Below, piece by piece: positions 1 to 64,000 of a stretch of DNA of 64,000 nt. The notes under the pieces were generated by a model. It was not told the origin of the DNA and ran no database searches. It saw only the letters and a list, made by a program, of their open reading frames with translations. Origin of the DNA: Medicago truncatula (Eukaryota > Streptophyta > Magnoliopsida > Fabales > Fabaceae); assembly GCF_003473485.1 (NCBI RefSeq), contig NC_053047.1, positions 2,247,001 through 2,311,000 of the forward strand. The letters run 5' to 3'. Made by a program: the position numbers and the translations under genes. The first letter of the stretch is position 1. Each line of letters opens with the position of its first letter.

Positions 1-1278
1 TGCACTGTGTTGATTCATTGCACCCTTATTTCTGTTGTGAAGGTGCATTTGGCAGCACCAAATCAGATAATTAAGTCTAGCAAATTGTAGTCGTGACAAA
101 AATGGCTCTAAAGACTATTAAATAAAGTTCAAAATAGAATCAGTTTGTAGATGTGTAGCATATAGTTAGTTTTTTTGTGAATGATGTTATAAATTATAAA
201 TTAAATATAAATAATCGAAATAGGAAAATCCTATTGATGTTCCTCTCCACACTTTTTTCGTCAACTCTTTGTATTTAAACAAAAGCGATCTGATTAATCT
301 CAGTGTTTGTAGTACGACTTTATGGTATATATCATTTCGCTTTTCAATTCTAAGTGTACTGATATACAACAGAAAATTTTAACTTATAAATCCCGTTGCA
401 TTGTTATCAACGTAGGTGCCATTTCAGATTTTTATGCATTTGATATAGCAGTACCTTTATTTGATATGCTTCTGTCAATAAATTAAAAAAAAAAATAGAG
501 AACCATAATGATAAAAACTATAAAGTGTTAATGATCTAATTATCTAATTTGCAGTTCATATTAACGTCTTATAAGTGTAATTTAAGTTAGAGTCATGCTA
601 TATAGCACGATAAACCTTAGGCACGAATACACACGACAGATGGAACAACACGTAATTTGTTGGGCAATAAGAGATATAACACTTCACATGGCAAGATTCA
701 ACTCACATAACACTTTATCAACAACAAATATTCAATGTTGGGACTTATCCTGCACCGATTGCTAAAGTTCTATAGTCAATAAGACAAAACATGAGATAAG
801 ACAACATGAAGGCCATACTTAAGTGGTTTGGTGAAGTGGCAAAAAAATGAGCCTTAATGTGATTCCTCATAAACAAATCAATTACTTACACACTAAGTAA
901 ATGAATCATTTTAAAGTACATAAAAATTAAAAGAAAAGAAGTTTGGCATTGTCGTGCATTTGGATTGGTGCTCAATGTAATTAATAGTACAGGTGCCTTC
1001 TCTTTTCTTACAACTGTGGTTGTCCCCATATTAATTGTACACTATTAGGTAGGAATTAATTAGTAATAAACATGGTGATTGCATAAACACAACCACAAAT
1101 GAGTGTATAAGGAAGTTTTCCCGAACATGTAACCATTTTATGATATTATGTGACTTTTTTAGTTATCACACTACAATTATGCATCGTAGTTTCTTTATGT
1201 TATATATATTTTTTTGCATTATATAAATATTCATAATGTATATGACCCGTACGGCAGCACAAGTAGATGTACTAGTTC

Positions 1279-1359
1279 TATTCAGCACACTAACCAAAAA
1301 AACCCTAATTTGAAACATATTTTAGAAATTAGGGTTTTTTTTGGTTAGTGTGTTGAATA
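1279..1359. repeat. Near-perfect inverted repeat (hairpin)
   Basis: The arms 1279-1312 and 1326-1359 are reverse complements over about 34 bp with one or two mismatches, separated by a loop of about 13 nt. The arms contain ACTAACC followed by an A-run and CCCTAATTT, and the mirror image. It could be a small foldback transposon or an inverted duplication. No convincing target duplication is seen. Confidence 0.75.
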
Positions 1360-2997
1360 AAGTGGATTCTTTGTACCCACATGCTTTATTCCTTGTTTAT
1401 TTCATGGTTGAGCATAGGGGGAAGGTCTAAAACTGTCATTTCTCTGTGTTTTGGAGAATAAAATGAGGGGTAGGACGAAAAATGCAACAAAAATGATAAT
1501 TGAAGGACCGTTTTGTTCTGTTTTAAAAAGGCAAGACTAGTTTCGTGAGTAGACCAAAACACGAAGACCAAAAGTGTAATTAAACTTATATATTATCATT
1601 CTATAGGTAAAGCCATCTATTTTTTCGTTTCATTAGTGAAATTTCGCCTTCAAAATAATTGTTCTCCCTCAGTCCCCTACTATGAATCACATAACACATA
1701 GTAGAAGACTTAAATATAAATTTCATAAGATTTTACTGAATTGATGCAAGAATGTTTACAAGAAATTGATCCCAAAAGAATTGGTGCAAATATATATCCA
1801 AGAAATTTATAACTGCCATGATTTTTGTTTTTGTTCGTGTGTCGTGGTGACCTTGAGTAGTCTGTGACCGACGGTAACTGCCATGGTTTTCATTTTTAGA
1901 ATCGAAGATGAACATGATTTGTTTGTATTTTTTTATCATCGCGTTGAGTTTGTCAGTTTTGTACTGAGTGTCGCTTACACCCGTGCAACGCGCGGGCAGC
2001 ACACTAGTATAAACTACATGAAAATTAAGATAACCATGAGACGAAGTTCCTCGTCGGTTCTCTCTTTCTTTGTTGCGCTGCTTTTACTTGTTGTTCCTCC
2101 AAAAATTTAACGCTACTTGAATTGGGTAGTATCATGGTGTGGTATATTCCTACTTTTAAAAAGATATTACTTCATTGCTTACACCTACACAAATTTAAAC
2201 TATTATCCAAATTTTCAACTCTTAAAAAAAATATGTTGGCCCCAACGAAGCTAATTATGATATACCCAAAATAAAAGAAACAAACACATCAAAAAACAAA
2301 CGGAGAAGAAGTAAATGAATTTTCCTAACACTACCATCGTTTTGTCAAGTCTCATAATAATAAATAAAAGAGTATGATAAAAGAATAATCTTGTTCAATG
2401 TTTTTATTACACTGCTATGACGTAACACTATAGCAGCCAATTTTATGACATCAAAACTTGATAATTTGTGTGTGATTTGATAAATATGGTGCAAGATAAT
2501 GTACGCAAATTGATGAAAAATAATTTAATGCTGAGAAGAGAGTGATGGATTTGATTCCAAATTAAAAGAGTCAGACAAAATAATACTGCTTTAAACAAAG
2601 AGACTTGATTAAGATGGATTAAAAAACTATGCAATTGGACATGAAAACCCTTTATGCTATAGCTAGTGGATTCTATTAACAAATACAATTGGTTGTATTT
2701 CGCTCGCCACCTTTAAGAAATTTTTCTAGCTCGAGCGAAAATTAAAAGCATAAAAAATGAATGTTTGGATTCACTATTTTACAACTTTGAATAATTTTCA
2801 CCTATACACATTTTTGTAGCTTTTTTTTACTGATGTGACACAACGACTATTATAGGATTAGATGATATTGCAGAATTAATCTTAAAACAACCATTTCCTA
2901 GCTACATCAATAAAATAAAAAACCTTTAAAATTGAGTGAAGGTAGAATATATTGAAAGTTATGAAATAAGTAGATTAAAAATTCAATTTTAAGAAGG

Positions 2998-3245
2998 GTT
3001 AAATAAGTATTTAGTCCGTACAAAATTATGAGCTTTTAAGTTTAATCACCCAAAAAAATTATTCACCTGTAGTCCCTATTTACTATTTTGAGGAATAGAA
3101 ATATTCATTTTTAAAAAAAAGTTTTTAAAATAGAGACTTTCATTACAATTTGGAATATAATGGAGAACTAAAATTATAATTAAATTTAATATGAACAACA
3201 CTTAAGGCTCGTAATTTTGTAGGGATTAAAAATATATTTAACAAT
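2998..3245. mobile_element. Degenerate MITE, Mutator-like foldback
   Basis: The left end reads GGGTTAAATA..TTTAGTCC..TACAAAATTATGAGCTT and the right end is its diverged reverse complement (AAGGCTCGTAATTTTGTAGGGATTAAAAA..TTTAAC, with gaps). Such ends are typical of plant Mutator-type foldback MITEs. The target duplication is not clear, so the boundaries are approximate. Confidence 0.5.
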
Positions 3246-4088
3246 TTAAAAATTAAAAAGATTAAAACCATAATTTAGTTGAAATAAAAGGACAAAAATC
3301 ATTTAAACCTTTTAAATTTAGACAAAGTGAAACACAACTTCTACCAATAAAAAATCAGAAAGTGCTTGAAACAACCAAAAGAAAAGCAAGAGGTGTGAAG
3401 TAGTCGTAAGCAAATACCTCATGGTAAACAACTTATAGAATCTATTAGTAGTATAAGTTTAAAAGATGTAACGAAGCAAGTAGTATGAAGTGTTCGTAAG
3501 CAAATACATCATAATACATACATGGATACTATAGAATTATATTTTAAACATACTTGGCTCCTTCCCTGAGTGTGGGGATGAAAAATTCATCTGTTAGTTA
3601 ATGAGTTTTATTAAAGATCAAATTATTCGAAAATATCTGAATTTAAGTTTTGGATAAAATATATTTTTTGTTAGACTATACATACCCCACGAGTCACGGC
3701 TGAACTCTGAATTATCGTGACTTCTTTTTCCAAGAACTTGAAGATTAACAAAAACAATTAACATTTGTCATTTGAAAGAGAAAAATAATTAAAACAAACA
3801 CACCCTAAGGAAATTGGGAGGTATAAAGTTCTCATGAAGGTGCGAATAAAATAATTAATATTAATATCCACAAATATCGCTTTATTAGTCATTTCCATGA
3901 ATAGTTTAAATATTAACCAAACACATTTTCTCACAGGAATAAAATTTCCATCGTTATATTCTCAGAAAAATTATCCCCAAAATTATATTTTGTAAACTTG
4001 AAACAAACACCCCCTAATTAAGTTTACACTAGAGATTATATGAGATGGAAATAAATTAATTTGATTCACCAGAGTTTACTGCAAGTGT

Positions 4089-4290
4089 GATGAAACATCG
4101 AATTATCAATGTAATCTTATGAGAACCGAAAAATTAACACACACAAAAATAAAACTTGTCATTTAAAGAAAAATCATAATTTAATTTATGGATGAAACAT
4201 CAAAATTATCAATGTAATCTTCTTATGAGAACCAAAAAATTAACACACACAAAAATAAAACATTTGTCATTTAAAGAAAAATGAAAACTA
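4089..4290. repeat. Tandem duplication of about 102 bp in the terpene synthase promoter
   Basis: GATGAAACATC starts at 4089 and again at 4191. The following about 95 bases are nearly identical, including the AATTATCAATGTAATCTT and ATTAACACACACAAAAAT blocks, with small indels. The second unit ends about 60 bp before the presumed TATA box, so any binding site inside the unit is present twice. Confidence 0.8.
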
Positions 4291-4351
4291 TAAATGCAAA
4301 TAAATAGTGTTATTTCGTCTAAAAATAGATAAAAAAAAAAAAAAAGTTTGC

Positions 4352-4359
4352 TATAAATA
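4352..4359 (+). promoter_or_regulatory. Probable TATA box of the terpene synthase gene
   Basis: TATAAATA lies 96 bp before the ATG at 4448, directly after an A-run. The spacing fits a plant core promoter with a 5' UTR of about 60 nt. This is sequence-based only. Confidence 0.5.
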
Positions 4360-4447
4360 CCTTTATAGACACACTCTTTGCCCCTACAAAAACAAGTTGA
4401 CCAAGAAGAGGTTTTAATCATCCATTAATTGATTTCAATATTTAAGG

Positions 4448-7400
4448 ATGTCCCATGCAGCTTGCTTCAGTCATGATGCCAAATCTGACTTGCAAAGAAA
4501 TCTTGCAGATTTCCACCCTTGCGTTTGGGGAGATTATTTCATTCAATATGATTCAGAATCTGTGGTATGTACATATTGCTATTTATTCCATTAAATCATA
4601 GATATTACAAACTGATTAGACTTAAATGATAAATGAGTTTCATATAAGAGCAAACTCTTTGGAAGAAGTCGAACTCAATTCCTAAATACAACAATTATTT
4701 ATCATCCTTCAAAAAAAAAAAAAAAACAATTATTTATCATACTTTATTTATCTTCCGTTCAAACCCTAAATTAAACATCAAAAAGTTGAGCCCTTGGAAA
4801 TGTCTTTTTTTGTTATCTCTATTTTTTCATCAATAAATGTCTTTTTATTGCTTCAAAATATAAATTCTCAAACACTTGCAGGAGCTTGATCAGAATATCT
4901 CAGCACAAATTGATGCACTAAAAAAGGAAGTGAGAAACATGTTTAATATCTCAAAAACTGAAAAGCCCTCAGAAAAAATTAACTTAATTGATTCGATATG
5001 TCGTTTGGGTGTGAGCTATCATTACGAAAATGAGATTGATGAAGTTATGCAATACATTCACAAGAGCTATGTTGAAAATGGAGAAATAACTCTTCAAGAC
5101 AACCTTTGCACTCTTTCTGTTCTATTCAGGCTGTTGAGGCAACAAGGATTTCATGTGTCACCCAGTATGCATCAAACTAATTTACATTTGTTCTTTTGAA
5201 TTAATTCATGGTCTACTTACAATAATTAATTGAAAAAATTGAGAAGCACACTTAGTTCACACACACAAAAAAAATTACTATACGCAAGAAAAATTCGTAC
5301 TTTGTACATTCTAAGTCCTAAACCCTAAACCTAGTCTCTAATTTTTTGTCATCTCTAATTTTTTGGTGGTAACTCAAATATATAGATGTGTTCAACCAAT
5401 TCAAGGATGAACAAGGAAACTTTAGTGAAAGACTTATCACAGATGTTGAGGGGATGTTAAGCTTGTATGAAGCCTCACATATGATGGTTCATGGAGAGGA
5501 GATCTTGGAAAAGGCATTGGCTTTTACTTCAACTCACCTCGAGTCCATTGTTACCCAATTGAGTCCTTTTCTTGCAGCACAAGTCAAACATAGCTTAAAG
5601 CAGGCTCTCCATAGGAACTTCCATAGGCTAGAGGCACGAAGGTACATTTCAATCTATGAGAAAGATCCTTCACACAATGAAACTCTACTCACTTTGGCAA
5701 AATTGGATTTCAATATTCTCCAATGTCTTCATCGAAAGGAATTCGGAAAAATTTGCAAGTAAGTACTTCAATAACACACGATCAAAATCCTTTGAAACGA
5801 AACAATATTAACAGGAATATTACTTACAAAATTAATCTGTTTATATAACTTTTTTGCTTTTGAACTTTATAGATGGTGGAAGGAAATCGATATCCCTAAA
5901 AACCTACCATATGTACGAGATAGGATTGTGGAAATGTGTTTTTGGGTCTTGGCTGTATATTTTGAGCCCCAATATTCTCAAGCAAGGATAAAATTGACAA
6001 AATTAGGTGCCTTATTATCGATCATTGATGATACATATGATGCATACGGAAGCATTGATGAACTCGAACTTTTTACCAAGGCAATTGAAAGGTTGATTAA
6101 TGCATCATAGTTACATAAATTTTCTTCACATTTCTTTTTCCTTGCTTATAAAAAAAATTCATGGTTGTAATGAAAGTGTGGTTTTCAGGTGGGATATTAG
6201 CAGCATGGACGGTCTTCCTAACTACATGAAATTAATTTATATATCAGTCTTGAAGGTTTTGGAAGAAGTAGAAGAAGATATGACCAAAGAAGGAAGGCTA
6301 TACACCCTTAAATACTATATAAAAGAAGTATGAGTTTGTTCTTTCTTTTAAATACTAATTATTAGCAAAAACTTATCATGAACGATATTCTGTTTCTACA
6401 TAGTAATTGATAGGCAAATATAACTTATATTAGAAATTAATCTCAATTTTTTTTTTAGAAAAATATTTTATTATTTTAGTGATTTTGTAATAAAACTAAT
6501 AAATAATTTTAGAATTGAGTGAATATGTAAAGGGGGCTGGTAATTCGAGTTCGGTCGTGAGGTAATTATAACTTGATCAAGAATTATTTCAAACAGGAAT
6601 AAAACTTTGTTCTCCATATATAATCATTCGTCTTTTGAATCCTAATAAGGAAGAAAAACAGCAACATAACAACTAGCATATTAATATTATTTATAATTAA
6701 GAAAAAAAAAATACTTGTTTGAAGTATATTGGAAATCCCCCGGACAAACCTTGCTAAAAATCAGAAAGAGATGTACTCCTCAACAAAGTTGCTACTGCGA
6801 AATCCTAATTAATGAGATAGTAAGAGATCTCTTCCAACTTAATCAGATATTATGAGTTCAAATTCAACCCTAAAAATATGTCAGTATTAAATTTGTTCAG
6901 CTGGAAGAGCTTTGCAGAGATATCTGATTCACACAAACAATGACATCCGTCCGATCTTTTGATATGTTTTAAAATATAATTTTTTATTTTTTTTATATTG
7001 TGTTGATGACAGTTCCAAATGGTTGTCCAAGCTTATGTAACTGAAGCTAGATGGTTCAACAATAACTATGTACCAACGGTAGAAGAATACTTGCAAATAT
7101 CAAAAATAACATGTTGTCATTCATTACTCACAACAAGTTCTTACATTGGCATGGGTGAGACAGCTACAGAGAACATTTTCAAGTGGGTATCTAATTGGCC
7201 AAAAATTGTTGATGCAATTTCTACTATTTGTAGACTAATGGATGAAATTGTGACCAGTGAGGTATTTATATATCACATCTATATCTAGATATATAGAAAA
7301 TTTAAGCTTTATTTCTCTCTAATGTAAGTTTTTTACACAATAGAAATTGTTGCATTGATTTTTTTTTTTATTACATAGTTTGAACGTAAAAGAGGACATG

Positions 7401-7672
7401 TTTGCTCATTGCTGGATTGCTATATGAAGCAATATGGTATGTCAAGGGAAGCTGCTATTCAAGAATGCAAAAAGGAAATTGCAATTGCTTGGAAAGTTGT
7501 AAATTCGGAATGTCTTAGGCCAACCAAAGTTCCAATGCCGTTTCTAACCCGCGCTCTCAACCTTGCGCGTTTTATGGATGTAGTTTACAAAGATGAAGAT
7601 AACTACACACGTTCTGAAGGACTAATGAAGTCATATATCAAAGCTGTTCTTGTTGATCCAGTTCCAATTTGA
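4448..7672 (+). CDS. TPS: TPS-a class terpene synthase (probable sesquiterpene synthase), 7 exons
   Basis: Exons are 4448-4564, 4882-5164, 5386-5758, 5873-6091, 6189-6327, 7013-7261 and 7379-7672, all with GT-AG introns. They join to 1674 nt, giving 557 aa with no break, the usual length and seven-exon layout of angiosperm TPS-a enzymes. The N-terminus has an R-N-x8-W version of the R(R/P)x8W motif ending at Trp27. RDR lies at 273-275. The metal-binding DDTYD is at 310-314. The second metal motif is D454-E-x-x-T458-x-x-x-E462. It keeps the three metal ligands, but its usual second Asp is Glu. No plastid transit peptide precedes the motif, so a cytosolic enzyme using farnesyl diphosphate is most likely. 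The product cannot be read from sequence. A nerolidol-type or cyclic sesquiterpene is possible. The gene has the same orientation as the CYP82 array that starts 9 kb downstream. Confidence 0.95.
4691..4740 (+). mobile_element. Tail-only retroposon insertion in terpene synthase intron 1
   Basis: Two perfect 15-bp copies of ACAATTATTTATCAT (4691-4705 and 4726-4740) flank a 20-bp insert made of CCTTC followed by 15 A. The target duplication length and the pure A tail fit target-primed reverse transcription by a LINE that stopped almost at once. Other LINE relics in this window end in CTTC plus poly(A), as on the minus strand at 43321-43790. Confidence 0.75.
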
Positions 7673-8590
7673 TCATTAATTTTTATGTTTTGTGCTTTAT
7701 GTTTCAAGTTTGAATTAGAAAAATGCATGTGTGCTTTATGTGCTGCTTGGTTCACAATATTTGAACAATTTATGCTATTTTGATGTAATATCTAGGCTTA
7801 ATTATGCACTTTGGTCAAGTCTGTTGCAAACAGAAAGATATCTTATTTTGATGTAATATACGAACAAGTTATGTGTAATTTGAAACAGTTATGCACTATC
7901 TAGGGCAAGTTATGCTATTTCAAATTCTTGTTAATTAGATAACTTATTTGCTACCTAAATTGTGTACCAATCATGTCTAAATTTTAATTATACCAATCAT
8001 GTCTAATTGCAGGTATATAATCATTCACGTAACAATTGTCACAAAATCAAAGAAATTGTAAATATTTCTACACATTTCGAACAACATCAATTTCATTAAA
8101 CTTCAAAACCCCTACAATCCGATTCTGAATTAAATTGATGTCACTTTTCATACTGAATAATACCTTTATATGCATTGTGTACCAAATACCTTTTTAAGCA
8201 TTATATTTGCAGATTCTTCTTCGAAGTAATCCATTATAGGTAAACCATATATACAATCAAAAAACAGTTATAGGCAACTCATTGTCATAATGCTCTTGGA
8301 ATTGCACATATTAATTGCCAATTATTTAAACTTAATGGGATTTGAACGAAGAACACTTGTACTCCTGTTTATGTTATTTAATCTTTTATTTGGACATCTT
8401 GATTTGTTGGTCAACTTAGCATGGTTTGGTCCTTATTTGTTCGAAATTAAGAAAAATAAAAAGAGAAAAAAACACAAACAACAAAATCCAACTCCAAAGC
8501 ACCATGGCAATAGCAGACAAAAAAATTAACATCAAACACACGAGTTTTTAACCCCATAAGCTTCTTTAAACATGAAAAATAAATAAAAAT
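7673..8590. other. 3' flank of the terpene synthase; no gene seen
   Basis: AT-rich DNA that includes the presumed 3' UTR. The open frame at 8290-8529 shows no domain. TTTGATGTAATAT occurs twice (about 7780 and 7848), a small local duplication. Confidence 0.5.
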
Positions 8591-10458
8591 TAATGACCGT
8601 GCATCAACACTAGTTTTTAGTCATGTTTATTTCGTGTTTATGACAATTAGAGAGTCATCTGCTTGTAATTCATGGTGAAATTAGATCAAAACAGGAATAA
8701 GAGCCCAAAAGAAGAAAAGAGAAAAATATTCCTAAATATGAAGAATCGTGCCACGATGAGCAAAGATCGTGCCATGTTGCAAGGATGTGGAATTCAAGGA
8801 TACTTTCTGGAAACTTCGTGGCACGATGAACTGTGAAACGTGCCGCGATGGTTTGATGAATTTGCAGTCACGTCAGATTAATGAAGTGATCGTGCCACGA
8901 TTGTCCCGTAACGTGGCACGATGATGGGCTTTCTGAAACCCTAAAATTCTTTCTATATAAAGCCACTTGAGGCCAAGGATTAGGGTACTGATTATTACTT
9001 CAATTTTGAGCATAGAAGACACCAGGAGACTAAAGAACAAGCCATGAATCTCATACCAACTCATAGTTGGTTCGAATTTATGTATGTTTACTCTTGTTTA
9101 TGCTTATGATCGTTTTGATATGAGTATCTAAACTCTTAGATTGATTGAGCCATGATGAACCTATTGTAATATATGGATCAGTAGTTGAAGCTCTCTTTAT
9201 TATCAATATTATTCAGTCTTTATTCATAATTATTTGTGTTCATTGTTTTTCATATGATTATTTGCATGACTATTAACTCTAGATTCTTTCAATAACATAA
9301 ATTGATCTTAGAAATTGAATGACTACTAACCCTAGCTTTTAATCCTGAAATAGTAATTCTATTTAATTCAACATAGGAACCTAGAGATAGGAAATTGAGG
9401 GTTATGACATATAAATTAACGTTCTGACATAGCTTTCGCAGTTATTCAATCGGTTTAATAGATTAAAAGGTTATAACTTATGAAATGGTTTTCAGTCAAG
9501 AGATTAATCAAAAGTACTTAGTTAATTTGTCGTAAAGATTGAATATTAATTGAGAATAAAGGGAGGTAGACTACTCATATAGAGCAATAGCAGATTCACC
9601 GGCTTAAAATTCTTTCTATATAATGTCAGTTGCGGCCAAGGATTAGGGTATTGATTATTACTTCAATTTTGAGCATAGAAGACAGCAGGAGACTGAAGAA
9701 CAAGCCCTGAATCTCATACCAACTCATAGTTAGTTCGGATTTATGTATGTTTACTCTTGTTTATGCTTATGATCGTTTTGATATGAGTAGCTAAACTCTT
9801 AGATTGATTGAGCCATGATGAACCTATTGTAATATATGGATCAGTAGTTGAAGCTCTCTTTATTATCAATATTATTCATAATTATTTGTGTTCATTGCTT
9901 TTCATATGATTGTTTGCATGACTATTGATCCTAGCTTCTTTCAATAACATAAATTGATCTTAGGAATTGAATGACTACTAACACCAGCTTTTAATCATGA
10001 AATATCAATTCTGTTTAATTCAACGTAGGAACCTAGAGATAAGAAATTGAGGGTTATGACCTATGAATTAACGTTCTGACATAGCTTCCGCAGTTATTCA
10101 ATCGATTTAAGAGATTAAAAGGTTATAACTTAGGAAATGGTTTTGAGTCAAGAGATTGATCAAAAGTACTTAGTTAATTTGTCGTAAAGATTGAATAGTA
10201 ATTGAGAATAAAGGGAGGTAGACTACTCATATAGAGCAATAGCGGATTAACCGGCTTAATCATTCATCTCGAAGTAATTTTCTCTCGCATTTTATTTACT
10301 GTTTATTAAACCCAACTCTACTGCCTAGGGCAAACCAAATATCTTTTACGTATCATAAACGATAACGTCATTGCTATAATTGAGATTAATACAGTCCTTG
10401 TGGAATAATATTTATTACTACTTCGATAGTTTTTGGTACACTTGCCAAATATCTATCA
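8591..10458 (+). mobile_element. Solo LTR, family 1, copy 1 (with internal 0.65-kb tandem duplication)
   Basis: The unit is bounded by a 5-bp direct repeat AAAAT (8586-8590 and 10459-10463) and aligns end to end with the copies at 50173-51456 and 57194-58345. Its ends are TAATGAC..CTATCA, degenerate TG..CA. The last about 200 bp (GATTAATACAG..CTTCGATAG..GTACACTTGCC) are strongly conserved between copies. Six variants of an ATCGTGGCACGAT palindrome lie at about 8745-8925. Unlike the others, this copy contains a tandem duplication: 8943-9605 and 9606-10257 are close copies with a 663-bp period. No primer site or coding region follows, so it is a solo LTR. Confidence 0.85.
8943..10257 (+). repeat. 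Tandem duplication inside the solo LTR (period 663 bp)
   Basis: AAAATTCTTTCTATATAA starts at 8943 and, with the last base changed, at 9606. The two units can be followed side by side through CCAAGGATTAGGGTA, GAGCATAGAAGAC and TAATATATGGATCAGTAG to ACCGGCTTAA. Only scattered substitutions and one short deletion in the second unit separate them. Confidence 0.9.
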
Positions 10459-11063
10459 AAAATCACAGGACCAAGTCCGATAAAATCTTCCATGGTGTAA
10501 CCAAAGTCGTCTAATAATACTAAGAAACAACAATGATCACCACCAATGGTGAAAAACAGTTAAAAGGGAAAACCAACACAAGAAAGGAGAATACTTAGGT
10601 ATCGTTCCCTACACACTATTCGCTCAGTTTTTCACATGAATGCACCTAAACATTGTCGTTTAAAAATGATTTGGATTAATGGCGGTTGGGCAGTTTTAAT
10701 AATTTATTTTGTAACTAAAGTTATGAACCGGATGAACACTAGCTATTCGAAGAACTGCACATAAGTATTTTTGCAAGAGAAAACCTCTACCAAACAACCT
10801 AAAGAGAAGGTAAAACTAGTAATACAATATATATAAAAAAATTCAAATAGAAACGATTGTGGGGAGACAAGGATCAAAACGTTTTATATGTGCAAAAGCC
10901 ATAAGCAAGCGTTATTTTTTATTATTAGCAAAGAAAGTAAATTTTACCCTTTTTGTTATTTGATTTTACCATTTTTTTTACCCTTTTTATTATACACGCA
11001 GGCCATCATCAGAAGACGGCGAAATAAAATTTCTGGTTTGAATGTGGAAAACATGGTGCACGA

Positions 11064-11960
11064 ATGCAAGCACTCTCAAAAGGGAAGCCTCAAAGTTTTT
11101 TATGCATCTATCCCAATCAAATGATCCCTGTAAACCTCTCATATAGTTTACAACTGGATAATATTCCATCTCTTGGCATTAGCTTGATGGACCAGCTTCT
11201 CTTGCCTGTCACTATGGAAAGGATTAAAGATTCTATTTTCCCTATGCACTCTTACAAAGCCCTAGGACATGATGGATTTCAACCGATATTTTACAAAATT
11301 TGTTGGCATATTGTTGGGCATGATGTATGGGAAATGGTGTCTGCCTGTTTGGTGCTTTTTCTTCCGGCGTTATTGATCATACTCTTGTAGAGACCTTGGT
11401 TGTTCTCATCCTGAAAATTGATATTGCCAAGAGTTTCAAAGAGTTTCGTCCTATCGGCTTATGCAACGTGCTTTTAAAGACAATTTCAAAAGTTCTAGTT
11501 AGACGTATCATCAGACCTTTCTTGGATGATTTTATTGGTCCTCTTCACAGCTCTTTCATTCCCAATAGAGGTACTTCTGATAACACAATTATTGCTCAAG
11601 AGATTTCTCACTGTATGCGCAGGAAAAAAGGTAACAAATGATTTTTATTATTTATAGTGGACTTTGAGAAGACTTATGATTGGGTAGATTGGAATTTCCT
11701 AAGGTTAACCCTTTCGGAATTTGGGTTTCCTCCCTCCACAATTAATTTGATCATGAGTTGTATTACCTTTTCTTCACTTTCTTTTAAGTGGAATGGTGAA
11801 AAACTTGATAGTTTCAAACCGTAGAGGGGTTTACCACAAGAAGATCCACTCTACCTTATTTATTTATTCTTTGCTTGGAGTTATCTCTCATGATACAACA
11901 TGTTACTAGCAACATCTGGAAGTCGATCAAAATTTCCCAAGAAGATGTGCTACAAGATTA
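11064..11960 (+). pseudogene. LINE reverse transcriptase (ORF2) fragment, broken
   Basis: Plus-strand pieces read as the reverse transcriptase domain of a plant L1-type LINE. They include KALGHDGFQPIFYKICWHIV (about 11255-11315), EFRPIGLCNVLLKTISKVLV (about 11430), SSFIPNRGTSDN, VDFEKTYDWVDWNFLRLTL (about 11656) and RGLPQEDPL (about 11824). The last corresponds to the RGLRQGDPLSP motif and carries a Gly-to-Glu change. The reading frame shifts near 11330-11390, and stops occur at 11639 and 11822. The catalytic FADD block is not recognisable. It is an old, 5'- and 3'-truncated copy. Confidence 0.85.
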
Positions 11961-12186
11961 TTCCTTCCGGACTATAGTTTTGGACTAGGTACTTAAGATT
12001 TACATATATACTCGGCTACCTAAACCCCGATAATTTCAACTTAAGAAACATTTTTTTTGCACATTAACATTGATCATAAAAAAATAAAAAATAATTAATT
12101 TTTATATAAGGGATAAGCTGTTTTTATAAATTATCTTAAAAAACTTATTAAAATAAGCTAAAATCAGCTTATAAACAATGTTATAA

Positions 12187-12372
12187 TGAGAAATGATAAT
12201 TGTACAACCACTTTATTACAACTTTTTGATAACTTTCTCTTTCATACTTACATTATATTTTTATTCTCTTTTTTTTTTTTTTTCTCTCTCTCTCTCTCTA
12301 TTGTTTTGGACTAATAAGAAGAGAGAAAATAAAAATTGTCATCAAAATTGTTTCAAATGATTGTACATATAT
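12187..12372. mobile_element. Possible MITE with GATAATTGTACAA-type ends
   Basis: The left end AATGATAATTGTACAACC and the right end CAAATGATTGTACATAT are approximate reverse complements. The interior holds a T-run and (TC)n. A related stretch lies just after P450 A (about 19300-19395: AATAAAAAGAGAGAAAA..TCTCAAATGATTGT). Boundaries and class are uncertain. Confidence 0.4.
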
Positions 12373-13289
12373 CAGTACTCTTTTTCTTCAACGAAAGTCA
12401 ATATAAACATGTTGTCTAGGGTTCTACGAAAGTTCCAAATTTCATTTATCATCTTTTACTAGAAATGACATAGTGTGTTTCGTCTTGTACTCTCGTCCCA
12501 AATGAGTGAAGCTGTCCTTGTCCTAATGTCAGTCACTGTATTTGATATTTTGATCATTGTTGTGTGGCTGTGATCCAACAAGAAAGGAGATTAGCTCAAA
12601 ATATTCAACACTTATCAATTCAATAGATTATGCATGTCCATATGTGGAAAAGAAACAAGAGCATACTCAAAAATCAAATCAAATCATTTATAATATATGC
12701 CTTATTTCCACGTTTATAATTTTAAGAGAATGTTTTTTTCTTCTCTCCTTCTTCCTTCTGTTTTCACTCTTGTCCTCATTCTTCTTCATCTCTTCCTCTT
12801 ATCGTTTTGTTTCTCTTTTCATGATTAAATGCTAACACTATTTAGCATTTTAGTAAAACTGAGGTTGCACTAGTAAAGCTAGAAACATTGCATAAATAAA
12901 GTCAAAAAATTAACTACTGATATTCAACATCCTATAAAGACGTATTACTTATCCAAATTGATTTTTTTTTTTTTTTTAAAAAGGCAACAAATTGATTTTA
13001 TTTACCTACCATTGTTTGTTAAAATCTTGGCCACAATTGTTATTTACTTTAGGAATATTTCAACCACGAACAAAATTAATGCACATTATTTGACAAACAA
13101 TTCTTCGTACCCGCCATTGCATGAATTGGAGCCATATAAAAAATAACGCAAAAAGGAAATCAATTCTCCATATAAAAAATTGGAGCCATTTCATAAATCT
13201 ACTGACAAATAATCTTCTTTTAGGTATTATTTTCTCTACATACTTTTTTATTTTCTTCACGGGTAACTCTTGATTACAAAGAAAAAACA
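12373..13289. other. Intergenic DNA, no gene seen
   Basis: AT-rich with pyrimidine-rich tracts near 12730-12820. The only defined structure is a short poly(T) insertion at 12954-13000, listed separately. Confidence 0.5.
12954..13000 (-). mobile_element. Tail-only retroposon insertion
   Basis: Perfect 12-bp repeats CAAATTGATTTT (12954-12965 and 12989-13000) flank a 23-bp insert of 13 T followed by AAAAAGGCAA. Read on the minus strand this is a few bases plus a poly(A) tail, the product expected from an extremely truncated LINE insertion. Confidence 0.65.
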
Positions 13290-14660
13290 TTAAATCAGAG
13301 AAAGTTTTATCTTCCGTAGTATGTAAAAATTAGATTTGGAGACACGAATGTAATGGAAGAGGTGGTGTGGGAGGAGAGAGAGATGAAAAATAGATTTGAA
13401 AGGATGAAAACAAACAATAACATAATTTAAAATAGGATCGGATGGAGTACTTAATTTAAAATGCTTAAAGAATGCCCCGATACCCAAGGCATCTACAAAT
13501 GCCACCTCCTAAAGAGCACCACACAATTCCCACTCATAGCATCATCTCAAGAGACAATCAGTTGCCGCGGCAAAACTTTAATTTTCTCCACCAATTCTTT
13601 CGCCTTTTTAATTATATTTTTGAAAATACAATCATTTCTCACTTTCTAAATTATCAAAATAGCCACACTATCCGTATCCCTTTCCAACGTTCCCAATGAA
13701 TAAACAAATTTTGGGGGCATGATAAAATTGTTACCAAACCACCACATCAAATTCAACCAAACATTAATTGACATATCACAATGTAAAAATAAACGCGCGA
13801 ACGAGTCTCTTCCATCAACACACCAACCACAATTCTACCCATTATCCGGAGGTAAAACATTCCTTCTCGCTAGATTAACTCTTGTTGGAGTCCTATCAAG
13901 AAGTAGCTTACACAAGAAAGCTACCACTTCCGATGGCGCCGATGACTTCCAAATTTCACCAAAAACTCTCATTTCCTCTTCCGTACGCTCCTCCTCCCAA
14001 AGCAACAAGTCTTCCAATTTGTTATACATCGACTTCAACGAAAAATAATTCATCTTCCTCTAAACTCCAACTCCACTTATCAAGATATAGATGCCTCACA
14101 AAATTTCCTAAATCTTGCAATAAATTAATGAAAATATCGTTTTCCCAATCAAAATATTGACACCTCCAAACAAGGCCCCAACTCCACCGGTTATGTCATT
14201 ATTCCACATCTCATCCACCGTTACCTCTTGTTGATTGAACATAGCAAAAAGTCTCGGATATTTATGTATGAACGGTACCTCCCCTTTCCACACCACCTTC
14301 CAAAAACTAATATTACATCTATTTCTAACTTTCTTAACCACCTCCGCATTAAACCATAAATGCCCCGCCCCACCTTCCAAATTAATAATGTCCTTCCATC
14401 AGCTCGAAGCATATCTAATCCAAGAATTTGTACCTCCCTCCAACAACCCATTTACTCTCTTTCCCTATTTCTCCTCCAAAACATTCTTCCAAAGGGCATT
14501 TTTTTTACTCAACAACCTTAATCTCCATTTAAGCAATAGACTCAAATTCACCAATTTAACATGTCTTACACCCAGCCCTTCATTTTCCTTCGGTTGACAC
14601 ACGCTCTTCCACTTAACCCAATTAATTTCCCTCCCTCCGGCCACACCCTTCAAAGAAACT
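13290..14660 (-). pseudogene. LINE ORF2 C-terminal fragment (zf-RVT region), broken
   Basis: Read on the minus strand from 14650 downwards, frames contain INWVKWKSVCQPKENEGLGV and VKLVNLSLLLKWRLRLL (14465-14653). These are followed by GHLWFNAEVVKKV / ISFWKVVWKGEVPF (about 14230-14360) and GEIWKSSAPSEVVAFLCKLL with RTPTRVNLARRNVLPP (13835-13990). This order is the region after the reverse transcriptase core in plant L1 LINEs, ending in the zf-RVT domain. Frames change several times, so it is a decayed, 5'-truncated copy in the opposite orientation to the relic at 11064-11960. Confidence 0.85.
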
Positions 14661-14752
14661 TGTGTTGGATTCTAACAATCTTCCTCCCCATCTTTTTCAA
14701 CATTTTACCACTCTAACGTCATTGTTTGTTTTTATTGTTTTGTTAATCATTT

Positions 14753-14801
14753 GAAATGAGTTGATGTTTTTTTTTTTTTTGAAACGAAATGAGTTGATGT
14801 T
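14753..14801 (-). mobile_element. Tail-only retroposon insertion
   Basis: Perfect 16-bp repeats GAAATGAGTTGATGTT (14753-14768 and 14786-14801) surround 17 bp consisting of 12 T and GAAAC. On the minus strand this is GTTTC plus a poly(A) tail. It is the same structure as the inserts at 4706-4725 and 12966-12988. Confidence 0.75.
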
Positions 14802-15940
14802 CTAACAGTTGGTTACATACAACTTTCAGTCCTTCTGTAAAAAAACAAAAAAAAAAAAAAAAAATCAATCCTAGTGCAAAGTTTGAACCCGTGTTTTCAT
14901 ATGGATTTCAAACTGCAAATATATGATTTTATTTACTTGTGAGCTTTTAGTCTTAAATATATTTTATATCCGAAAACAAACAATTAATTTGACGCCTAAA
15001 AATTCAATATAAAAATATGAGTGAATGATCAAAATGACATGAAAAAAATTTAAATAAATAAACTGTTATATGAAATTAAATTAAAAGACCACAATAATAA
15101 TTTTGTCAAAATAGTAAACTATAAATTCTTGTCATTTTTTCTTTTGTCATTTTCCTCATCTCAAATTATTGTAGGTCCATCGAAAAAGCTACACGTGGAA
15201 AAGAAACTTAATAATGGAAACAGTAGTTTTGTCAAAAATAATGGAAATAGTAGCTCTATCTCTTTCTACTCTTTTCCTCTATCTATCATTCTCTCTATTT
15301 TTAAGTACTTAGATGAGTCATATATGTAAATATTATTTATTTATAATTTTATCTAATAACTATTTAATCACTTCAACAAAGTGTCTCACACCAATTGACC
15401 CACAAATCATCTATCAATAATTTTATATAATTATATTTTATTTATTTTATACCATTACACGTGATAGTTATCAAGTTTGAACCATACAATTGTCTTTCTT
15501 TATCATTAAAATATTGGAAGCATAGCAATTTTGGAGAGGGCCAATGGTAGTAATATTAATTTTATCTTCCTATAAATATTTTTTTTTTCACAAAATTTCA
15601 CCTTCTACATATTGTTCTTTTGTTATCTTTTAATCTCCAATCATATTTGCATTTTCTTTTGTCAAATGGATCCCAACTAGTGGAACTCTACTATAATTAT
15701 ATGCAAACCCCAATCGATGATGGTTCTCGATATTTTCAATCTTTGACGTATCTACGACCACCACTCCTTAAAGTGACAGTTCTTAATATCCCAAATCTTT
15801 TATGTTTCAATCACCACCATTCCTTATCGAAAATGGTTTTAAAAATCCAAGATCTTTTATGGTTAATCAACACCATTCCCTACCGATGAGAGTTCTCAAA
15901 ATCTACGACATTTTATTTTTCAATCACCTAACGCTGAACC
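14802..15940. other. Intergenic DNA, no gene seen
   Basis: AT-rich and without a recognisable coding region. It leads into the transposase relic that begins near 15950. Confidence 0.5.
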
Positions 15941-15949
15941 GAAATCATC

Positions 15950-16370
15950 AATTAGATCCACTGTTGATTGTTCGAAGTCGTGAAGAAGGGCATAACCGAT
16001 TGTTCAAATGACTACTTCTCTGAAAATCCTGTATACACGGAGGCTCAATTTTGACAAAGGTTATGTATGTGAAGACATGTGTTCCTTCACATCGTTGAAG
16101 CCCTTGGTAATCATGATGAGTACTTTCAGAAAACGAATGATATAGTGGGTAGAACATGACTTGAAGAAGTGCATCGTTGCTCTTAGTATACTAACATATA
16201 TATATATATATAGATCACCAACTAACAGTGTGGATGACTATGTACGTATCTGTGAAAGCACAACATTGCCATGCTTAGACAGGTTCGCAATGGGTGCGGG
16301 CACAATTTTTGGTGATCGGTACATGAGAAGGCCAAACAATGAAGACATTGCAGTATACTACAAATAATAT
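15950..16370 (+). pseudogene. PIF/Harbinger-type transposase (ALP1-like) relic
   Basis: Plus-strand frames read EEGHNRLF then NDYFSENPVYTEAQF (about 15980-16050), RHVFLHIVEALGNHDEYFQ (about 16073-16130) and SPTNSVDDYVRICESTT..CLDRFAMGAGTIFGDRYMRRPNNEDIA (about 16215-16358). This is the order seen in the N-terminal half of plant Harbinger/ALP1-like transposases. Frameshifts and stops (for example TGA near 16010 and 16055) break it, an AT-rich piece interrupts it near 16195-16212, and the DDE catalytic half is missing. It lies directly upstream of P450 A. Confidence 0.75.
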
Positions 16371-16604
16371 ATTTGGTCTATACTATGACAATATTCATCA
16401 TTTATTAAATAAATGTAAGAAGTCAAATATTACTTATAATTGAGATTGAAGGGAGTAAATTTTTAGGTAACTTGAAGATTAGTTGAATATCGATATCTAC
16501 TAACAATTTATTTAAGATTTAAAATTATTTTAACATCAATAAAAATAAAAGTATGACATATCATGAAATTGAATGATTGAATAATAGTTACATACTCAAC
16601 CTAA

Positions 16605-16605
<1 letters not shown>

Positions 16606-16652
<47 letters not shown>
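16606..16652. repeat. (TA)n microsatellite in the P450 A promoter
   Basis: About 23 TA units end 73 bp before the presumed ATG of P450 A, where a TATA box would be expected. Length variation here would change core-promoter geometry. Confidence 0.9.
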
Positions 16653-16655
<3 letters not shown>

Positions 16656-16725
16656 GCTAATACTCATGGCACATCTATATCCACCAATCTCCTACACAAA
16701 CACAATACAACCTCATCTAACTATA

Positions 16726-19272
16726 ATGGATTTGGTTCTTAGTAGCCTAATAAACGGCACAACTATTGCACTCCTTTATTTTATTCCCCTATGTTTGATT
16801 CTATTTGGATTCTCAAAAGTTGTTCATAGCAAAAATAAAGAGGCGCCAATAGCCGAAGGTGCATGGCCAATACTTGGTCATCTCTCACTTTTTCGTGGCA
16901 CACAATCACCCCATAGAGTCTTAGGTACCTTAGCTGATAAATATGGACCATTATTCACCATCAAGCTTGGCACTAAACATGCTTTAATACTCAACAATTG
17001 GGAAATGGCCAAGGAATGTTTCACTACGAACGACACGGTCGTTTCGTCTCGTCCAAAGCTTGTTGCAACAGAACACTTGGGTTATAATGGAGCCATGTTT
17101 GGTCTTGCACCATATGGTCCTTATTGGCGCCAACTTCGCAAGATTGTAACCTTAGAGGTCCTCACAAATCGCCGAGTCAAACAACAACAACATGTTCGTG
17201 TTCCTGAAGTTCAAGCATCGATTAAAGAGCTCTTTAATGTTTGGACTAGCAAAAACAATGAGTCATATTCATCAAACTATGTGCTAGTAGAGTTGGATCA
17301 ATGGTTTACACATTTAACGTTTAACATGGTTCTTCGAATGGTTGTTGGGAAAAGATATTTTGGTCTAACAACTAGTTCTGAGGAAGAAGAATCTAAAAGA
17401 TGTGTCAATGCTTTGAAGAAATGGATGCATTTGTTAGGTGTAATCACAGTGGGAGATATTATTCCTTGCTTGAATTTTTTTGATTTTGGTGGTTATGTGA
17501 AGACCATGAAAGAAACTTCCAAGGAGTTGGACAAGATTTTTGATGAGTGGTTGAAGGAGCGTCGCCATAAAAGGACTTTGGTTGAAAACCTTGATGATCA
17601 AGGTAATCAAGACATCATGGATGTGTTACTTTCATTGCTTGATGGAACAACCATTGAAGGGTTTGACGGTGATACCATAATCAAAGCCACACTATTGGTA
17701 TGTATTTTTATGATATTGAATTTTGTTTTGAACAGCATGATATTGAATATTTACTTGTGATCTCGCTATATTTGATAAAAATAGTAAATAAATTAGATAA
17801 TTTATAACTAAAAATTGATCGTAAAACTTTGTGGGAGAGAAAAACGATGTGTTATTCTGCTAAAAAATGGTGAAATTTTCAACTACAAACATTTTTATCG
17901 AATTTGACGCAGGACGGAAGTAAGGGTTAGCAAGCGCTAAACCTAAAATAAACAGACAGGCTGCAAGCACAAATCTATCAAATAAGGGTTTCCGAAATCC
18001 ACCAGAATTGAGAGAAAAGTCTCGATAATTTTATTGAATGAAAAAGATGCCTCTTAGGCTGCATAAGTTCTCTATAAATACTAAAATAAATTACAAAAAC
18101 CCGTATTGGCCGGAAAAATAACAAACCGAAATAAAATAGAAAATTCTATAATATGCTGAAATATTAAAATGCGATTTCGGACGTTCAGACGACCTCGAAT
18201 GACTAAAATAAGCCCTACATCTTGGCAAATCCAAGAATTTTGCTCGTGAGATATGAGGCTTTCCGAAAAGGTATAATTCGGGTCATTCTGACATCGGATA
18301 CAAAATCTACACCATTTCAAGTGAGCATTTCTTGTGAGCCACTTCATCTTCAATATGCGCCGCCAGTTTGTCTACATCAGAATTCCATATTAAAAGGACC
18401 TTTTAATACGGGTTTTTAACTGTTTAGCAAATCACTCATTCGACTAACAAGTGCTTTTAATATGGAGCTTGTAATCTAAAAAAAAAAGGACCTTTTAATA
18501 AAATGTTTAAAGGTGGACAATTGAAGTTATAAATATACTTATTAGAATATATATTTATTGGATTGCAAATGTTAATAGTTAAATTAATATTTACTCATTC
18601 GTTCGAAGAATACTTATTAGAACATTTGTACTTAATTTGCAGACAATGTTTTCTGGAGGAAGTGACACAAGTAGTGTCACCCTTACATGGGCACTATGTT
18701 TGCTTTTGAATAATCCTCTTGTAATGGAAAAGGCAAAAGAAGAACTTGATGCTCAAGTTGGCAAAGAGAGATGTTTAAGCGAGTTTGATATAAATAAATT
18801 GATATACCTTCAAGCTATAGTCAAAGAAACACTAAGATTGTATCCACCGGGTCCTCTCTCCGGACCACGTGAATTCTCAAAGAATTGTAATTTAGGTGGT
18901 TATCAAGTTATAAAGGGAACTCGATTAATCACAAATCTTTGGAAGATTCAAACAGATCCTAGTGTTTGGCCAGATCCATTAGAGTTCAAACCAGAAAGGT
19001 TTTTTACCACTCATAAAGCTGTTGATGTTAGAGGTAATCATTTTGAACTATTACCATTTGGAAGTGGTAGAAGGAAATGTCCTGGAATATCGTTTGGACT
19101 TCAAATGCTGCATTTCACCCTAGCTAGTTTTTTGCATTCCTTTGATATCTTAAATCCAACACCTGATGCTGTTGATATGAGTGAAGCCTTTGGATCAACG
19201 AATTCCAAAGCTACTCCACTTGAGATTCTCATTAAACCACGTTTGTCTCACAATTGTTATGAGTTTATGTGA
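16726..19272 (+). CDS. CYP82: Cytochrome P450 A, CYP82 family
   Basis: Two exons, 16726-17697 and 18643-19272, joined by a phase-0 GT-AG intron, encode 533 aa. The start is [11 protein letters not shown], which aligns with the other copies. An in-frame ATG at 16666 would add 20 residues without homology. A hydrophobic N-terminal anchor (about residues 8-28) is followed by the proline-rich hinge and GAWPILGHL. The C-terminal half has the I-helix oxygen-binding motif GGSDTS (329-334), ExxR (KETLR, 386-389), PERF (441-444) and the heme loop [10 protein letters not shown] with Cys470. All expected residues are present. It is an endoplasmic reticulum-bound monooxygenase. The proteins most resemble legume CYP82A enzymes. 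Its substrate is unknown, and a terpenoid is suggested only by the neighbouring terpene synthase. Confidence 0.95.
17930..18420. other. Unidentified insertion-like block in the P450 A intron
   Basis: This part of the 945-bp intron is richer in GC than its flanks and has no counterpart in the shorter intron of P450 D. Its sequence (for example CCAGTTTGTCTACATCAG near 18364) resembles non-coding retrotransposon DNA, but no ends or target duplication were found. No function is proposed. Confidence 0.4.
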
Positions 19273-22158
19273 TTTCATATTAATCGTATACATAATGATT
19301 GGTGTGATTTTTTATTCTCTCTATTGTTTTCGACCAATAAAAAGAGAGAAAAAGAAAATTATTACAAAAGTTGTCTCAAATGATTGTTTAAATATCACTA
19401 CTTGAATGTTTATATATTCGAAGTACTAGTAACATATTGTCTTTTTAGTTGTGCTATATACAAGGAATAAACTCCTCATGAAGAATATCACAAACGACAT
19501 TTACTCTATTTTTTTAAATAAAACATTTACTGTTGTTGAATTCACCATTTGCATATTTTTTTTATCAGTTTTTCTATCATGTTCAAATTTGTTCTTGTTA
19601 AAAAGTTTAAAAAGGTAAGTTTGCATTGCAATTTGTGCATTTATAGTTATTGTAAAAAAAAAAGGAAGGGTACCTAAAAAAACAATCCAATGAATGTTTC
19701 AGAAGTAATGGGAGATTCAACCCATTACTAAGAAAAATTAGAGCGATTGTTACTAAGAAAAAAGATGTTTGAAAAATGGTGTTTGCTTAATGGACAACTA
19801 GGAATTCAACCCGTGCATTGCACGTGTTTGTTAAAATACGGTTAAATGATAAAAAATTATTTAACTGACTAAAAAGCGGTAATCTTGATGCAATGCACTT
19901 ATAATTTTTTCATTTAATCTCTCAAAAAAAAAAATCATTTAAGTACACTCAATTTTGGTTTAAAATGTTTTGTTATATATAGGGGGGGCATTTAAAACAA
20001 CATTTGAAAGAAAAAATAATTAGCAATTCCTCTGGTTGTTTAAAAAAAGTTGAAGGTTTATTGACACTAAGAAAATTAATAGAGGTTTATAGAAATTTTT
20101 ATCGCACAACCATAAATGCATTTTATTTGATAACTTTTGTATACTTTTCTTTTGTTATATAAGAAAAGTTGCATGTTTGTAAATTTTATTTTATTTTTAA
20201 AGAATATATTTGTTGTTTGTGAAAGACATGTAAAGGAATTAAAAGGCAGTTATATTTTACCTTATTTTTGGTTGAAAATGCAATTGCTCTATAATAACAA
20301 AAAAAGATTAAAAGGAATTTAAAAATAAAAAATAGGCTGACAAAAAAAAGTAAAGAAAACCCCAAAGTTTAAGGAATCATTCAGAGTGGCGGATCTTGCC
20401 CAAAAAATTAGAGGGAGCGACAAATACTAACTAAAATATTGTAATTTTTTTTTATCATGAGCTAGTCAAACTATAAATATTATAATTTTTTTGTCATCAT
20501 GAGCTAGTTCAAACTATAAATATTATTTATGTACTAATTTTAGAATAAGAATCAAGAATTTATGTACTATAAATGTAAATTTAGAAATAAGAACTAAGAA
20601 TTGATTCCAACCCTCTCTTATATGTTAGAAAGACTATTTGTTATTAGATCAGTGTCTGGTTGCACTCTAATTTTTTACATTATGTTATTCTTGTTTTTTT
20701 TTTTTTTACATTATGTTAAAAAAAAGTACGTAATTTGTATAGTTACTCAAAGCAAAACTGTAGCCACCTCTTTTCCTTTTCATCTCAAATAAAAATTGAT
20801 AATAGTTACTCGAATTAAGTAATGTTTTGATTAAACTAAACTATGTATTAACATGAGAGGTGGAATAGAAGCAGAATGAGAGCATCTTCGACACAAACTG
20901 CATAATTTTTAATTTCATTGAAGCAAATATAATGATTAAAGACATATACTTACATGAGCCACCATTTTTCACAGGTTTTTGGGCGGTAAGAACACAATAG
21001 AAGCAACAACATTTGGTCTTCTTCTCCTAATTCACATGGAAAAATAGTTATATCCATACTAAACAATAGAAAATACTATAACTATAAGAAAGCAAGCTAG
21101 AAAAGTAGACTAACAAATGTTATGTCGATTCTCTAGTCAATGATAAAAATGTAGAGCAAAAATATTTGACCAATTTATATAATAGTAGATTAACAAATGT
21201 TACGTCAATTCACAAGTCAATGAGAAAGATATGTAGAGAAAAATATTTGACGAATCTATACAATAGATTAACTTAGCAAGAAAGATGACCAAAAATCAGA
21301 ATATAAAATTGAAAATTACCACCGAAAGTTGTTTGGAGAAAGTGTTGATCAATGAAAACCAAATTTTACACTACAAACACTTGGCAGATCTATGCACAAA
21401 GAATATATATTGATTATGAATGTGACAATATATAGCACTTGATAAAACTATAACTGAAAATTAAAAAAAAAATAAAAGACTGTCATTAACCCCATGAGTG
21501 ATTCCTTCAAAAAAAAACCCATGACTGATAAATCAAAGTGATTATTATTAAATTAATATTAATCTTAATTGTTTGTATTTATAAAAATATTGGTAGTATC
21601 GTGATCACTATTATAATTTTAAAAATTTGTTTGATGTTCATGTGGAGAAAATATGAAACCTATATTGTTTTTTACTTGATAGGGAAGTATGTATATAATG
21701 TAACATTTTTTTGGTAACTAAAATTTAATAACTAATTTATTTGAGATCTATCTATTTTAATTTATTTAATTTATAACTGCAATTTGATTGGTCTATAGAA
21801 CTAAACAAAACAGATATTTGTTTGGTGTTAAGCTGTTCTGTGATGCTCGCTTTTGTTTAGTTGTAATTTTAGTACTTTGTATCATATTTTAAAGAAAGAT
21901 TTTTATTCCTTTGCACACCTTATGCTAGAAAGGCCTTTGATGTGGTAATATATTTCATTTTAACTTCTTCAAAAAAAAGTATATAAGTCTTTTACGTGTT
22001 TCTTTAAAAAAAAGAGTCTTTTATATGAACATACGAAATTATCATAGCACATCAAAATCTTCTTAAAAATTGAGCATATGTAGAGTAACCGTTAAAACTC
22101 TTTGGCTTATATATTAATTGAGAGCAGTGAAAAGTTATCTTTATATTTATGTCACTTA
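19273..22158. other. Intergenic DNA between P450 A and the Stowaway element
   Basis: No gene seen. It contains a CCCGTGCATTGCACGTG transposon-end-like scrap at about 19807 and a local duplication of about 55 bp at 20430-20525 (ATCATGAGCTAGT..CAAACTATAAATATTAT twice). A T-run near 20693-20707 is flanked by TTTACATTATGTTA on both sides, which may be a further tail-only insertion. Confidence 0.5.
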
Positions 22159-22160
22159 TA

Positions 22161-22263
22161 CTCGCTCCGTTTTTAAATATAAGTAAAATTGACTTTTTAG
22201 GTTCATTCATTAAATAAATGAATCTAGAAAGTCAATTTTACTTATATTTAAAAACAGAGGGAG
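22161..22263. mobile_element. Stowaway MITE (103 bp)
   Basis: The ends are CTCGCTCCGTTTTTAAATAT and its near-perfect reverse complement, ending AAAACAGAGGGAG. TA lies directly on both sides (22159-22160 and 22264-22265), the Tc1/mariner target duplication. Almost the whole element can fold into one hairpin. Confidence 0.9.
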
Positions 22264-22509
22264 TACTTAATTGCACATTATTTCTAATCTATCTATCTAT
22301 CTAGTACAACTATTAGATTAGATAGAATAAGAGAGTAGAAACGAAGTTTTTTAGAGGTGCCACATAGATACAATGGAAGACTAAGAATAGTTCATGATTT
22401 TAATTCAAAGATATATAGATAGATAGATGGTGTTTGAAGAGGAGAGGGAAGTGATAACTTTTTTGAACCAAAAAAAAAAAGGATATAAAGGTAATTACTC
22501 CAATTTTTC

Positions 22510-22511
<2 letters not shown>

Positions 22512-22565
<54 letters not shown>
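22512..22565. repeat. (TA)n microsatellite
   Basis: About 25 TA units. The open frame across it (22427-22630) is a product of the repeat. Confidence 0.9.
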
Positions 22566-22567
<2 letters not shown>

Positions 22568-22826
22568 ATTTTTCCTTCAAAAAAAATACTCCTTTTTTTT
22601 TGTGATGACTGGTCTACTATTTATACTTAACGTGCCTTTTCGTATTTTTTGGTTCGTGATATCCGACATTTCTCTTCTTTTTATTTTATTTATTTATTAC
22701 AATTCATACGTTTTCCATCAAATTATGTAAGTTTTCTATAAATTTGATGAGAGCTATATAATTTTTAATCAATAAAAGAGAATAGATTGTACTAAACCAA
22801 CACAATGGAGTTAAGTACAAATACTC

Positions 22827-23616
22827 AGCCACGGATCTAGGCATTATGGAGTGGGGGCAACTGCCCCCACTACTCGTCCTGTTATATTTGTTAAGTCTTT
22901 GATATTTTAATGGTTGTATCCTCTTAAAATAATAGATTGTCCCATTAAATATAAATTTATACTTTATAAAATGGTTTCACTCATTAATTTTATAAAATCA
23001 AGTGTGTAAATGCATTTGATATGAAATTTTGAATAATTTCCACCATACTTTTTAAATATAAAGATAAGTAAAGAACAATTTTAACTTGTAGATGTTGAGG
23101 AGTCTTTAATTTTTCTAATATATAATAGGATAGTGATTATAATCTCGAGAATTTTGCTTAATGATCATGATGTTATTATTATATCATTTTTGAATTGCTA
23201 AAATTTTTCTATAAATATTTATCATATAAAATCTTGCACCCGCAAGTTAACATTTCTGGATCCTTCACTACAAATAATATTATACCCACGTCAAAAATAA
23301 CTTGAATCGCCCAACAAAGAACACTTTTATCTCAAAATACAATCCACAGTGTTTGTAATCCACTCTCATAAAATAAACTTGGTAAATTTAAAACTTATCA
23401 ACTTTGTGAAGCCGCACTGTCGTCCTCTATTGTTGGTAATGAACTTTGGATGCATCAATAATCTATTCTGCATTACTCTATGATCGTAAATTTAGAAGAG
23501 TGTTTGCATTGGTTCCATTTGGATAACATACCCGTAAGCCATTAAAATAGGAAACCTATTGTGAGACGGACGAATACCTTTTTTCCACACCGGGTCTAGT
23601 CCAGATCCGCCCCCTG
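22827..23616. mobile_element. Possible degenerate hAT-like element
   Basis: The left end CAGCCACGGATCTAGG and the reverse complement of the right end (CAGGGGGCGGATCTGG) agree at most positions and match the CAGGGGCGGATC type of plant hAT ends. No 8-bp target duplication is visible and there is no transposase. Boundaries are tentative. Confidence 0.4.
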
Positions 23617-23939
23617 TAATGGATTCTATTAACAAATACAATTTGGTTCAATTGGTTCAATTTGTGACAAATGTGAGTTACAAGTCTCCTATTTATCTAA
23701 AAATTGGAGATTGAACAATTATATATAAGTGATAGAATCAATAAACTCAATGCTTTAAAGTTTTGGATTAAAGTGTTGTGTCCAAACCCATAAACCCAAT
23801 TGCTAACTACTCTATGGTTCATGTTCAATTTCATTGTATTATATGGTTCTTAGTTTGAAACAATGCATACACAATATGGATTGCATGCTAAAGGGCTACA
23901 AGGCATAGAATGTTCCTTTTCTAAACACAATTTTCAATC

Positions 23940-24700
23940 GGCAGATTGTTTCTCATATTACTAATACGTCGCTGCATCCTTCTGTCCGCGAAGACCAGCT
24001 CTTTTGGAAAAAAAGAAGATATTAGGAAGTATTATGCTCGTAGTGTTTATCGTTTGTGTATGGATGGATTACTTGACACGAATAATTTTAAGGTGAATGG
24101 TTCATGGGATTTGATTTAGAGACTCAAGATACCACCAAAAGCAGAGAAAAAAAAAATATGCAATGAGTTTGTAGGAATTGCCTCCCAACCCATGAGACTC
24201 CGAGATAAAGGAGTAAATTGTCCTACAAATTGTATCTTTTGTGATTCAGATAATGAAGATAGTTTTGATCTGTTTTTCAAGTATCCAAGCAACCATAATG
24301 TTTGGAGCATGTTTACGGCGCATCCAACAATTAACAACATTGTGAACAAAGAACATGAAAATTCGGGCATAATTTTCAAAGTTTTGAAGGTGTTATCAGT
24401 TGAAGACGCATCACTTTTCTCTTGCGTGCTTTGGAGCATATGAAAGTAGAAAAATAATAAAGTGTGAAATGAGATAGTTGATGTTCAATCCTTCGTGGTA
24501 GAGCATGGCAGGTCCATGCTTTATGAGTGGAAAATATCCCGAAAGGTGAGTCAGCCAACAACTACTATACCAACAAGTATAGGAAATGCGAAATGGTGTA
24601 GACCGAATGGATGATGGTTTAAATGCAACATTTATGATGGCATTTAGGATGCACAAATAATGAGATTTGTGTATCATACCCCAATAATATGTATGCATAG
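23940..24700 (+). pseudogene. LINE ORF2 fragment (zf-RVT and RNase H remnants)
   Basis: Plus-strand frames read ARSVYRLCMDGLLDTNNFKV, then RLKIPPKAEK, MRLRDKGVNCPTNCIFCDSD and NEDSFDLFFKYPSNHNVW (about 24030-24310). This is the zf-RVT domain of plant LINEs with its CxxC pair. Further on, RPNG and WFKCNIYDGI (about 24598-24640) correspond to the start of the RNase H-like domain. Stops and frame changes break the gene, for example TAG at about 24117. It is truncated at both ends. Confidence 0.8.
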
Positions 24701-24869
24701 TACTCTATGGTGGAGAAAATAAATATATGGGACATTCTGGTTCGTTTGAAGGACTCCTTATAAGGATATATTAGGAATTAGTTGGTGATTTAATTTTAGT
24801 GATGCATCATTCTGAACGGGTGGGTATTATCGGAGAATCTACTAGTAGGGAAGCACCGGAGGCCATGTT

Positions 24870-25260
24870 CAAATATTAAAAAGGGCCTCCGATGAAATAA
24901 CAAAATTTTTTAAGCAATAATAATCATCTATTAATTTACGTTGTAAATAACATAAAAATAGTCATTCTTATAAATTAAATTTTAAATTTGATAAAAAAAA
25001 AATGGTAATAGCATAATAGTTGTATATGTAATTGAGAATTTTATATTTCATTCAAATTCACACAAATGCTCGAGATTGAACCTCAAGATCAAAGACCTAA
25101 GTGCATTCTATTTTACCACCAAATCATTACAAGGTGTCTATTATTTTAAATACTTGACACTTTTGAAGGCTATATTAGAAAGAAAAAATGTTTGAGACTC
25201 CTAAAATTATGGGGCTCGACGTCGTAGCTCACCTTACGCTTGCTAAGAGATGGACCTGTC
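24870..25260. mobile_element. Possible hAT relic related to the element in the P450 C intron
   Basis: GGGCCTCCGATGAAATAACAAAA near the left end and CCTAAAATTATGGGGCTCGA..GTAGCTCACCTTACGCTTGC near the right end resemble the subterminal parts of the element at 35382-36215. Terminal CAG and an 8-bp duplication are not seen. Confidence 0.35.
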
Positions 25261-26735
25261 AAAACCCTATTAGTTTCAAGTACGTGGAAGATATTGTCTC
25301 TGCCCCACTCCGTTGTCATGCATATCTAGAATACTATTTAGCGAAATGAAGCATAGTCAAAAGGGGATATTAGAAAATTTTAGGTGAGTGGGGGAAAAGT
25401 TAAACTCGCTATCCTTTTCAGAATAGAAAGTGGATGAATTTTTAAAATAGGAAATTAAAAAGTGGATGTAAAGGATAATATTAGGGTTGAAAGTAAATGA
25501 ATTTATAAAAGTAAAAAAAATAGTTGGGCGTCACAATAGTAATAAAATATTAATTTGATTAAAAATATATTTTACAAAAGCAACTTGATTCATGAATCTC
25601 CACCTTATTTTAAAGTACACTTACAATACCTGGTGCTATAACTTCGGTTCTAGAAAGAACAATATATTTGAAACAGCATTGCTAAACACAGCGAAGGGTG
25701 TTATAGCGAAATCATCCCGACATAAAAACCAACCAATTAAAAAATTGCTTTCAGGATGCTTTCGTAAAATTGAGATTCGCGTTATCTAACATTTTTCTAT
25801 TTGAATTGATATTTTTTTATTTTAATTCACCAAAATCGATTTTTCATTATAATTGCCTATATTTAAAAGTTTTGATTTGTGACCTTAAAAAAAAAAAAAA
25901 AAATTGTGTGCGCCGTGTAGACTGGTGTAGTATTATTCAAATTGGTAGAATGAATCGAGAACAACATAAGTTCGTTGTCTCTACAACTGAAAAGGATAAT
26001 ATGCAAATAAATTTACAACACCCATGTTAATATATAAAAAAAGAAAAAGGAGGGTAAAATACACGTAACTGTACGATAACATCAAAAGTGAATAGAATAA
26101 TCATGTTTCTATAATATTGACGTACGTTTACATTATTAATTGAATATGTAATTAATTATATCTTAACCAAACAAATACGGTCACCGAAATATGACGATAA
26201 ATCAAACAAAAATGTCGCACTCATACATTAAAATCAATTATTTAGGGTGATTTCATACAAAAAATAATAATAATATTTACAACCAATATCTCTCGTAGAA
26301 AATAGATGACCAGTTGAATAGAGATGATGAGAGAGGGGCGGCTAAATATTAATATCATTATGTTTGGATTTTTAAATTAACCACCCACCAAAAGTGGATC
26401 TTTACCACATGGTAGTGTAGAATTTTATTTGGTGAAGAAGATTAATAGTTAAAAATTCATCTTTTAAGATGAATAAAGGAGAAATTTCGAATTCAAACGT
26501 CAACTCTTTCGTATTACGATGTATTATCTTTATAAATTGAGCTATGTTTACGAGAACCAGGCTAAGGAGCTGCAAATGAGACAGCTGCTTAATTTAATTA
26601 AAATTATTAATTTTTGTAGTACTTTTTTAAGTTTAAAAGACCTCAAAATTTGTTTTTGTAGTATTTCTTGTTATCTTTTTCGCGCGTACCCTACTTGCTC
26701 ACCAAGTTTCACTCCGGTTTTTCCAAATAGCAAAT
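25261..26735. other. Intergenic DNA, no gene seen
   Basis: AT-rich sequence without a recognisable open frame, repeat or element. Confidence 0.5.
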
Positions 26736-27482
26736 ATCATTCGGTACATCAAAAAGGTGTCTGAGTTATCAATCTTTTTTTCCTCTCTTCTCCCTCTGGT
26801 TTGAGCCATCAATCTATTATTTTCTTCTCTCTTTATTTAGCCACTTTCGATTTTGAGTGGTATACGTACCATATTTGAGTGGCCATACTAGTCATATTTT
26901 AGGATGTTATTCTCGAACTGTTTTCTACAAAACAATAGTAAATCGCAACAGTGAGTTGGTCTGTTTTATTCTAAAGTCATCGTGGTTGATAGTTTGTCTT
27001 ATACAACTTTAAAAGATGTAGTGAAACGTCTAAGAGAGAGAGAGAGATCTAATCGTAACTCAATCCGATAATCTTTTCGATGGTGATTTTCAATTTCGAA
27101 AACAACACTTATATCATTCGGTACACCAAAAAGGCGTCTGAGTTATCAATCTTTTTTCTTCTCTTCTCCCTCTAGTTTGAGCCATCAAAGTATTATTTTT
27201 TTTCTCTCTTTATTCAATCATTTTCGATTTAGAGTGGTATAGGTACCATATTTGAGTGGCCATAATAGGCATATTTTTGGGTGTAATTCTCGAACCGTTT
27301 TCGATAATGCAATAGTAAATCACAAGAGTGAATTGAACTGTTTTATCATGGGGGCATGTGGTTGATAGTTGTCTTTCACAACTTTAAACGATGTCATCAA
27401 ACGTCTTAAAAATGACTATCTAATCGTAACTCAATCCGATAATCTTAGCCGTGGTAATTTTCAAATTCCAAAACAACACTTA
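26736..27482. repeat. Tandem duplication (period 377 bp) upstream of P450 B
   Basis: ATCATTCGGTACAYCAAAAAGGYGTCTGAGTTATCAATC opens unit 1 at 26736 and unit 2 at 27113. The units stay collinear through GTACCATATTTGAGTGGCCATA, GTGGTTGATAGTT and CTAATCGTAACTCAATCCGATAATCTT to AACAACACTT. A (GA)n run near 27034 is found in unit 1 only. Unit 2 ends 229 bp before the P450 B start codon. Confidence 0.9.
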
Positions 27483-27710
27483 AAATCGTGTTCAAGATCA
27501 ATTATAATTTACGTTATGTGAGGGAGATATATATTATTGGTTTTTGTACACATATTCACAAACACTTCACTTTCTCCATCCTTCCTTTCTTTCTTTTTCA
27601 AAAATATTATAATTTTTTCTATATTTATAAGCTAGCATTCAAGAGTAATACAACTCTAATTCTACTTCTATCCACCAACCTCGTACAAAACACAACACCA
27701 TCTAGCTACA

Positions 27711-30664
27711 ATGGATTTAGATTTAAGCAGTTTAATAAACGCCACAACAATTGCACTCCTAATTTCTCTAATTCCCCTATGTTTATTTCTATTTGGACTC
27801 TCAAAATTTTCTCACAGCAAAAACAAAGAAGCACCCATAGCTAAAGGTGCATGGCCAATACTTGGTCACCTCCCAATTTTTAGTGGCAAACAACCACCCC
27901 ACAGAGTTTTAGGTCCATTAGCTGATAAATATGGACCAATATTCACTATCAAGCTTGGTTCTAAACATGCTTTAATACTTAACAATTGGGAAATTGCCAA
28001 GGAATGTTTCACTACACACGACATGGTTGTTTCGTCTCGTCCCAAGCTCATTTCAACCGAACACTTAGCCTATGGAGGAGCCGTATTTGGCTTTGGACCT
28101 TATGGTCCTTATTGGCGTGAACTTCGCAAAATTGTAACCTTAGAGATCCTCACCAATCGTCGAATTATTCAACAACAACATGTTCGTGTTTCTGAAGTTC
28201 AAACATCAATTAAAGAGCTCTTCGATGTTTGGTATAGCAAAAAGAAAGAGTCATATCCGTCAAACTATATGTTGGTGGATTTGAAGCAATGGTTTACACA
28301 CCTAACATTTAATATGGTTCTTCGAATGGCTGTTGGGAAGAGATATTTCGGTGCAAAAACTATTGTTGAAGAAGCTCAAAGAAGTGTGAAAGCTTTGAAG
28401 GAGATTATGCGTTTGTTCGGGGTAATCACGGTGGGAGATGTTATTCCTTGTTTAAAATGGTTTGATTTTGGTGGTCATATGAAGGCCATGGATGAAACTT
28501 CTACGGAAATGGACGAAATTTTAGGTGAGTGGTTGAAGGAGCATCGCCATAAAAGGACTTTGACTGAAAAGGCTGATGATCAAGATCAAGACATCATGGA
28601 TGTGTTAATTTCATTGCTTGATGGAAAAACCATGGAAGGGTTTGATTGTGATACCATAATCAAAGCAACAATATTGGTATGTATTTATCTTTTACTAAGA
28701 TTTTGTATGATTAAGATAATTTAAACCAAAGATTTAAAGGCAAAGAAGTATTTCATATATTCAATTGTTTAGTGAAATCAGTTTTATATTCAACTAACAT
28801 CTCAAAAAAATCATATTAATCACATCTTTTATTTCTATTAAGAAAACTTAATACTCATTAATAAAAAATAAAAAAAAAAGTAATTCTTCAAGTACTGGGT
28901 ATTGTAAAATAATAATAAACAAATGGAATCTTTCATAACTATCTCTCTTTTTTTTACAAGATGTCATAACATATCCCAGCTAATATGAACTTTTTTGAAA
29001 ATGGTTTTGCTAATGAGTATTCTAAGGAGCACTCTTAATGATTTTCAATTACAAAATTATTTATTGAAAATATCTAATACGTCAATTTTCGATGTATTGA
29101 ATGTACAAGTTTTTATAAAAAAATTTACTATATAAATTTTTTAAATAGTGTCTTTAAAGTACTTATTAGCATTTTTCTTTTAAAAATTAGTCGATATTAA
29201 GTTTAAGGCTAATTGTTTATAGAAATGTATGCAAAATGAACGGTAAGCGTGCTTTTTCCATTTTGTGTGGCAAAATAAATCCTCTTAAAAACTACATATA
29301 TTGATATAGGGGGGAGATGTTCTTACTAGTAAAGTTTCTAAAGTCAAAAGCCAGAAACATACCAAAACATGTTTGAAATTAACTTGATATTGCATGTTAA
29401 ACGAATATTTTATGTGAAATGCTAACCGGTGCTCCCGGGGCACTGGTTAAGGATATGAAAAAGGAAATTATATAGTAGTTAATGTATTGAAATTGTGTAA
29501 TTAATTTATAATAAAGTCAAAAATAGTTTCCTTTTATGGTAATAATTCCCTTTTATGATATGCTTAACCAGTACCCCGGAGACACCGGTTAGCATACCCA
29601 TATTTTATTACTACTAGAAAAAACTCAATATTATTGTATACTGATAACAGTACAATAATAATAAAATTTGTAATAAATCCATGATCATCCACTAAAGCCA
29701 TCCTTTAACTAATATCTAAGCATAAAATTATAAAGAAATATGGGACAAAGCTGTTCCAATATTTACTTTTCTATTCAAAAGTTAGAACATCAAGACCTAG
29801 GTTAAGACAAACGTACACATGCTCCTTTTGTAACAAGAATTGAACTCCTTTTTTCTTTCACAGATAAGATTTGAACTTTCCAAATATTGATATGAAACCT
29901 TAATTCGTACACATAAGTTTTCACTTTTTTTATTGATCTACATTGTTTAGCTTTATTTAAACATTAAATAATCACATCGACATACTTATATATATGATCA
30001 TATTTATAATAACAAAATTGAACTTAATTTGCAGACATTATTTATCGGAGGAAGTGACACAAGTAGTGTTACTCTTACATGGGCAATATGTTTACTATTG
30101 AAAAATCCTCTTGTATTGAAAAAAGCAAAAGAAGAACTTGACACTCACGTTGGCAAAGAAAGGCTTGTAAACGAGTCGGATATTGGTAAGTTGGTATACC
30201 TTCAAGCTATAGTAAAAGAAACCCTAAGATTGCATCCACCAGGTCCTCTCGCCGCACCTCGTGAATTCTCAGAGAATTGCACTATTGGTGGTTACCATGT
30301 TAGAAAAGGAACTCGGTTAATGCTAAATCTTTGGAAGATTCAAACTGATCCTAGTGTTTGGTCAGATCCATTAGAGTTCAAACCAGAAAGGTTTCTTACC
30401 ACTCATAAAGTTGTTGATGTTAGAGGTAATCATTTTGAACTACTACCATTTGGAAGTGGTAGAAGGAAGTGTCCTGCAATATCTTTTGGACTTCAAATTG
30501 TGCATTTCACTCTAGCAAGTTTTTTGCATTCCTTTGATATCTTAAATCCAACACCCGGACTTGTTGATATGACTGAAGAATTTGGATTAGCAAACACCAA
30601 AGCTACTCCACTTGAGATTCTCATTAAACCACACCTGTCTCTCAATTGTTATGAAATGTTGTGA
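27711..30664 (+). CDS. CYP82: Cytochrome P450 B, CYP82 family
   Basis: Exons 27711-28676 and 30035-30664 encode 531 aa, with the same phase-0 intron position as its neighbours. The N-terminal anchor and [10 protein letters not shown] hinge are intact. The I-helix motif is GGSDTS, then KETLR, PERF, and the heme loop [10 protein letters not shown] with Cys468. The loop ends in Ala where the family normally has Gly. That residue is tolerated in the general P450 signature, so the enzyme may still bind heme. It is closest to P450 A in this window (shared KIQTDPSVW and RRKCP). The 1358-bp intron carries two MITEs. The promoter region is tandemly duplicated. Function is inferred to be membrane-bound oxidation of a specialised metabolite. 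Confidence 0.94.
29007..29176. mobile_element. MITE in the P450 B intron (GCTAAC/TAAGT family)
   Basis: The left end TGCTAATGAGTATTCTAAGG and the reverse complement of the right end (ATGCTAATAAGTACTTTAAA) match well. The same end type occurs at 38393-38576 and about 42487-42620. Boundaries are approximate. Confidence 0.6.
29419..29595. mobile_element. MITE with 36-bp inverted repeats in the P450 B intron
   Basis: The left end begins ATGCTAACCGGTGCTCCCGG and continues GGCACTGGTTAAGG. The right end is the reverse complement with four or five differences, giving terminal inverted repeats of about 36 bp around a 105-bp AT-rich core. A target duplication is not clear. Confidence 0.85.
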
Positions 30665-33161
30665 TTATTGTTAGAAAATATTTGTTAAACACCTCAGAGG
30701 TGTATATACACTTTGAGAGAGATACAGATATAAGAAAAAAAAATGATGTGATAAATGTAATAGGTTGATGATATGATAGAAAAAAGATATAGAGAAAATG
30801 ATGTGTTGAATGAGTATATCAAAATTTAGGGAGTCTCTGAATGTCATTGTTGGTCTTTCTATAATTCTTGGTCTATTGTCAATTATCAAACTATTTATCC
30901 TATGTAATGTATTGTGTGGGTGTTTGTTTATTAATTTGATATTTGATAGAGAGAAGTAGAAAACTAGTATGTTCTAGAAATAAATGTACAGATACAAGCA
31001 TAGTGATAGAGGAGCGTTGCAATGCGTTTTAGGGCAATCATAATGTCTGTACCACAATTTTTTTTTTTTATCAAAACCATGTTTTGGTATTCGACACATG
31101 TTAATATGAGAGACAAATACATATAATTACATTGAACTATGTTATTTTCATAAAACTTTATCTCGGTGTCAACGTGTATATGTTCATATCATATTTAATG
31201 TTCATGTCCCTCATGAGGCTTTAATTAATTTTTATTGGCTTAATTGGCCACTTTGGTCTCTTAATTAATATTTGCATATCATTTTCGTTCCATAATTCTT
31301 AAACCGTTCATATTGGTCCCTTATCTATATCGTTGTCGATCAATATGGTTTTATTCTATTAATTTTACCCTCAAATAATGTCTATGGTGGATCAACTTTA
31401 AAAGTGATCTACCATAAACATTATTATTATTATTATTATTATTTTTAATTTAATTTGTTTGATCTTTTTTTAAAAAGATGACCATTTGATTTCACATACC
31501 TATTTTATCTCACGGTAAGCCAACAACAATTAATTTGTTTTCACTTTCTTTATCTTCTTCCTTACTCTTGTTCATCGTTTTTAATATCACATTCATCAAC
31601 GCAATCATCATCTTCATCATCTACCCAAAAAAAAATAAAAAAAAATTCAAAAACAACAATCATCAACAACAACATCACCATCATCTTGTCACTACACTTC
31701 CATCACCATCAACAACATCACCAAATCTAATCACCAAAATTCATCTACTCATTAACAACAAAGGATTTTTTGGGAATTAGGTAAAAAAATTGAAGCATAA
31801 GATTAACAAAAATAAACAGAAAGAAAAGGTGCAATTGAAGTGAAATAGGTGAAACGAAAAACCCAAAGATGAAGCTGAGGATTTTGTAATACCTTTAGTT
31901 GTACATTATTACTTTAATTTTCATGTCAAAAGAAGAAGAAAAAAAGATAAATATAGTATTGTAGTGGCATAATAGCTCAATTTCTTTACTAATTTGCGTA
32001 GATATTTTTTTTTTCTATAATATCAAAAATAAAAAATAGTTTATCTTACAAGTAGTGTTAGAATTGTTTGGATTGATTTGAATGAGAATCCATTGTATTA
32101 GCATATTGAGTAATCTCTACTTGACTTGGTGGAATATTAATTTTGATTTCTCACTCACCGGCCAAATGGTGCTATTAGTCATGAATAACGGTTAGTCTTA
32201 TATATAAAAAGATTAATTATGAAGGTTTTTAATTAATATCAGCTTGATTGTATTGATCGATGGATCTTCTATATTGGAAAAAACTCATGTTATGTGCATG
32301 CACATAGGTTCTTCAATGGAAGCCATTAGAAAAAAGATTCTTCGACGGATATTAAACATTGTTAAACGACAGTAAAAATTTCATGCCAATGAGATGATTA
32401 AAAAAAAATCATGGCAGTTTAGGAAATGTTTTCCAATAGATATTACACCTATTGAAAGTAAATATAAAATTGCCCAAAGCATAATGTAGGGCCTATTTTA
32501 ATTTGGTTAAAAACCGAGAAAATTGCTATTTAGGCATTTTGGATTGCTCACAAGTACCTCAAATTTCTAAAAATATTTCCATTTGTAGTTAACTACTGTT
32601 TATTGCTACATGGTGTTAGGAATCGTTCACTTTTTAATTCGGTAATTTTGATTAACTGAGCTAAAAAGGTCTACCTCATGTTTATATATGTCTGACCAAA
32701 CTCCAAATCAAGACACTTTGTTAAATGTTTAACCAATCTAAAAGATCTACCTCATTGTTACAAATATGAGATATATGATGTTTATACTAGTAACTAACGG
32801 TTGGTAAGGAAATAAATATGGTGATCAATATGGCATAAGATTTCAACCATAAGAGCTAGTTTGGTTAGGTAAAAGTTAAATGTCTAAAATTCATGAAATA
32901 ATTGCTAATTCAAAAGAGAAGACAAATAAGTTGAAGAGTTCTCTTTTTGCAAACATGATTACTTATGAGGATGAAGTTGATAACAAAGTGAAAAGGTGTT
33001 GTTGAGCAATAAATTTTATTGTACTAAGTTTTTTTATTTATTTGTCGTGTGTAGACTTTGCATTCAATAATTGAGTTAATTAATTTACCAAAAGATAATA
33101 ATTGACTTGCTAATACTCATTTTCTATTCTAAGTTGTTAATAAAGTTAAAACTTTGAACAA
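30665..33161. other. Intergenic DNA between P450 B and the foldback element
   Basis: No gene is supported. It holds an (ATT)n run at about 31418-31445 and a single Mutator-MITE-like arm near 31220 (GGCTTAATTGGCCACTTTGG) without a matching partner. The open frame 31535-31780 is low-complexity Asn/Gln/His-rich translation. Confidence 0.5.
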
Positions 33162-33170
33162 TTTAATTTT

Positions 33171-33626
33171 GGCTTAATTGCATTTTTCCCCCTATAGTTT
33201 TTCAATTGTACGATTTTGCATCCCATTGTTTAAAACGAGCGATTTTTCCCCCTATAGTTTTCCCCCTTTCTGATTTTATGGTTCCCATGACATTTAGTGC
33301 TGATGTGTCTGTTATTTATCAATTAATATGTGCCACGTGTGTAATTCCATTTTTTAAAAATAAAAAAAAAGGTATTTTTTCAGATTTTGAGAGAAGGATG
33401 CACGTGAAAATGATGGTATTTTTATCAATTAATCTGAAAAATACCATTTTTTTTACACACGTGGCACACATTAATTGATAAATAACAGACACATCAGCAT
33501 TAAATGTCATGGGAACCATAAAATCATGAAGGGGAAAACTATAGGGGGCAAAATGGCTCGTTTTAAACAATGGGGTGCAAAATCGCACAATTGACAAACT
33601 ATAGACGGGAAAAATGCAATTAAGCC
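33171..33626. mobile_element. Mutator-type foldback element (456 bp)
   Basis: The ends are GGCTTAATTGCATTTTTCCC and its reverse complement. The inverted arms run for about 170 bp each, including the ATGGTTCCCATGACATTTA block. A perfect 9-bp duplication TTTAATTTT (33162-33170 and 33627-33635) is the Mutator signature. No coding capacity. Confidence 0.93.
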
Positions 33627-33923
33627 TTTAATTTTAGTACCAACGTATGACTTTTTCCCTATTACCATCAACAAGTCTATTATATTTACGTGCATTGAGC
33701 AGCCTAGGATAAAATATTTGCGATAAACACTGAGATCATTGAAACATTGAAAATAAAAGGTGAGAGAGACTTTAAATAATTTAACACCATTTTTAAGTAC
33801 TTTATTATAAATAGATTCTAGTTATACCAAACTAAATTTTGTCTATGTTTTGTTTGAGAGTGGGCTTTAAAACTTTACTTAGTAAAGTGGCTAGAATAAA
33901 ATTTTACTTAGCCAATAGTAGTC

Positions 33924-33930
33924 TATATAA
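33924..33930 (+). promoter_or_regulatory. Probable TATA box of pseudogene P450 C, separated by a MITE
   Basis: TATATAA in CTATATAAAC lies 22 bp before the Tourist-like element at 33953. If the element is removed, the motif would be about 70 bp upstream of the ATG at 34362, normal core-promoter spacing. Confidence 0.5.
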
Positions 33931-33952
33931 ACATAACACTTAGGGGGCGTTT

Positions 33953-34315
33953 GTTTGACGGTTTAAAATTTCATTCCTGGGATTAACCTTTCCTGGGAAA
34001 TAATAATGGGCATCTTATTCCTGAGTATTTTTAGAAAATTGTGTTTGGTAAATAATTGTCAGATTCATGGGAATTGTTTGTGATAGTGGGTATATGGGTA
34101 GTTATTTCCATTTTAGTACCATTTACATGGGAATCTTTTATTCCCGGCCACTTTCTTTGGGAATAAAATCATGGGTAAGTGGAAATTATTTTTTTCCTAG
34201 GAATTCTTTATTCCCGGGAGTTATTTTTTTTAACTTTGTAACAAACATAGGAATCTATAATTCCAACCTCCATATTCCTGGGAATAACTTTTTAAACCAG
34301 GAAACAAACACCCCC
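33953..34315. mobile_element. Tourist/PIF-type MITE (363 bp) in the 5' region of P450 C
   Basis: The left end GGGGGCGTTTGTTTGACGGT and the reverse complement of the right end (GGGGGTGTTTGTTTCCTGGT) match closely. TTA flanks both sides (33950-33952 and 34316-34318), the 3-bp Harbinger target duplication. The interior has many CCTGGGAAT/ATTCCC-type repeats. It ends 46 bp before the ATG. Confidence 0.88.
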
Positions 34316-34361
34316 TTAAGGTACACTCTCACCCATTACTATAGCTATCTAATCTAATTAA

Positions 34362-36980
34362 ATGGATTTAATCCATGATTACCTAACTAATGGCACTGCA
34401 TTAGCAGCACTTATTTCTATAATCTTCATGTACTCTTTGTTTCTTCACAACCGTACCTCTAATGGTTCTAAGAGCAAAGAAGCTCCTATAGTGGCTGGTG
34501 CATGGCCAATACTTGGTCACCTCCCATTGTTAAAGGCTTCCAAAGCACCACATAGAACTTTAGGTGATTTAGCTGATAAATATGGACCCTTGTTCACCAT
34601 CAAACTTGGTTCCAAAAATGCTTTGGTACTTAGCAATTCGGAAATGGCGAAGGAATGTTTCACCAAATTTGACGTTGCAATTTCCACTCGTCCTAAACTT
34701 GTTGCAACTGAACATTTGGCTTACAATGGAGCCATGTTAATTCTATGACCTTATGGTCCTTATTGGCGCCAAGTGCGTAAGATAGCATTGTCAGAGATCC
34801 TTGTTAATCGTCGTATTGAAAAACTACAAGAAATTTGTGTTTTGGAAGTTCAAACTTCGATTAAAGAGCTCTTCAATGTTTGGAAGAGTAATAACGAGTC
34901 CAACTATGTGTTAGTCGAGTTGAGGCAATGGTTTATTGAGTTGAATTTCAACATTGTACTTCCGATGATTGTTGGGAAGCGATATTTTGGTGCTATGAAT
35001 GAGCTCGATGAGAAAGAAGCGCAAAAGTGTATCAAAGCTGTAGAGGAAATCTTGCGTTTGATGGGGCAATTCACGGTGGGAGATGCTATTCCTTGTTTAG
35101 AACGGTTTGATTTTGGTGGCCATGTGAAAGCTATGAAAAAAACTTCTAAGGAATTGGACATGATTTTAAATGAATGGTTGAAGGAGCGTCGTAATAGAAC
35201 ATTGAATGAAAAGGTTGATCGTGATCAAGATTTCATGGACGCATTGCTTTCACTGTTTGATGGAACAACAATTGAAGGGTTTTGATGCCGATACCACAAT
35301 CAAAGCCACGATGTTGGTATGTATACTTTCATTATATTCGCTTTATCAATACAATTATTTTTTAAACTCGTATAGTGGAGGCAGGGCCATCCCTGGGTAA
35401 TTGGAGGCTCGGCTCTCATATATAAATAGGCCCCTAATAAAATAAAAACATAATTTTTTTTAAAAGAGCAATTATCAATTTAAATTAAAAATAAGATCCG
35501 TAAAGATAAAAAAAAAAGTCATTATTGTAACTAACACAAAAAAATTGATATTCTAATCAATAATATAAAAATACAACTTCAAACGAACATCATTATCAAT
35601 TTTCTAGGGTGTTATTTTCCTTAATTTGTACAAAGAAAAAAATAAAATATTTATAATGTTTTTTTAGAAAATAATTATAATGTTTTTTCTTTCAAATGAA
35701 AAATTATAATATTTGTTGTTAGTGCTTTATAATTTTATACGATAAGTATGAGGCAAAAATTATAAGAAGAAAACAATGATATTGTGCTTTTATTTTTAAA
35801 TATATAATCCAATATATTAAGGACAATTTGGTTGAATTGGAGAGAAGATTAAGGAGCCTCAAATCCACAATAAATTATGTCCAAACTAAAAAGGCCTCTC
35901 ATACTAAAAATAATTAATTAAAAAAGAAAAATTAATTAAAGAAAAACGGATCCGGGGTTAATTAAAGAGTAAAAAAGGAAAAAAAGTACTAATTTAAAAA
36001 ATACCTACATTCAGAGTGTCGAACCTAGGAATTGGATACCACCAGTTCGTGCTAATACCGCTTGGCCATTTCAGTTTGACTTATTTATTTTTTTACGCCA
36101 TTTGTATATATTAAATAATTACATGTATTATATTTTTAAAAAATAATATTTAGACCCCCAAATTTTAGAGGCTCGGCTCGCTAGAGCTGCTTGCGCCCCC
36201 TCGGGGCCGGCCCTGAGTGGAGGGCCAATGGAACAGAAAGAAAAACTCTATACGAACTTACCAAACACTTTGCTTCAATTGATACATGTTTGAATTTTAT
36301 TTAAACTTACTCTTATACACATTTTTATAAAATTTTCACTTCATTTACAGTCACTAATTGCAGGAGGAATTGACACAAGTGCTATTACCCTTACTTGGGC
36401 AATATGTTTGTTACTGAAAAATCCTCATACATTGGAAAAAGCAAAAGCAGAACTTGACTTCCACGTTGGAAGAGATAAATGTGTAACAAAGTCGGATATA
36501 AACAAGTTGGTGTACCTTCAAGCGATAATCAAAGAAACCCTAAGATTATATCCAGTTGGTCCTCTCTCTGCACCTCGTGAGTTTACCGAAAATTGTAACA
36601 TAGGTGGTTATGATGTCATAAAAGGAACTCGACTAATCTTAAATCTTTGGAAAATCCAAACAGACCATAATGTTTGGTCGGATCCATTAAAGTTTAAACC
36701 AGAAAGATTTCTTAACACTTATAAAGATGTTGATGTTCGAGGGTGTCACTTTGAGTTGTTACCATTTGGAAGTGGTAGAAGGATTTGTCCTGAAATATCT
36801 TTTGGACTAGAAATGATGCATTTAATTTTGGCTAATTTTTTGCATTCATTTGAAATCTTGTATTCATCGAGTGAGCCTATTGATATGACAGAAGTCTTTG
36901 GATTGACGGTCTCCAAAGCTACCCCACTTGAGATTCTGGTTAAACCATGTTTGTCTGTTAATTGCTACGAAACTATGTAA
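34362..36980 (+). pseudogene. CYP82: Cytochrome P450 C, CYP82 family pseudogene
   Basis: Exon 1 (34362-35316) and exon 2 (36351-36980) keep the splice sites and start context of the functional copies, but three lesions are present. An in-frame TGA at 34746-34748 replaces the Ala codon before the PYGPYWR motif. One extra T in the GGGTTTTGATG run near 35280 shifts the frame and gives a stop at 35283-35285, 11 codons before the donor. In exon 2 the heme loop reads [10 protein letters not shown], with Glu (codon 36792-36794) instead of Gly after the Cys-Pro pair. Exon 2 is otherwise open with AGGIDTS, KETLR and PERF. The parent enzyme was a CYP82 of normal length. Its promoter and intron each carry a transposon. 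Confidence 0.95.
35382..36215. mobile_element. Non-autonomous hAT element (834 bp) in the P450 C intron
   Basis: A perfect 8-bp duplication AGTGGAGG (35374-35381 and 36216-36223) flanks an insert. Its ends are CAGGGCCATCCCTGG and the reverse complement of CCGGGGCCGGCCCTG-type sequence, about 11 of 15 matching. GAGGCTCGGCTC occurs near both ends as a direct repeat. There is no transposase frame. Without the insert the intron would be about 190 bp. Confidence 0.92.
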
Positions 36981-37649
36981 ACAATGGAAGATTCAACCTA
37001 TTGGCCATTATCAAACTATGTAAACCTTTGTGATCCATTTTCTGTTGTTTGTATAATTTTGTGATGTATCCATGGTCTTCTTGAATTTCTTTGAGTTTGG
37101 AAAATTATAATCATATATGAATTTATTTTGAATAAATACAAGAAATTTTATTTACCATTTTACGGGCAAGCATCAATTTTTATTCCCGTATCTTATTATA
37201 AGCATCTCTAACAAAAAAAATTATTCTACCTTACGTGACTTAACTCACGTATGTGTATAACCCAACGTGACTTAAGTCATATTGAAATACAACCAATATA
37301 ACTTAAATTATGTTTCGAATACCGTGAGTTAACTTATGTCGGTAACAAACATGCAAAAAAATTTCTTTGCATATCAATATAACATGGTATAGTATAGAGA
37401 GAGTGCAATTAAATCTGGAAACAATTGAGCACCTTGACACATTTAAATTGGAAATTTTTATTTAATATTTTTACACATAATGTTGTAAAAATAGTATAGT
37501 AGAAGTATACATCATGCTGTTCATGCTGACATGCATGTGCATGTATCATGATGTTAAAGAAAAACAAACAAAATTGCTATTGAGTCACAGATAATACAGT
37601 AGTAGATAAAAACAAAAGGTGTGTGGCTTGTCAAATTCATCCTTAATGA
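36981..37649. other. 3' flank of pseudogene C, no gene seen
   Basis: AT-rich sequence, including a presumed 3' UTR. A motif AACTCACGTA / TGACTTAAGTCA cluster lies near 37225-37275, but no gene or element is supported. Confidence 0.5.
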
Positions 37650-38392
37650 GTTGACTCAACTGTCAAATTCATCCTTAATCATGTAGGAAGCTCTCAAATA
37701 AATTTTTGAGGTTATAAGTATTTCAGAAAGATCTTTGGATCTGTCAAATTTTCTTGATATCACTCTTTATGAAGGTACATTAAGGACTAAATTGATTGTA
37801 AATTGCAAAATATAAGGATCAAATTGTAGTAAATATAAGAACCTAATTGGTGCTTTCGAATAAAAATATAAGAACCTAATTGTTAGTGATTTGTTTAATA
37901 TATGTACCAACTTGATAATTTAATAAAATCAAAAACATATTTTAAAATATTCATGATCCTATAGACCTATTTGAGAGCACTCAAAAGCCACGAATGGTGT
38001 GAGTGGTGGCGGCAACTATGAGGGAGGAATGAATTCTCTCAAGTGTAATTTTTTTTAATTTTTCTCTATTGTTACATTTCAACCACATATTCAATATTAT
38101 CTTTTCAATATAATTTTATATCTCTTTTTAGCCCTTGTGTTTTGGTGGTATAGATGTAACAATTAAGAAAAGTTGATAGGATTTCACTTGAAAATTTATT
38201 TTAAAAAAACAAAATGTGCAAACAAAATAATATACATATTGCATATGCAATCTTAATATTTTCTATGTGAAGATGCACACCTTGAATTATGCAATCTGAT
38301 CTAAATATTTTACTTTTTCATAATTTGAAGTTTTTATAGTTAAAAAAAAATCGAATCAATTAAGGAATGCGACATGAGATAAAATAATCAAG

Positions 38393-38576
38393 GGAAATGC
38401 TAACTTGTACTTTAAAGGCACAAATTAATGATTCAAGTATAGAAATAATTTATTGAAAAGTGTGCATTACATTTAATCGTTAACTTTTTATTCAATTAAA
38501 AGCACAAAATTCTAAAGAATATTTTTTCTTTTAGATTTTTTAACATGTGCTCTAAGAACACAAGTTAACACTACCT
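38393..38576. mobile_element. Mutator-like MITE (184 bp)
   Basis: A perfect 9-bp duplication AATAATCAA (38384-38392 and 38577-38585) flanks ends GGGAAATGCTAACTTGTA and, as reverse complement, AGGTAGTGTTAACTTGTG. It is missing from the homologous position at 59.4 kb. Confidence 0.85.
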
Positions 38577-38599
38577 AATAATCAAATAAGATGAATGAA

Positions 38600-38650
38600 T
38601 AAATATCTCAAGCATGGGCCATGTTGAATAATATAGAGTCACATGAATGT
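38600..38650. promoter_or_regulatory. Conserved upstream block with TGGGCC motif (copy 1)
   Basis: ATCTCAAGCATGGGCCATGT followed by TGAATAAT and AGAGTCACATG is kept almost unchanged here (1.4 kb before P450 D), at 44010-44051 (0.6 kb before P450 E) and at 59428-59470. Conservation exceeds that of the surrounding DNA. TGGGCC is the core of TCP-type (site II) elements. A regulatory role is inferred. Confidence 0.45.
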
Positions 38651-38750
38651 ACGAACCATTAAATGTGTAACTACCAATGTCATGCCTCCACCGTGGAAGC
38701 ACATTGCCATCTGAGTACGAGTTCATCATTGTCGTCCTTTGAAGGACATA

Positions 38751-39012
38751 CTCACCGTTTCAAAATACATGTCACAAATCAATTATATAATGTGTACTAT
38801 TTATATAATTTACTTTGACTATAATTTTTAACTAATATATAAATAAAAATGTTAGCATGTAAAATGTTGTTTGATTTGTCTTGATGAATATGTTTAAAAT
38901 ATCAAATTTTTTATTTTTTTCATTATATATAATTAAAGATATTAACGGTCAAAGTTGTGTATTGTCATGTGTGTAGTGGTTGACTGTGACATGTATTTTG
39001 AAACAAATGGAG
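38751..39012. mobile_element. Stowaway-like MITE (262 bp) with known empty site
   Basis: The ends CTCACCGTTTCAAAATACAT and ATGTATTTTGAAACAAATGG plus AG are reverse complements with few changes. TA lies on both sides (38749-38750 and 39013-39014). At the homologous place near 59575 the sequence reads GAAGGACATA followed directly by CGTGTCAAGCC, that is, with a single TA and no element. Confidence 0.92.
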
Positions 39013-39090
39013 TATGTGTCAAGCCACGACTAAACTGTCGGTTGTATATCGTTTGAAAGCATGTTTTCAACATTAGAATAGGTATGGGTT

Positions 39091-40049
39091 GATCCTCTCC
39101 TTTTGTCTCAAGTAGAAACATGAGGCTTCATAAAATACTTCTGGTCATACTTTTCCGAACGTTGTATATTAAATTTTATTCTTCTCCTTGATAAGGTAGA
39201 CGAGATAGGGTTACTCTCGTATGTAGAACTACTTATAAGGTAAGAAAATGTACGTGATGAATTTCTAAGATTCATAGACGAAGTTGAAGTTTTTAGATGA
39301 CAATTTAGGAAGAATAATTCTTTTATGTTTCAATTACCTCCGAGAGTGTAAGATCCCACTTTACTAAACTTGCATAGGCATACCAGACCTTGTAGGATTG
39401 ATTACCCTGCATCTATAAAGCGTGTATAACCTTATTGTGATCAGCAGGTGAAAGTCAACAGTTGAAGCGACATAATAATCTCACAAACTCACACTACAAA
39501 AAAAAAAAAAAAAAAAAAACATGTTATTTCCGGCGGCTAAATAGAACCCTTATCTCAAAATGGGTTATTTCAAAGAATCCTAACCACAGCTAAAATTCTG
39601 GAATCAAATCAGGTTGCTCAATCACAACTGCTTTGCGCAATTAAATCAAATTTGCAAACTTCCTCAAATTTACTCGCTTTTATATATTTTATAGCATTTT
39701 ATTTGTTGTTTTAATAAATAACGCTAGTTTCCGAGTTAAAACGACAACCTTAGTAGAGATGCTCTTACTTACTACTTTATTACTTGAAAACGGTTTGGTG
39801 CACTTGACAAATTTAGTCATCAGTGGAGTTTGTATTTGATATACATGCATATCTTGTTTCTGACTTGCCTGTCTCTATACGTTTTAAATATATATTATAA
39901 ATAAACAGTTAAATTATTCACATTTACACATACAATAAATTTCCATGATAATAATAGTTTTCATTTGCATAATAATTGTTTTCATGCTACAAACTCAAAT
40001 CTTCTATCCATCCCCACTAGGCCATCGGAGCTTTTCCTTACCTAATAAA
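39091..40049. other. Proximal upstream region of P450 D
   Basis: No gene. A run of A at 39497-39518 follows CACTAC. The last 30 bp before the ATG (TTTTCCTTACCTAATAAA) are identical to those before P450 E, marking a shared 5' UTR. Confidence 0.6.
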
Positions 40050-42294
40050 ATGGATTTGGTTCTTGATTTCCTATCTAGTGTCACTTCAGTAGCACTCTTT
40101 TCAATATTCTTGTTTTCTTTTTTGTTTCTTTATCGTTCCTACAAAGTTTCCCATAGCAAAGAGGCTCCTATAGTTCAAGGGGCATGGCCAATACTTGGTC
40201 ACCTCCCACTATTAAGATCTTCACAATCACCTCATAGAACCTTAGGTGCATTGGCTGATAAATATGGACCCTTGTTCACTATTAAGCTTGGTTCCAAACG
40301 TGCTTTGGTTGTTAGCAATTGGGAAATGGCAAAGGAATGTTTCACAAAAATTGACTTGGCAATATCCAATCGCCCTAAACTTGAAGCAACTCAACATTTG
40401 GGTTACAATGGTGCCATGTTTGCGTTAGCACCCTATGGTTCTTGTTGGCGCCAAGTAAGGAAGATTGCAACTTCAGAGATCCTCAGCCATAGGCATGTCG
40501 AACAACAACAATATTTTCATACCTCAGAAGTTCAGGCGTGGATTAAAGAGCTCTTCAATGTTTGGTTTAGTAAAAAGAACGAGTCATCAAACTACGCGTT
40601 GGTGGAGTTAAAGCAATGGTTTACTCAATTAAGTTTCAACATTGTTCTTCCAGTGCTGGTTGGGAAACGATATTTTGGTGCTACGAATGTGGCGAACGAG
40701 GAAGAAGCGCAAAGATGTATAAAAGCTTTACAAGAGTTGATGCGATTGTTAGGGGTGTTCACAATAGGAGATGCCATTCCTTTTCTAAAATGGTTTGATT
40801 TTGGTGGCCATGTGAAGGCCATGAAAGCAACTTCTAAAGAATTGGACAAGATTTTAGGTGAGTTGTTGGAAGAGCGCCGCCATAAAAGGAGTTTGAGTAA
40901 GAAGATTGATCATGATCATCAAGACTTCATGGATGCCTTGCTTTCATTGCTTGATGAAACACCAATTGAAGGGTGTGATTCTGATACTACAATCAAAGCG
41001 ACAATATTGGTATGTGCATACTTGCTATTTAAATCAAATATCCTTTTATGCCTCTGTTTGGCAAGGCCAATAAATTAGCTTATAGTGGATAGCTTATTAA
41101 TTACTTTTTTTTCAATTATAATTCTAATTAATAATATTTTCATCATTCTCAATTCAATATTTTCCACTTTATTTTTATGACAAAGACATTTAAAATCATT
41201 TTTGTCTCTCTTTCACTTATAATTTTTTCTAATATATGTGAAATAATCAAATCACTCACTTAATTTGAGACGGAGAGAGTACTCTCTGACAATAGTTTAC
41301 ATTTTTATTCTAATAATTCTCAAGATTCAATGTCAAATTCCAAGCCCTTATTTTAAGCATAAATATAATCAAAGATTACTTGAGCGTAGCGCCCTTTCGA
41401 TTAATAATAATTAAGAAAAAATATGATGTTTTATTAATAATAAAGAAAATTGTAGAGAGAGGTTTTATAACTACTCTCAAGAAAAGCTCTAACACAACTC
41501 AGATGGGAGTCCAAATCTAACCCTAAACGTAAAACTTATTTATTCTTTCATACCTAGATGTCTTATAAATAAATAAAAAGAACATTCTAATATTTAACCC
41601 TAATAGATCTCTTATATATTATTTAATCATAATGTGTCTTTTGAAATTCGTACTTCTTTTACAGACACTAATCGGGGGAGGAATTGAAACAACTAGCGTT
41701 ACCCTTACATGGGCAATATGTTTGTTGCTTAGAAATCCTCTAATATTGAAAAAAGCAAAAGAAGAACTTGATGCTCAAGTTGGAAAAGAGAGGTGTGTAA
41801 GAAAGTCAGATATAGACAAGTTGGTGTACCTTCAAGCCATAGTCAAAGAAACACTAAGATTATATCCACCTGGCCCTTTATCTGTGCCTCGTGAATTCTC
41901 AGAGAATTGTAATTTAGGTGGATATGATGTAAGAAATGGAACACGATTAATTTTGAATCTTTGGAAGATTCACACTGATCCTAATGTTTGGTCAGATCCA
42001 TTAGTATTCAAACCGGAGAGGTTTCTTACAACGCATAAAGATATTGATTTTAGAGGTAATCATTTTGAGCTATTACCATTTGGAGGTGGTAGAAGGATTT
42101 GTCCCGGAATATCATTAGGGCTTCAAATGCTGCATTTAACTTTGGCTAGTTTTTTGCATTCCTTTGAAATCTTAAATCCATCAAGTGAACCTATTGATAT
42201 GAATGAAACTTTTGGATTAAGCAACACCAAAACAACTCCTCTTGAGATTCTTATAAAGCCACGTTTGTCTTCGAATTGTTATGAAATTATGTGA
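40050..42294 (+). CDS. CYP82: Cytochrome P450 D, CYP82 family
   Basis: Exons 40050-41009 and 41665-42294 encode 529 aa. The frame is open further upstream (to 39945), but [10 protein letters not shown] is chosen because it aligns with every other copy and its upstream TTACCTAATAAA is shared with P450 E. Motifs are an N-terminal anchor, [11 protein letters not shown]-helix GGGIETTS (321-328 region, Glu instead of Asp in the acid-alcohol pair, as the family allows), KETLR, PERF and [10 protein letters not shown] with Cys466. It is the closest relative of P450 E, differing mainly in the segment after the [11 protein letters not shown] block. The 655-bp intron is the shortest among the intact copies and appears free of large insertions. 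Confidence 0.95.
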
Positions 42295-42486
42295 CTTTGT
42301 GTTAGCATTATATTTATAATATTTTGTGTTTTGAAACTTTGTAATCCTTTGAGACTCATACTGTGTTAGTTGTGTAATCCTTTGTGATATTTGGTGTACT
42401 TCATTGTTGATATGTAATATAATTTGGATTAATGTGAAAGTTGTTGAATTTATCCTAATTCATTTACACATTTGGTTCCATGATTA

Positions 42487-42620
42487 TAAGCTAACAAGTA
42501 TCTTTAAAGTATTATTTTAGCATCTTAAAGTAGTAATTTTTACATGTTTCTGATTTGTATTTTCAAGGACAATTTTCTTTTAAAGTTTTTTAAACAATGC
42601 TCTTAAAACACTTGTTAACA
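42487..42620. mobile_element. Possible MITE of the GCTAAC/TAAGT family
   Basis: AGCTAACAAGTATCTTTAAAG at the left and CTTAAAACACTTGTTAACAA at the right are approximate reverse complements and resemble the ends of the element at 38393-38576. No target duplication was found. Confidence 0.45.
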
Positions 42621-43171
42621 AGATCCTTATAATATTTATATGAAAAATTTTAATAGAGGATTATTTTGTAGATGTCGAATTTTTACCTAGCTACCTGATC
42701 TCCTCACCACTAACCTATGAATTATGATCCATCCATTCCATTCCTAAAAATCCCCATTTTTTATTTTATCTTACCAACATACTAATCATCAAAGATGTTG
42801 AATCCAAACATGTTATAGTACCCTAATTTAATAAGTCCGACCCACTCAAACAGTTTCCGAAAAATGTCACAATTGTTGAATTTTGTAATATCTTCCTTCG
42901 ATATAAAATTTCTTAAAATAAGTCTTAAAGTCACTAAAATAGAATGTCTATATTCATCAAACCCATTAGCCAGAGCTCGCATTCTGAAAATAACTTTTTT
43001 GACTTCAATAACTTCTTAAAAATACATGAAAATGATATTTTTTCGTCAATGATAGTTAACTACCGCTGATTTTGTCTTGCCGTAGTTAACTACTATTCTA
43101 CATTTAAAACAAAAAATTAAAAATTAAAAATACTCTAGCGATAGTTAACTACCGTAGAGCATTAAAATTTA

Positions 43172-43885
43172 CTACCTCCGTCCCTAAATATAGGAGTCTT
43201 TTGCAAAAATTGCAGAGATTAAGAAAGTTGGTTGTAGCATTAAATTTGTATATAATTACTATTATTTTTACAATTTTATCCTTAAGAGAAAGAGTTAATT
43301 TATGTTCTCAACATAATACTTTTTTTTTTTTTGAAGAAACAAAAATGGTATATATTAACAAAGGCGGTAAAACCTCCTAAGTACAAGATGTACTAAGAAG
43401 TCACCCCTCAAAGAGTCAAACAAATGTAATTATTACAATAAACCGGGTGCGTCGATACCTAAACAAAGCATAGGATCCGACCACCACCTTTGAGAACCGT
43501 ACACAAATGTGGCTTTACTAGCTTTTAGCCACCATAAAGAGTGTAATTTTACTTTTTCTCATAAGCCTTCAATGGATGTTTGGGTATTATTAAAAAGTCT
43601 GTTGTTGCGTTCATTTCAAACCATCCACACACAAAGTAACCAAATGAGCTGCATAAAGGATCTACGCGTCCTCGTATGACCTGTACAAGTAATAAACTGA
43701 ATAAAGTGGTCACTAAGATCATGGGGATCAGCTCCGGACACGCCAATCCATGCACAGGAAAAAGATGCAAAATAAATAAGGGTAGGTTGGTAAAGAAATA
43801 ATTAGTGTACTTGAAAATATCAAAGGAGTCTTATAAAAAGTGACAAATTTTTTTCTCAAAAAGGTCTTATAATTAAGGACGAATG
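43172..43885. mobile_element. Stowaway-like MITE split by a LINE insertion
   Basis: CTACCTCCGTCCCTAAATAT at the left and, in reverse complement, a decayed version at the right (TTCGTCCTTAATTATAAGAC) define the outer element, with TA on both sides (43170-43171 and 43886-43887). GGAGTCTT occurs near both ends. Its middle is taken up by the LINE fragment at about 43321-43790. Confidence 0.6.
43321..43790 (-). pseudogene. 5'-truncated LINE 3' end
   Basis: On the minus strand the sequence reads GLACPELIPMILVTT and LCSSFGYFVCGWFEMNAT (43549-43770), the last part of plant LINE ORF2. After a frame change comes a stretch that translates as RWWSDPMLCLGIDAP (about 43450-43485), then a non-coding tail ending TTTGTTTCTTC and 13 A (T-run 43321-43333 on the plus strand). 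The poly(A) at one end and truncation at the other are the normal outcome of LINE retroposition. Confidence 0.8.
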
Positions 43886-44009
43886 TAACAGTTATTTTCT
43901 ACGCAATTACGCTGAATGCCTGTGTGCTCACTTTATATCATGTCGGCAGAGGCAACTTCTCCTCATTTGGAAAGAAAACAAAAAGGGTCAAGATTCCTCG
44001 CCCATTTTT

Positions 44010-44051
44010 ATCTCAAGCATGGCCCATGTTGAATAATAGAGTCACATGCGT
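44010..44051. promoter_or_regulatory. Conserved upstream block (copy 2), before P450 E
   Basis: ATCTCAAGCATGGCCCATGT followed by TGAATAAT and AGAGTCACATG matches the block at 38600 and 59428. Homology stops soon after, close to where the LINE fragment at 44140 begins. Confidence 0.45.
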
Positions 44052-44139
44052 TCAATGTTGATATCTAAAAATTGCATATGTGAGAAAAAATAATAAATTA
44101 TCAAAAAAATTGCAAATGTCTCTTGTAACATATTCGGAG

Positions 44140-44400
44140 AGTTATGTCATTTAGTTCGTGATTGAATTTGGGTCTTTAGGGATAATTTGTATGACACTGT
44201 TGATCATTTTTTTGTACAGTTTACTTATATGTCAGGCGGGTTGGGAGTTCGAATATCATTTATGCAATTCATTTGGCTTTTGTGTGTTTAGATTTTGTGG
44301 ACTGAATTTAATAACAGACTGTTTAAAAATACGGTAAATACTCTTCATAAGTTGTCGGAAAATGTTAAAATCCACTCGTATTGGTGGATGGCTAGCGTGC
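44140..44400 (+). pseudogene. LINE ORF2 C-terminal fragment, 250 bp before P450 E
   Basis: The plus strand translates as VQFTYMSGGLGVR, FMQFIWLLCV, a stop, then ILWTEFNNRLFKNTVNTLHK and VKIHSYWWMAS. This is the conserved end of plant LINE ORF2 (LIWLLCVWVLWTERNNRLF type). It is short and interrupted. Confidence 0.75.
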
Positions 44401-44652
44401 CCTTTTGCTGGTCACGCAACTGAAAAAATGTGGTCACGCATACCATATATTTGGTTAACTGAAAAAGGTGGTCATGCATACCAATGTCTTCTATTTCTTC
44501 CACTTGCTCCTTCCTTTTTTTCAAAACCCTCCCCTCCCCTCCCCTCCAAACTCCCAAACAAAGCCTAAGATTAGTCTCTTAGGATTTATCAACGTTTAGC
44601 CATTAGTCTCTTCATCCCATTACTTCATCATAACTTTTCCTTACCTAATAAA

Positions 44653-47600
44653 ATGGATTTGGTTCTTGATTTCCTAACTAGTGCCACTACACTAGCACTA
44701 TTTTCAATACTCTTGTTTTATTGTTTGTTTCTTTATCGTTCCTACAAAGTTTCTCATAGCAAAGAGGATCCTATAGTTCAAGGGGCATGGCCAATACTTG
44801 GTCACCTCCCACTATTAAGATCTTCACAATCACCTCATAGAACCTTAGGTGCATTGGCTGATAAATATGGACCCTTGTTCACTATTAAGATTGGTTCCAA
44901 ACGTGCTTTGGTTCTTAGCAATTGGGAAATGGCAAAGGAATGTTTCACCAAAATTGACTTGGCAATATCCACTCGCCCTAAAGGTGAAGCATATAAACAT
45001 ATGACTTACAATGGAGCTTTTCTTGGGTTTGCACCCAATGGTTCTTATTACCGTGAAATAAGAAAGATAGCAACTTCAGAAATGCTCACCAATCGGCGTG
45101 TTGAACAACAACAACATTTTCATATCTTAGAAGTGCAACGGTGGATTAAAGAGCTCTTCGATGTTTGGTTTAGTAAAAAGAATGAGTCATCAAACTACGT
45201 GTTGGTGGAGATGAAGCAATGGTTAACTCAATTGAGTTTCAATATTGTTCTTCCAATGCTGGTTGGGAAACAATATTTTGGTCATCCTACGAATGTGATC
45301 AACGAGGAAGAAGGGCAAAGATGTGTAAAAGCTTTAAAAAAGTTGATGCATTTGTTAGGGGTGTTCACAATAGGAGATGCCATTCCTTTACTAAAATGGT
45401 TTGATTTTGGTGGCCATGTGAAGGCCATGAAAGCAACTTCTAAAGAATTGGACAAGATTTTAGGTGATTTGTTGGAGGAGCACCGCCATAAAAGGAGTTT
45501 GGGTGCGAAGGAGGTTGATCGGAATCATCAAGACTTCATGGATGTGATGCTTTCATTGTTTGATGGAACAACAATTGAAGGATTTGATTCTGATACCATA
45601 ATCAAAGCCACAGTATTGGTATGTACATACTAGCTATTCATCAAATCTCCTTTTAAATCTTTCCGATGAAAATATTAAATTTTACTTAGACATGACAACA
45701 AACCTAGGCATGGCAATGGGGCGGGGTGGGGACGGGTTTTACCTTCCTCATCCCCATATCCGATTCTCATATACTTACATGTTACCCTACTCATACCCAA
45801 CGGGGATGAGAAATTGAATCTCATCCCCGTCCCCGACGGGTTCGGGTATCCCCGCCCCATCCCCGTCCCCGCATTGAATAATTTTTTAAATAAAAAATAG
45901 AAGTTTTTTAGCATCCCCAAGAGCAACATTGTAATACATTATCCAACAATAAGCTCACTTTAACATTTGTTAGACAAAATGATTTAGTTTATCCTTTAAA
46001 TATCAATGGTAGTTTTTATTAACATGACAATTATCAAACAAAATAACATAACATATCCACATAAAGTAATTTTTTCCATTTGGGACGGGTTTGGGTATGG
46101 GTTCGGGGTGGGTACTTATATACCCGTTACCCGTCCCATACCCGTGTTTTGAGATCGGGGAAAACCCATACCCATACCCAAACCTAGTCAAAACGGGAAA
46201 AACCCATCAAATTGGGTTTGGTTCGGACGGGTAACCACGGATATGGGTTTTGTTGCCATGCCTAAACAAACCCGCTTCGCCAGACCCGTCCGCCCGCCCC
46301 GAATTTAACGGGAAAAAGCCGATTTAATTGGGTGCGGGTGTGGGGGAAATTTGGATTTTTAGTACCGGGGCGGGGGATGCTTACATCCACCCCGTACCCA
46401 CCCCCGTCCCGCACCCGCTTTTTGAAATTTACTTTATTAAATTTTATAATCTTATTTCCATAAGCACCAAACTATTTTAATATATTATTACTCTTTAGAA
46501 ACATATTTATTATAATTATTTTGCTCTTTGGAATAAAAATTTATTAGATCTTTAATTATTGATATAATTATTGTTTTTTGTTGCTATGAAAAAATGAAAA
46601 AATATGCATGTTTTAAATATTTTATAAAAAATAGAGTTTTCGCGGATGGGGGTGGGGGCGGGACCGGGAAACCCGTTCTCATTGGGAGCGAGATTGAGTG
46701 TTCAACTTTTACCTCTAATATGCTTTTGGGATGGGGACTGGTGCATGGGTAAACCCGCCCCCGCCCCGCTCCGTTGCCATGTCTAATTTTACTTCCTTCA
46801 AAAAGTTTTCTCCTTCAATGTCAAATTCCAAGATCTTGTTGTTTTATTAGGTTTCATTTTGATCATTTAAGTTATTTTAAGTTTTGTTTTGGTTCCATAT
46901 TATGTTTTGTTTTATTTATGTCTCCTAATTACACACATTATACAATCTAATCATTACGTTTGGTTCTTAAGTTATTAATGTTGGACACCTTGGTCTCCTT
47001 AGATACAAATATTAAAACATTTTGAGCTTTGATAGGAAGGACTACTTCTTCCGTGCCAAAGTGAGTGGTCCATTTGTAAAAAAAAAAATTGTTTTGAAAA
47101 TAAATTATCTATTTGACTTTTTAATGTAATATGAATTACGTTTAATTTTCAATTATACTCTTTGATTAATATTAATTGTATTACTCTTAATTCAACATCT
47201 TCCGATTTATATTAATGATAATTGTGAGTACATCAATACTTGTTAATGACACTCAAAATTTTTATTTTTTTTTTACTTATACAATTTTTTTAATATGTGT
47301 AAAATTTTTAAATGGGTCATTCATCGTGAGACTGAGGGAGTAACACATACACACTCTTCAATGAAAAAAGATGTTAAATTTTCTTATGGAATTCATACCT
47401 CATTGACAGAACTTAATCGCGGGAGGAGTTGACACAACCAGTGTTACCCTTACATGGGCAATATGTTTGTTACTTAGAAATCCTCTAATATTGGAAAAAG
47501 CAAAAGAAGAACTTGATACTCAAGTTGGAAAAGAGAGGTGTGTAAGAGAGACAGACATAGACAAGTTGGTGTATCTTCAAGCCATTGTCAAAGAAACCCT

Positions 47601-48039
47601 AAGATTATATCCAGCTGGCCCTTTATCGGCACCTCGTGAATTCTCAGAGAATTGCAATTTAGATGGATATGATGTAAGAAAAGGAACACGGTTAATTTTG
47701 AATCTTAGAAAGATTCACACTGATCCAAATATTTGGTCAAATCCATTGGAATTCAAACCAGAGCGGTTTCTTACTACCCATAAAGACGTTGATGTTAGAG
47801 GTCATCATTTTGAGCTATTACCATTTGGAGGTGGTAGAAGGATTTGCCCTGGAATGTCATTTGGCCTTCAAATGGTGCATTTAACTTTGGCTAGTTTTTT
47901 GCATTCCTTTGAAATCTTAAATCCATCAAGTGAACCTATTGATATGACTGAAACTTTTGGATTAACCAACACCAAAACAACTCCTCTTGAGATTCTTATT
48001 AAGCCACGTTTGTCTTCGAATTGCTATGAAATTATGTGA
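44653..48039 (+). CDS. CYP82: Cytochrome P450 E, CYP82 family
   Basis: Exons 44653-45618 and 47410-48039 encode 531 aa without a break. [12 protein letters not shown] starts the protein after the same TTACCTAATAAA leader as P450 D. Motifs are [18 protein letters not shown] (I-helix, the most canonical in the array), KETLR, PERF and [10 protein letters not shown] with Cys468. One odd change is present: the NLWKIHTDP segment reads NLRKIHTDP (Arg422, codon AGA at 47707-47709), while all four other copies keep Trp. PYGPYWR in exon 1 is PNGSYYR. These substitutions may alter folding or heme-propionate contacts. The 1791-bp intron is swollen by nested transposons. Confidence 0.94.
45687..46785. mobile_element. 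hAT-type non-autonomous element (1099 bp, outer) in the P450 E intron
   Basis: A perfect 8-bp duplication ATTTTACT (45679-45686 and 46786-46793) flanks ends TAGACATGACAAC and, as reverse complement, TAGACATGGCAAC. A second element of the same kind sits inside it (45705-46264). Without that insert and one target copy the outer element is about 531 bp. Interiors are rich in GGGTACGGG/CCCGTACCC-like strings, and no transposase is encoded. Confidence 0.92.
45705..46264. mobile_element. Nested hAT-type element (560 bp, inner)
   Basis: The ends are TAGGCATGGCAAT and, as reverse complement, TAGGCATGGCAAC. They are flanked by a perfect 8-bp duplication AACAAACC (45697-45704 and 46265-46272). It inserted 18 bp inside the left end of the outer element, which carries related TAGACATG ends. 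Confidence 0.92.
47042..47340. mobile_element. Possible Stowaway-like MITE in the P450 E intron
   Basis: CTACTTCTTCCGTGCCAAAGTGAGTGGTCC at the left resembles the reverse complement of the right end, GGGTCATTCATCGTGAGACTGAGGGAG. TA follows on the right but not cleanly on the left. Confidence 0.45.
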
Positions 48040-50167
48040 TCTCTGTGCTAGCTTTATAATACTTTGTAATTTGTAATTTGTCTATTTTCAAACTATGTAA
48101 TCCTTTCAGATCCATGTTGTGTTAGTTGTGGAATAATTTGTGATATTTTGGTGTACTTCATTTGGTTCAATTTCATGAAGGTTGAAAAGATTATGGCGAT
48201 TAATTTATTCAAAAAATTATTTCTGCATTGTCATTTATCAATATGTAATATACTTTGGATTAATGTGAAAGTTGTTCATCCATATTCATTTACACATTTG
48301 TTTTCGTTAATGTGAATTTTTAAGGGGAAAAACTTTTTTTAGAGGTTAAAGGTCAAAATCTTGAAATCATATTTAACTCTAGCGTTGTTAAAAAAAATAA
48401 ATTTTGCAAAAAAAAGATTTATATAATATATTATACACGACTATAAATTATTCGAGTAGGTCATTCGATTAGTATAATTGTCAATTGAATTTCCGGACCA
48501 AAATTGATAAACTTTACACACCATTGACCCTCCACTTTGGTGATTTTGTTTTATGGTACTTAGTTATAGAAGATGAATGATTAAGGTTATGGATTGGATG
48601 CTAAAGATATTGAAGTGAAAAGTGACAGAAAATAATAGAATTTTTTCATTTTTTGGGTTTGACTGTGAGTTTAGGATGAACAATTCAACCGTTTCTTCCC
48701 CTTTCATTTTTAGGTCTTATTTATTTATTTTTAATAGAATATATAATTTAACAAAATTTATTTTTATTTTAATTTGGACCTATATATCATAACATGCCAC
48801 TATCAAATGTATATCAAACACATAAATAGATAAAATAATACAGTTTTTTTTTATCATGTGTGTATTTGTTTATCTTATCAGTATCGTATATTTATATATT
48901 TATCATATATTTTATCTATCATATGTTACTCACCAAACAAACTCGTGAAATGTTAATAAAACTTTACATTTATTTATGAGTTTGCAAAATACTGAGCTTT
49001 AATAGGTTGTCGGTTCAAAACTACTATGCACAGACAATCAATACAACACTAAAAATTGACACATTAGAATAATAAAAAGTAAAATAAAAAACAATTGTGA
49101 TGTTGTATAACTACATTCTCTCACTTTTGAATGTTTCATTGATTGTCTATTGAAAGTTGTTTTGAACCTACAATACACCGCCTTTAAACTCTTAATTTAT
49201 TCTGTCATAATTTGATTTTAACTCGCCCAAACTAAGTTGTTCTTTATCACAAGTTGTTTCGTTTGGGTTTGACAAGATACCACATAAGCTTAACTTAAAT
49301 TGTAGAATTTCAATTAATTATTTTTATGAAAAAGCGGATTTCAATTAATTATAATATCGAGTCTGATTAAACTCGACCCAAAAAATGTAACAAAAAAAAC
49401 TCGATTCAAAACAATGGTGTCAAAGTCATATTGTCAATTTCACGTACCCATACAAATCAAATAGTGGCAACTATGGCTGTTTGTGTTAGGGAATTCGAGA
49501 GAGCTTCGGGAATAACGATGTGTTAATGATATAGAAGATCAATGACCATAAGAGAATTAGATACAACATTTTTATCCAAAACATCGAAGCATTAGATATA
49601 AGAATTACTCTCTTAATATATCTAATATTTATCCCATATATAGTTGATATGAGACCAATAACTCTCACTTCCATTCAACAATATATATAACAAGAAAACT
49701 CTTAAACCTTGAGTATCCATTTGAAGTCTATAAAACTTGTTGAGATTTGTTAGTGGTGGGCTGACGGCAAAAAAAACAAAAGAAGAAAATTTTGAGAATT
49801 AGGATGTTGATAATTTTGCTTAAAATGCAACATAGACAGTTAAAAATTATATTAATTTAGATCAATTTGGCACAAAGAAATGTATATTTTCTTTTATTGA
49901 AGGTTGAAGTAATAAAATGCAAGATTGAGTAAAAAAGGAATGTCAAATGAAACTCAAAGAGATTAAATGATGGGATAAAAATTATGAGAGTAAAAGTGAG
50001 TGTAAAATTAACAACAAAGAGATGAAATAATGAGATAATAAAAAGCGTGTTTCAAATGACCAAAGTTTATATAAGAATTTTCATTAATTAGTTGTTTACA
50101 TTTTTCCCTATAATGAAAATGGTAATTGATGAATTGGTTTACCAATACCAAAGATTTACAACTATCG
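48040..50167. other. Intergenic DNA after the P450 array, no gene seen
   Basis: The first about 250 bp resemble the 3' flank of P450 D (GTTAGTTGTG..TTTGTGATATT, then GATTAATGTGAAAGTTGTT) and probably include the 3' UTR. The remainder is AT-rich with no gene, element ends or clear repeat. Confidence 0.55.
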
Positions 50168-50172
50168 GTCTA

Positions 50173-51456
50173 GGATGATAGTTAGTTATTCACTATTTTT
50201 AATGTTTTTTTTATGATATTTTGAGTTCATAAGCAAGTTTAAACAGCAAATAAAACAAGAAAAATAGAAGATTTTGAAGAAAGCAAAATCGTATCACGAT
50301 TGTTGAAAATGTATCGAGATTTAGAGCACAGGACGAGGTTCATTCGACATTGGTTAAAACGTGTCATGATGGCTATTTCGTGACACGATTTTAGGGACAT
50401 GTGGCATACTTTGAAGTGCTTAAGAGTGAAGCTGAAATTTTATCATGGCTTAATTATCATATAGCCACACTTACGGTATATGCTTGGCAATTGGAAAATA
50501 GTAAAATAAAAACAAATGGGCTTTAACCAAAGTTTCTGGTGTTGACCCGTATTGGAAGATAGATGGCATTGTGAGATATAAAAAGGCCAGCCGCACAACA
50601 CACATTCATTCACGTTTTTGGCATTGACGGCTTGGCACAAGAACGTTTCGGCAATCACGTTTTCGGCAGAGAGGAAGGAAGCATATGGAAAAAGAACATC
50701 AACCGTAGTGATTGTGAAGTAACTGAAGAGTAAGCCGGTAACGACAGAACTCTATCGGTTTATTTTTTTTACTATGCTGTTTATTTCTTTTATGTCTAGC
50801 TAATTTCCAGAGATTTGGTATGGGATGATTCTAATGTATTGAAACATGTTGCTGTGAAACTCTATGACAATCTAGTTTTTATTTAATTCAATTGTTCTTA
50901 ATGTTTTTTATATATTGACACCATATAAACGTGATTTCGTGAGAATTGATGACTACTGACGCTTTCAACTTAGACCTAATTGAATTGTTCTAATAAACAT
51001 GGTTAGTCTATGAATGAATAATCGTTTATTAGTGATATTAGGTTAACGTATTTAACTCAAGGGATTGATTAGGACTATTTTGTTAACTATCGTGGAACTA
51101 TCATTCATAAGAATATGTGCAGTATACCAACTAGGGGAACATAGATGATTCGAAAGAGATGATCTCAGCTCTCTCTCCTTATCTTTTTCAAAACTATCTT
51201 TATCATCTAGGGGAACATAGATGATTCGAAAGAGATGATCTCAACTCTCTCTCCTTATCTTTTCCAAAACTATCTTTATCATCTGTTTATTTAATTTTAT
51301 GCAATCAAAACTACTTCCTCGGACACTAAAATAATTTACAAATCCTAGATATTAACCTTATTGCTAAATTGAGATTAACACAGTCTCTGTGGATACAAAC
51401 AAACTTATAAATTTTATTACTTCGATAGTTTTAGTACACTTGCTAATAGTTTGTCG
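50173..51456 (+). mobile_element. Solo LTR, family 1, copy 2
   Basis: It is flanked by the 5-bp repeat GTCTA (50168-50172 and 51457-51461). It starts GGATGATAG, aligned base for base with TGATGACAG of copy 3, so both ends have decayed from TG..CA. It shares the GTTAACTATCGTGGAACT, GGGGAACATAGATGATT and CTTCGATAG..GTACACTTGC blocks with the other two. A 77-bp tandem duplication lies inside (from about 51133 and 51210). CGTGTCATGATGG and TTCGTGACACGATTTT represent the palindromic motif. Confidence 0.82.
51133..51286. repeat. Tandem duplication of 77 bp inside solo LTR copy 2
   Basis: AGGGGAACATAGATGATTCG through TCTTTATCATCT appears twice in direct succession with about three differences. Confidence 0.92.
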
Positions 51457-51938
51457 GTCTACGTGAACCTGCTAAATGAATCATTCAACTATCTTAATTC
51501 TTAAAAATTACGGTTAGGTTGATACTATGAATTACTAAGTTGTTTTGAAAATAAGCTTCATTGGTCAATCCTCTAATAACATTCCTTAGTAGATTTTATA
51601 CTCTTAATATTTCAATTATATATTTACCTATCGCTTTCAATTGCAGAAAACCTCTATTTTTCTATAATAGATATGGGTCTCATGCAATCTCATAAACGCG
51701 ATATGACAAGTGAAGTTAAACTTTCACCATAAAAAATTCAACAAGATCAAACACATAAAATAAGTACAATATAATATATTCACCTGTCACTTTCAATTGT
51801 TGAAAACCTCTATTTTTTGTAATAGATATGGGTCCGATGCAATCTCATAAACGCAATGTGCTAAGTGAAGTTAAACTTTTACCGTAAATTATTCAACAAG
51901 ACCAAACACATAAAATAAGTATCATGTAATATTGTAAA

Positions 51939-52224
51939 GGCTAAAATATGGTTTTAGTCCCTGCAAATATGCCTTGTTTTGGTTATAGTCCCTGTAGTAA
52001 AAAAAAATTGTTTTTAGTCCCTGCAAATATACCTTGCAGGGATCTTTTTAAAAAACAAAATATTTTGCAGGGACCAAAAACTACAAAATGGGTTCAGTCA
52101 TCATGTGTCACGTATGCAAATCATCACAAAAATGGGGTCAGCGGCTATTTTAAAAAACAAAAAATTTTGCAGGGACCAAAAACAAATTTTTTTTTTTTAC
52201 AGGGACTAAAACCATATTTTAGCC
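51939..52224. mobile_element. Mutator-type MITE (286 bp)
   Basis: The ends GGCTAAAATATGGTTTTAGT and their reverse complement are flanked by a perfect 9-bp duplication TATTGTAAA (51930-51938 and 52225-52233). Repeats of GTCCCTGCAAA/TTTGCAGGGAC follow inside both arms. It is a common plant MULE-MITE type, without coding capacity. Confidence 0.93.
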
Positions 52225-52617
52225 TATTGTAAAATAATGGAAACCAAAGTTTAAATTTGTCAAACATTATTATAGCAGCTTGGTTCTTTGAAAACACTAC
52301 AAAGCCTGATGAAATCATTGTAGAACTATAAACAGCAAGCATTCCTCCAATGACATCTCATAAGAGAATTATTCTTATAAAAGAAAATTAATTGATCCCT
52401 ATGGGACCAAAATCAACATTGAAAACAACAAAAAGGAAAAATCAACTGCTACTGGAAAAACAAAATCAAATCCTAAGATGTTGTAACTCCCATAGTGAGC
52501 TTATACATGCCTTCCAATTTCCATTCTCAATGCTTCTCCTACTTCTGCAAAAACCACATCCAATCCAACACTTAATTTCTCTTCAAATTTCAAATTAAAC
52601 TAATCGTACTAACCAAT

Positions 52618-53473
52618 TCAAAACAACAACAAAAAAATACACATGCACGTACATATCTTGCCATTCTCAAGAGCATCAGGAACCTTGTAGGAATCAGCAT
52701 TAACCTCGGACAACCACACACCAGGAAAAAGGGCCTACACAAATAATAAAATCAACATTATAATCAGAATATAAAATTAGGATTAGTACCAATTAATTAA
52801 TCATTCAATTGAATCAACTTACATTCATTTTCTTCTGAACATTTTTAGATCTCCTTTTGGGCCTTCTGGGAGGCATTTGACCTGTCATCTTGATGAAATC
52901 TTCCTCAATCTCCTTCTTTGTCAACGACAAAGAAAACTTCATCGCCTTCTTCTCAGTAGAACCGCCACCTTTTAACGGCGACGATATGTTGGGGTTCTTC
53001 TCGTCAATCTTCAACCCTTTTCCAGCATCTCCAGGAACACCTTTCCTCGTCCTGAAATTCCAAGCTTTCTCTCCTGCAGCAGCCTTTGACGACCCTTCAC
53101 CACCACTACCGACACCATTCTCTTTGTCCTTCTTCATAATGGCATCTCTAATCCTTCTACCTTCGACCTTCATATCAAGTGTCAACCTCTCCCGCATAGC
53201 ATCAACCCCTTCATCATCACCGTAATCGATCTTTAGCATGCCCATCCTCTCCATTGCACTCTCCTGTGATGACACCATCTCCCTCTGCGATGATCCATCG
53301 CCATTTTCAGGGACCTTTTGACACCTGAGTTGACGCTGATAACCCCATTTCAAAGAAGAAGGAAAATTGAAGCTGTGAAGAGGAGCCTTCACTCTTTCAC
53401 CTTCACCTTCGTCGGCACCAAAACCATTACCCATAGTAACATCTCTCTCCTTTTCTTTAGTAGAAAATACCAT
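52618..53473 (-). CDS. DUF1639 family protein
   Basis: On the minus strand, exon 1 (53473-52823) and exon 2 (52734-52618), joined by a phase-0 GT-AG intron, give 255 aa. The N-terminal part has APLHSFNFPSSLKWGYQRQL. The middle is charged and of low complexity. The C-terminus has the family signature: FSLSLTKKEIEEDFIKMTGQ, then MPPRRPKRRSKNVQKKMN running across the splice into ALFPGVWLSEVNADSYKVPD. This is the conserved core of plant DUF1639 proteins, whose function is not established. The last 12 residues after ENGK are unlike the family and run into non-coding DNA. A donor GTACGT at this point could lead to a further exon, so the 3' end is uncertain. The basic PRRPKRR tract could act as a nuclear signal (inference). 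Confidence 0.88.
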
Positions 53474-54329
53474 TTTCTCGGTAAATTCAGACGAAAGAGA
53501 AAATGTTATCTGGTTTTTGGTTTCATGTACATTTATATAGACGGTGGTGGTTCTAACGTTCGGCTTAGGTTTATGCTCTATTTGCTAAGATGCAATTTGG
53601 GTGGCTTTTATTTTTAATTTTTTATTTCCAATTCCTCGCTTTTTCCTTTTTAATTTACCTTTCCTTTTTTTTTAGTGGATGATTTATCATTTTTTTAATG
53701 ATGCAATCACAACCGTTGGTTTTGAAACTTATATTGCCAGGTAAACAGTGGAAAATTGATTTACTGTATCAATAAAACTAATAAATTTTATTTTTATGGA
53801 ATGATTTAATAATTTTTGATTTCATTTTACATACTTATCTCTTTACAATTAATAGTCAAAAATAGTTTTGACTAAACAATGATTAATATTAGTTTGAATT
53901 TTATAAATAAAAAATAACAAAAAACTTACACCATTTTTTAAAAATATATTGAGTAATATTAAAGAAATTAAGTATGTTTAATTCATCGAGGGGATGGTAG
54001 CTCAATTGTTTCTATACATATTAATTTGTATGCACTCACATGCATTCAATTAAAATAGCACTAAATCCACCTTAGTTCGGTGGTGTTGCTTTAAGATATT
54101 GGAATGTGTTTCTTTTAAGCTCTCATGTTTGTTATCTCTTGATATTAATTTTGGTGGACTAGTGCATATGGAGTTTTGCAAGTTCTAACTATAAATGGAC
54201 AAATTTGCATGCGATAAAATTAAAATTCTTAGATTAGTCGGTGTTTAGGTCGGATATCGGATTTTAAAAAATTAATAATTAAATGGCTCTATATATTAAC
54301 ATTGAATATTTTCTTATGTGAAAGGGTAT
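53474..54329. other. Upstream region of the DUF1639 gene, no further gene seen
   Basis: It contains the presumed divergent promoter and 5' UTR of the minus-strand gene, then AT-rich DNA with no recognisable element. Confidence 0.5.
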
Positions 54330-54865
54330 TTAGATAGACAAAATAAATCGATAGATTGAAAAATATGGAATTTTTTCTACCAGTTGTATGTACATGCATA
54401 TGACGTTTTTATGATATATTTGATAAACTTTTAGGTATATAAATATATATCTTAATAGAACTTAAGGGTCTTAGATAGACAAAATTAACAACGAGATAGA
54501 AAAATATGGTAATATGTTTTGCCAGCTGTATGTGCACGCATATGCTATTTTTATGATATCTTACCTCAAATTTTAAAGTGATTTACATATAATCTTCTAA
54601 GTATATGGGTATGTATGTCTTAATAGAATTTAAGAATTTTAGATGGACAAAATTAATAGCGAGATTTAAAATATGGTAGTCTGTTTTGTCAGCTGTATGT
54701 ACATGCATATGGTGTTTTTATGATATCTAATCAAAATTATTTATATCTAATCTTTTAATGTATGAATAGAATTTAAGAGTTTTAGATAGACAAAATTAAC
54801 AATGAGAAAGAAACATATGGTTCTCTGTTTTGCAAGCTGTATGTACACGCATATGACATTTTATA
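54330..54865. repeat. Diverged tandem repeat array, four units of 141-168 bp
   Basis: Units begin at TTAGATAGACAAAAT (54330, 54471, 54639 and 54782). Each contains GCTGTATGTACATGCATATG or a close variant, then TTTTTATGATAT. Units differ by substitutions and small indels, so the array is old. It has no coding potential. Confidence 0.85.
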
Positions 54866-56503
54866 AGATAAATACATTGCATAATTAAAATTATACAATT
54901 CAAAGACGATATCCTAAAAGTGAAAAGTTGTTTCTTTTAGAGCACCAACAAACTTGACCTGTTTCTATAAATGTAAAGTTGTTTCTTTGTTCGATAAGTT
55001 TTTGGACACTGAATGTAGACACTTATTTGACCTATAGTTCAAACTGTATTTCACTATGTTTTATAGATTAATTATTTTTGCCACATCCTATAACACTTGG
55101 TATCAAAATGTGCAAAAGTAATACTTTTTGAGTTGTTAAAATGTGAAATTATTATTTTTCACATAAAAATATTTATCATTGTATAGATAAGATATATAAG
55201 AGATTTACAGTTTTGGTCCCCCTACTATGATAAACCCGCAATTTTGCTCTCCTCATTTTTAATTTTGCAATTTTAGTACTCTAATTTGAATTATACAATT
55301 TTGTTCCTTATGTCAAATGTTCATCATATTTTTAGCAGAAACAATGATGTTATAGTCGGAGACTAATGTGACATTTATTATGTGGAACTTATGTGACAAA
55401 AGAGTGATGACGTGACACTTAATATATTGTGAGTCATCCTAATGTTGCATTTTTTGCGTGGAACTTACATGACATTTATTACATTGTTCTTATTTGGCTG
55501 CCACATATGAATCCTACATGGCTCTAAGAATTCACTTAAAAAATAAATTCTACAAAATGGTAGTATTGGGAGTTAAAAACTTAAGGATGGTAATGTGGAC
55601 CGGCCCACTCTATTTAAGCACACTTTTCGTCCCGTCAAGAGGCACACTGTTAATTATTTTCATAAAAAAAAAAAAAATTATCATTTTTAGGGGGGTCTAT
55701 TTATTATTTTCTTCTTATGTTATGTTTTGGACTTAGACTGCATTGTATAGCATATAATACAGAAGATTTCTCAGTGCACCTCTCACCATTGCTTACCCCA
55801 TCGGGTCGTAATTTTCGATGGGTACATTTTTTCTTCAAATTAGGTGGATTGGGTTCTAGAACTGATGTTTATTTCTGCGAAATTTTGAGCAATTCAATGG
55901 GTGCATAGAGCAATTACCTATAATATATATAGTTTGTGCATCTAATTTTTATTGGGCTTAGGTTGGTTAAACAAGCTCAATTAGTTTATTTAACTTTCCT
56001 TTAAAAAAATAAAATAAAATAAGGCCATTATTATATAGTTCAAGTTGTTAAATGTTTGGTTAGTAGTAAATTAAGCTACTTAAGTTCAATCAATTTTTTA
56101 GGCTATATATAATTAATCATATCATTTTGAAATCCTTTGATGCTCGTGTTCCTGCTGATTTAAGTTTTCTTTCCGGTGGCTATTTTCCGTGGAGAGGTGT
56201 GTATAAACATTTAACACTTTTTTTAAGAATACATATTTGTAATGAAATGCGCCTAAAAGGCCCAAATCATTTATCATTTAGTTAGTCCAACAAGATAACT
56301 CATGAGAATTGTTTTTCTCCCTTTTATTTTTGTTCATTCACATGTCAAAATGAGTAAACTTACGTTAGGCATAATTAAGAAAATGAGCAATTTTGGCATG
56401 GAGAAGAACAGTTCTCGATAACTCATTAGGAACATGGCAAACAAGTCCAACAAAGGGACCAAATCCAAGATCATTCGCCTCGAAGCGATGTGAAACATAT
56501 GAT
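54866..56503. other. Intergenic DNA, no gene seen
   Basis: A Mutator-MITE-like single arm begins near 55208 (TTTTGGTCCCCCTACTATGA), and no clear partner end was found. Open frames at 55494-55908 have no recognisable domain. Confidence 0.45.
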
Positions 56504-57066
56504 TGTTGTTGTGCACAAGTGTGAGTTATATGTCCCACATCGGTTAAAAGAGTAAAGGTTGAACACCTTATAAGTAAGAGGACCCATAAACCCATTGCCT
56601 TAAGGTTTTGGGTAAGAGTGTGGTGTCTTTCTTGCTTGAGTGGTTTTTCTAGCCTCGATGTGGAAGGTCCCCCGAGCTTCCCCAGTGACCCAACAGTGGT
56701 ATCAGAGCCCCGGTTCGACGAAGGGTGCAACCGAGGTAGTCGGTCGTTGCGAAGAAAGTCGCAACAGCAGTACAAGCAGCAAGTGGCTCCTTGTGCAGGA
56801 ACAATGATACAGGTAAACTAAGAGCTTCCGCTTGAAGGGGGAGCATGATGAATAAATGGACTCACATTTGGGGGAGTGTTGGTTTGCAAGTGTGAGTTAT
56901 ATGTCCCACATCGGATAAAATAGTAAAGGTTGAACACCTTATAAGTAAGAGGACCCATAAACCCATTACCTTAAGGTTTTAGGTAAGAATGTGGTGTCTC
57001 TCTTGCTTGAGTGGTTGTTCTAGCCTCGATGTGGACGGTCCCCCGAGCTTCTCTAGTGACCCAACA
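56504..57066 (+). mobile_element. Complete TRIM retrotransposon (563 bp)
   Basis: Two LTRs (56504-56695, 192 bp; 56877-57066, 190 bp) begin TGTTG and end CCCAACA. They share GAGTTATATGTCCCACATCG and further sequence with few differences. Directly after the left LTR comes the primer-binding site TGGTATCAGAGC (56697-56708), complementary to the 3' end of initiator tRNA-Met. A purine tract TTGGGGGAG precedes the right LTR. The internal region is only 181 bp and non-coding. Flanks ATGAT (56499-56503) and ATGAC (57067-57071) are a 5-bp duplication with one mismatch. It must rely on proteins from another retrotransposon. Confidence 0.93.
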
Positions 57067-57193
57067 ATGACAACATCTCATACACAATCTCAAGAGCCAC
57101 CTCGTTTCTACTTCAAGAATGAGTAGAGCCCCGACGCACTCCATCGTCTGAAGTAGCTACAAACTGCTAGATAACTTGTTTCATTACTACTTA

Positions 57194-58345
57194 TGATGAC
57201 AGTCCGTCATTCGCTATTTTTAGAGTCTTTTTATATGTAGTTTGATCACATATTGGAGTTCACAAGGCAACTTATGCAGCAAAAGAGTAGGAAACTGAAG
57301 AAAATACAAAGAAGAGAATCGTGTCACAATTTGGTAAAAACGTGACACGATTTTAGAAGATCAAAATCAAGCTTCGACATTGAAGAAATCGGGTCACGAT
57401 GGCATAATCGTGGCACGATCTGAGGAAACCCTAATTCAGTGATTTGCGATTCAAGGAGAATCGTGGCACGATTTACTTAAATCGTGGCACGATTTTAGGC
57501 GAAATTCTGTGCCTATTTAAGCTGAAGTCTATTCCAAAGACAGGTGTGACGATTTGGAGAGAGCAAAGTGCGATTTTGAGACCTAAAGACGGCTAGGAGG
57601 GCGATTTCTTCAACCTTCTATCAGTTTATGTATGTTTTAATTCCACTATTGATTATGCTATTTGTAAACTCAATTATGAGTAGCTAAATCTCTTAGAGAT
57701 TAGGTCTAAGATGATTCTTTGTAACCCTAATTGAACCATGTTGTTGTGAAACTCTATTTATTGTGAATGACAATCTAGTTTTTATTCAATTCAATTATTC
57801 TTAATGCTTTTTATATCCTGATCAAATATAAACATGATTTAGTGAGAATGAATGACTACTGACCATAGCTTTCTACTTAGACAAAATTGAATTGTTCTAA
57901 TAAACAGGGTTAGTCTAGGAATGGATAATCGTTTGTTAGTGATATTAGGTTAACGTTCTTAAAACCTTCAAAGATTATTAGACCACCTAAGGAATTACAG
58001 GCTGTAGTTTGAGAAGAGGGTCCTAACTCAAGGGATTGATTAGGACTATTTTGTTAACTATCGTGGAACTAGAAAATCATTCATAAGAATAGGTGCAGTA
58101 TACCAATTAGGGGAACATAGATGATTTGAAAGACCTGATCTCATCTCTCTCTTATTCTTTCCAAAACTATCTTTATATTCTGTTTATTTAATTTTATGCA
58201 AACCAAAACTACTGCCTCAGGCACTAAAATAATTTACACATCTTAAATATTAACCTTATTGCTAAATTGAGATTAACAGTGTCCTCGTGGGAACGATATT
58301 TTTACTACTTCGATAGTATTTGGTACACTTGCCAAAATTCTATCA
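57194..58345 (+). mobile_element. Solo LTR, family 1, copy 3 (best preserved)
   Basis: TGATGACAG..TTCTATCA is flanked by a perfect 5-bp duplication ACTTA (57189-57193 and 58346-58350). It is 1152 bp with canonical TG..CA ends and no tandem duplication. Between 57310 and 57500 there are at least five ATCGTGGCACGAT-like palindromes. No second LTR, primer site or coding region lies nearby, so it is a product of LTR-LTR recombination. Confidence 0.92.
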
Positions 58346-58442
58346 ACTTACATGGAGCTATTTGAATTAGATAGGCACATTCTCCTATCTTGGATTCAAT
58401 TACTCCAAACAACGAGAATAATTTAGAGTAGATCAAATGAAG

Positions 58443-58457
58443 CCCCCCCCCCCCCCC
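58443..58457. repeat. C15 homopolymer
   Basis: Fifteen C in a row in an AT-rich region. The exact length may be an assembly artefact. Confidence 0.9.
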
Positions 58458-58840
58458 GTTATGATCACAAAGTTACTCATCCCACTTTTACTCATATCCC
58501 TATTTTATAGAATCTTACTTACTTGGACATTAGAGTGCCCTCTGCAGGTACACATCCCTCCACTTGGAGGAGTGTACGACCAGTCACGATGAATTTGTTC
58601 ACCGACATGATGACTACATCCTCTGCTCAGGAAGTACACCTTGTTTGAGTTAAGTAAACCACCAAATTCGTCGCTAATCTTGTAGGACACTCAAATAAAT
58701 TCACGAGGTTATAGTTATTCCGAAAAGATCTTTTCTCTATCAAATTTTGTTCATATTAGTTTTTCTGAACGTTAAGTACTAACTAAATTGATTGTAAATT
58801 GCTAAATATAGGATCAAATTCATAGTGAATGTGCAAGGAC

Positions 58841-58859
58841 TTTTTTTTTTTTTGAAGAA
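58841..58859 (-). mobile_element. Possible tail-only retroposon insertion in the orphan copy
   Basis: A T-run followed by GAAGAAA is flanked by TGCAAGGACTTTT and TGTAAGGACTTTT, 12 of 13 identical. On the minus strand the insert is TTTCTTC plus poly(A), like the LINE 3' end at 43321. Confidence 0.55.
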
Positions 58860-59427
58860 AATATGTAAGGACTTTTATTTACTCACTTTATATGACTGAA
58901 TATAGGGTGAGTAAATAAATAACAAGGGTAATTAATGTGGTTATTTTTTAATAAGTTGATTGTAAATGGCTGAAAAATCACATTAATGACCCTTATTATT
59001 TTTATTAATGACTTATATTACTAAAAATATTAATAAAAAATATACTCCTATTTTTTGGGGAAAAATATCAAAAAGTTTGCAAAATGTCTTGTATTACTCA
59101 CAAGCCAATTTGGTAAAAAGAGATCTATAATTAGAGACAAATAGGGTAATTGAAAGTAGATTAGCCTTCTTGGTCTAATGTGAAAGGGAAAAAAAAATTA
59201 AGGTGTGCAAAAATAATAAAATTAAAATGGCATATGCAAATCTTAATATTTTAGGGCGTGAAGATGCACACCTTGAGCTATGCAATCTAAGCATTTTACT
59301 TTTGCATATTTAAATTTTTTATACTTGCAAAAATCAAATCTAATATTAAGGACTGCAACATGATCAAATGTTTGGTATAACTCATAGGTGGTGGGATATC
59401 AAAATTCAAATGAAATGAATGAATAAA

Positions 59428-59470
59428 TATCTCAAGCATGGGCCATGTTGAATAATTTAGAGTCACATGA
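59428..59470. promoter_or_regulatory. Conserved upstream block with TGGGCC motif (orphan copy)
   Basis: TATCTCAAGCATGGGCCATG and GAGTCACATG match the blocks upstream of P450 D and E, though no P450 lies downstream here. Confidence 0.4.
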
Positions 59471-59752
59471 ATGGACGAACCATAAAATATGTAACAACCA
59501 ATGATATGCCTCCACATAAGTGGCAACACATTGCCATCTCAATACAACATCATCATTTTGATCCTTTGAAGGACATACGTGTCAAGCCACGACTGCACTG
59601 TCGGTTGTATATAGTTAGTTGAAGCATCTTTTCATCTCATAGAATAGATACCTCTTTTTTTATGTCTTCTTTTCCTTACTAGGTAACGACTTTTCGAATG
59701 TTTATGTTGGTAGTTTGTTCTTGTTTTTTCCACTACTATTGTAAACTTGTTA

Positions 59753-60025
59753 CTCCCTCGGTTTCTTTTTAATCGGTTTATTTTGACTTTTTACATAAAT
59801 CAAGACTATAAATACGTTTACTATTTTTGATACAACAAATTATCTTTTTCCTATAATAACCTTAATTATTTAATGCTTCATTTCATATATTTCTCTCTTT
59901 GCAATAAATATATAAGGGTAATATAGGTAAAGCCACATTTAATAATACATTGAACTTTGAAAACGACAGTTAATTGAAAACAAAATTTTTATGCAAAAGT
60001 GACAATTATAAAGGAACGGAGAGAG
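59753..60025. mobile_element. Stowaway-like MITE (273 bp)
   Basis: CTCCCTCGGTTTCTTTTTAA at the left and TATAAAGGAACGGAGAGAG at the right are inverted repeats of the Stowaway type. TA lies on both sides (59751-59752 and 60026-60027). Confidence 0.85.
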
Positions 60026-60872
60026 TATCATTTTAATTACGACTCAAATGATAAATAATTGTATTAGAAACATTTAACACTCTTTTATTTAATAAAATTA
60101 TACGATCTCTTCATCAAAATAATCAGTTTTATGTGAACTTTATTGAATAAGAGTGTGAATATTGAAAAGAAACCGTTAAAATAATGGAATGAGAATGTGA
60201 ACTATAATTCTCCATTTTTTAAGAATTTTAATGAGTTTAATGTGTCAAAAATTAAAGTAAGTGATCCACATGACATCCTATAAAAAATATATGTTTTAGA
60301 TATTTTTAAAGATTATTTTTTAGAGAAGATATTTTTCAAAGATGTTTGTAAGATTTTGCCCAACTAACAATATTGATATTACCTTGACTCAATAAACAAT
60401 ATTGATATTATAAGATTAGATCTTCTTAAAAAAATATTACAAGGTTAGACATATTCATCTGATTTTAAACCGTGATTTTACAACTTTGTGTGTAAGTTTC
60501 AGATGATGTTTTTCACTTCATAAACTGATAAAAATAAATTTAAAGACGTTACAAAAAAAGTCTACGACATGGTAATGAATTTTCATTGGAAGATTGTCAA
60601 TGCATAGTCATCATCAAATTCTTTTTTTAATATGTTGCACTGATATTTTTCTTTTTCATTTTTGCCTCTAAGATATTTTTCATTAGACGGTGTAAAATCA
60701 AGTCATATCTATATTTTAAACATTATTTATTAAAATTTAACATTATTTATTTTTTACTATTAATTGTTGTGGTTGTGTTAGAATATATCATAAGCATTGT
60801 TAAGTAGTGGTGAGTGGGTATCTTCTTCATTCATTCATTCATTCTTCACCTACCGAGACTGTATTGAAGAAT
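60026..60872. other. Upstream region of the 95-aa protein gene
   Basis: AT-rich, no coding region recognised. A (CATT)n run lies at about 60827-60842 in the presumed 5' UTR. Confidence 0.5.
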
Positions 60873-62085
60873 ATGGAGAAGATGAAATTCTCTCGGCAGG
60901 TGGAGTTGTGGCAGAACATCATGCATCCTGTTCGTAGGTTTTGGATTTCCATTGCCACACGTTTTGGAATTCGTAAAACTGGTAATAATTCAAAACATGT
61001 TTGGTCCTTTTTCTGTATTTTTGGTTACATAGTACATGTTTGGTTTTGATGTTTGCAAAATAGCATGTGCTGAGTTTTGCACGTTAATTGTAACATATTT
61101 TGATCCACTACGAGTTTGACAGAATCACAGGGAATTTGTGAATTATTGTAACATATTTGGATTCACACACTGTTTGATATTGTTAAAACTAACAAGAAGA
61201 ATAGTTTTTATTAAGATAACAACAACCAATCGTGATTCTGATAAACTCATCGTCAATACAAATATATTATATCATTTTCAATGAATGCACTTTGAGTGAT
61301 TAAAACTTTGAAATAAACATGTTAATTTGGACAAGAAATTCTTCCTTATAGTTCTGTCTAATTTTTTAAGATGGAGTTTCATTTTGATACACCGACGGTG
61401 TAAAGAATTTTTACAGCGTTAGAGAACCACGACTAATTACATGTTTGGCTATGGAAGTAGTTGTGGATAAAACCAAATATTTTGAGTGATTTGATGATTA
61501 TGATTAATTCACAGTGAAGATTCTTTTTGGCCGGCAGTGTATAAGAATCAAATCCTTTTAAAGATTATTGATTCAGCCTTAAAATCTTGATTTTGAACAT
61601 TATTTGTGGTGATGATTAGATAAAGCTTTTTAATTTAGTTCTAATGCGCGTTAATTGTAACGTGTTTGAATTGCTGGTGAGTTTGATAAAATTATGGTGA
61701 GATGTGATTTTGTTGAAGCTCAAGATTGTAGCTTCTGCTAAAATCGTGGTAGCGACCATGATTCCGCTAAATTCACTGTCAATTCATACATGCTGTATCA
61801 TTTCAATGAATGACACTTTGAGTTACATTTCAATTCATACATGTTAATTTGGACATGAAATCGTTCCGATATAGCTCTCTGATAATGTTTGAAACAATAT
61901 GTGCAGGACTAAAGAAGCTAAGAAATGATGTGAAATCTTGTGAATATGAAGATATTCGTGTGATGTGGGAGATGCTAAACAGAAATGAATCATTATCAGA
62001 GTTTGGTGGTGGTAATTCTCCAAACAAAATCAAGAAGATTCATTACTTGAAATTATTCAAATGGGCAAGGTGTGCTGCTCCATAA
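60873..62085 (+). CDS. Small basic protein of unrecognised family, 95 aa
   Basis: Two exons, 60873-60981 and 61907-62085, join across a phase-1 GT-AG intron (donor GTAATA, acceptor TGTGCAG) to an open frame of 95 residues starting MEKMKFSRQVELWQ. The joined protein has an amphipathic, Arg/Trp-rich first part (MHPVRRFWISIATRFGIRKT), a Lys/Glu-rich middle (DVKSCEYEDIRVMWEMLNRN) and a basic end (KIHYLKLFKWARCAAP). No signal peptide or membrane segment is evident. The clean splice sites and continuous composition support a real gene, but I do not recognise the family and propose no function. The 925-bp intron contains a MITE. Confidence 0.75.
61388..61552. mobile_element. MITE (ACACCGACGGTGTAAA family), copy 1, in an intron
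   Basis: GATACACCGACGGTGTAAAG at the left and TTGGCCGGCAGTGTATAAG at the right are approximate inverted repeats. A related element lies at 62858-63010. Both contain an ACCACRACTAATTAC / AACCAATTACGTG-like segment and a GATTATGATTAAT-like segment in the same order. Confidence 0.6.
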
Positions 62086-62370
62086 AATTCTCACTCCTAA
62101 TCATGTGTGTGAATTTATTTCTCTTCACAGAAATTAGGGTTTTCTTGCTTCAATCATGAATAAAGAGAATAGGGTTTCATGTTGAACATGGTCTCTTCTC
62201 TCGTATGAATCAGCTCAATTGTTTCATAGTTGGTGCACATTGTGTGTGAGTGTTGTAAATTTCGGGGTACCGAGTTTGATTCCTACTGATGAAAAAAACT
62301 CGATCATTTTGTAAATATCAAATGTATCAACCAACTTGATGTAGCCACCCTTATCGTATATGAAAATAAC

Positions 62371-62645
62371 TAAGTGAATCATCAATTTAGTCCTTGAAGT
62401 TGTTAGAATCAAGAATTTTGATCTTTGAAATTAACAAAATTCCAAAATGGTTTTTGAAATTAAAAATTCTCGATCACATTAGTGCATATAGAACCTTTTC
62501 GCACGAACTAAATTGTCTGACGCAAAATGACTAATGTGATCTGGGGGGAAATTTCGGTTACGATGATCATTTTAGAATTTCGTCAATTTCAAGGACTAAA
62601 TTTTTCAAAGATCTACAATTTAAGGACTATATTTGTGATTCACTT
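62371..62645. mobile_element. Mutator-like foldback MITE (275 bp)
   Basis: TAAGTGAATCATCAATTTAG at the left matches the reverse complement of the right end (AAGTGAATCACAAATATAGT). Flanks GAAAATAAC (62362-62370) and GAAAATAAT (62646-62654) are a 9-bp duplication with one mismatch. AGTCCTTGAA-type repeats occur in both arms. Confidence 0.8.
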
Positions 62646-62857
62646 GAAAATAATGTGTAGTTTTGTGGTGTGATTCATCATCTTGTTATGTTCAACTAGA
62701 CCTTCATGTATTGCTTTTGTAGATCCATGTAATGTGTCTCAGATTTTACCTTTGTATCTCTTGGTTTTGTATCAGAAATAAACTATCTGCATTATGCAGA
62801 ATATCTTACCTACTGTGTACTTGATAGAATTAAATCAAAAGAATTTCAGTTTTTTGC

Positions 62858-63010
62858 ACTGTCGGTGTAAACGGTTTTACACTGCCACCGCATCACAACC
62901 AATTACGTGTGTGGCTTTCGAAGTGGTTATGATAAAAAGTCAAACGTTCTAATGATCAGACAGTTATGATTAATCGATAGTGTAAAAAGCTTTTTCACTA
63001 ACCGTGTATA
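62858..63010. mobile_element. MITE (ACACCGACGGTGTAAA family), copy 2
   Basis: CACTGTCGGTGTAAACGG and GTGTAAAAAGCTTTTTCACT with AACCGTG at the other end form imperfect inverted repeats. It is the same family as 61388-61552. Confidence 0.6.
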
Positions 63011-63240
63011 TATGAATTAAATCCAAATTGAAAAGGTAAAATTGTACATAAAAAGGATAAGAATGTGTTAAATCTTATTTTTTTCTGTTTTCTATGGTAA
63101 TTTTTTTTCAGTTTACCTTCTTACAAAAAGAACATCATACAATTACTGGTATATTAATATGATATAATGGTAACTTGTTCCACAAACTTTGTGATAAAAT
63201 TACACTTGAAAACTATATCAGAAAAAAATAAAACTCAGTT

Positions 63241-64000
63241 TTAACTATCTGATTCACTCTTATTATAGTAATATTTACACAATAGTGTATACAACAATAA
63301 GCTAATTGAACTTAACCAAGCTAGAAGCCAATAGTAATTATCCAAACGCGCCTCGACCATATCATCAGAAAACCAACTTGGTGTTCCTTTTGAACTTGTA
63401 TATACTTCAACAAGTGTAATCATCAATGCACTAACAAAGCTTCCAACTCCAAAAACACTTGTATACAATGCAATTCCCATTGTTCTCATATTCTTCGGAA
63501 CTTCACCGTAGAAAAATTCTTGCATACCAACCACTGTGAAAATATCCGATATACCAAGAAGAATGTACTGTGGTAGTAACCAGAAAATGCTTATTGGTAC
63601 TATTTCTGATAGTAATCCTTCACTTCTCATTTGTCGACCGATAGCAAGACGTTTCATTTCAACTAGTGCTGCGATAATCATCGCTATGATTGAGAGTACC
63701 ATTCCGATTCCCATTCTTTGCATCACATTTATACCTTTTTCCTGTCGTGTTATCAGCTGCGCGAACGGTATGAAAATTCTGTTGTATAACGGCATCAATA
63801 GTATTATAGACAATGTTATAGCACTTTGGAGTGTGGCGGGTGGTATCTTGAAATTTGAACCTATGTTTCGCTTCATTGTCATGCCTTGTTTTGTGAAAAA
63901 TGTTGCAGGTTGTTGGAAAATCACTGCAAACATGAGAAGCATTGTCCATATAGGCAATAGCTTAATCATAACCTTGACATTTGGTAGCAGACACATGCTG
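63241..64000 (-). CDS. NPF5: NRT1/PTR family (NPF5-type) transporter, C-terminal part
   Basis: The frame is open on the minus strand from the window edge to TAA at 63241-63243, covering about the last 252 residues. It belongs to the proton-coupled oligopeptide/nitrate transporter family of the major facilitator superfamily. [20 protein letters not shown] starts the second half. [79 protein letters not shown] and the final [16 protein letters not shown] correspond to membrane segments 7-12. The first half of the gene lies outside. The substrate cannot be told from sequence, since NPF members carry nitrate, peptides, hormones or specialised metabolites. The ATG at 63994-63996 is internal, not the start. 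Confidence 0.9.

Follow-up and report, generated by a model that had tools for sequence, protein, structure and literature searches.

Does a terpene synthase gene next to an array of cytochrome P450 genes work with them in one pathway, or do the two only adjoin? The question is raised by a stretch of 64,000 nucleotides of Medicago truncatula chromosome 6, at 2.25-2.30 Mb (the window). A preliminary description of this DNA had placed an intact TPS-a synthase, four intact CYP82 P450s and one P450 pseudogene on the same strand within 44 kb, and had proposed a candidate terpenoid gene cluster. We find all six genes on the + strand, between 4448 and 48039, with the intact and disrupted copies as had been described. 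With a probability of about 65%, we read the synthase and the P450 array as two ordinary adjoining pieces of specialised metabolism that act independently.

The terpene synthase gene (4448-7672, + strand) is composed of seven exons, 4448-4564, 4882-5164, 5386-5758, 5873-6091, 6189-6327, 7013-7261 and 7379-7672, separated by GT-AG introns. The spliced exons give a single frame of 557 residues without internal stop. The predicted protein matches Pfam Terpene_synth (2.2e-58) and Terpene_synth_C (3.3e-91) and contains an RDR motif, DDTYD at 310 and DEIVTSEFE at 454. Both metal sites, DDxxD and (N/D)Dxx(S/T)xxxE, are recognised, with D454, T458 and E462 kept. One departure from the strict NSE/DTE motif is observed, the second Asp being replaced by Glu. 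Comparison with PDB sequences returned sesquiterpene synthases as the best 20 of 46 matches (438-525 bits), followed at a distance by camphene/tricyclene synthase (358 bits), isoprene synthase (340) and (+)-limonene synthase (319). By this rank among solved structures, the predicted protein is nearest to TPS-a sesquiterpene synthases, and it has their N- and C-terminal domains and their length of about 550 residues. Cotton (+)-delta-cadinene synthase (3g4d), vetispiradiene synthase (5jo7) and tobacco 5-epi-aristolochene synthase (3lz9) align with it almost over their full length, at 522-525 bits. Like these three enzymes, it keeps RDR, DDxxD and the NSE/DTE ligand positions. Unlike them, it has the Glu in DEIVTSEFE, and R17-N18 in place of the canonical RR pair.

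A class I sesquiterpene synthase of this type would ionise farnesyl diphosphate via the DDxxD and NSE/DTE metal sites and would release a sesquiterpene or a sesquiterpene alcohol. If the genome is that of M. truncatula A17, the synthase is probably one of the 14 TPS-a members of this species (PMC10902008). The main products named for these enzymes are mostly cyclic; MtTPS8 yields farnesene and some nerolidol (PMC10902008). Among the eleven TPS-a enzymes newly tested in E. coli with farnesyl diphosphate synthase, six were active and five inactive (PMC10902008). The inactive ones raise the case of a synthase that is intact in sequence yet gives no product on farnesyl diphosphate, and would have no common chemistry with the P450s. 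The activity of the other six and the retention of the DDTYD motif and of the three NSE/DTE ligands make this unlikely here.

Downstream of the synthase, the P450 array contains five copies, c1 to c5, all on the + strand. The intact ones are c1 (16726-19272; exons 16726-17697 and 18643-19272; 533 residues), c2 (27711-30664; exons 27711-28676 and 30035-30664; 531 residues), c4 (40050-42294; exons 40050-41009 and 41665-42294; 529 residues) and c5 (44653-48039; exons 44653-45618 and 47410-48039; 531 residues). Each has two exons with a GT-AG intron at a common place. The Pfam scan took in c1 and c5, two of the four, and both match p450 (1.1e-89 and 1.7e-95). A table of soybean CYP82 enzymes gives D, E or G at the place of the I-helix acidic residue (PMC9048032). 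In the present array, all four proteins carry the A-type I-helix signature (A/G)GX(D/E)T, with Asp in three and Glu in c4 (GGIET), together with ExxR, PERF and the Cys of the heme loop. This loop ends in CPG in three of the four and in CPA in c2. The C-helix WxxxR is present in three and missing from c5, where Tyr replaces the Trp. The remaining copy, c3 (34362-36980), is disrupted and counts as a pseudogene, since its frame is broken twice ahead of the intron, by an in-frame stop at 34746-34748 and by a further loss near 35283.

By the nomenclature rule, membership of the CYP82 family means more than 40% identity to a named CYP82. We take the features of c1, c2, c4 and c5 to fit this label, hence CYP82-like; none of the 60 PDB matches listed, out of 305, is named CYP82. 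The predicted enzyme classes of the synthase and of the P450s follow from sequence. Tandem copies of one family with interspersed pseudogenes are also found in the grape CYP82 arrays, physical clusters 92 and 138 in a table of PMC6023221. Each of these has 22 CYP82 sequences, against five members here. The grape table lists P450s alone.

CYP82 enzymes of other plants have varied roles. Published examples include CYP82D flavone hydroxylases in Scutellaria (PMC5770198), CYP82Y1 in noscapine synthesis (PMC5862900) and soybean CYP82A3, which is linked to signalling by jasmonate and ethylene (PMC9048032). Members that hydroxylate flavones or take part in alkaloid synthesis support independent action of the array. 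They also point to a more specific reading, in which the P450s would act on defence compounds of isoflavonoid, alkaloid-like or lipid type, and in which the synthase would pair with P450s elsewhere or emit an unmodified volatile. M. truncatula does emit terpene volatiles upon herbivory (PMC10902008). This reading is putative, and we place it slightly below even odds.

The gap between the synthase and c1 measures 9.05 kb (7673-16725), close to the 8.4 kb between c1 and c2, the widest interval of the array. It contains some 660 bp of tandem repeat unit (8942-10259) and retroelement pieces, including one of a reverse transcriptase at 11324-11638 and one of zf-RVT at 13838-14059, whose weak Pfam matches fall just under the cut-offs. 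Outside the six genes, the window has 64 open frames of at least 72 residues, with 44 in 7673-48039 and 22 in the gap. Pfam was run on 9 of the 44 and 6 of the 22, and the others were inspected by eye; a DUF1091 match of one open frame is at chance level (E 0.04). A tblastn search with the five intact proteins gave 45 rows, none outside the six gene spans, so that the window shows no TPS or P450 fragment besides these genes. It also has no tRNA according to ARAGORN and no Rfam match. The earlier statement that no other intact gene lies between the synthase and the P450s holds for the nine scanned frames, and rests on inspection for the rest. A short or many-exon gene between the synthase and c5 could have been missed. 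The synthase and c1 are adjacent in the sense of a TPS-P450 pair, with no unrelated intact gene seen between them (6 of 22 gap frames scanned).

Is this locus a cluster? The plantiSMASH definition, as given in PMC5570173, asks for at least three enzyme subclasses from at least two classes, sequences more than 50% identical being counted once. The four intact P450s are 67-83% identical in pairwise comparisons and therefore make one subclass. The window thus has two subclasses, one TPS and one P450, against the required three, and we reject the label of biosynthetic gene cluster inside it. From the cluster proposal, the gene content is right and the count of subclasses falls short. The locus is at most a TPS-P450 pair, and the functional link proposed for it is putative. 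A literature search, for which the gene-name prefixes Medtr6g008 and Medtr6g00 were guessed, found no publication naming it.

TPS-P450 pairs are described in the literature as prevalent, with one functional example (PMC8253395), and as far more frequent than expected by chance (PMC10721696). Together with the functional example, from pepper, this favours the main rival of independent action, a functional coupling in which the sesquiterpene of the synthase would be hydroxylated by at least one adjoining P450, the other copies producing variants or acting elsewhere. The catalytic motifs retained in the synthase and in the P450s are consistent with it. In pepper, CaTPS39 has a putative CYP82 nearby, so that a terpene synthase is close to a CYP82 as here, but CaTPS39 is a TPS-f enzyme making nerolidol and geranyllinalool, whereas the present synthase is of TPS-a type (PMC10721696). 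The expression of CaTPS39 correlates with that of the nearby putative CYP82 (PMC10721696). In cotton, nerolidol and geranyllinalool are the substrates from which CYP82L1 and CYP82L2 form homoterpenes (PMC5787835), which also speaks for coupling. However, these CYP82 terpenoid examples use acyclic alcohols, while cyclic products prevail among M. truncatula TPS-a enzymes (PMC10902008). A literature search, mostly at listing level, brought up no CYP82 of a legume with activity on a cyclic sesquiterpene.

How much does proximity itself mean? A rough uniform-placement estimate gives a probability of 38-52% for some P450 to be within 10 kb of one or more of the 38 TPS groups. It uses 346 P450s (PMC8467197) in 120, 180 or 250 groups, the group numbers and the space per gene being assumed. 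Proximity by itself is thus within chance, which counts against coupling. When CYP82-type arrays alone are counted (5 or 10, assumed numbers), the chance falls to 2-5%. In partial lists for the M. truncatula genome, 7 of 38 TPS groups are within 100 kb of a P450 (1.09 expected, 99% limit 4) and 4 of 38 within 50 kb (0.60 expected, limit 3), an excess inflated by a uniform null that ignores gene-poor regions. The P450 set contained 92 positions, one row per gene, from the 92 of 823 candidates that were scored, and the four intact P450s of the window, which were absent from that list; the TPS set contained 61 positions from at least 156 matches. We omitted the rows of second exons, as well as several TPS copies on chromosomes 3 and 7 that are nearly identical; restoring those of chromosome 7 gives 37 TPS groups in place of 38. 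Other TPS groups with P450s beside them are at C5:42.5 Mb, C5:32.5 Mb, C2:33.2-33.3 Mb, C8:19.3 Mb and C3:26.2 Mb. Since TPS groups occur near P450s above uniform chance, the neighbourhood may carry some meaning. This excess argues for coupling and, with the 2-5% value, against independence.

Within the window, similarity extends no more than about 125 bp beyond each P450, showing that the duplicated units are single genes. No repeat pair of at least 80 bp includes the synthase, and block duplication of a synthase-P450 pair within the window was rejected on this basis. The array may have grown by single-gene duplication, c4/c5 being the youngest pair and c1/c2 the next, and would have lost one copy. 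The c4/c5 pair has a pairwise dN/dS of 0.53. Where the two genes diverge, dS is elevated as well (window 121-180: dN 0.16, dS 0.41), and it is 0.02-0.03 in windows 31-90 and 61-120. Differences between c4 and c5 are clumped (variance 30.7 vs 7.0, printed p 0.0000 with 2000 shuffles) and the longest identical run is 121 nt (p 0.0005). No significant clumping is seen in the control pair c1/c2 (variance 16.9 vs 10.7, p 0.064; longest run 38 nt, p 0.40). Because of the raised dS, the low-dS windows and the clumping, positive selection was set aside, and the pattern is better read as patchy gene conversion than as selection. Amino-acid differences between c4 and c5 peak around residues 91-180 and 271-330; the former stretch may bear on substrate recognition. 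A young legume sesquiterpenoid pair can be imagined from this, with a cyclic TPS-a product oxidised by one or more adjoining CYP82s, c4 and c5 having diverged in two stretches and gene conversion homogenising others. We regard it as improbable.

Upstream regions were compared for common control. Eight motifs (W-box, G-box, as-1, GCC, loose MYB, AACGTG, P1BS and CATGTG) were counted on both strands in the 1 kb upstream of the six starts, against 200 mononucleotide shuffles each. None of the eight is enriched at both the synthase and an intact P450, and shared regulation was rejected for want of a common enriched motif among them. The one clear excess is the G-box upstream of pseudogene c3 (four strand counts of a palindrome, that is two sites; printed p 0.00); the next lowest values are GCC at c4 (0.09) and MYB at c5 (0.12). 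Comparison of 2-kb upstream regions gave short matches for c1/c4 (28 and 24 bp), c1/c2 (31 bp) and c4/c5 (42 and 47 bp). An inverted match of 149 bp, 70% identical (1.4e-10), links the region upstream of the synthase (3891-4026) with that upstream of c3 (33928-34074). This similarity looks repeat-like.

Independent action is our default, since chance could account for the proximity and no link between the genes came to light. The intact genes, the 38-52% estimate, the single-gene duplication units and the lack of a common motif support it; the common strand, the 9-kb spacing and the 149-bp match speak against it. With two enzyme subclasses in the window and no enriched motif that the synthase shares with an intact P450, the functional coupling of synthase and P450s appears doubtful, if a little less so than an inactive synthase. 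If the two do not form a functional pair, the locus would illustrate why the proximity of a terpene synthase and a P450 should not by itself earn the name of a cluster, since the three-subclass rule is missed in the window and closeness to some P450 is within chance.

The preliminary description had placed a TPS-a type terpene synthase and a CYP82-like tandem array on one strand (4448-48039), and this was borne out by intact frames and motifs. The synthase gene (4448-7672, plus strand) has seven exons and GT-AG introns. Its spliced frame of 557 aa contains no internal stops and carries both Pfam terpene synthase domains. Motifs RDR, DDTYD and DEIVTSEFE are found at positions 273, 310 and 454, respectively. 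In DEIVTSEFE, E replaces D as the second acid; the metal-holding positions, which we take from related enzymes, carry the expected D, T and E. No sign of decay was seen. The best 20 of the 46 matched PDB sequences are sesquiterpene synthases (438-525 bits), namely delta-cadinene, vetispiradiene, 5-epi-aristolochene, bicyclogermacrene, drimenol, cyperene and amorphadiene synthases. Below these come Terpenoid synthase 18 (376), then camphene/tricyclene synthase (358), isoprene synthase (340) and, among further matches, (+)-limonene synthase (319). Enzymes of the TPS-a group make sesquiterpenes by ionising farnesyl diphosphate. The gene is probably one of the 14 M. truncatula TPS-a members reported in a family survey, where the products of MtTPS1, 5 and 10 were already known and the further 11 members tested gave products in six cases and none in five (PMC10902008).

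Plant P450s of the A-type oxidise small lipophilic compounds. The four intact copies, c1 (16726-19272), c2 (27711-30664), c4 (40050-42294) and c5 (44653-48039), all on the plus strand, are two-exon genes of 529-533 aa that share the position of their single intron and keep the A-type motifs. The heme loop of c2 reads CPA instead of CPG. In the I-helix of c4, D is changed to E, at a place where D, E and G are tabled for soybean CYP82 (PMC9048032). c5 shows Tyr in its first exon (44653-45618) where c1, c2 and c4 carry the C-helix Trp of WxxxR. Between c2 and c4 lies the pseudogene c3 (34362-36980, plus strand), which carries an in-frame stop (34746-34748) and loses frame again near 35283. The 1 kb upstream of c3 (33362-34361) contains two G-box palindromes; none lies in the corresponding 1-kb stretch before any of the five intact genes.

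BLASTP identity is 83% for c4-c5, 77% for c1-c2 and 67-69% for the remaining four intact pairs, and NG86 dS values are 0.16, 0.33 and 0.64-0.72, respectively. Because of these pairwise values, and because similarity among copies extends at most ~125 bp past the genes, the array most likely grew by single-gene duplications. The c4/c5 alignment is a mosaic of near-identical stretches alternating with divergent ones: its 146 differences over 1587 nt are clumped, and the longest identical run reaches 121 nt (p 0.0005). The introns of the two copies have only two short matches in common (27 and 20 bp). This pattern, not shown by the control pair c1/c2, suggests gene conversion between the neighbours c4 and c5.

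The synthase is separated from the array by 9.05 kb. This gap contains a ~660 bp tandem duplication (8942-10259) with 92.8% identity, lying 1.3 kb beyond the synthase, and two retroelement pieces just under the Pfam cut-off, RVT_1 (11324-11638, 4.9e-06) and zf-RVT (13838-14059, 6.1e-06). Downstream of the array, on the minus strand, are a 256-aa open frame with DUF1639 (52814-53584, Pfam 1.3e-15), probably a gene, and the final section of a gene for a POT-family transporter (63244-63999, PF00854 3.4e-41) that runs off the window. No third enzyme was seen in the window, Pfam having been run on 17 of the 64 open frames of at least 72 aa that lie beyond the six gene spans; the scan also took one open frame overlapping the c2 start. 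None of eight upstream motifs was enriched at both the synthase and an intact P450. A 149-bp inverted similarity (70%, 1.4e-10), perhaps a dispersed repeat, links 3891-4026, upstream of the synthase, with 33928-34074, upstream of c3. Together with the motif counts, it is weak evidence in either direction.

The proposed terpenoid cluster is possible at most in a looser form. The definition used by plantiSMASH requires three enzyme subclasses from two classes, with members >50% identical counted once (PMC5570173). The window holds two subclasses, short of that definition, and qualifies under a less strict label, the TPS-P450 pair. Such a pair is functional in capsidiol synthesis in pepper (PMC8253395). 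Here at least one neighbouring P450 might use the synthase's product, which we consider unlikely. The two CYP82 precedents invoked in the preliminary description are not decisive. The homoterpene substrates are acyclic alcohols (PMC5787835), and the known roles of the CYP82 family also include flavone hydroxylation (PMC5770198) and a part in noscapine synthesis (PMC5862900). We favour, with a probability of about 0.65, the reading that the synthase and the P450s are independent neighbours.

Chance proximity was estimated by uniform placement of 346 P450 genes, a published number (PMC8467197), in 120-250 assumed groups, with 38 TPS groups. Under this model, 0.47-0.74 TPS groups would have a P450 no more than 10 kb away, and the probability that one or more do is 38-52%. 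Counting CYP82-type arrays alone (5-10, assumed) lowers the chance to 2-5%, but this narrows the question after the answer was seen. The assembly measures 429.9 Mb (42 contigs; window at C6:2247001-2311000), and the P450 matches among those listed fall on C1 to C8. Among the TPS and P450 matches listed, 2, 4 and 7 of 38 TPS groups (37 once dropped copies are restored) lie within 20, 50 and 100 kb of a P450, versus 0.31, 0.60 and 1.09 expected (99% limits 2, 3 and 4), the window contributing one to each count. Because the uniform null is blind to gene density, this excess should be taken as an upper estimate; the incompleteness of the P450 list biases it the opposite way. Other TPS groups lying no more than 100 kb from a P450 gene are at C5:42.51-42.56, C5:32.45-32.52, C2:33.16-33.32, C8:19.31-19.37 and C3:26.18-26.24 Mb. 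Separately, terpene synthase arrays at C6:15.04-15.18 and C7:27.16-27.27 Mb have equal or nearly equal Pfam scores and represent either recent tandem expansion or assembly copies. The genome excess agrees with a published statement that TPS and P450 genes occur in combination more often than expected by chance (PMC10721696). The synthase and the P450 array are ordinary genomics.
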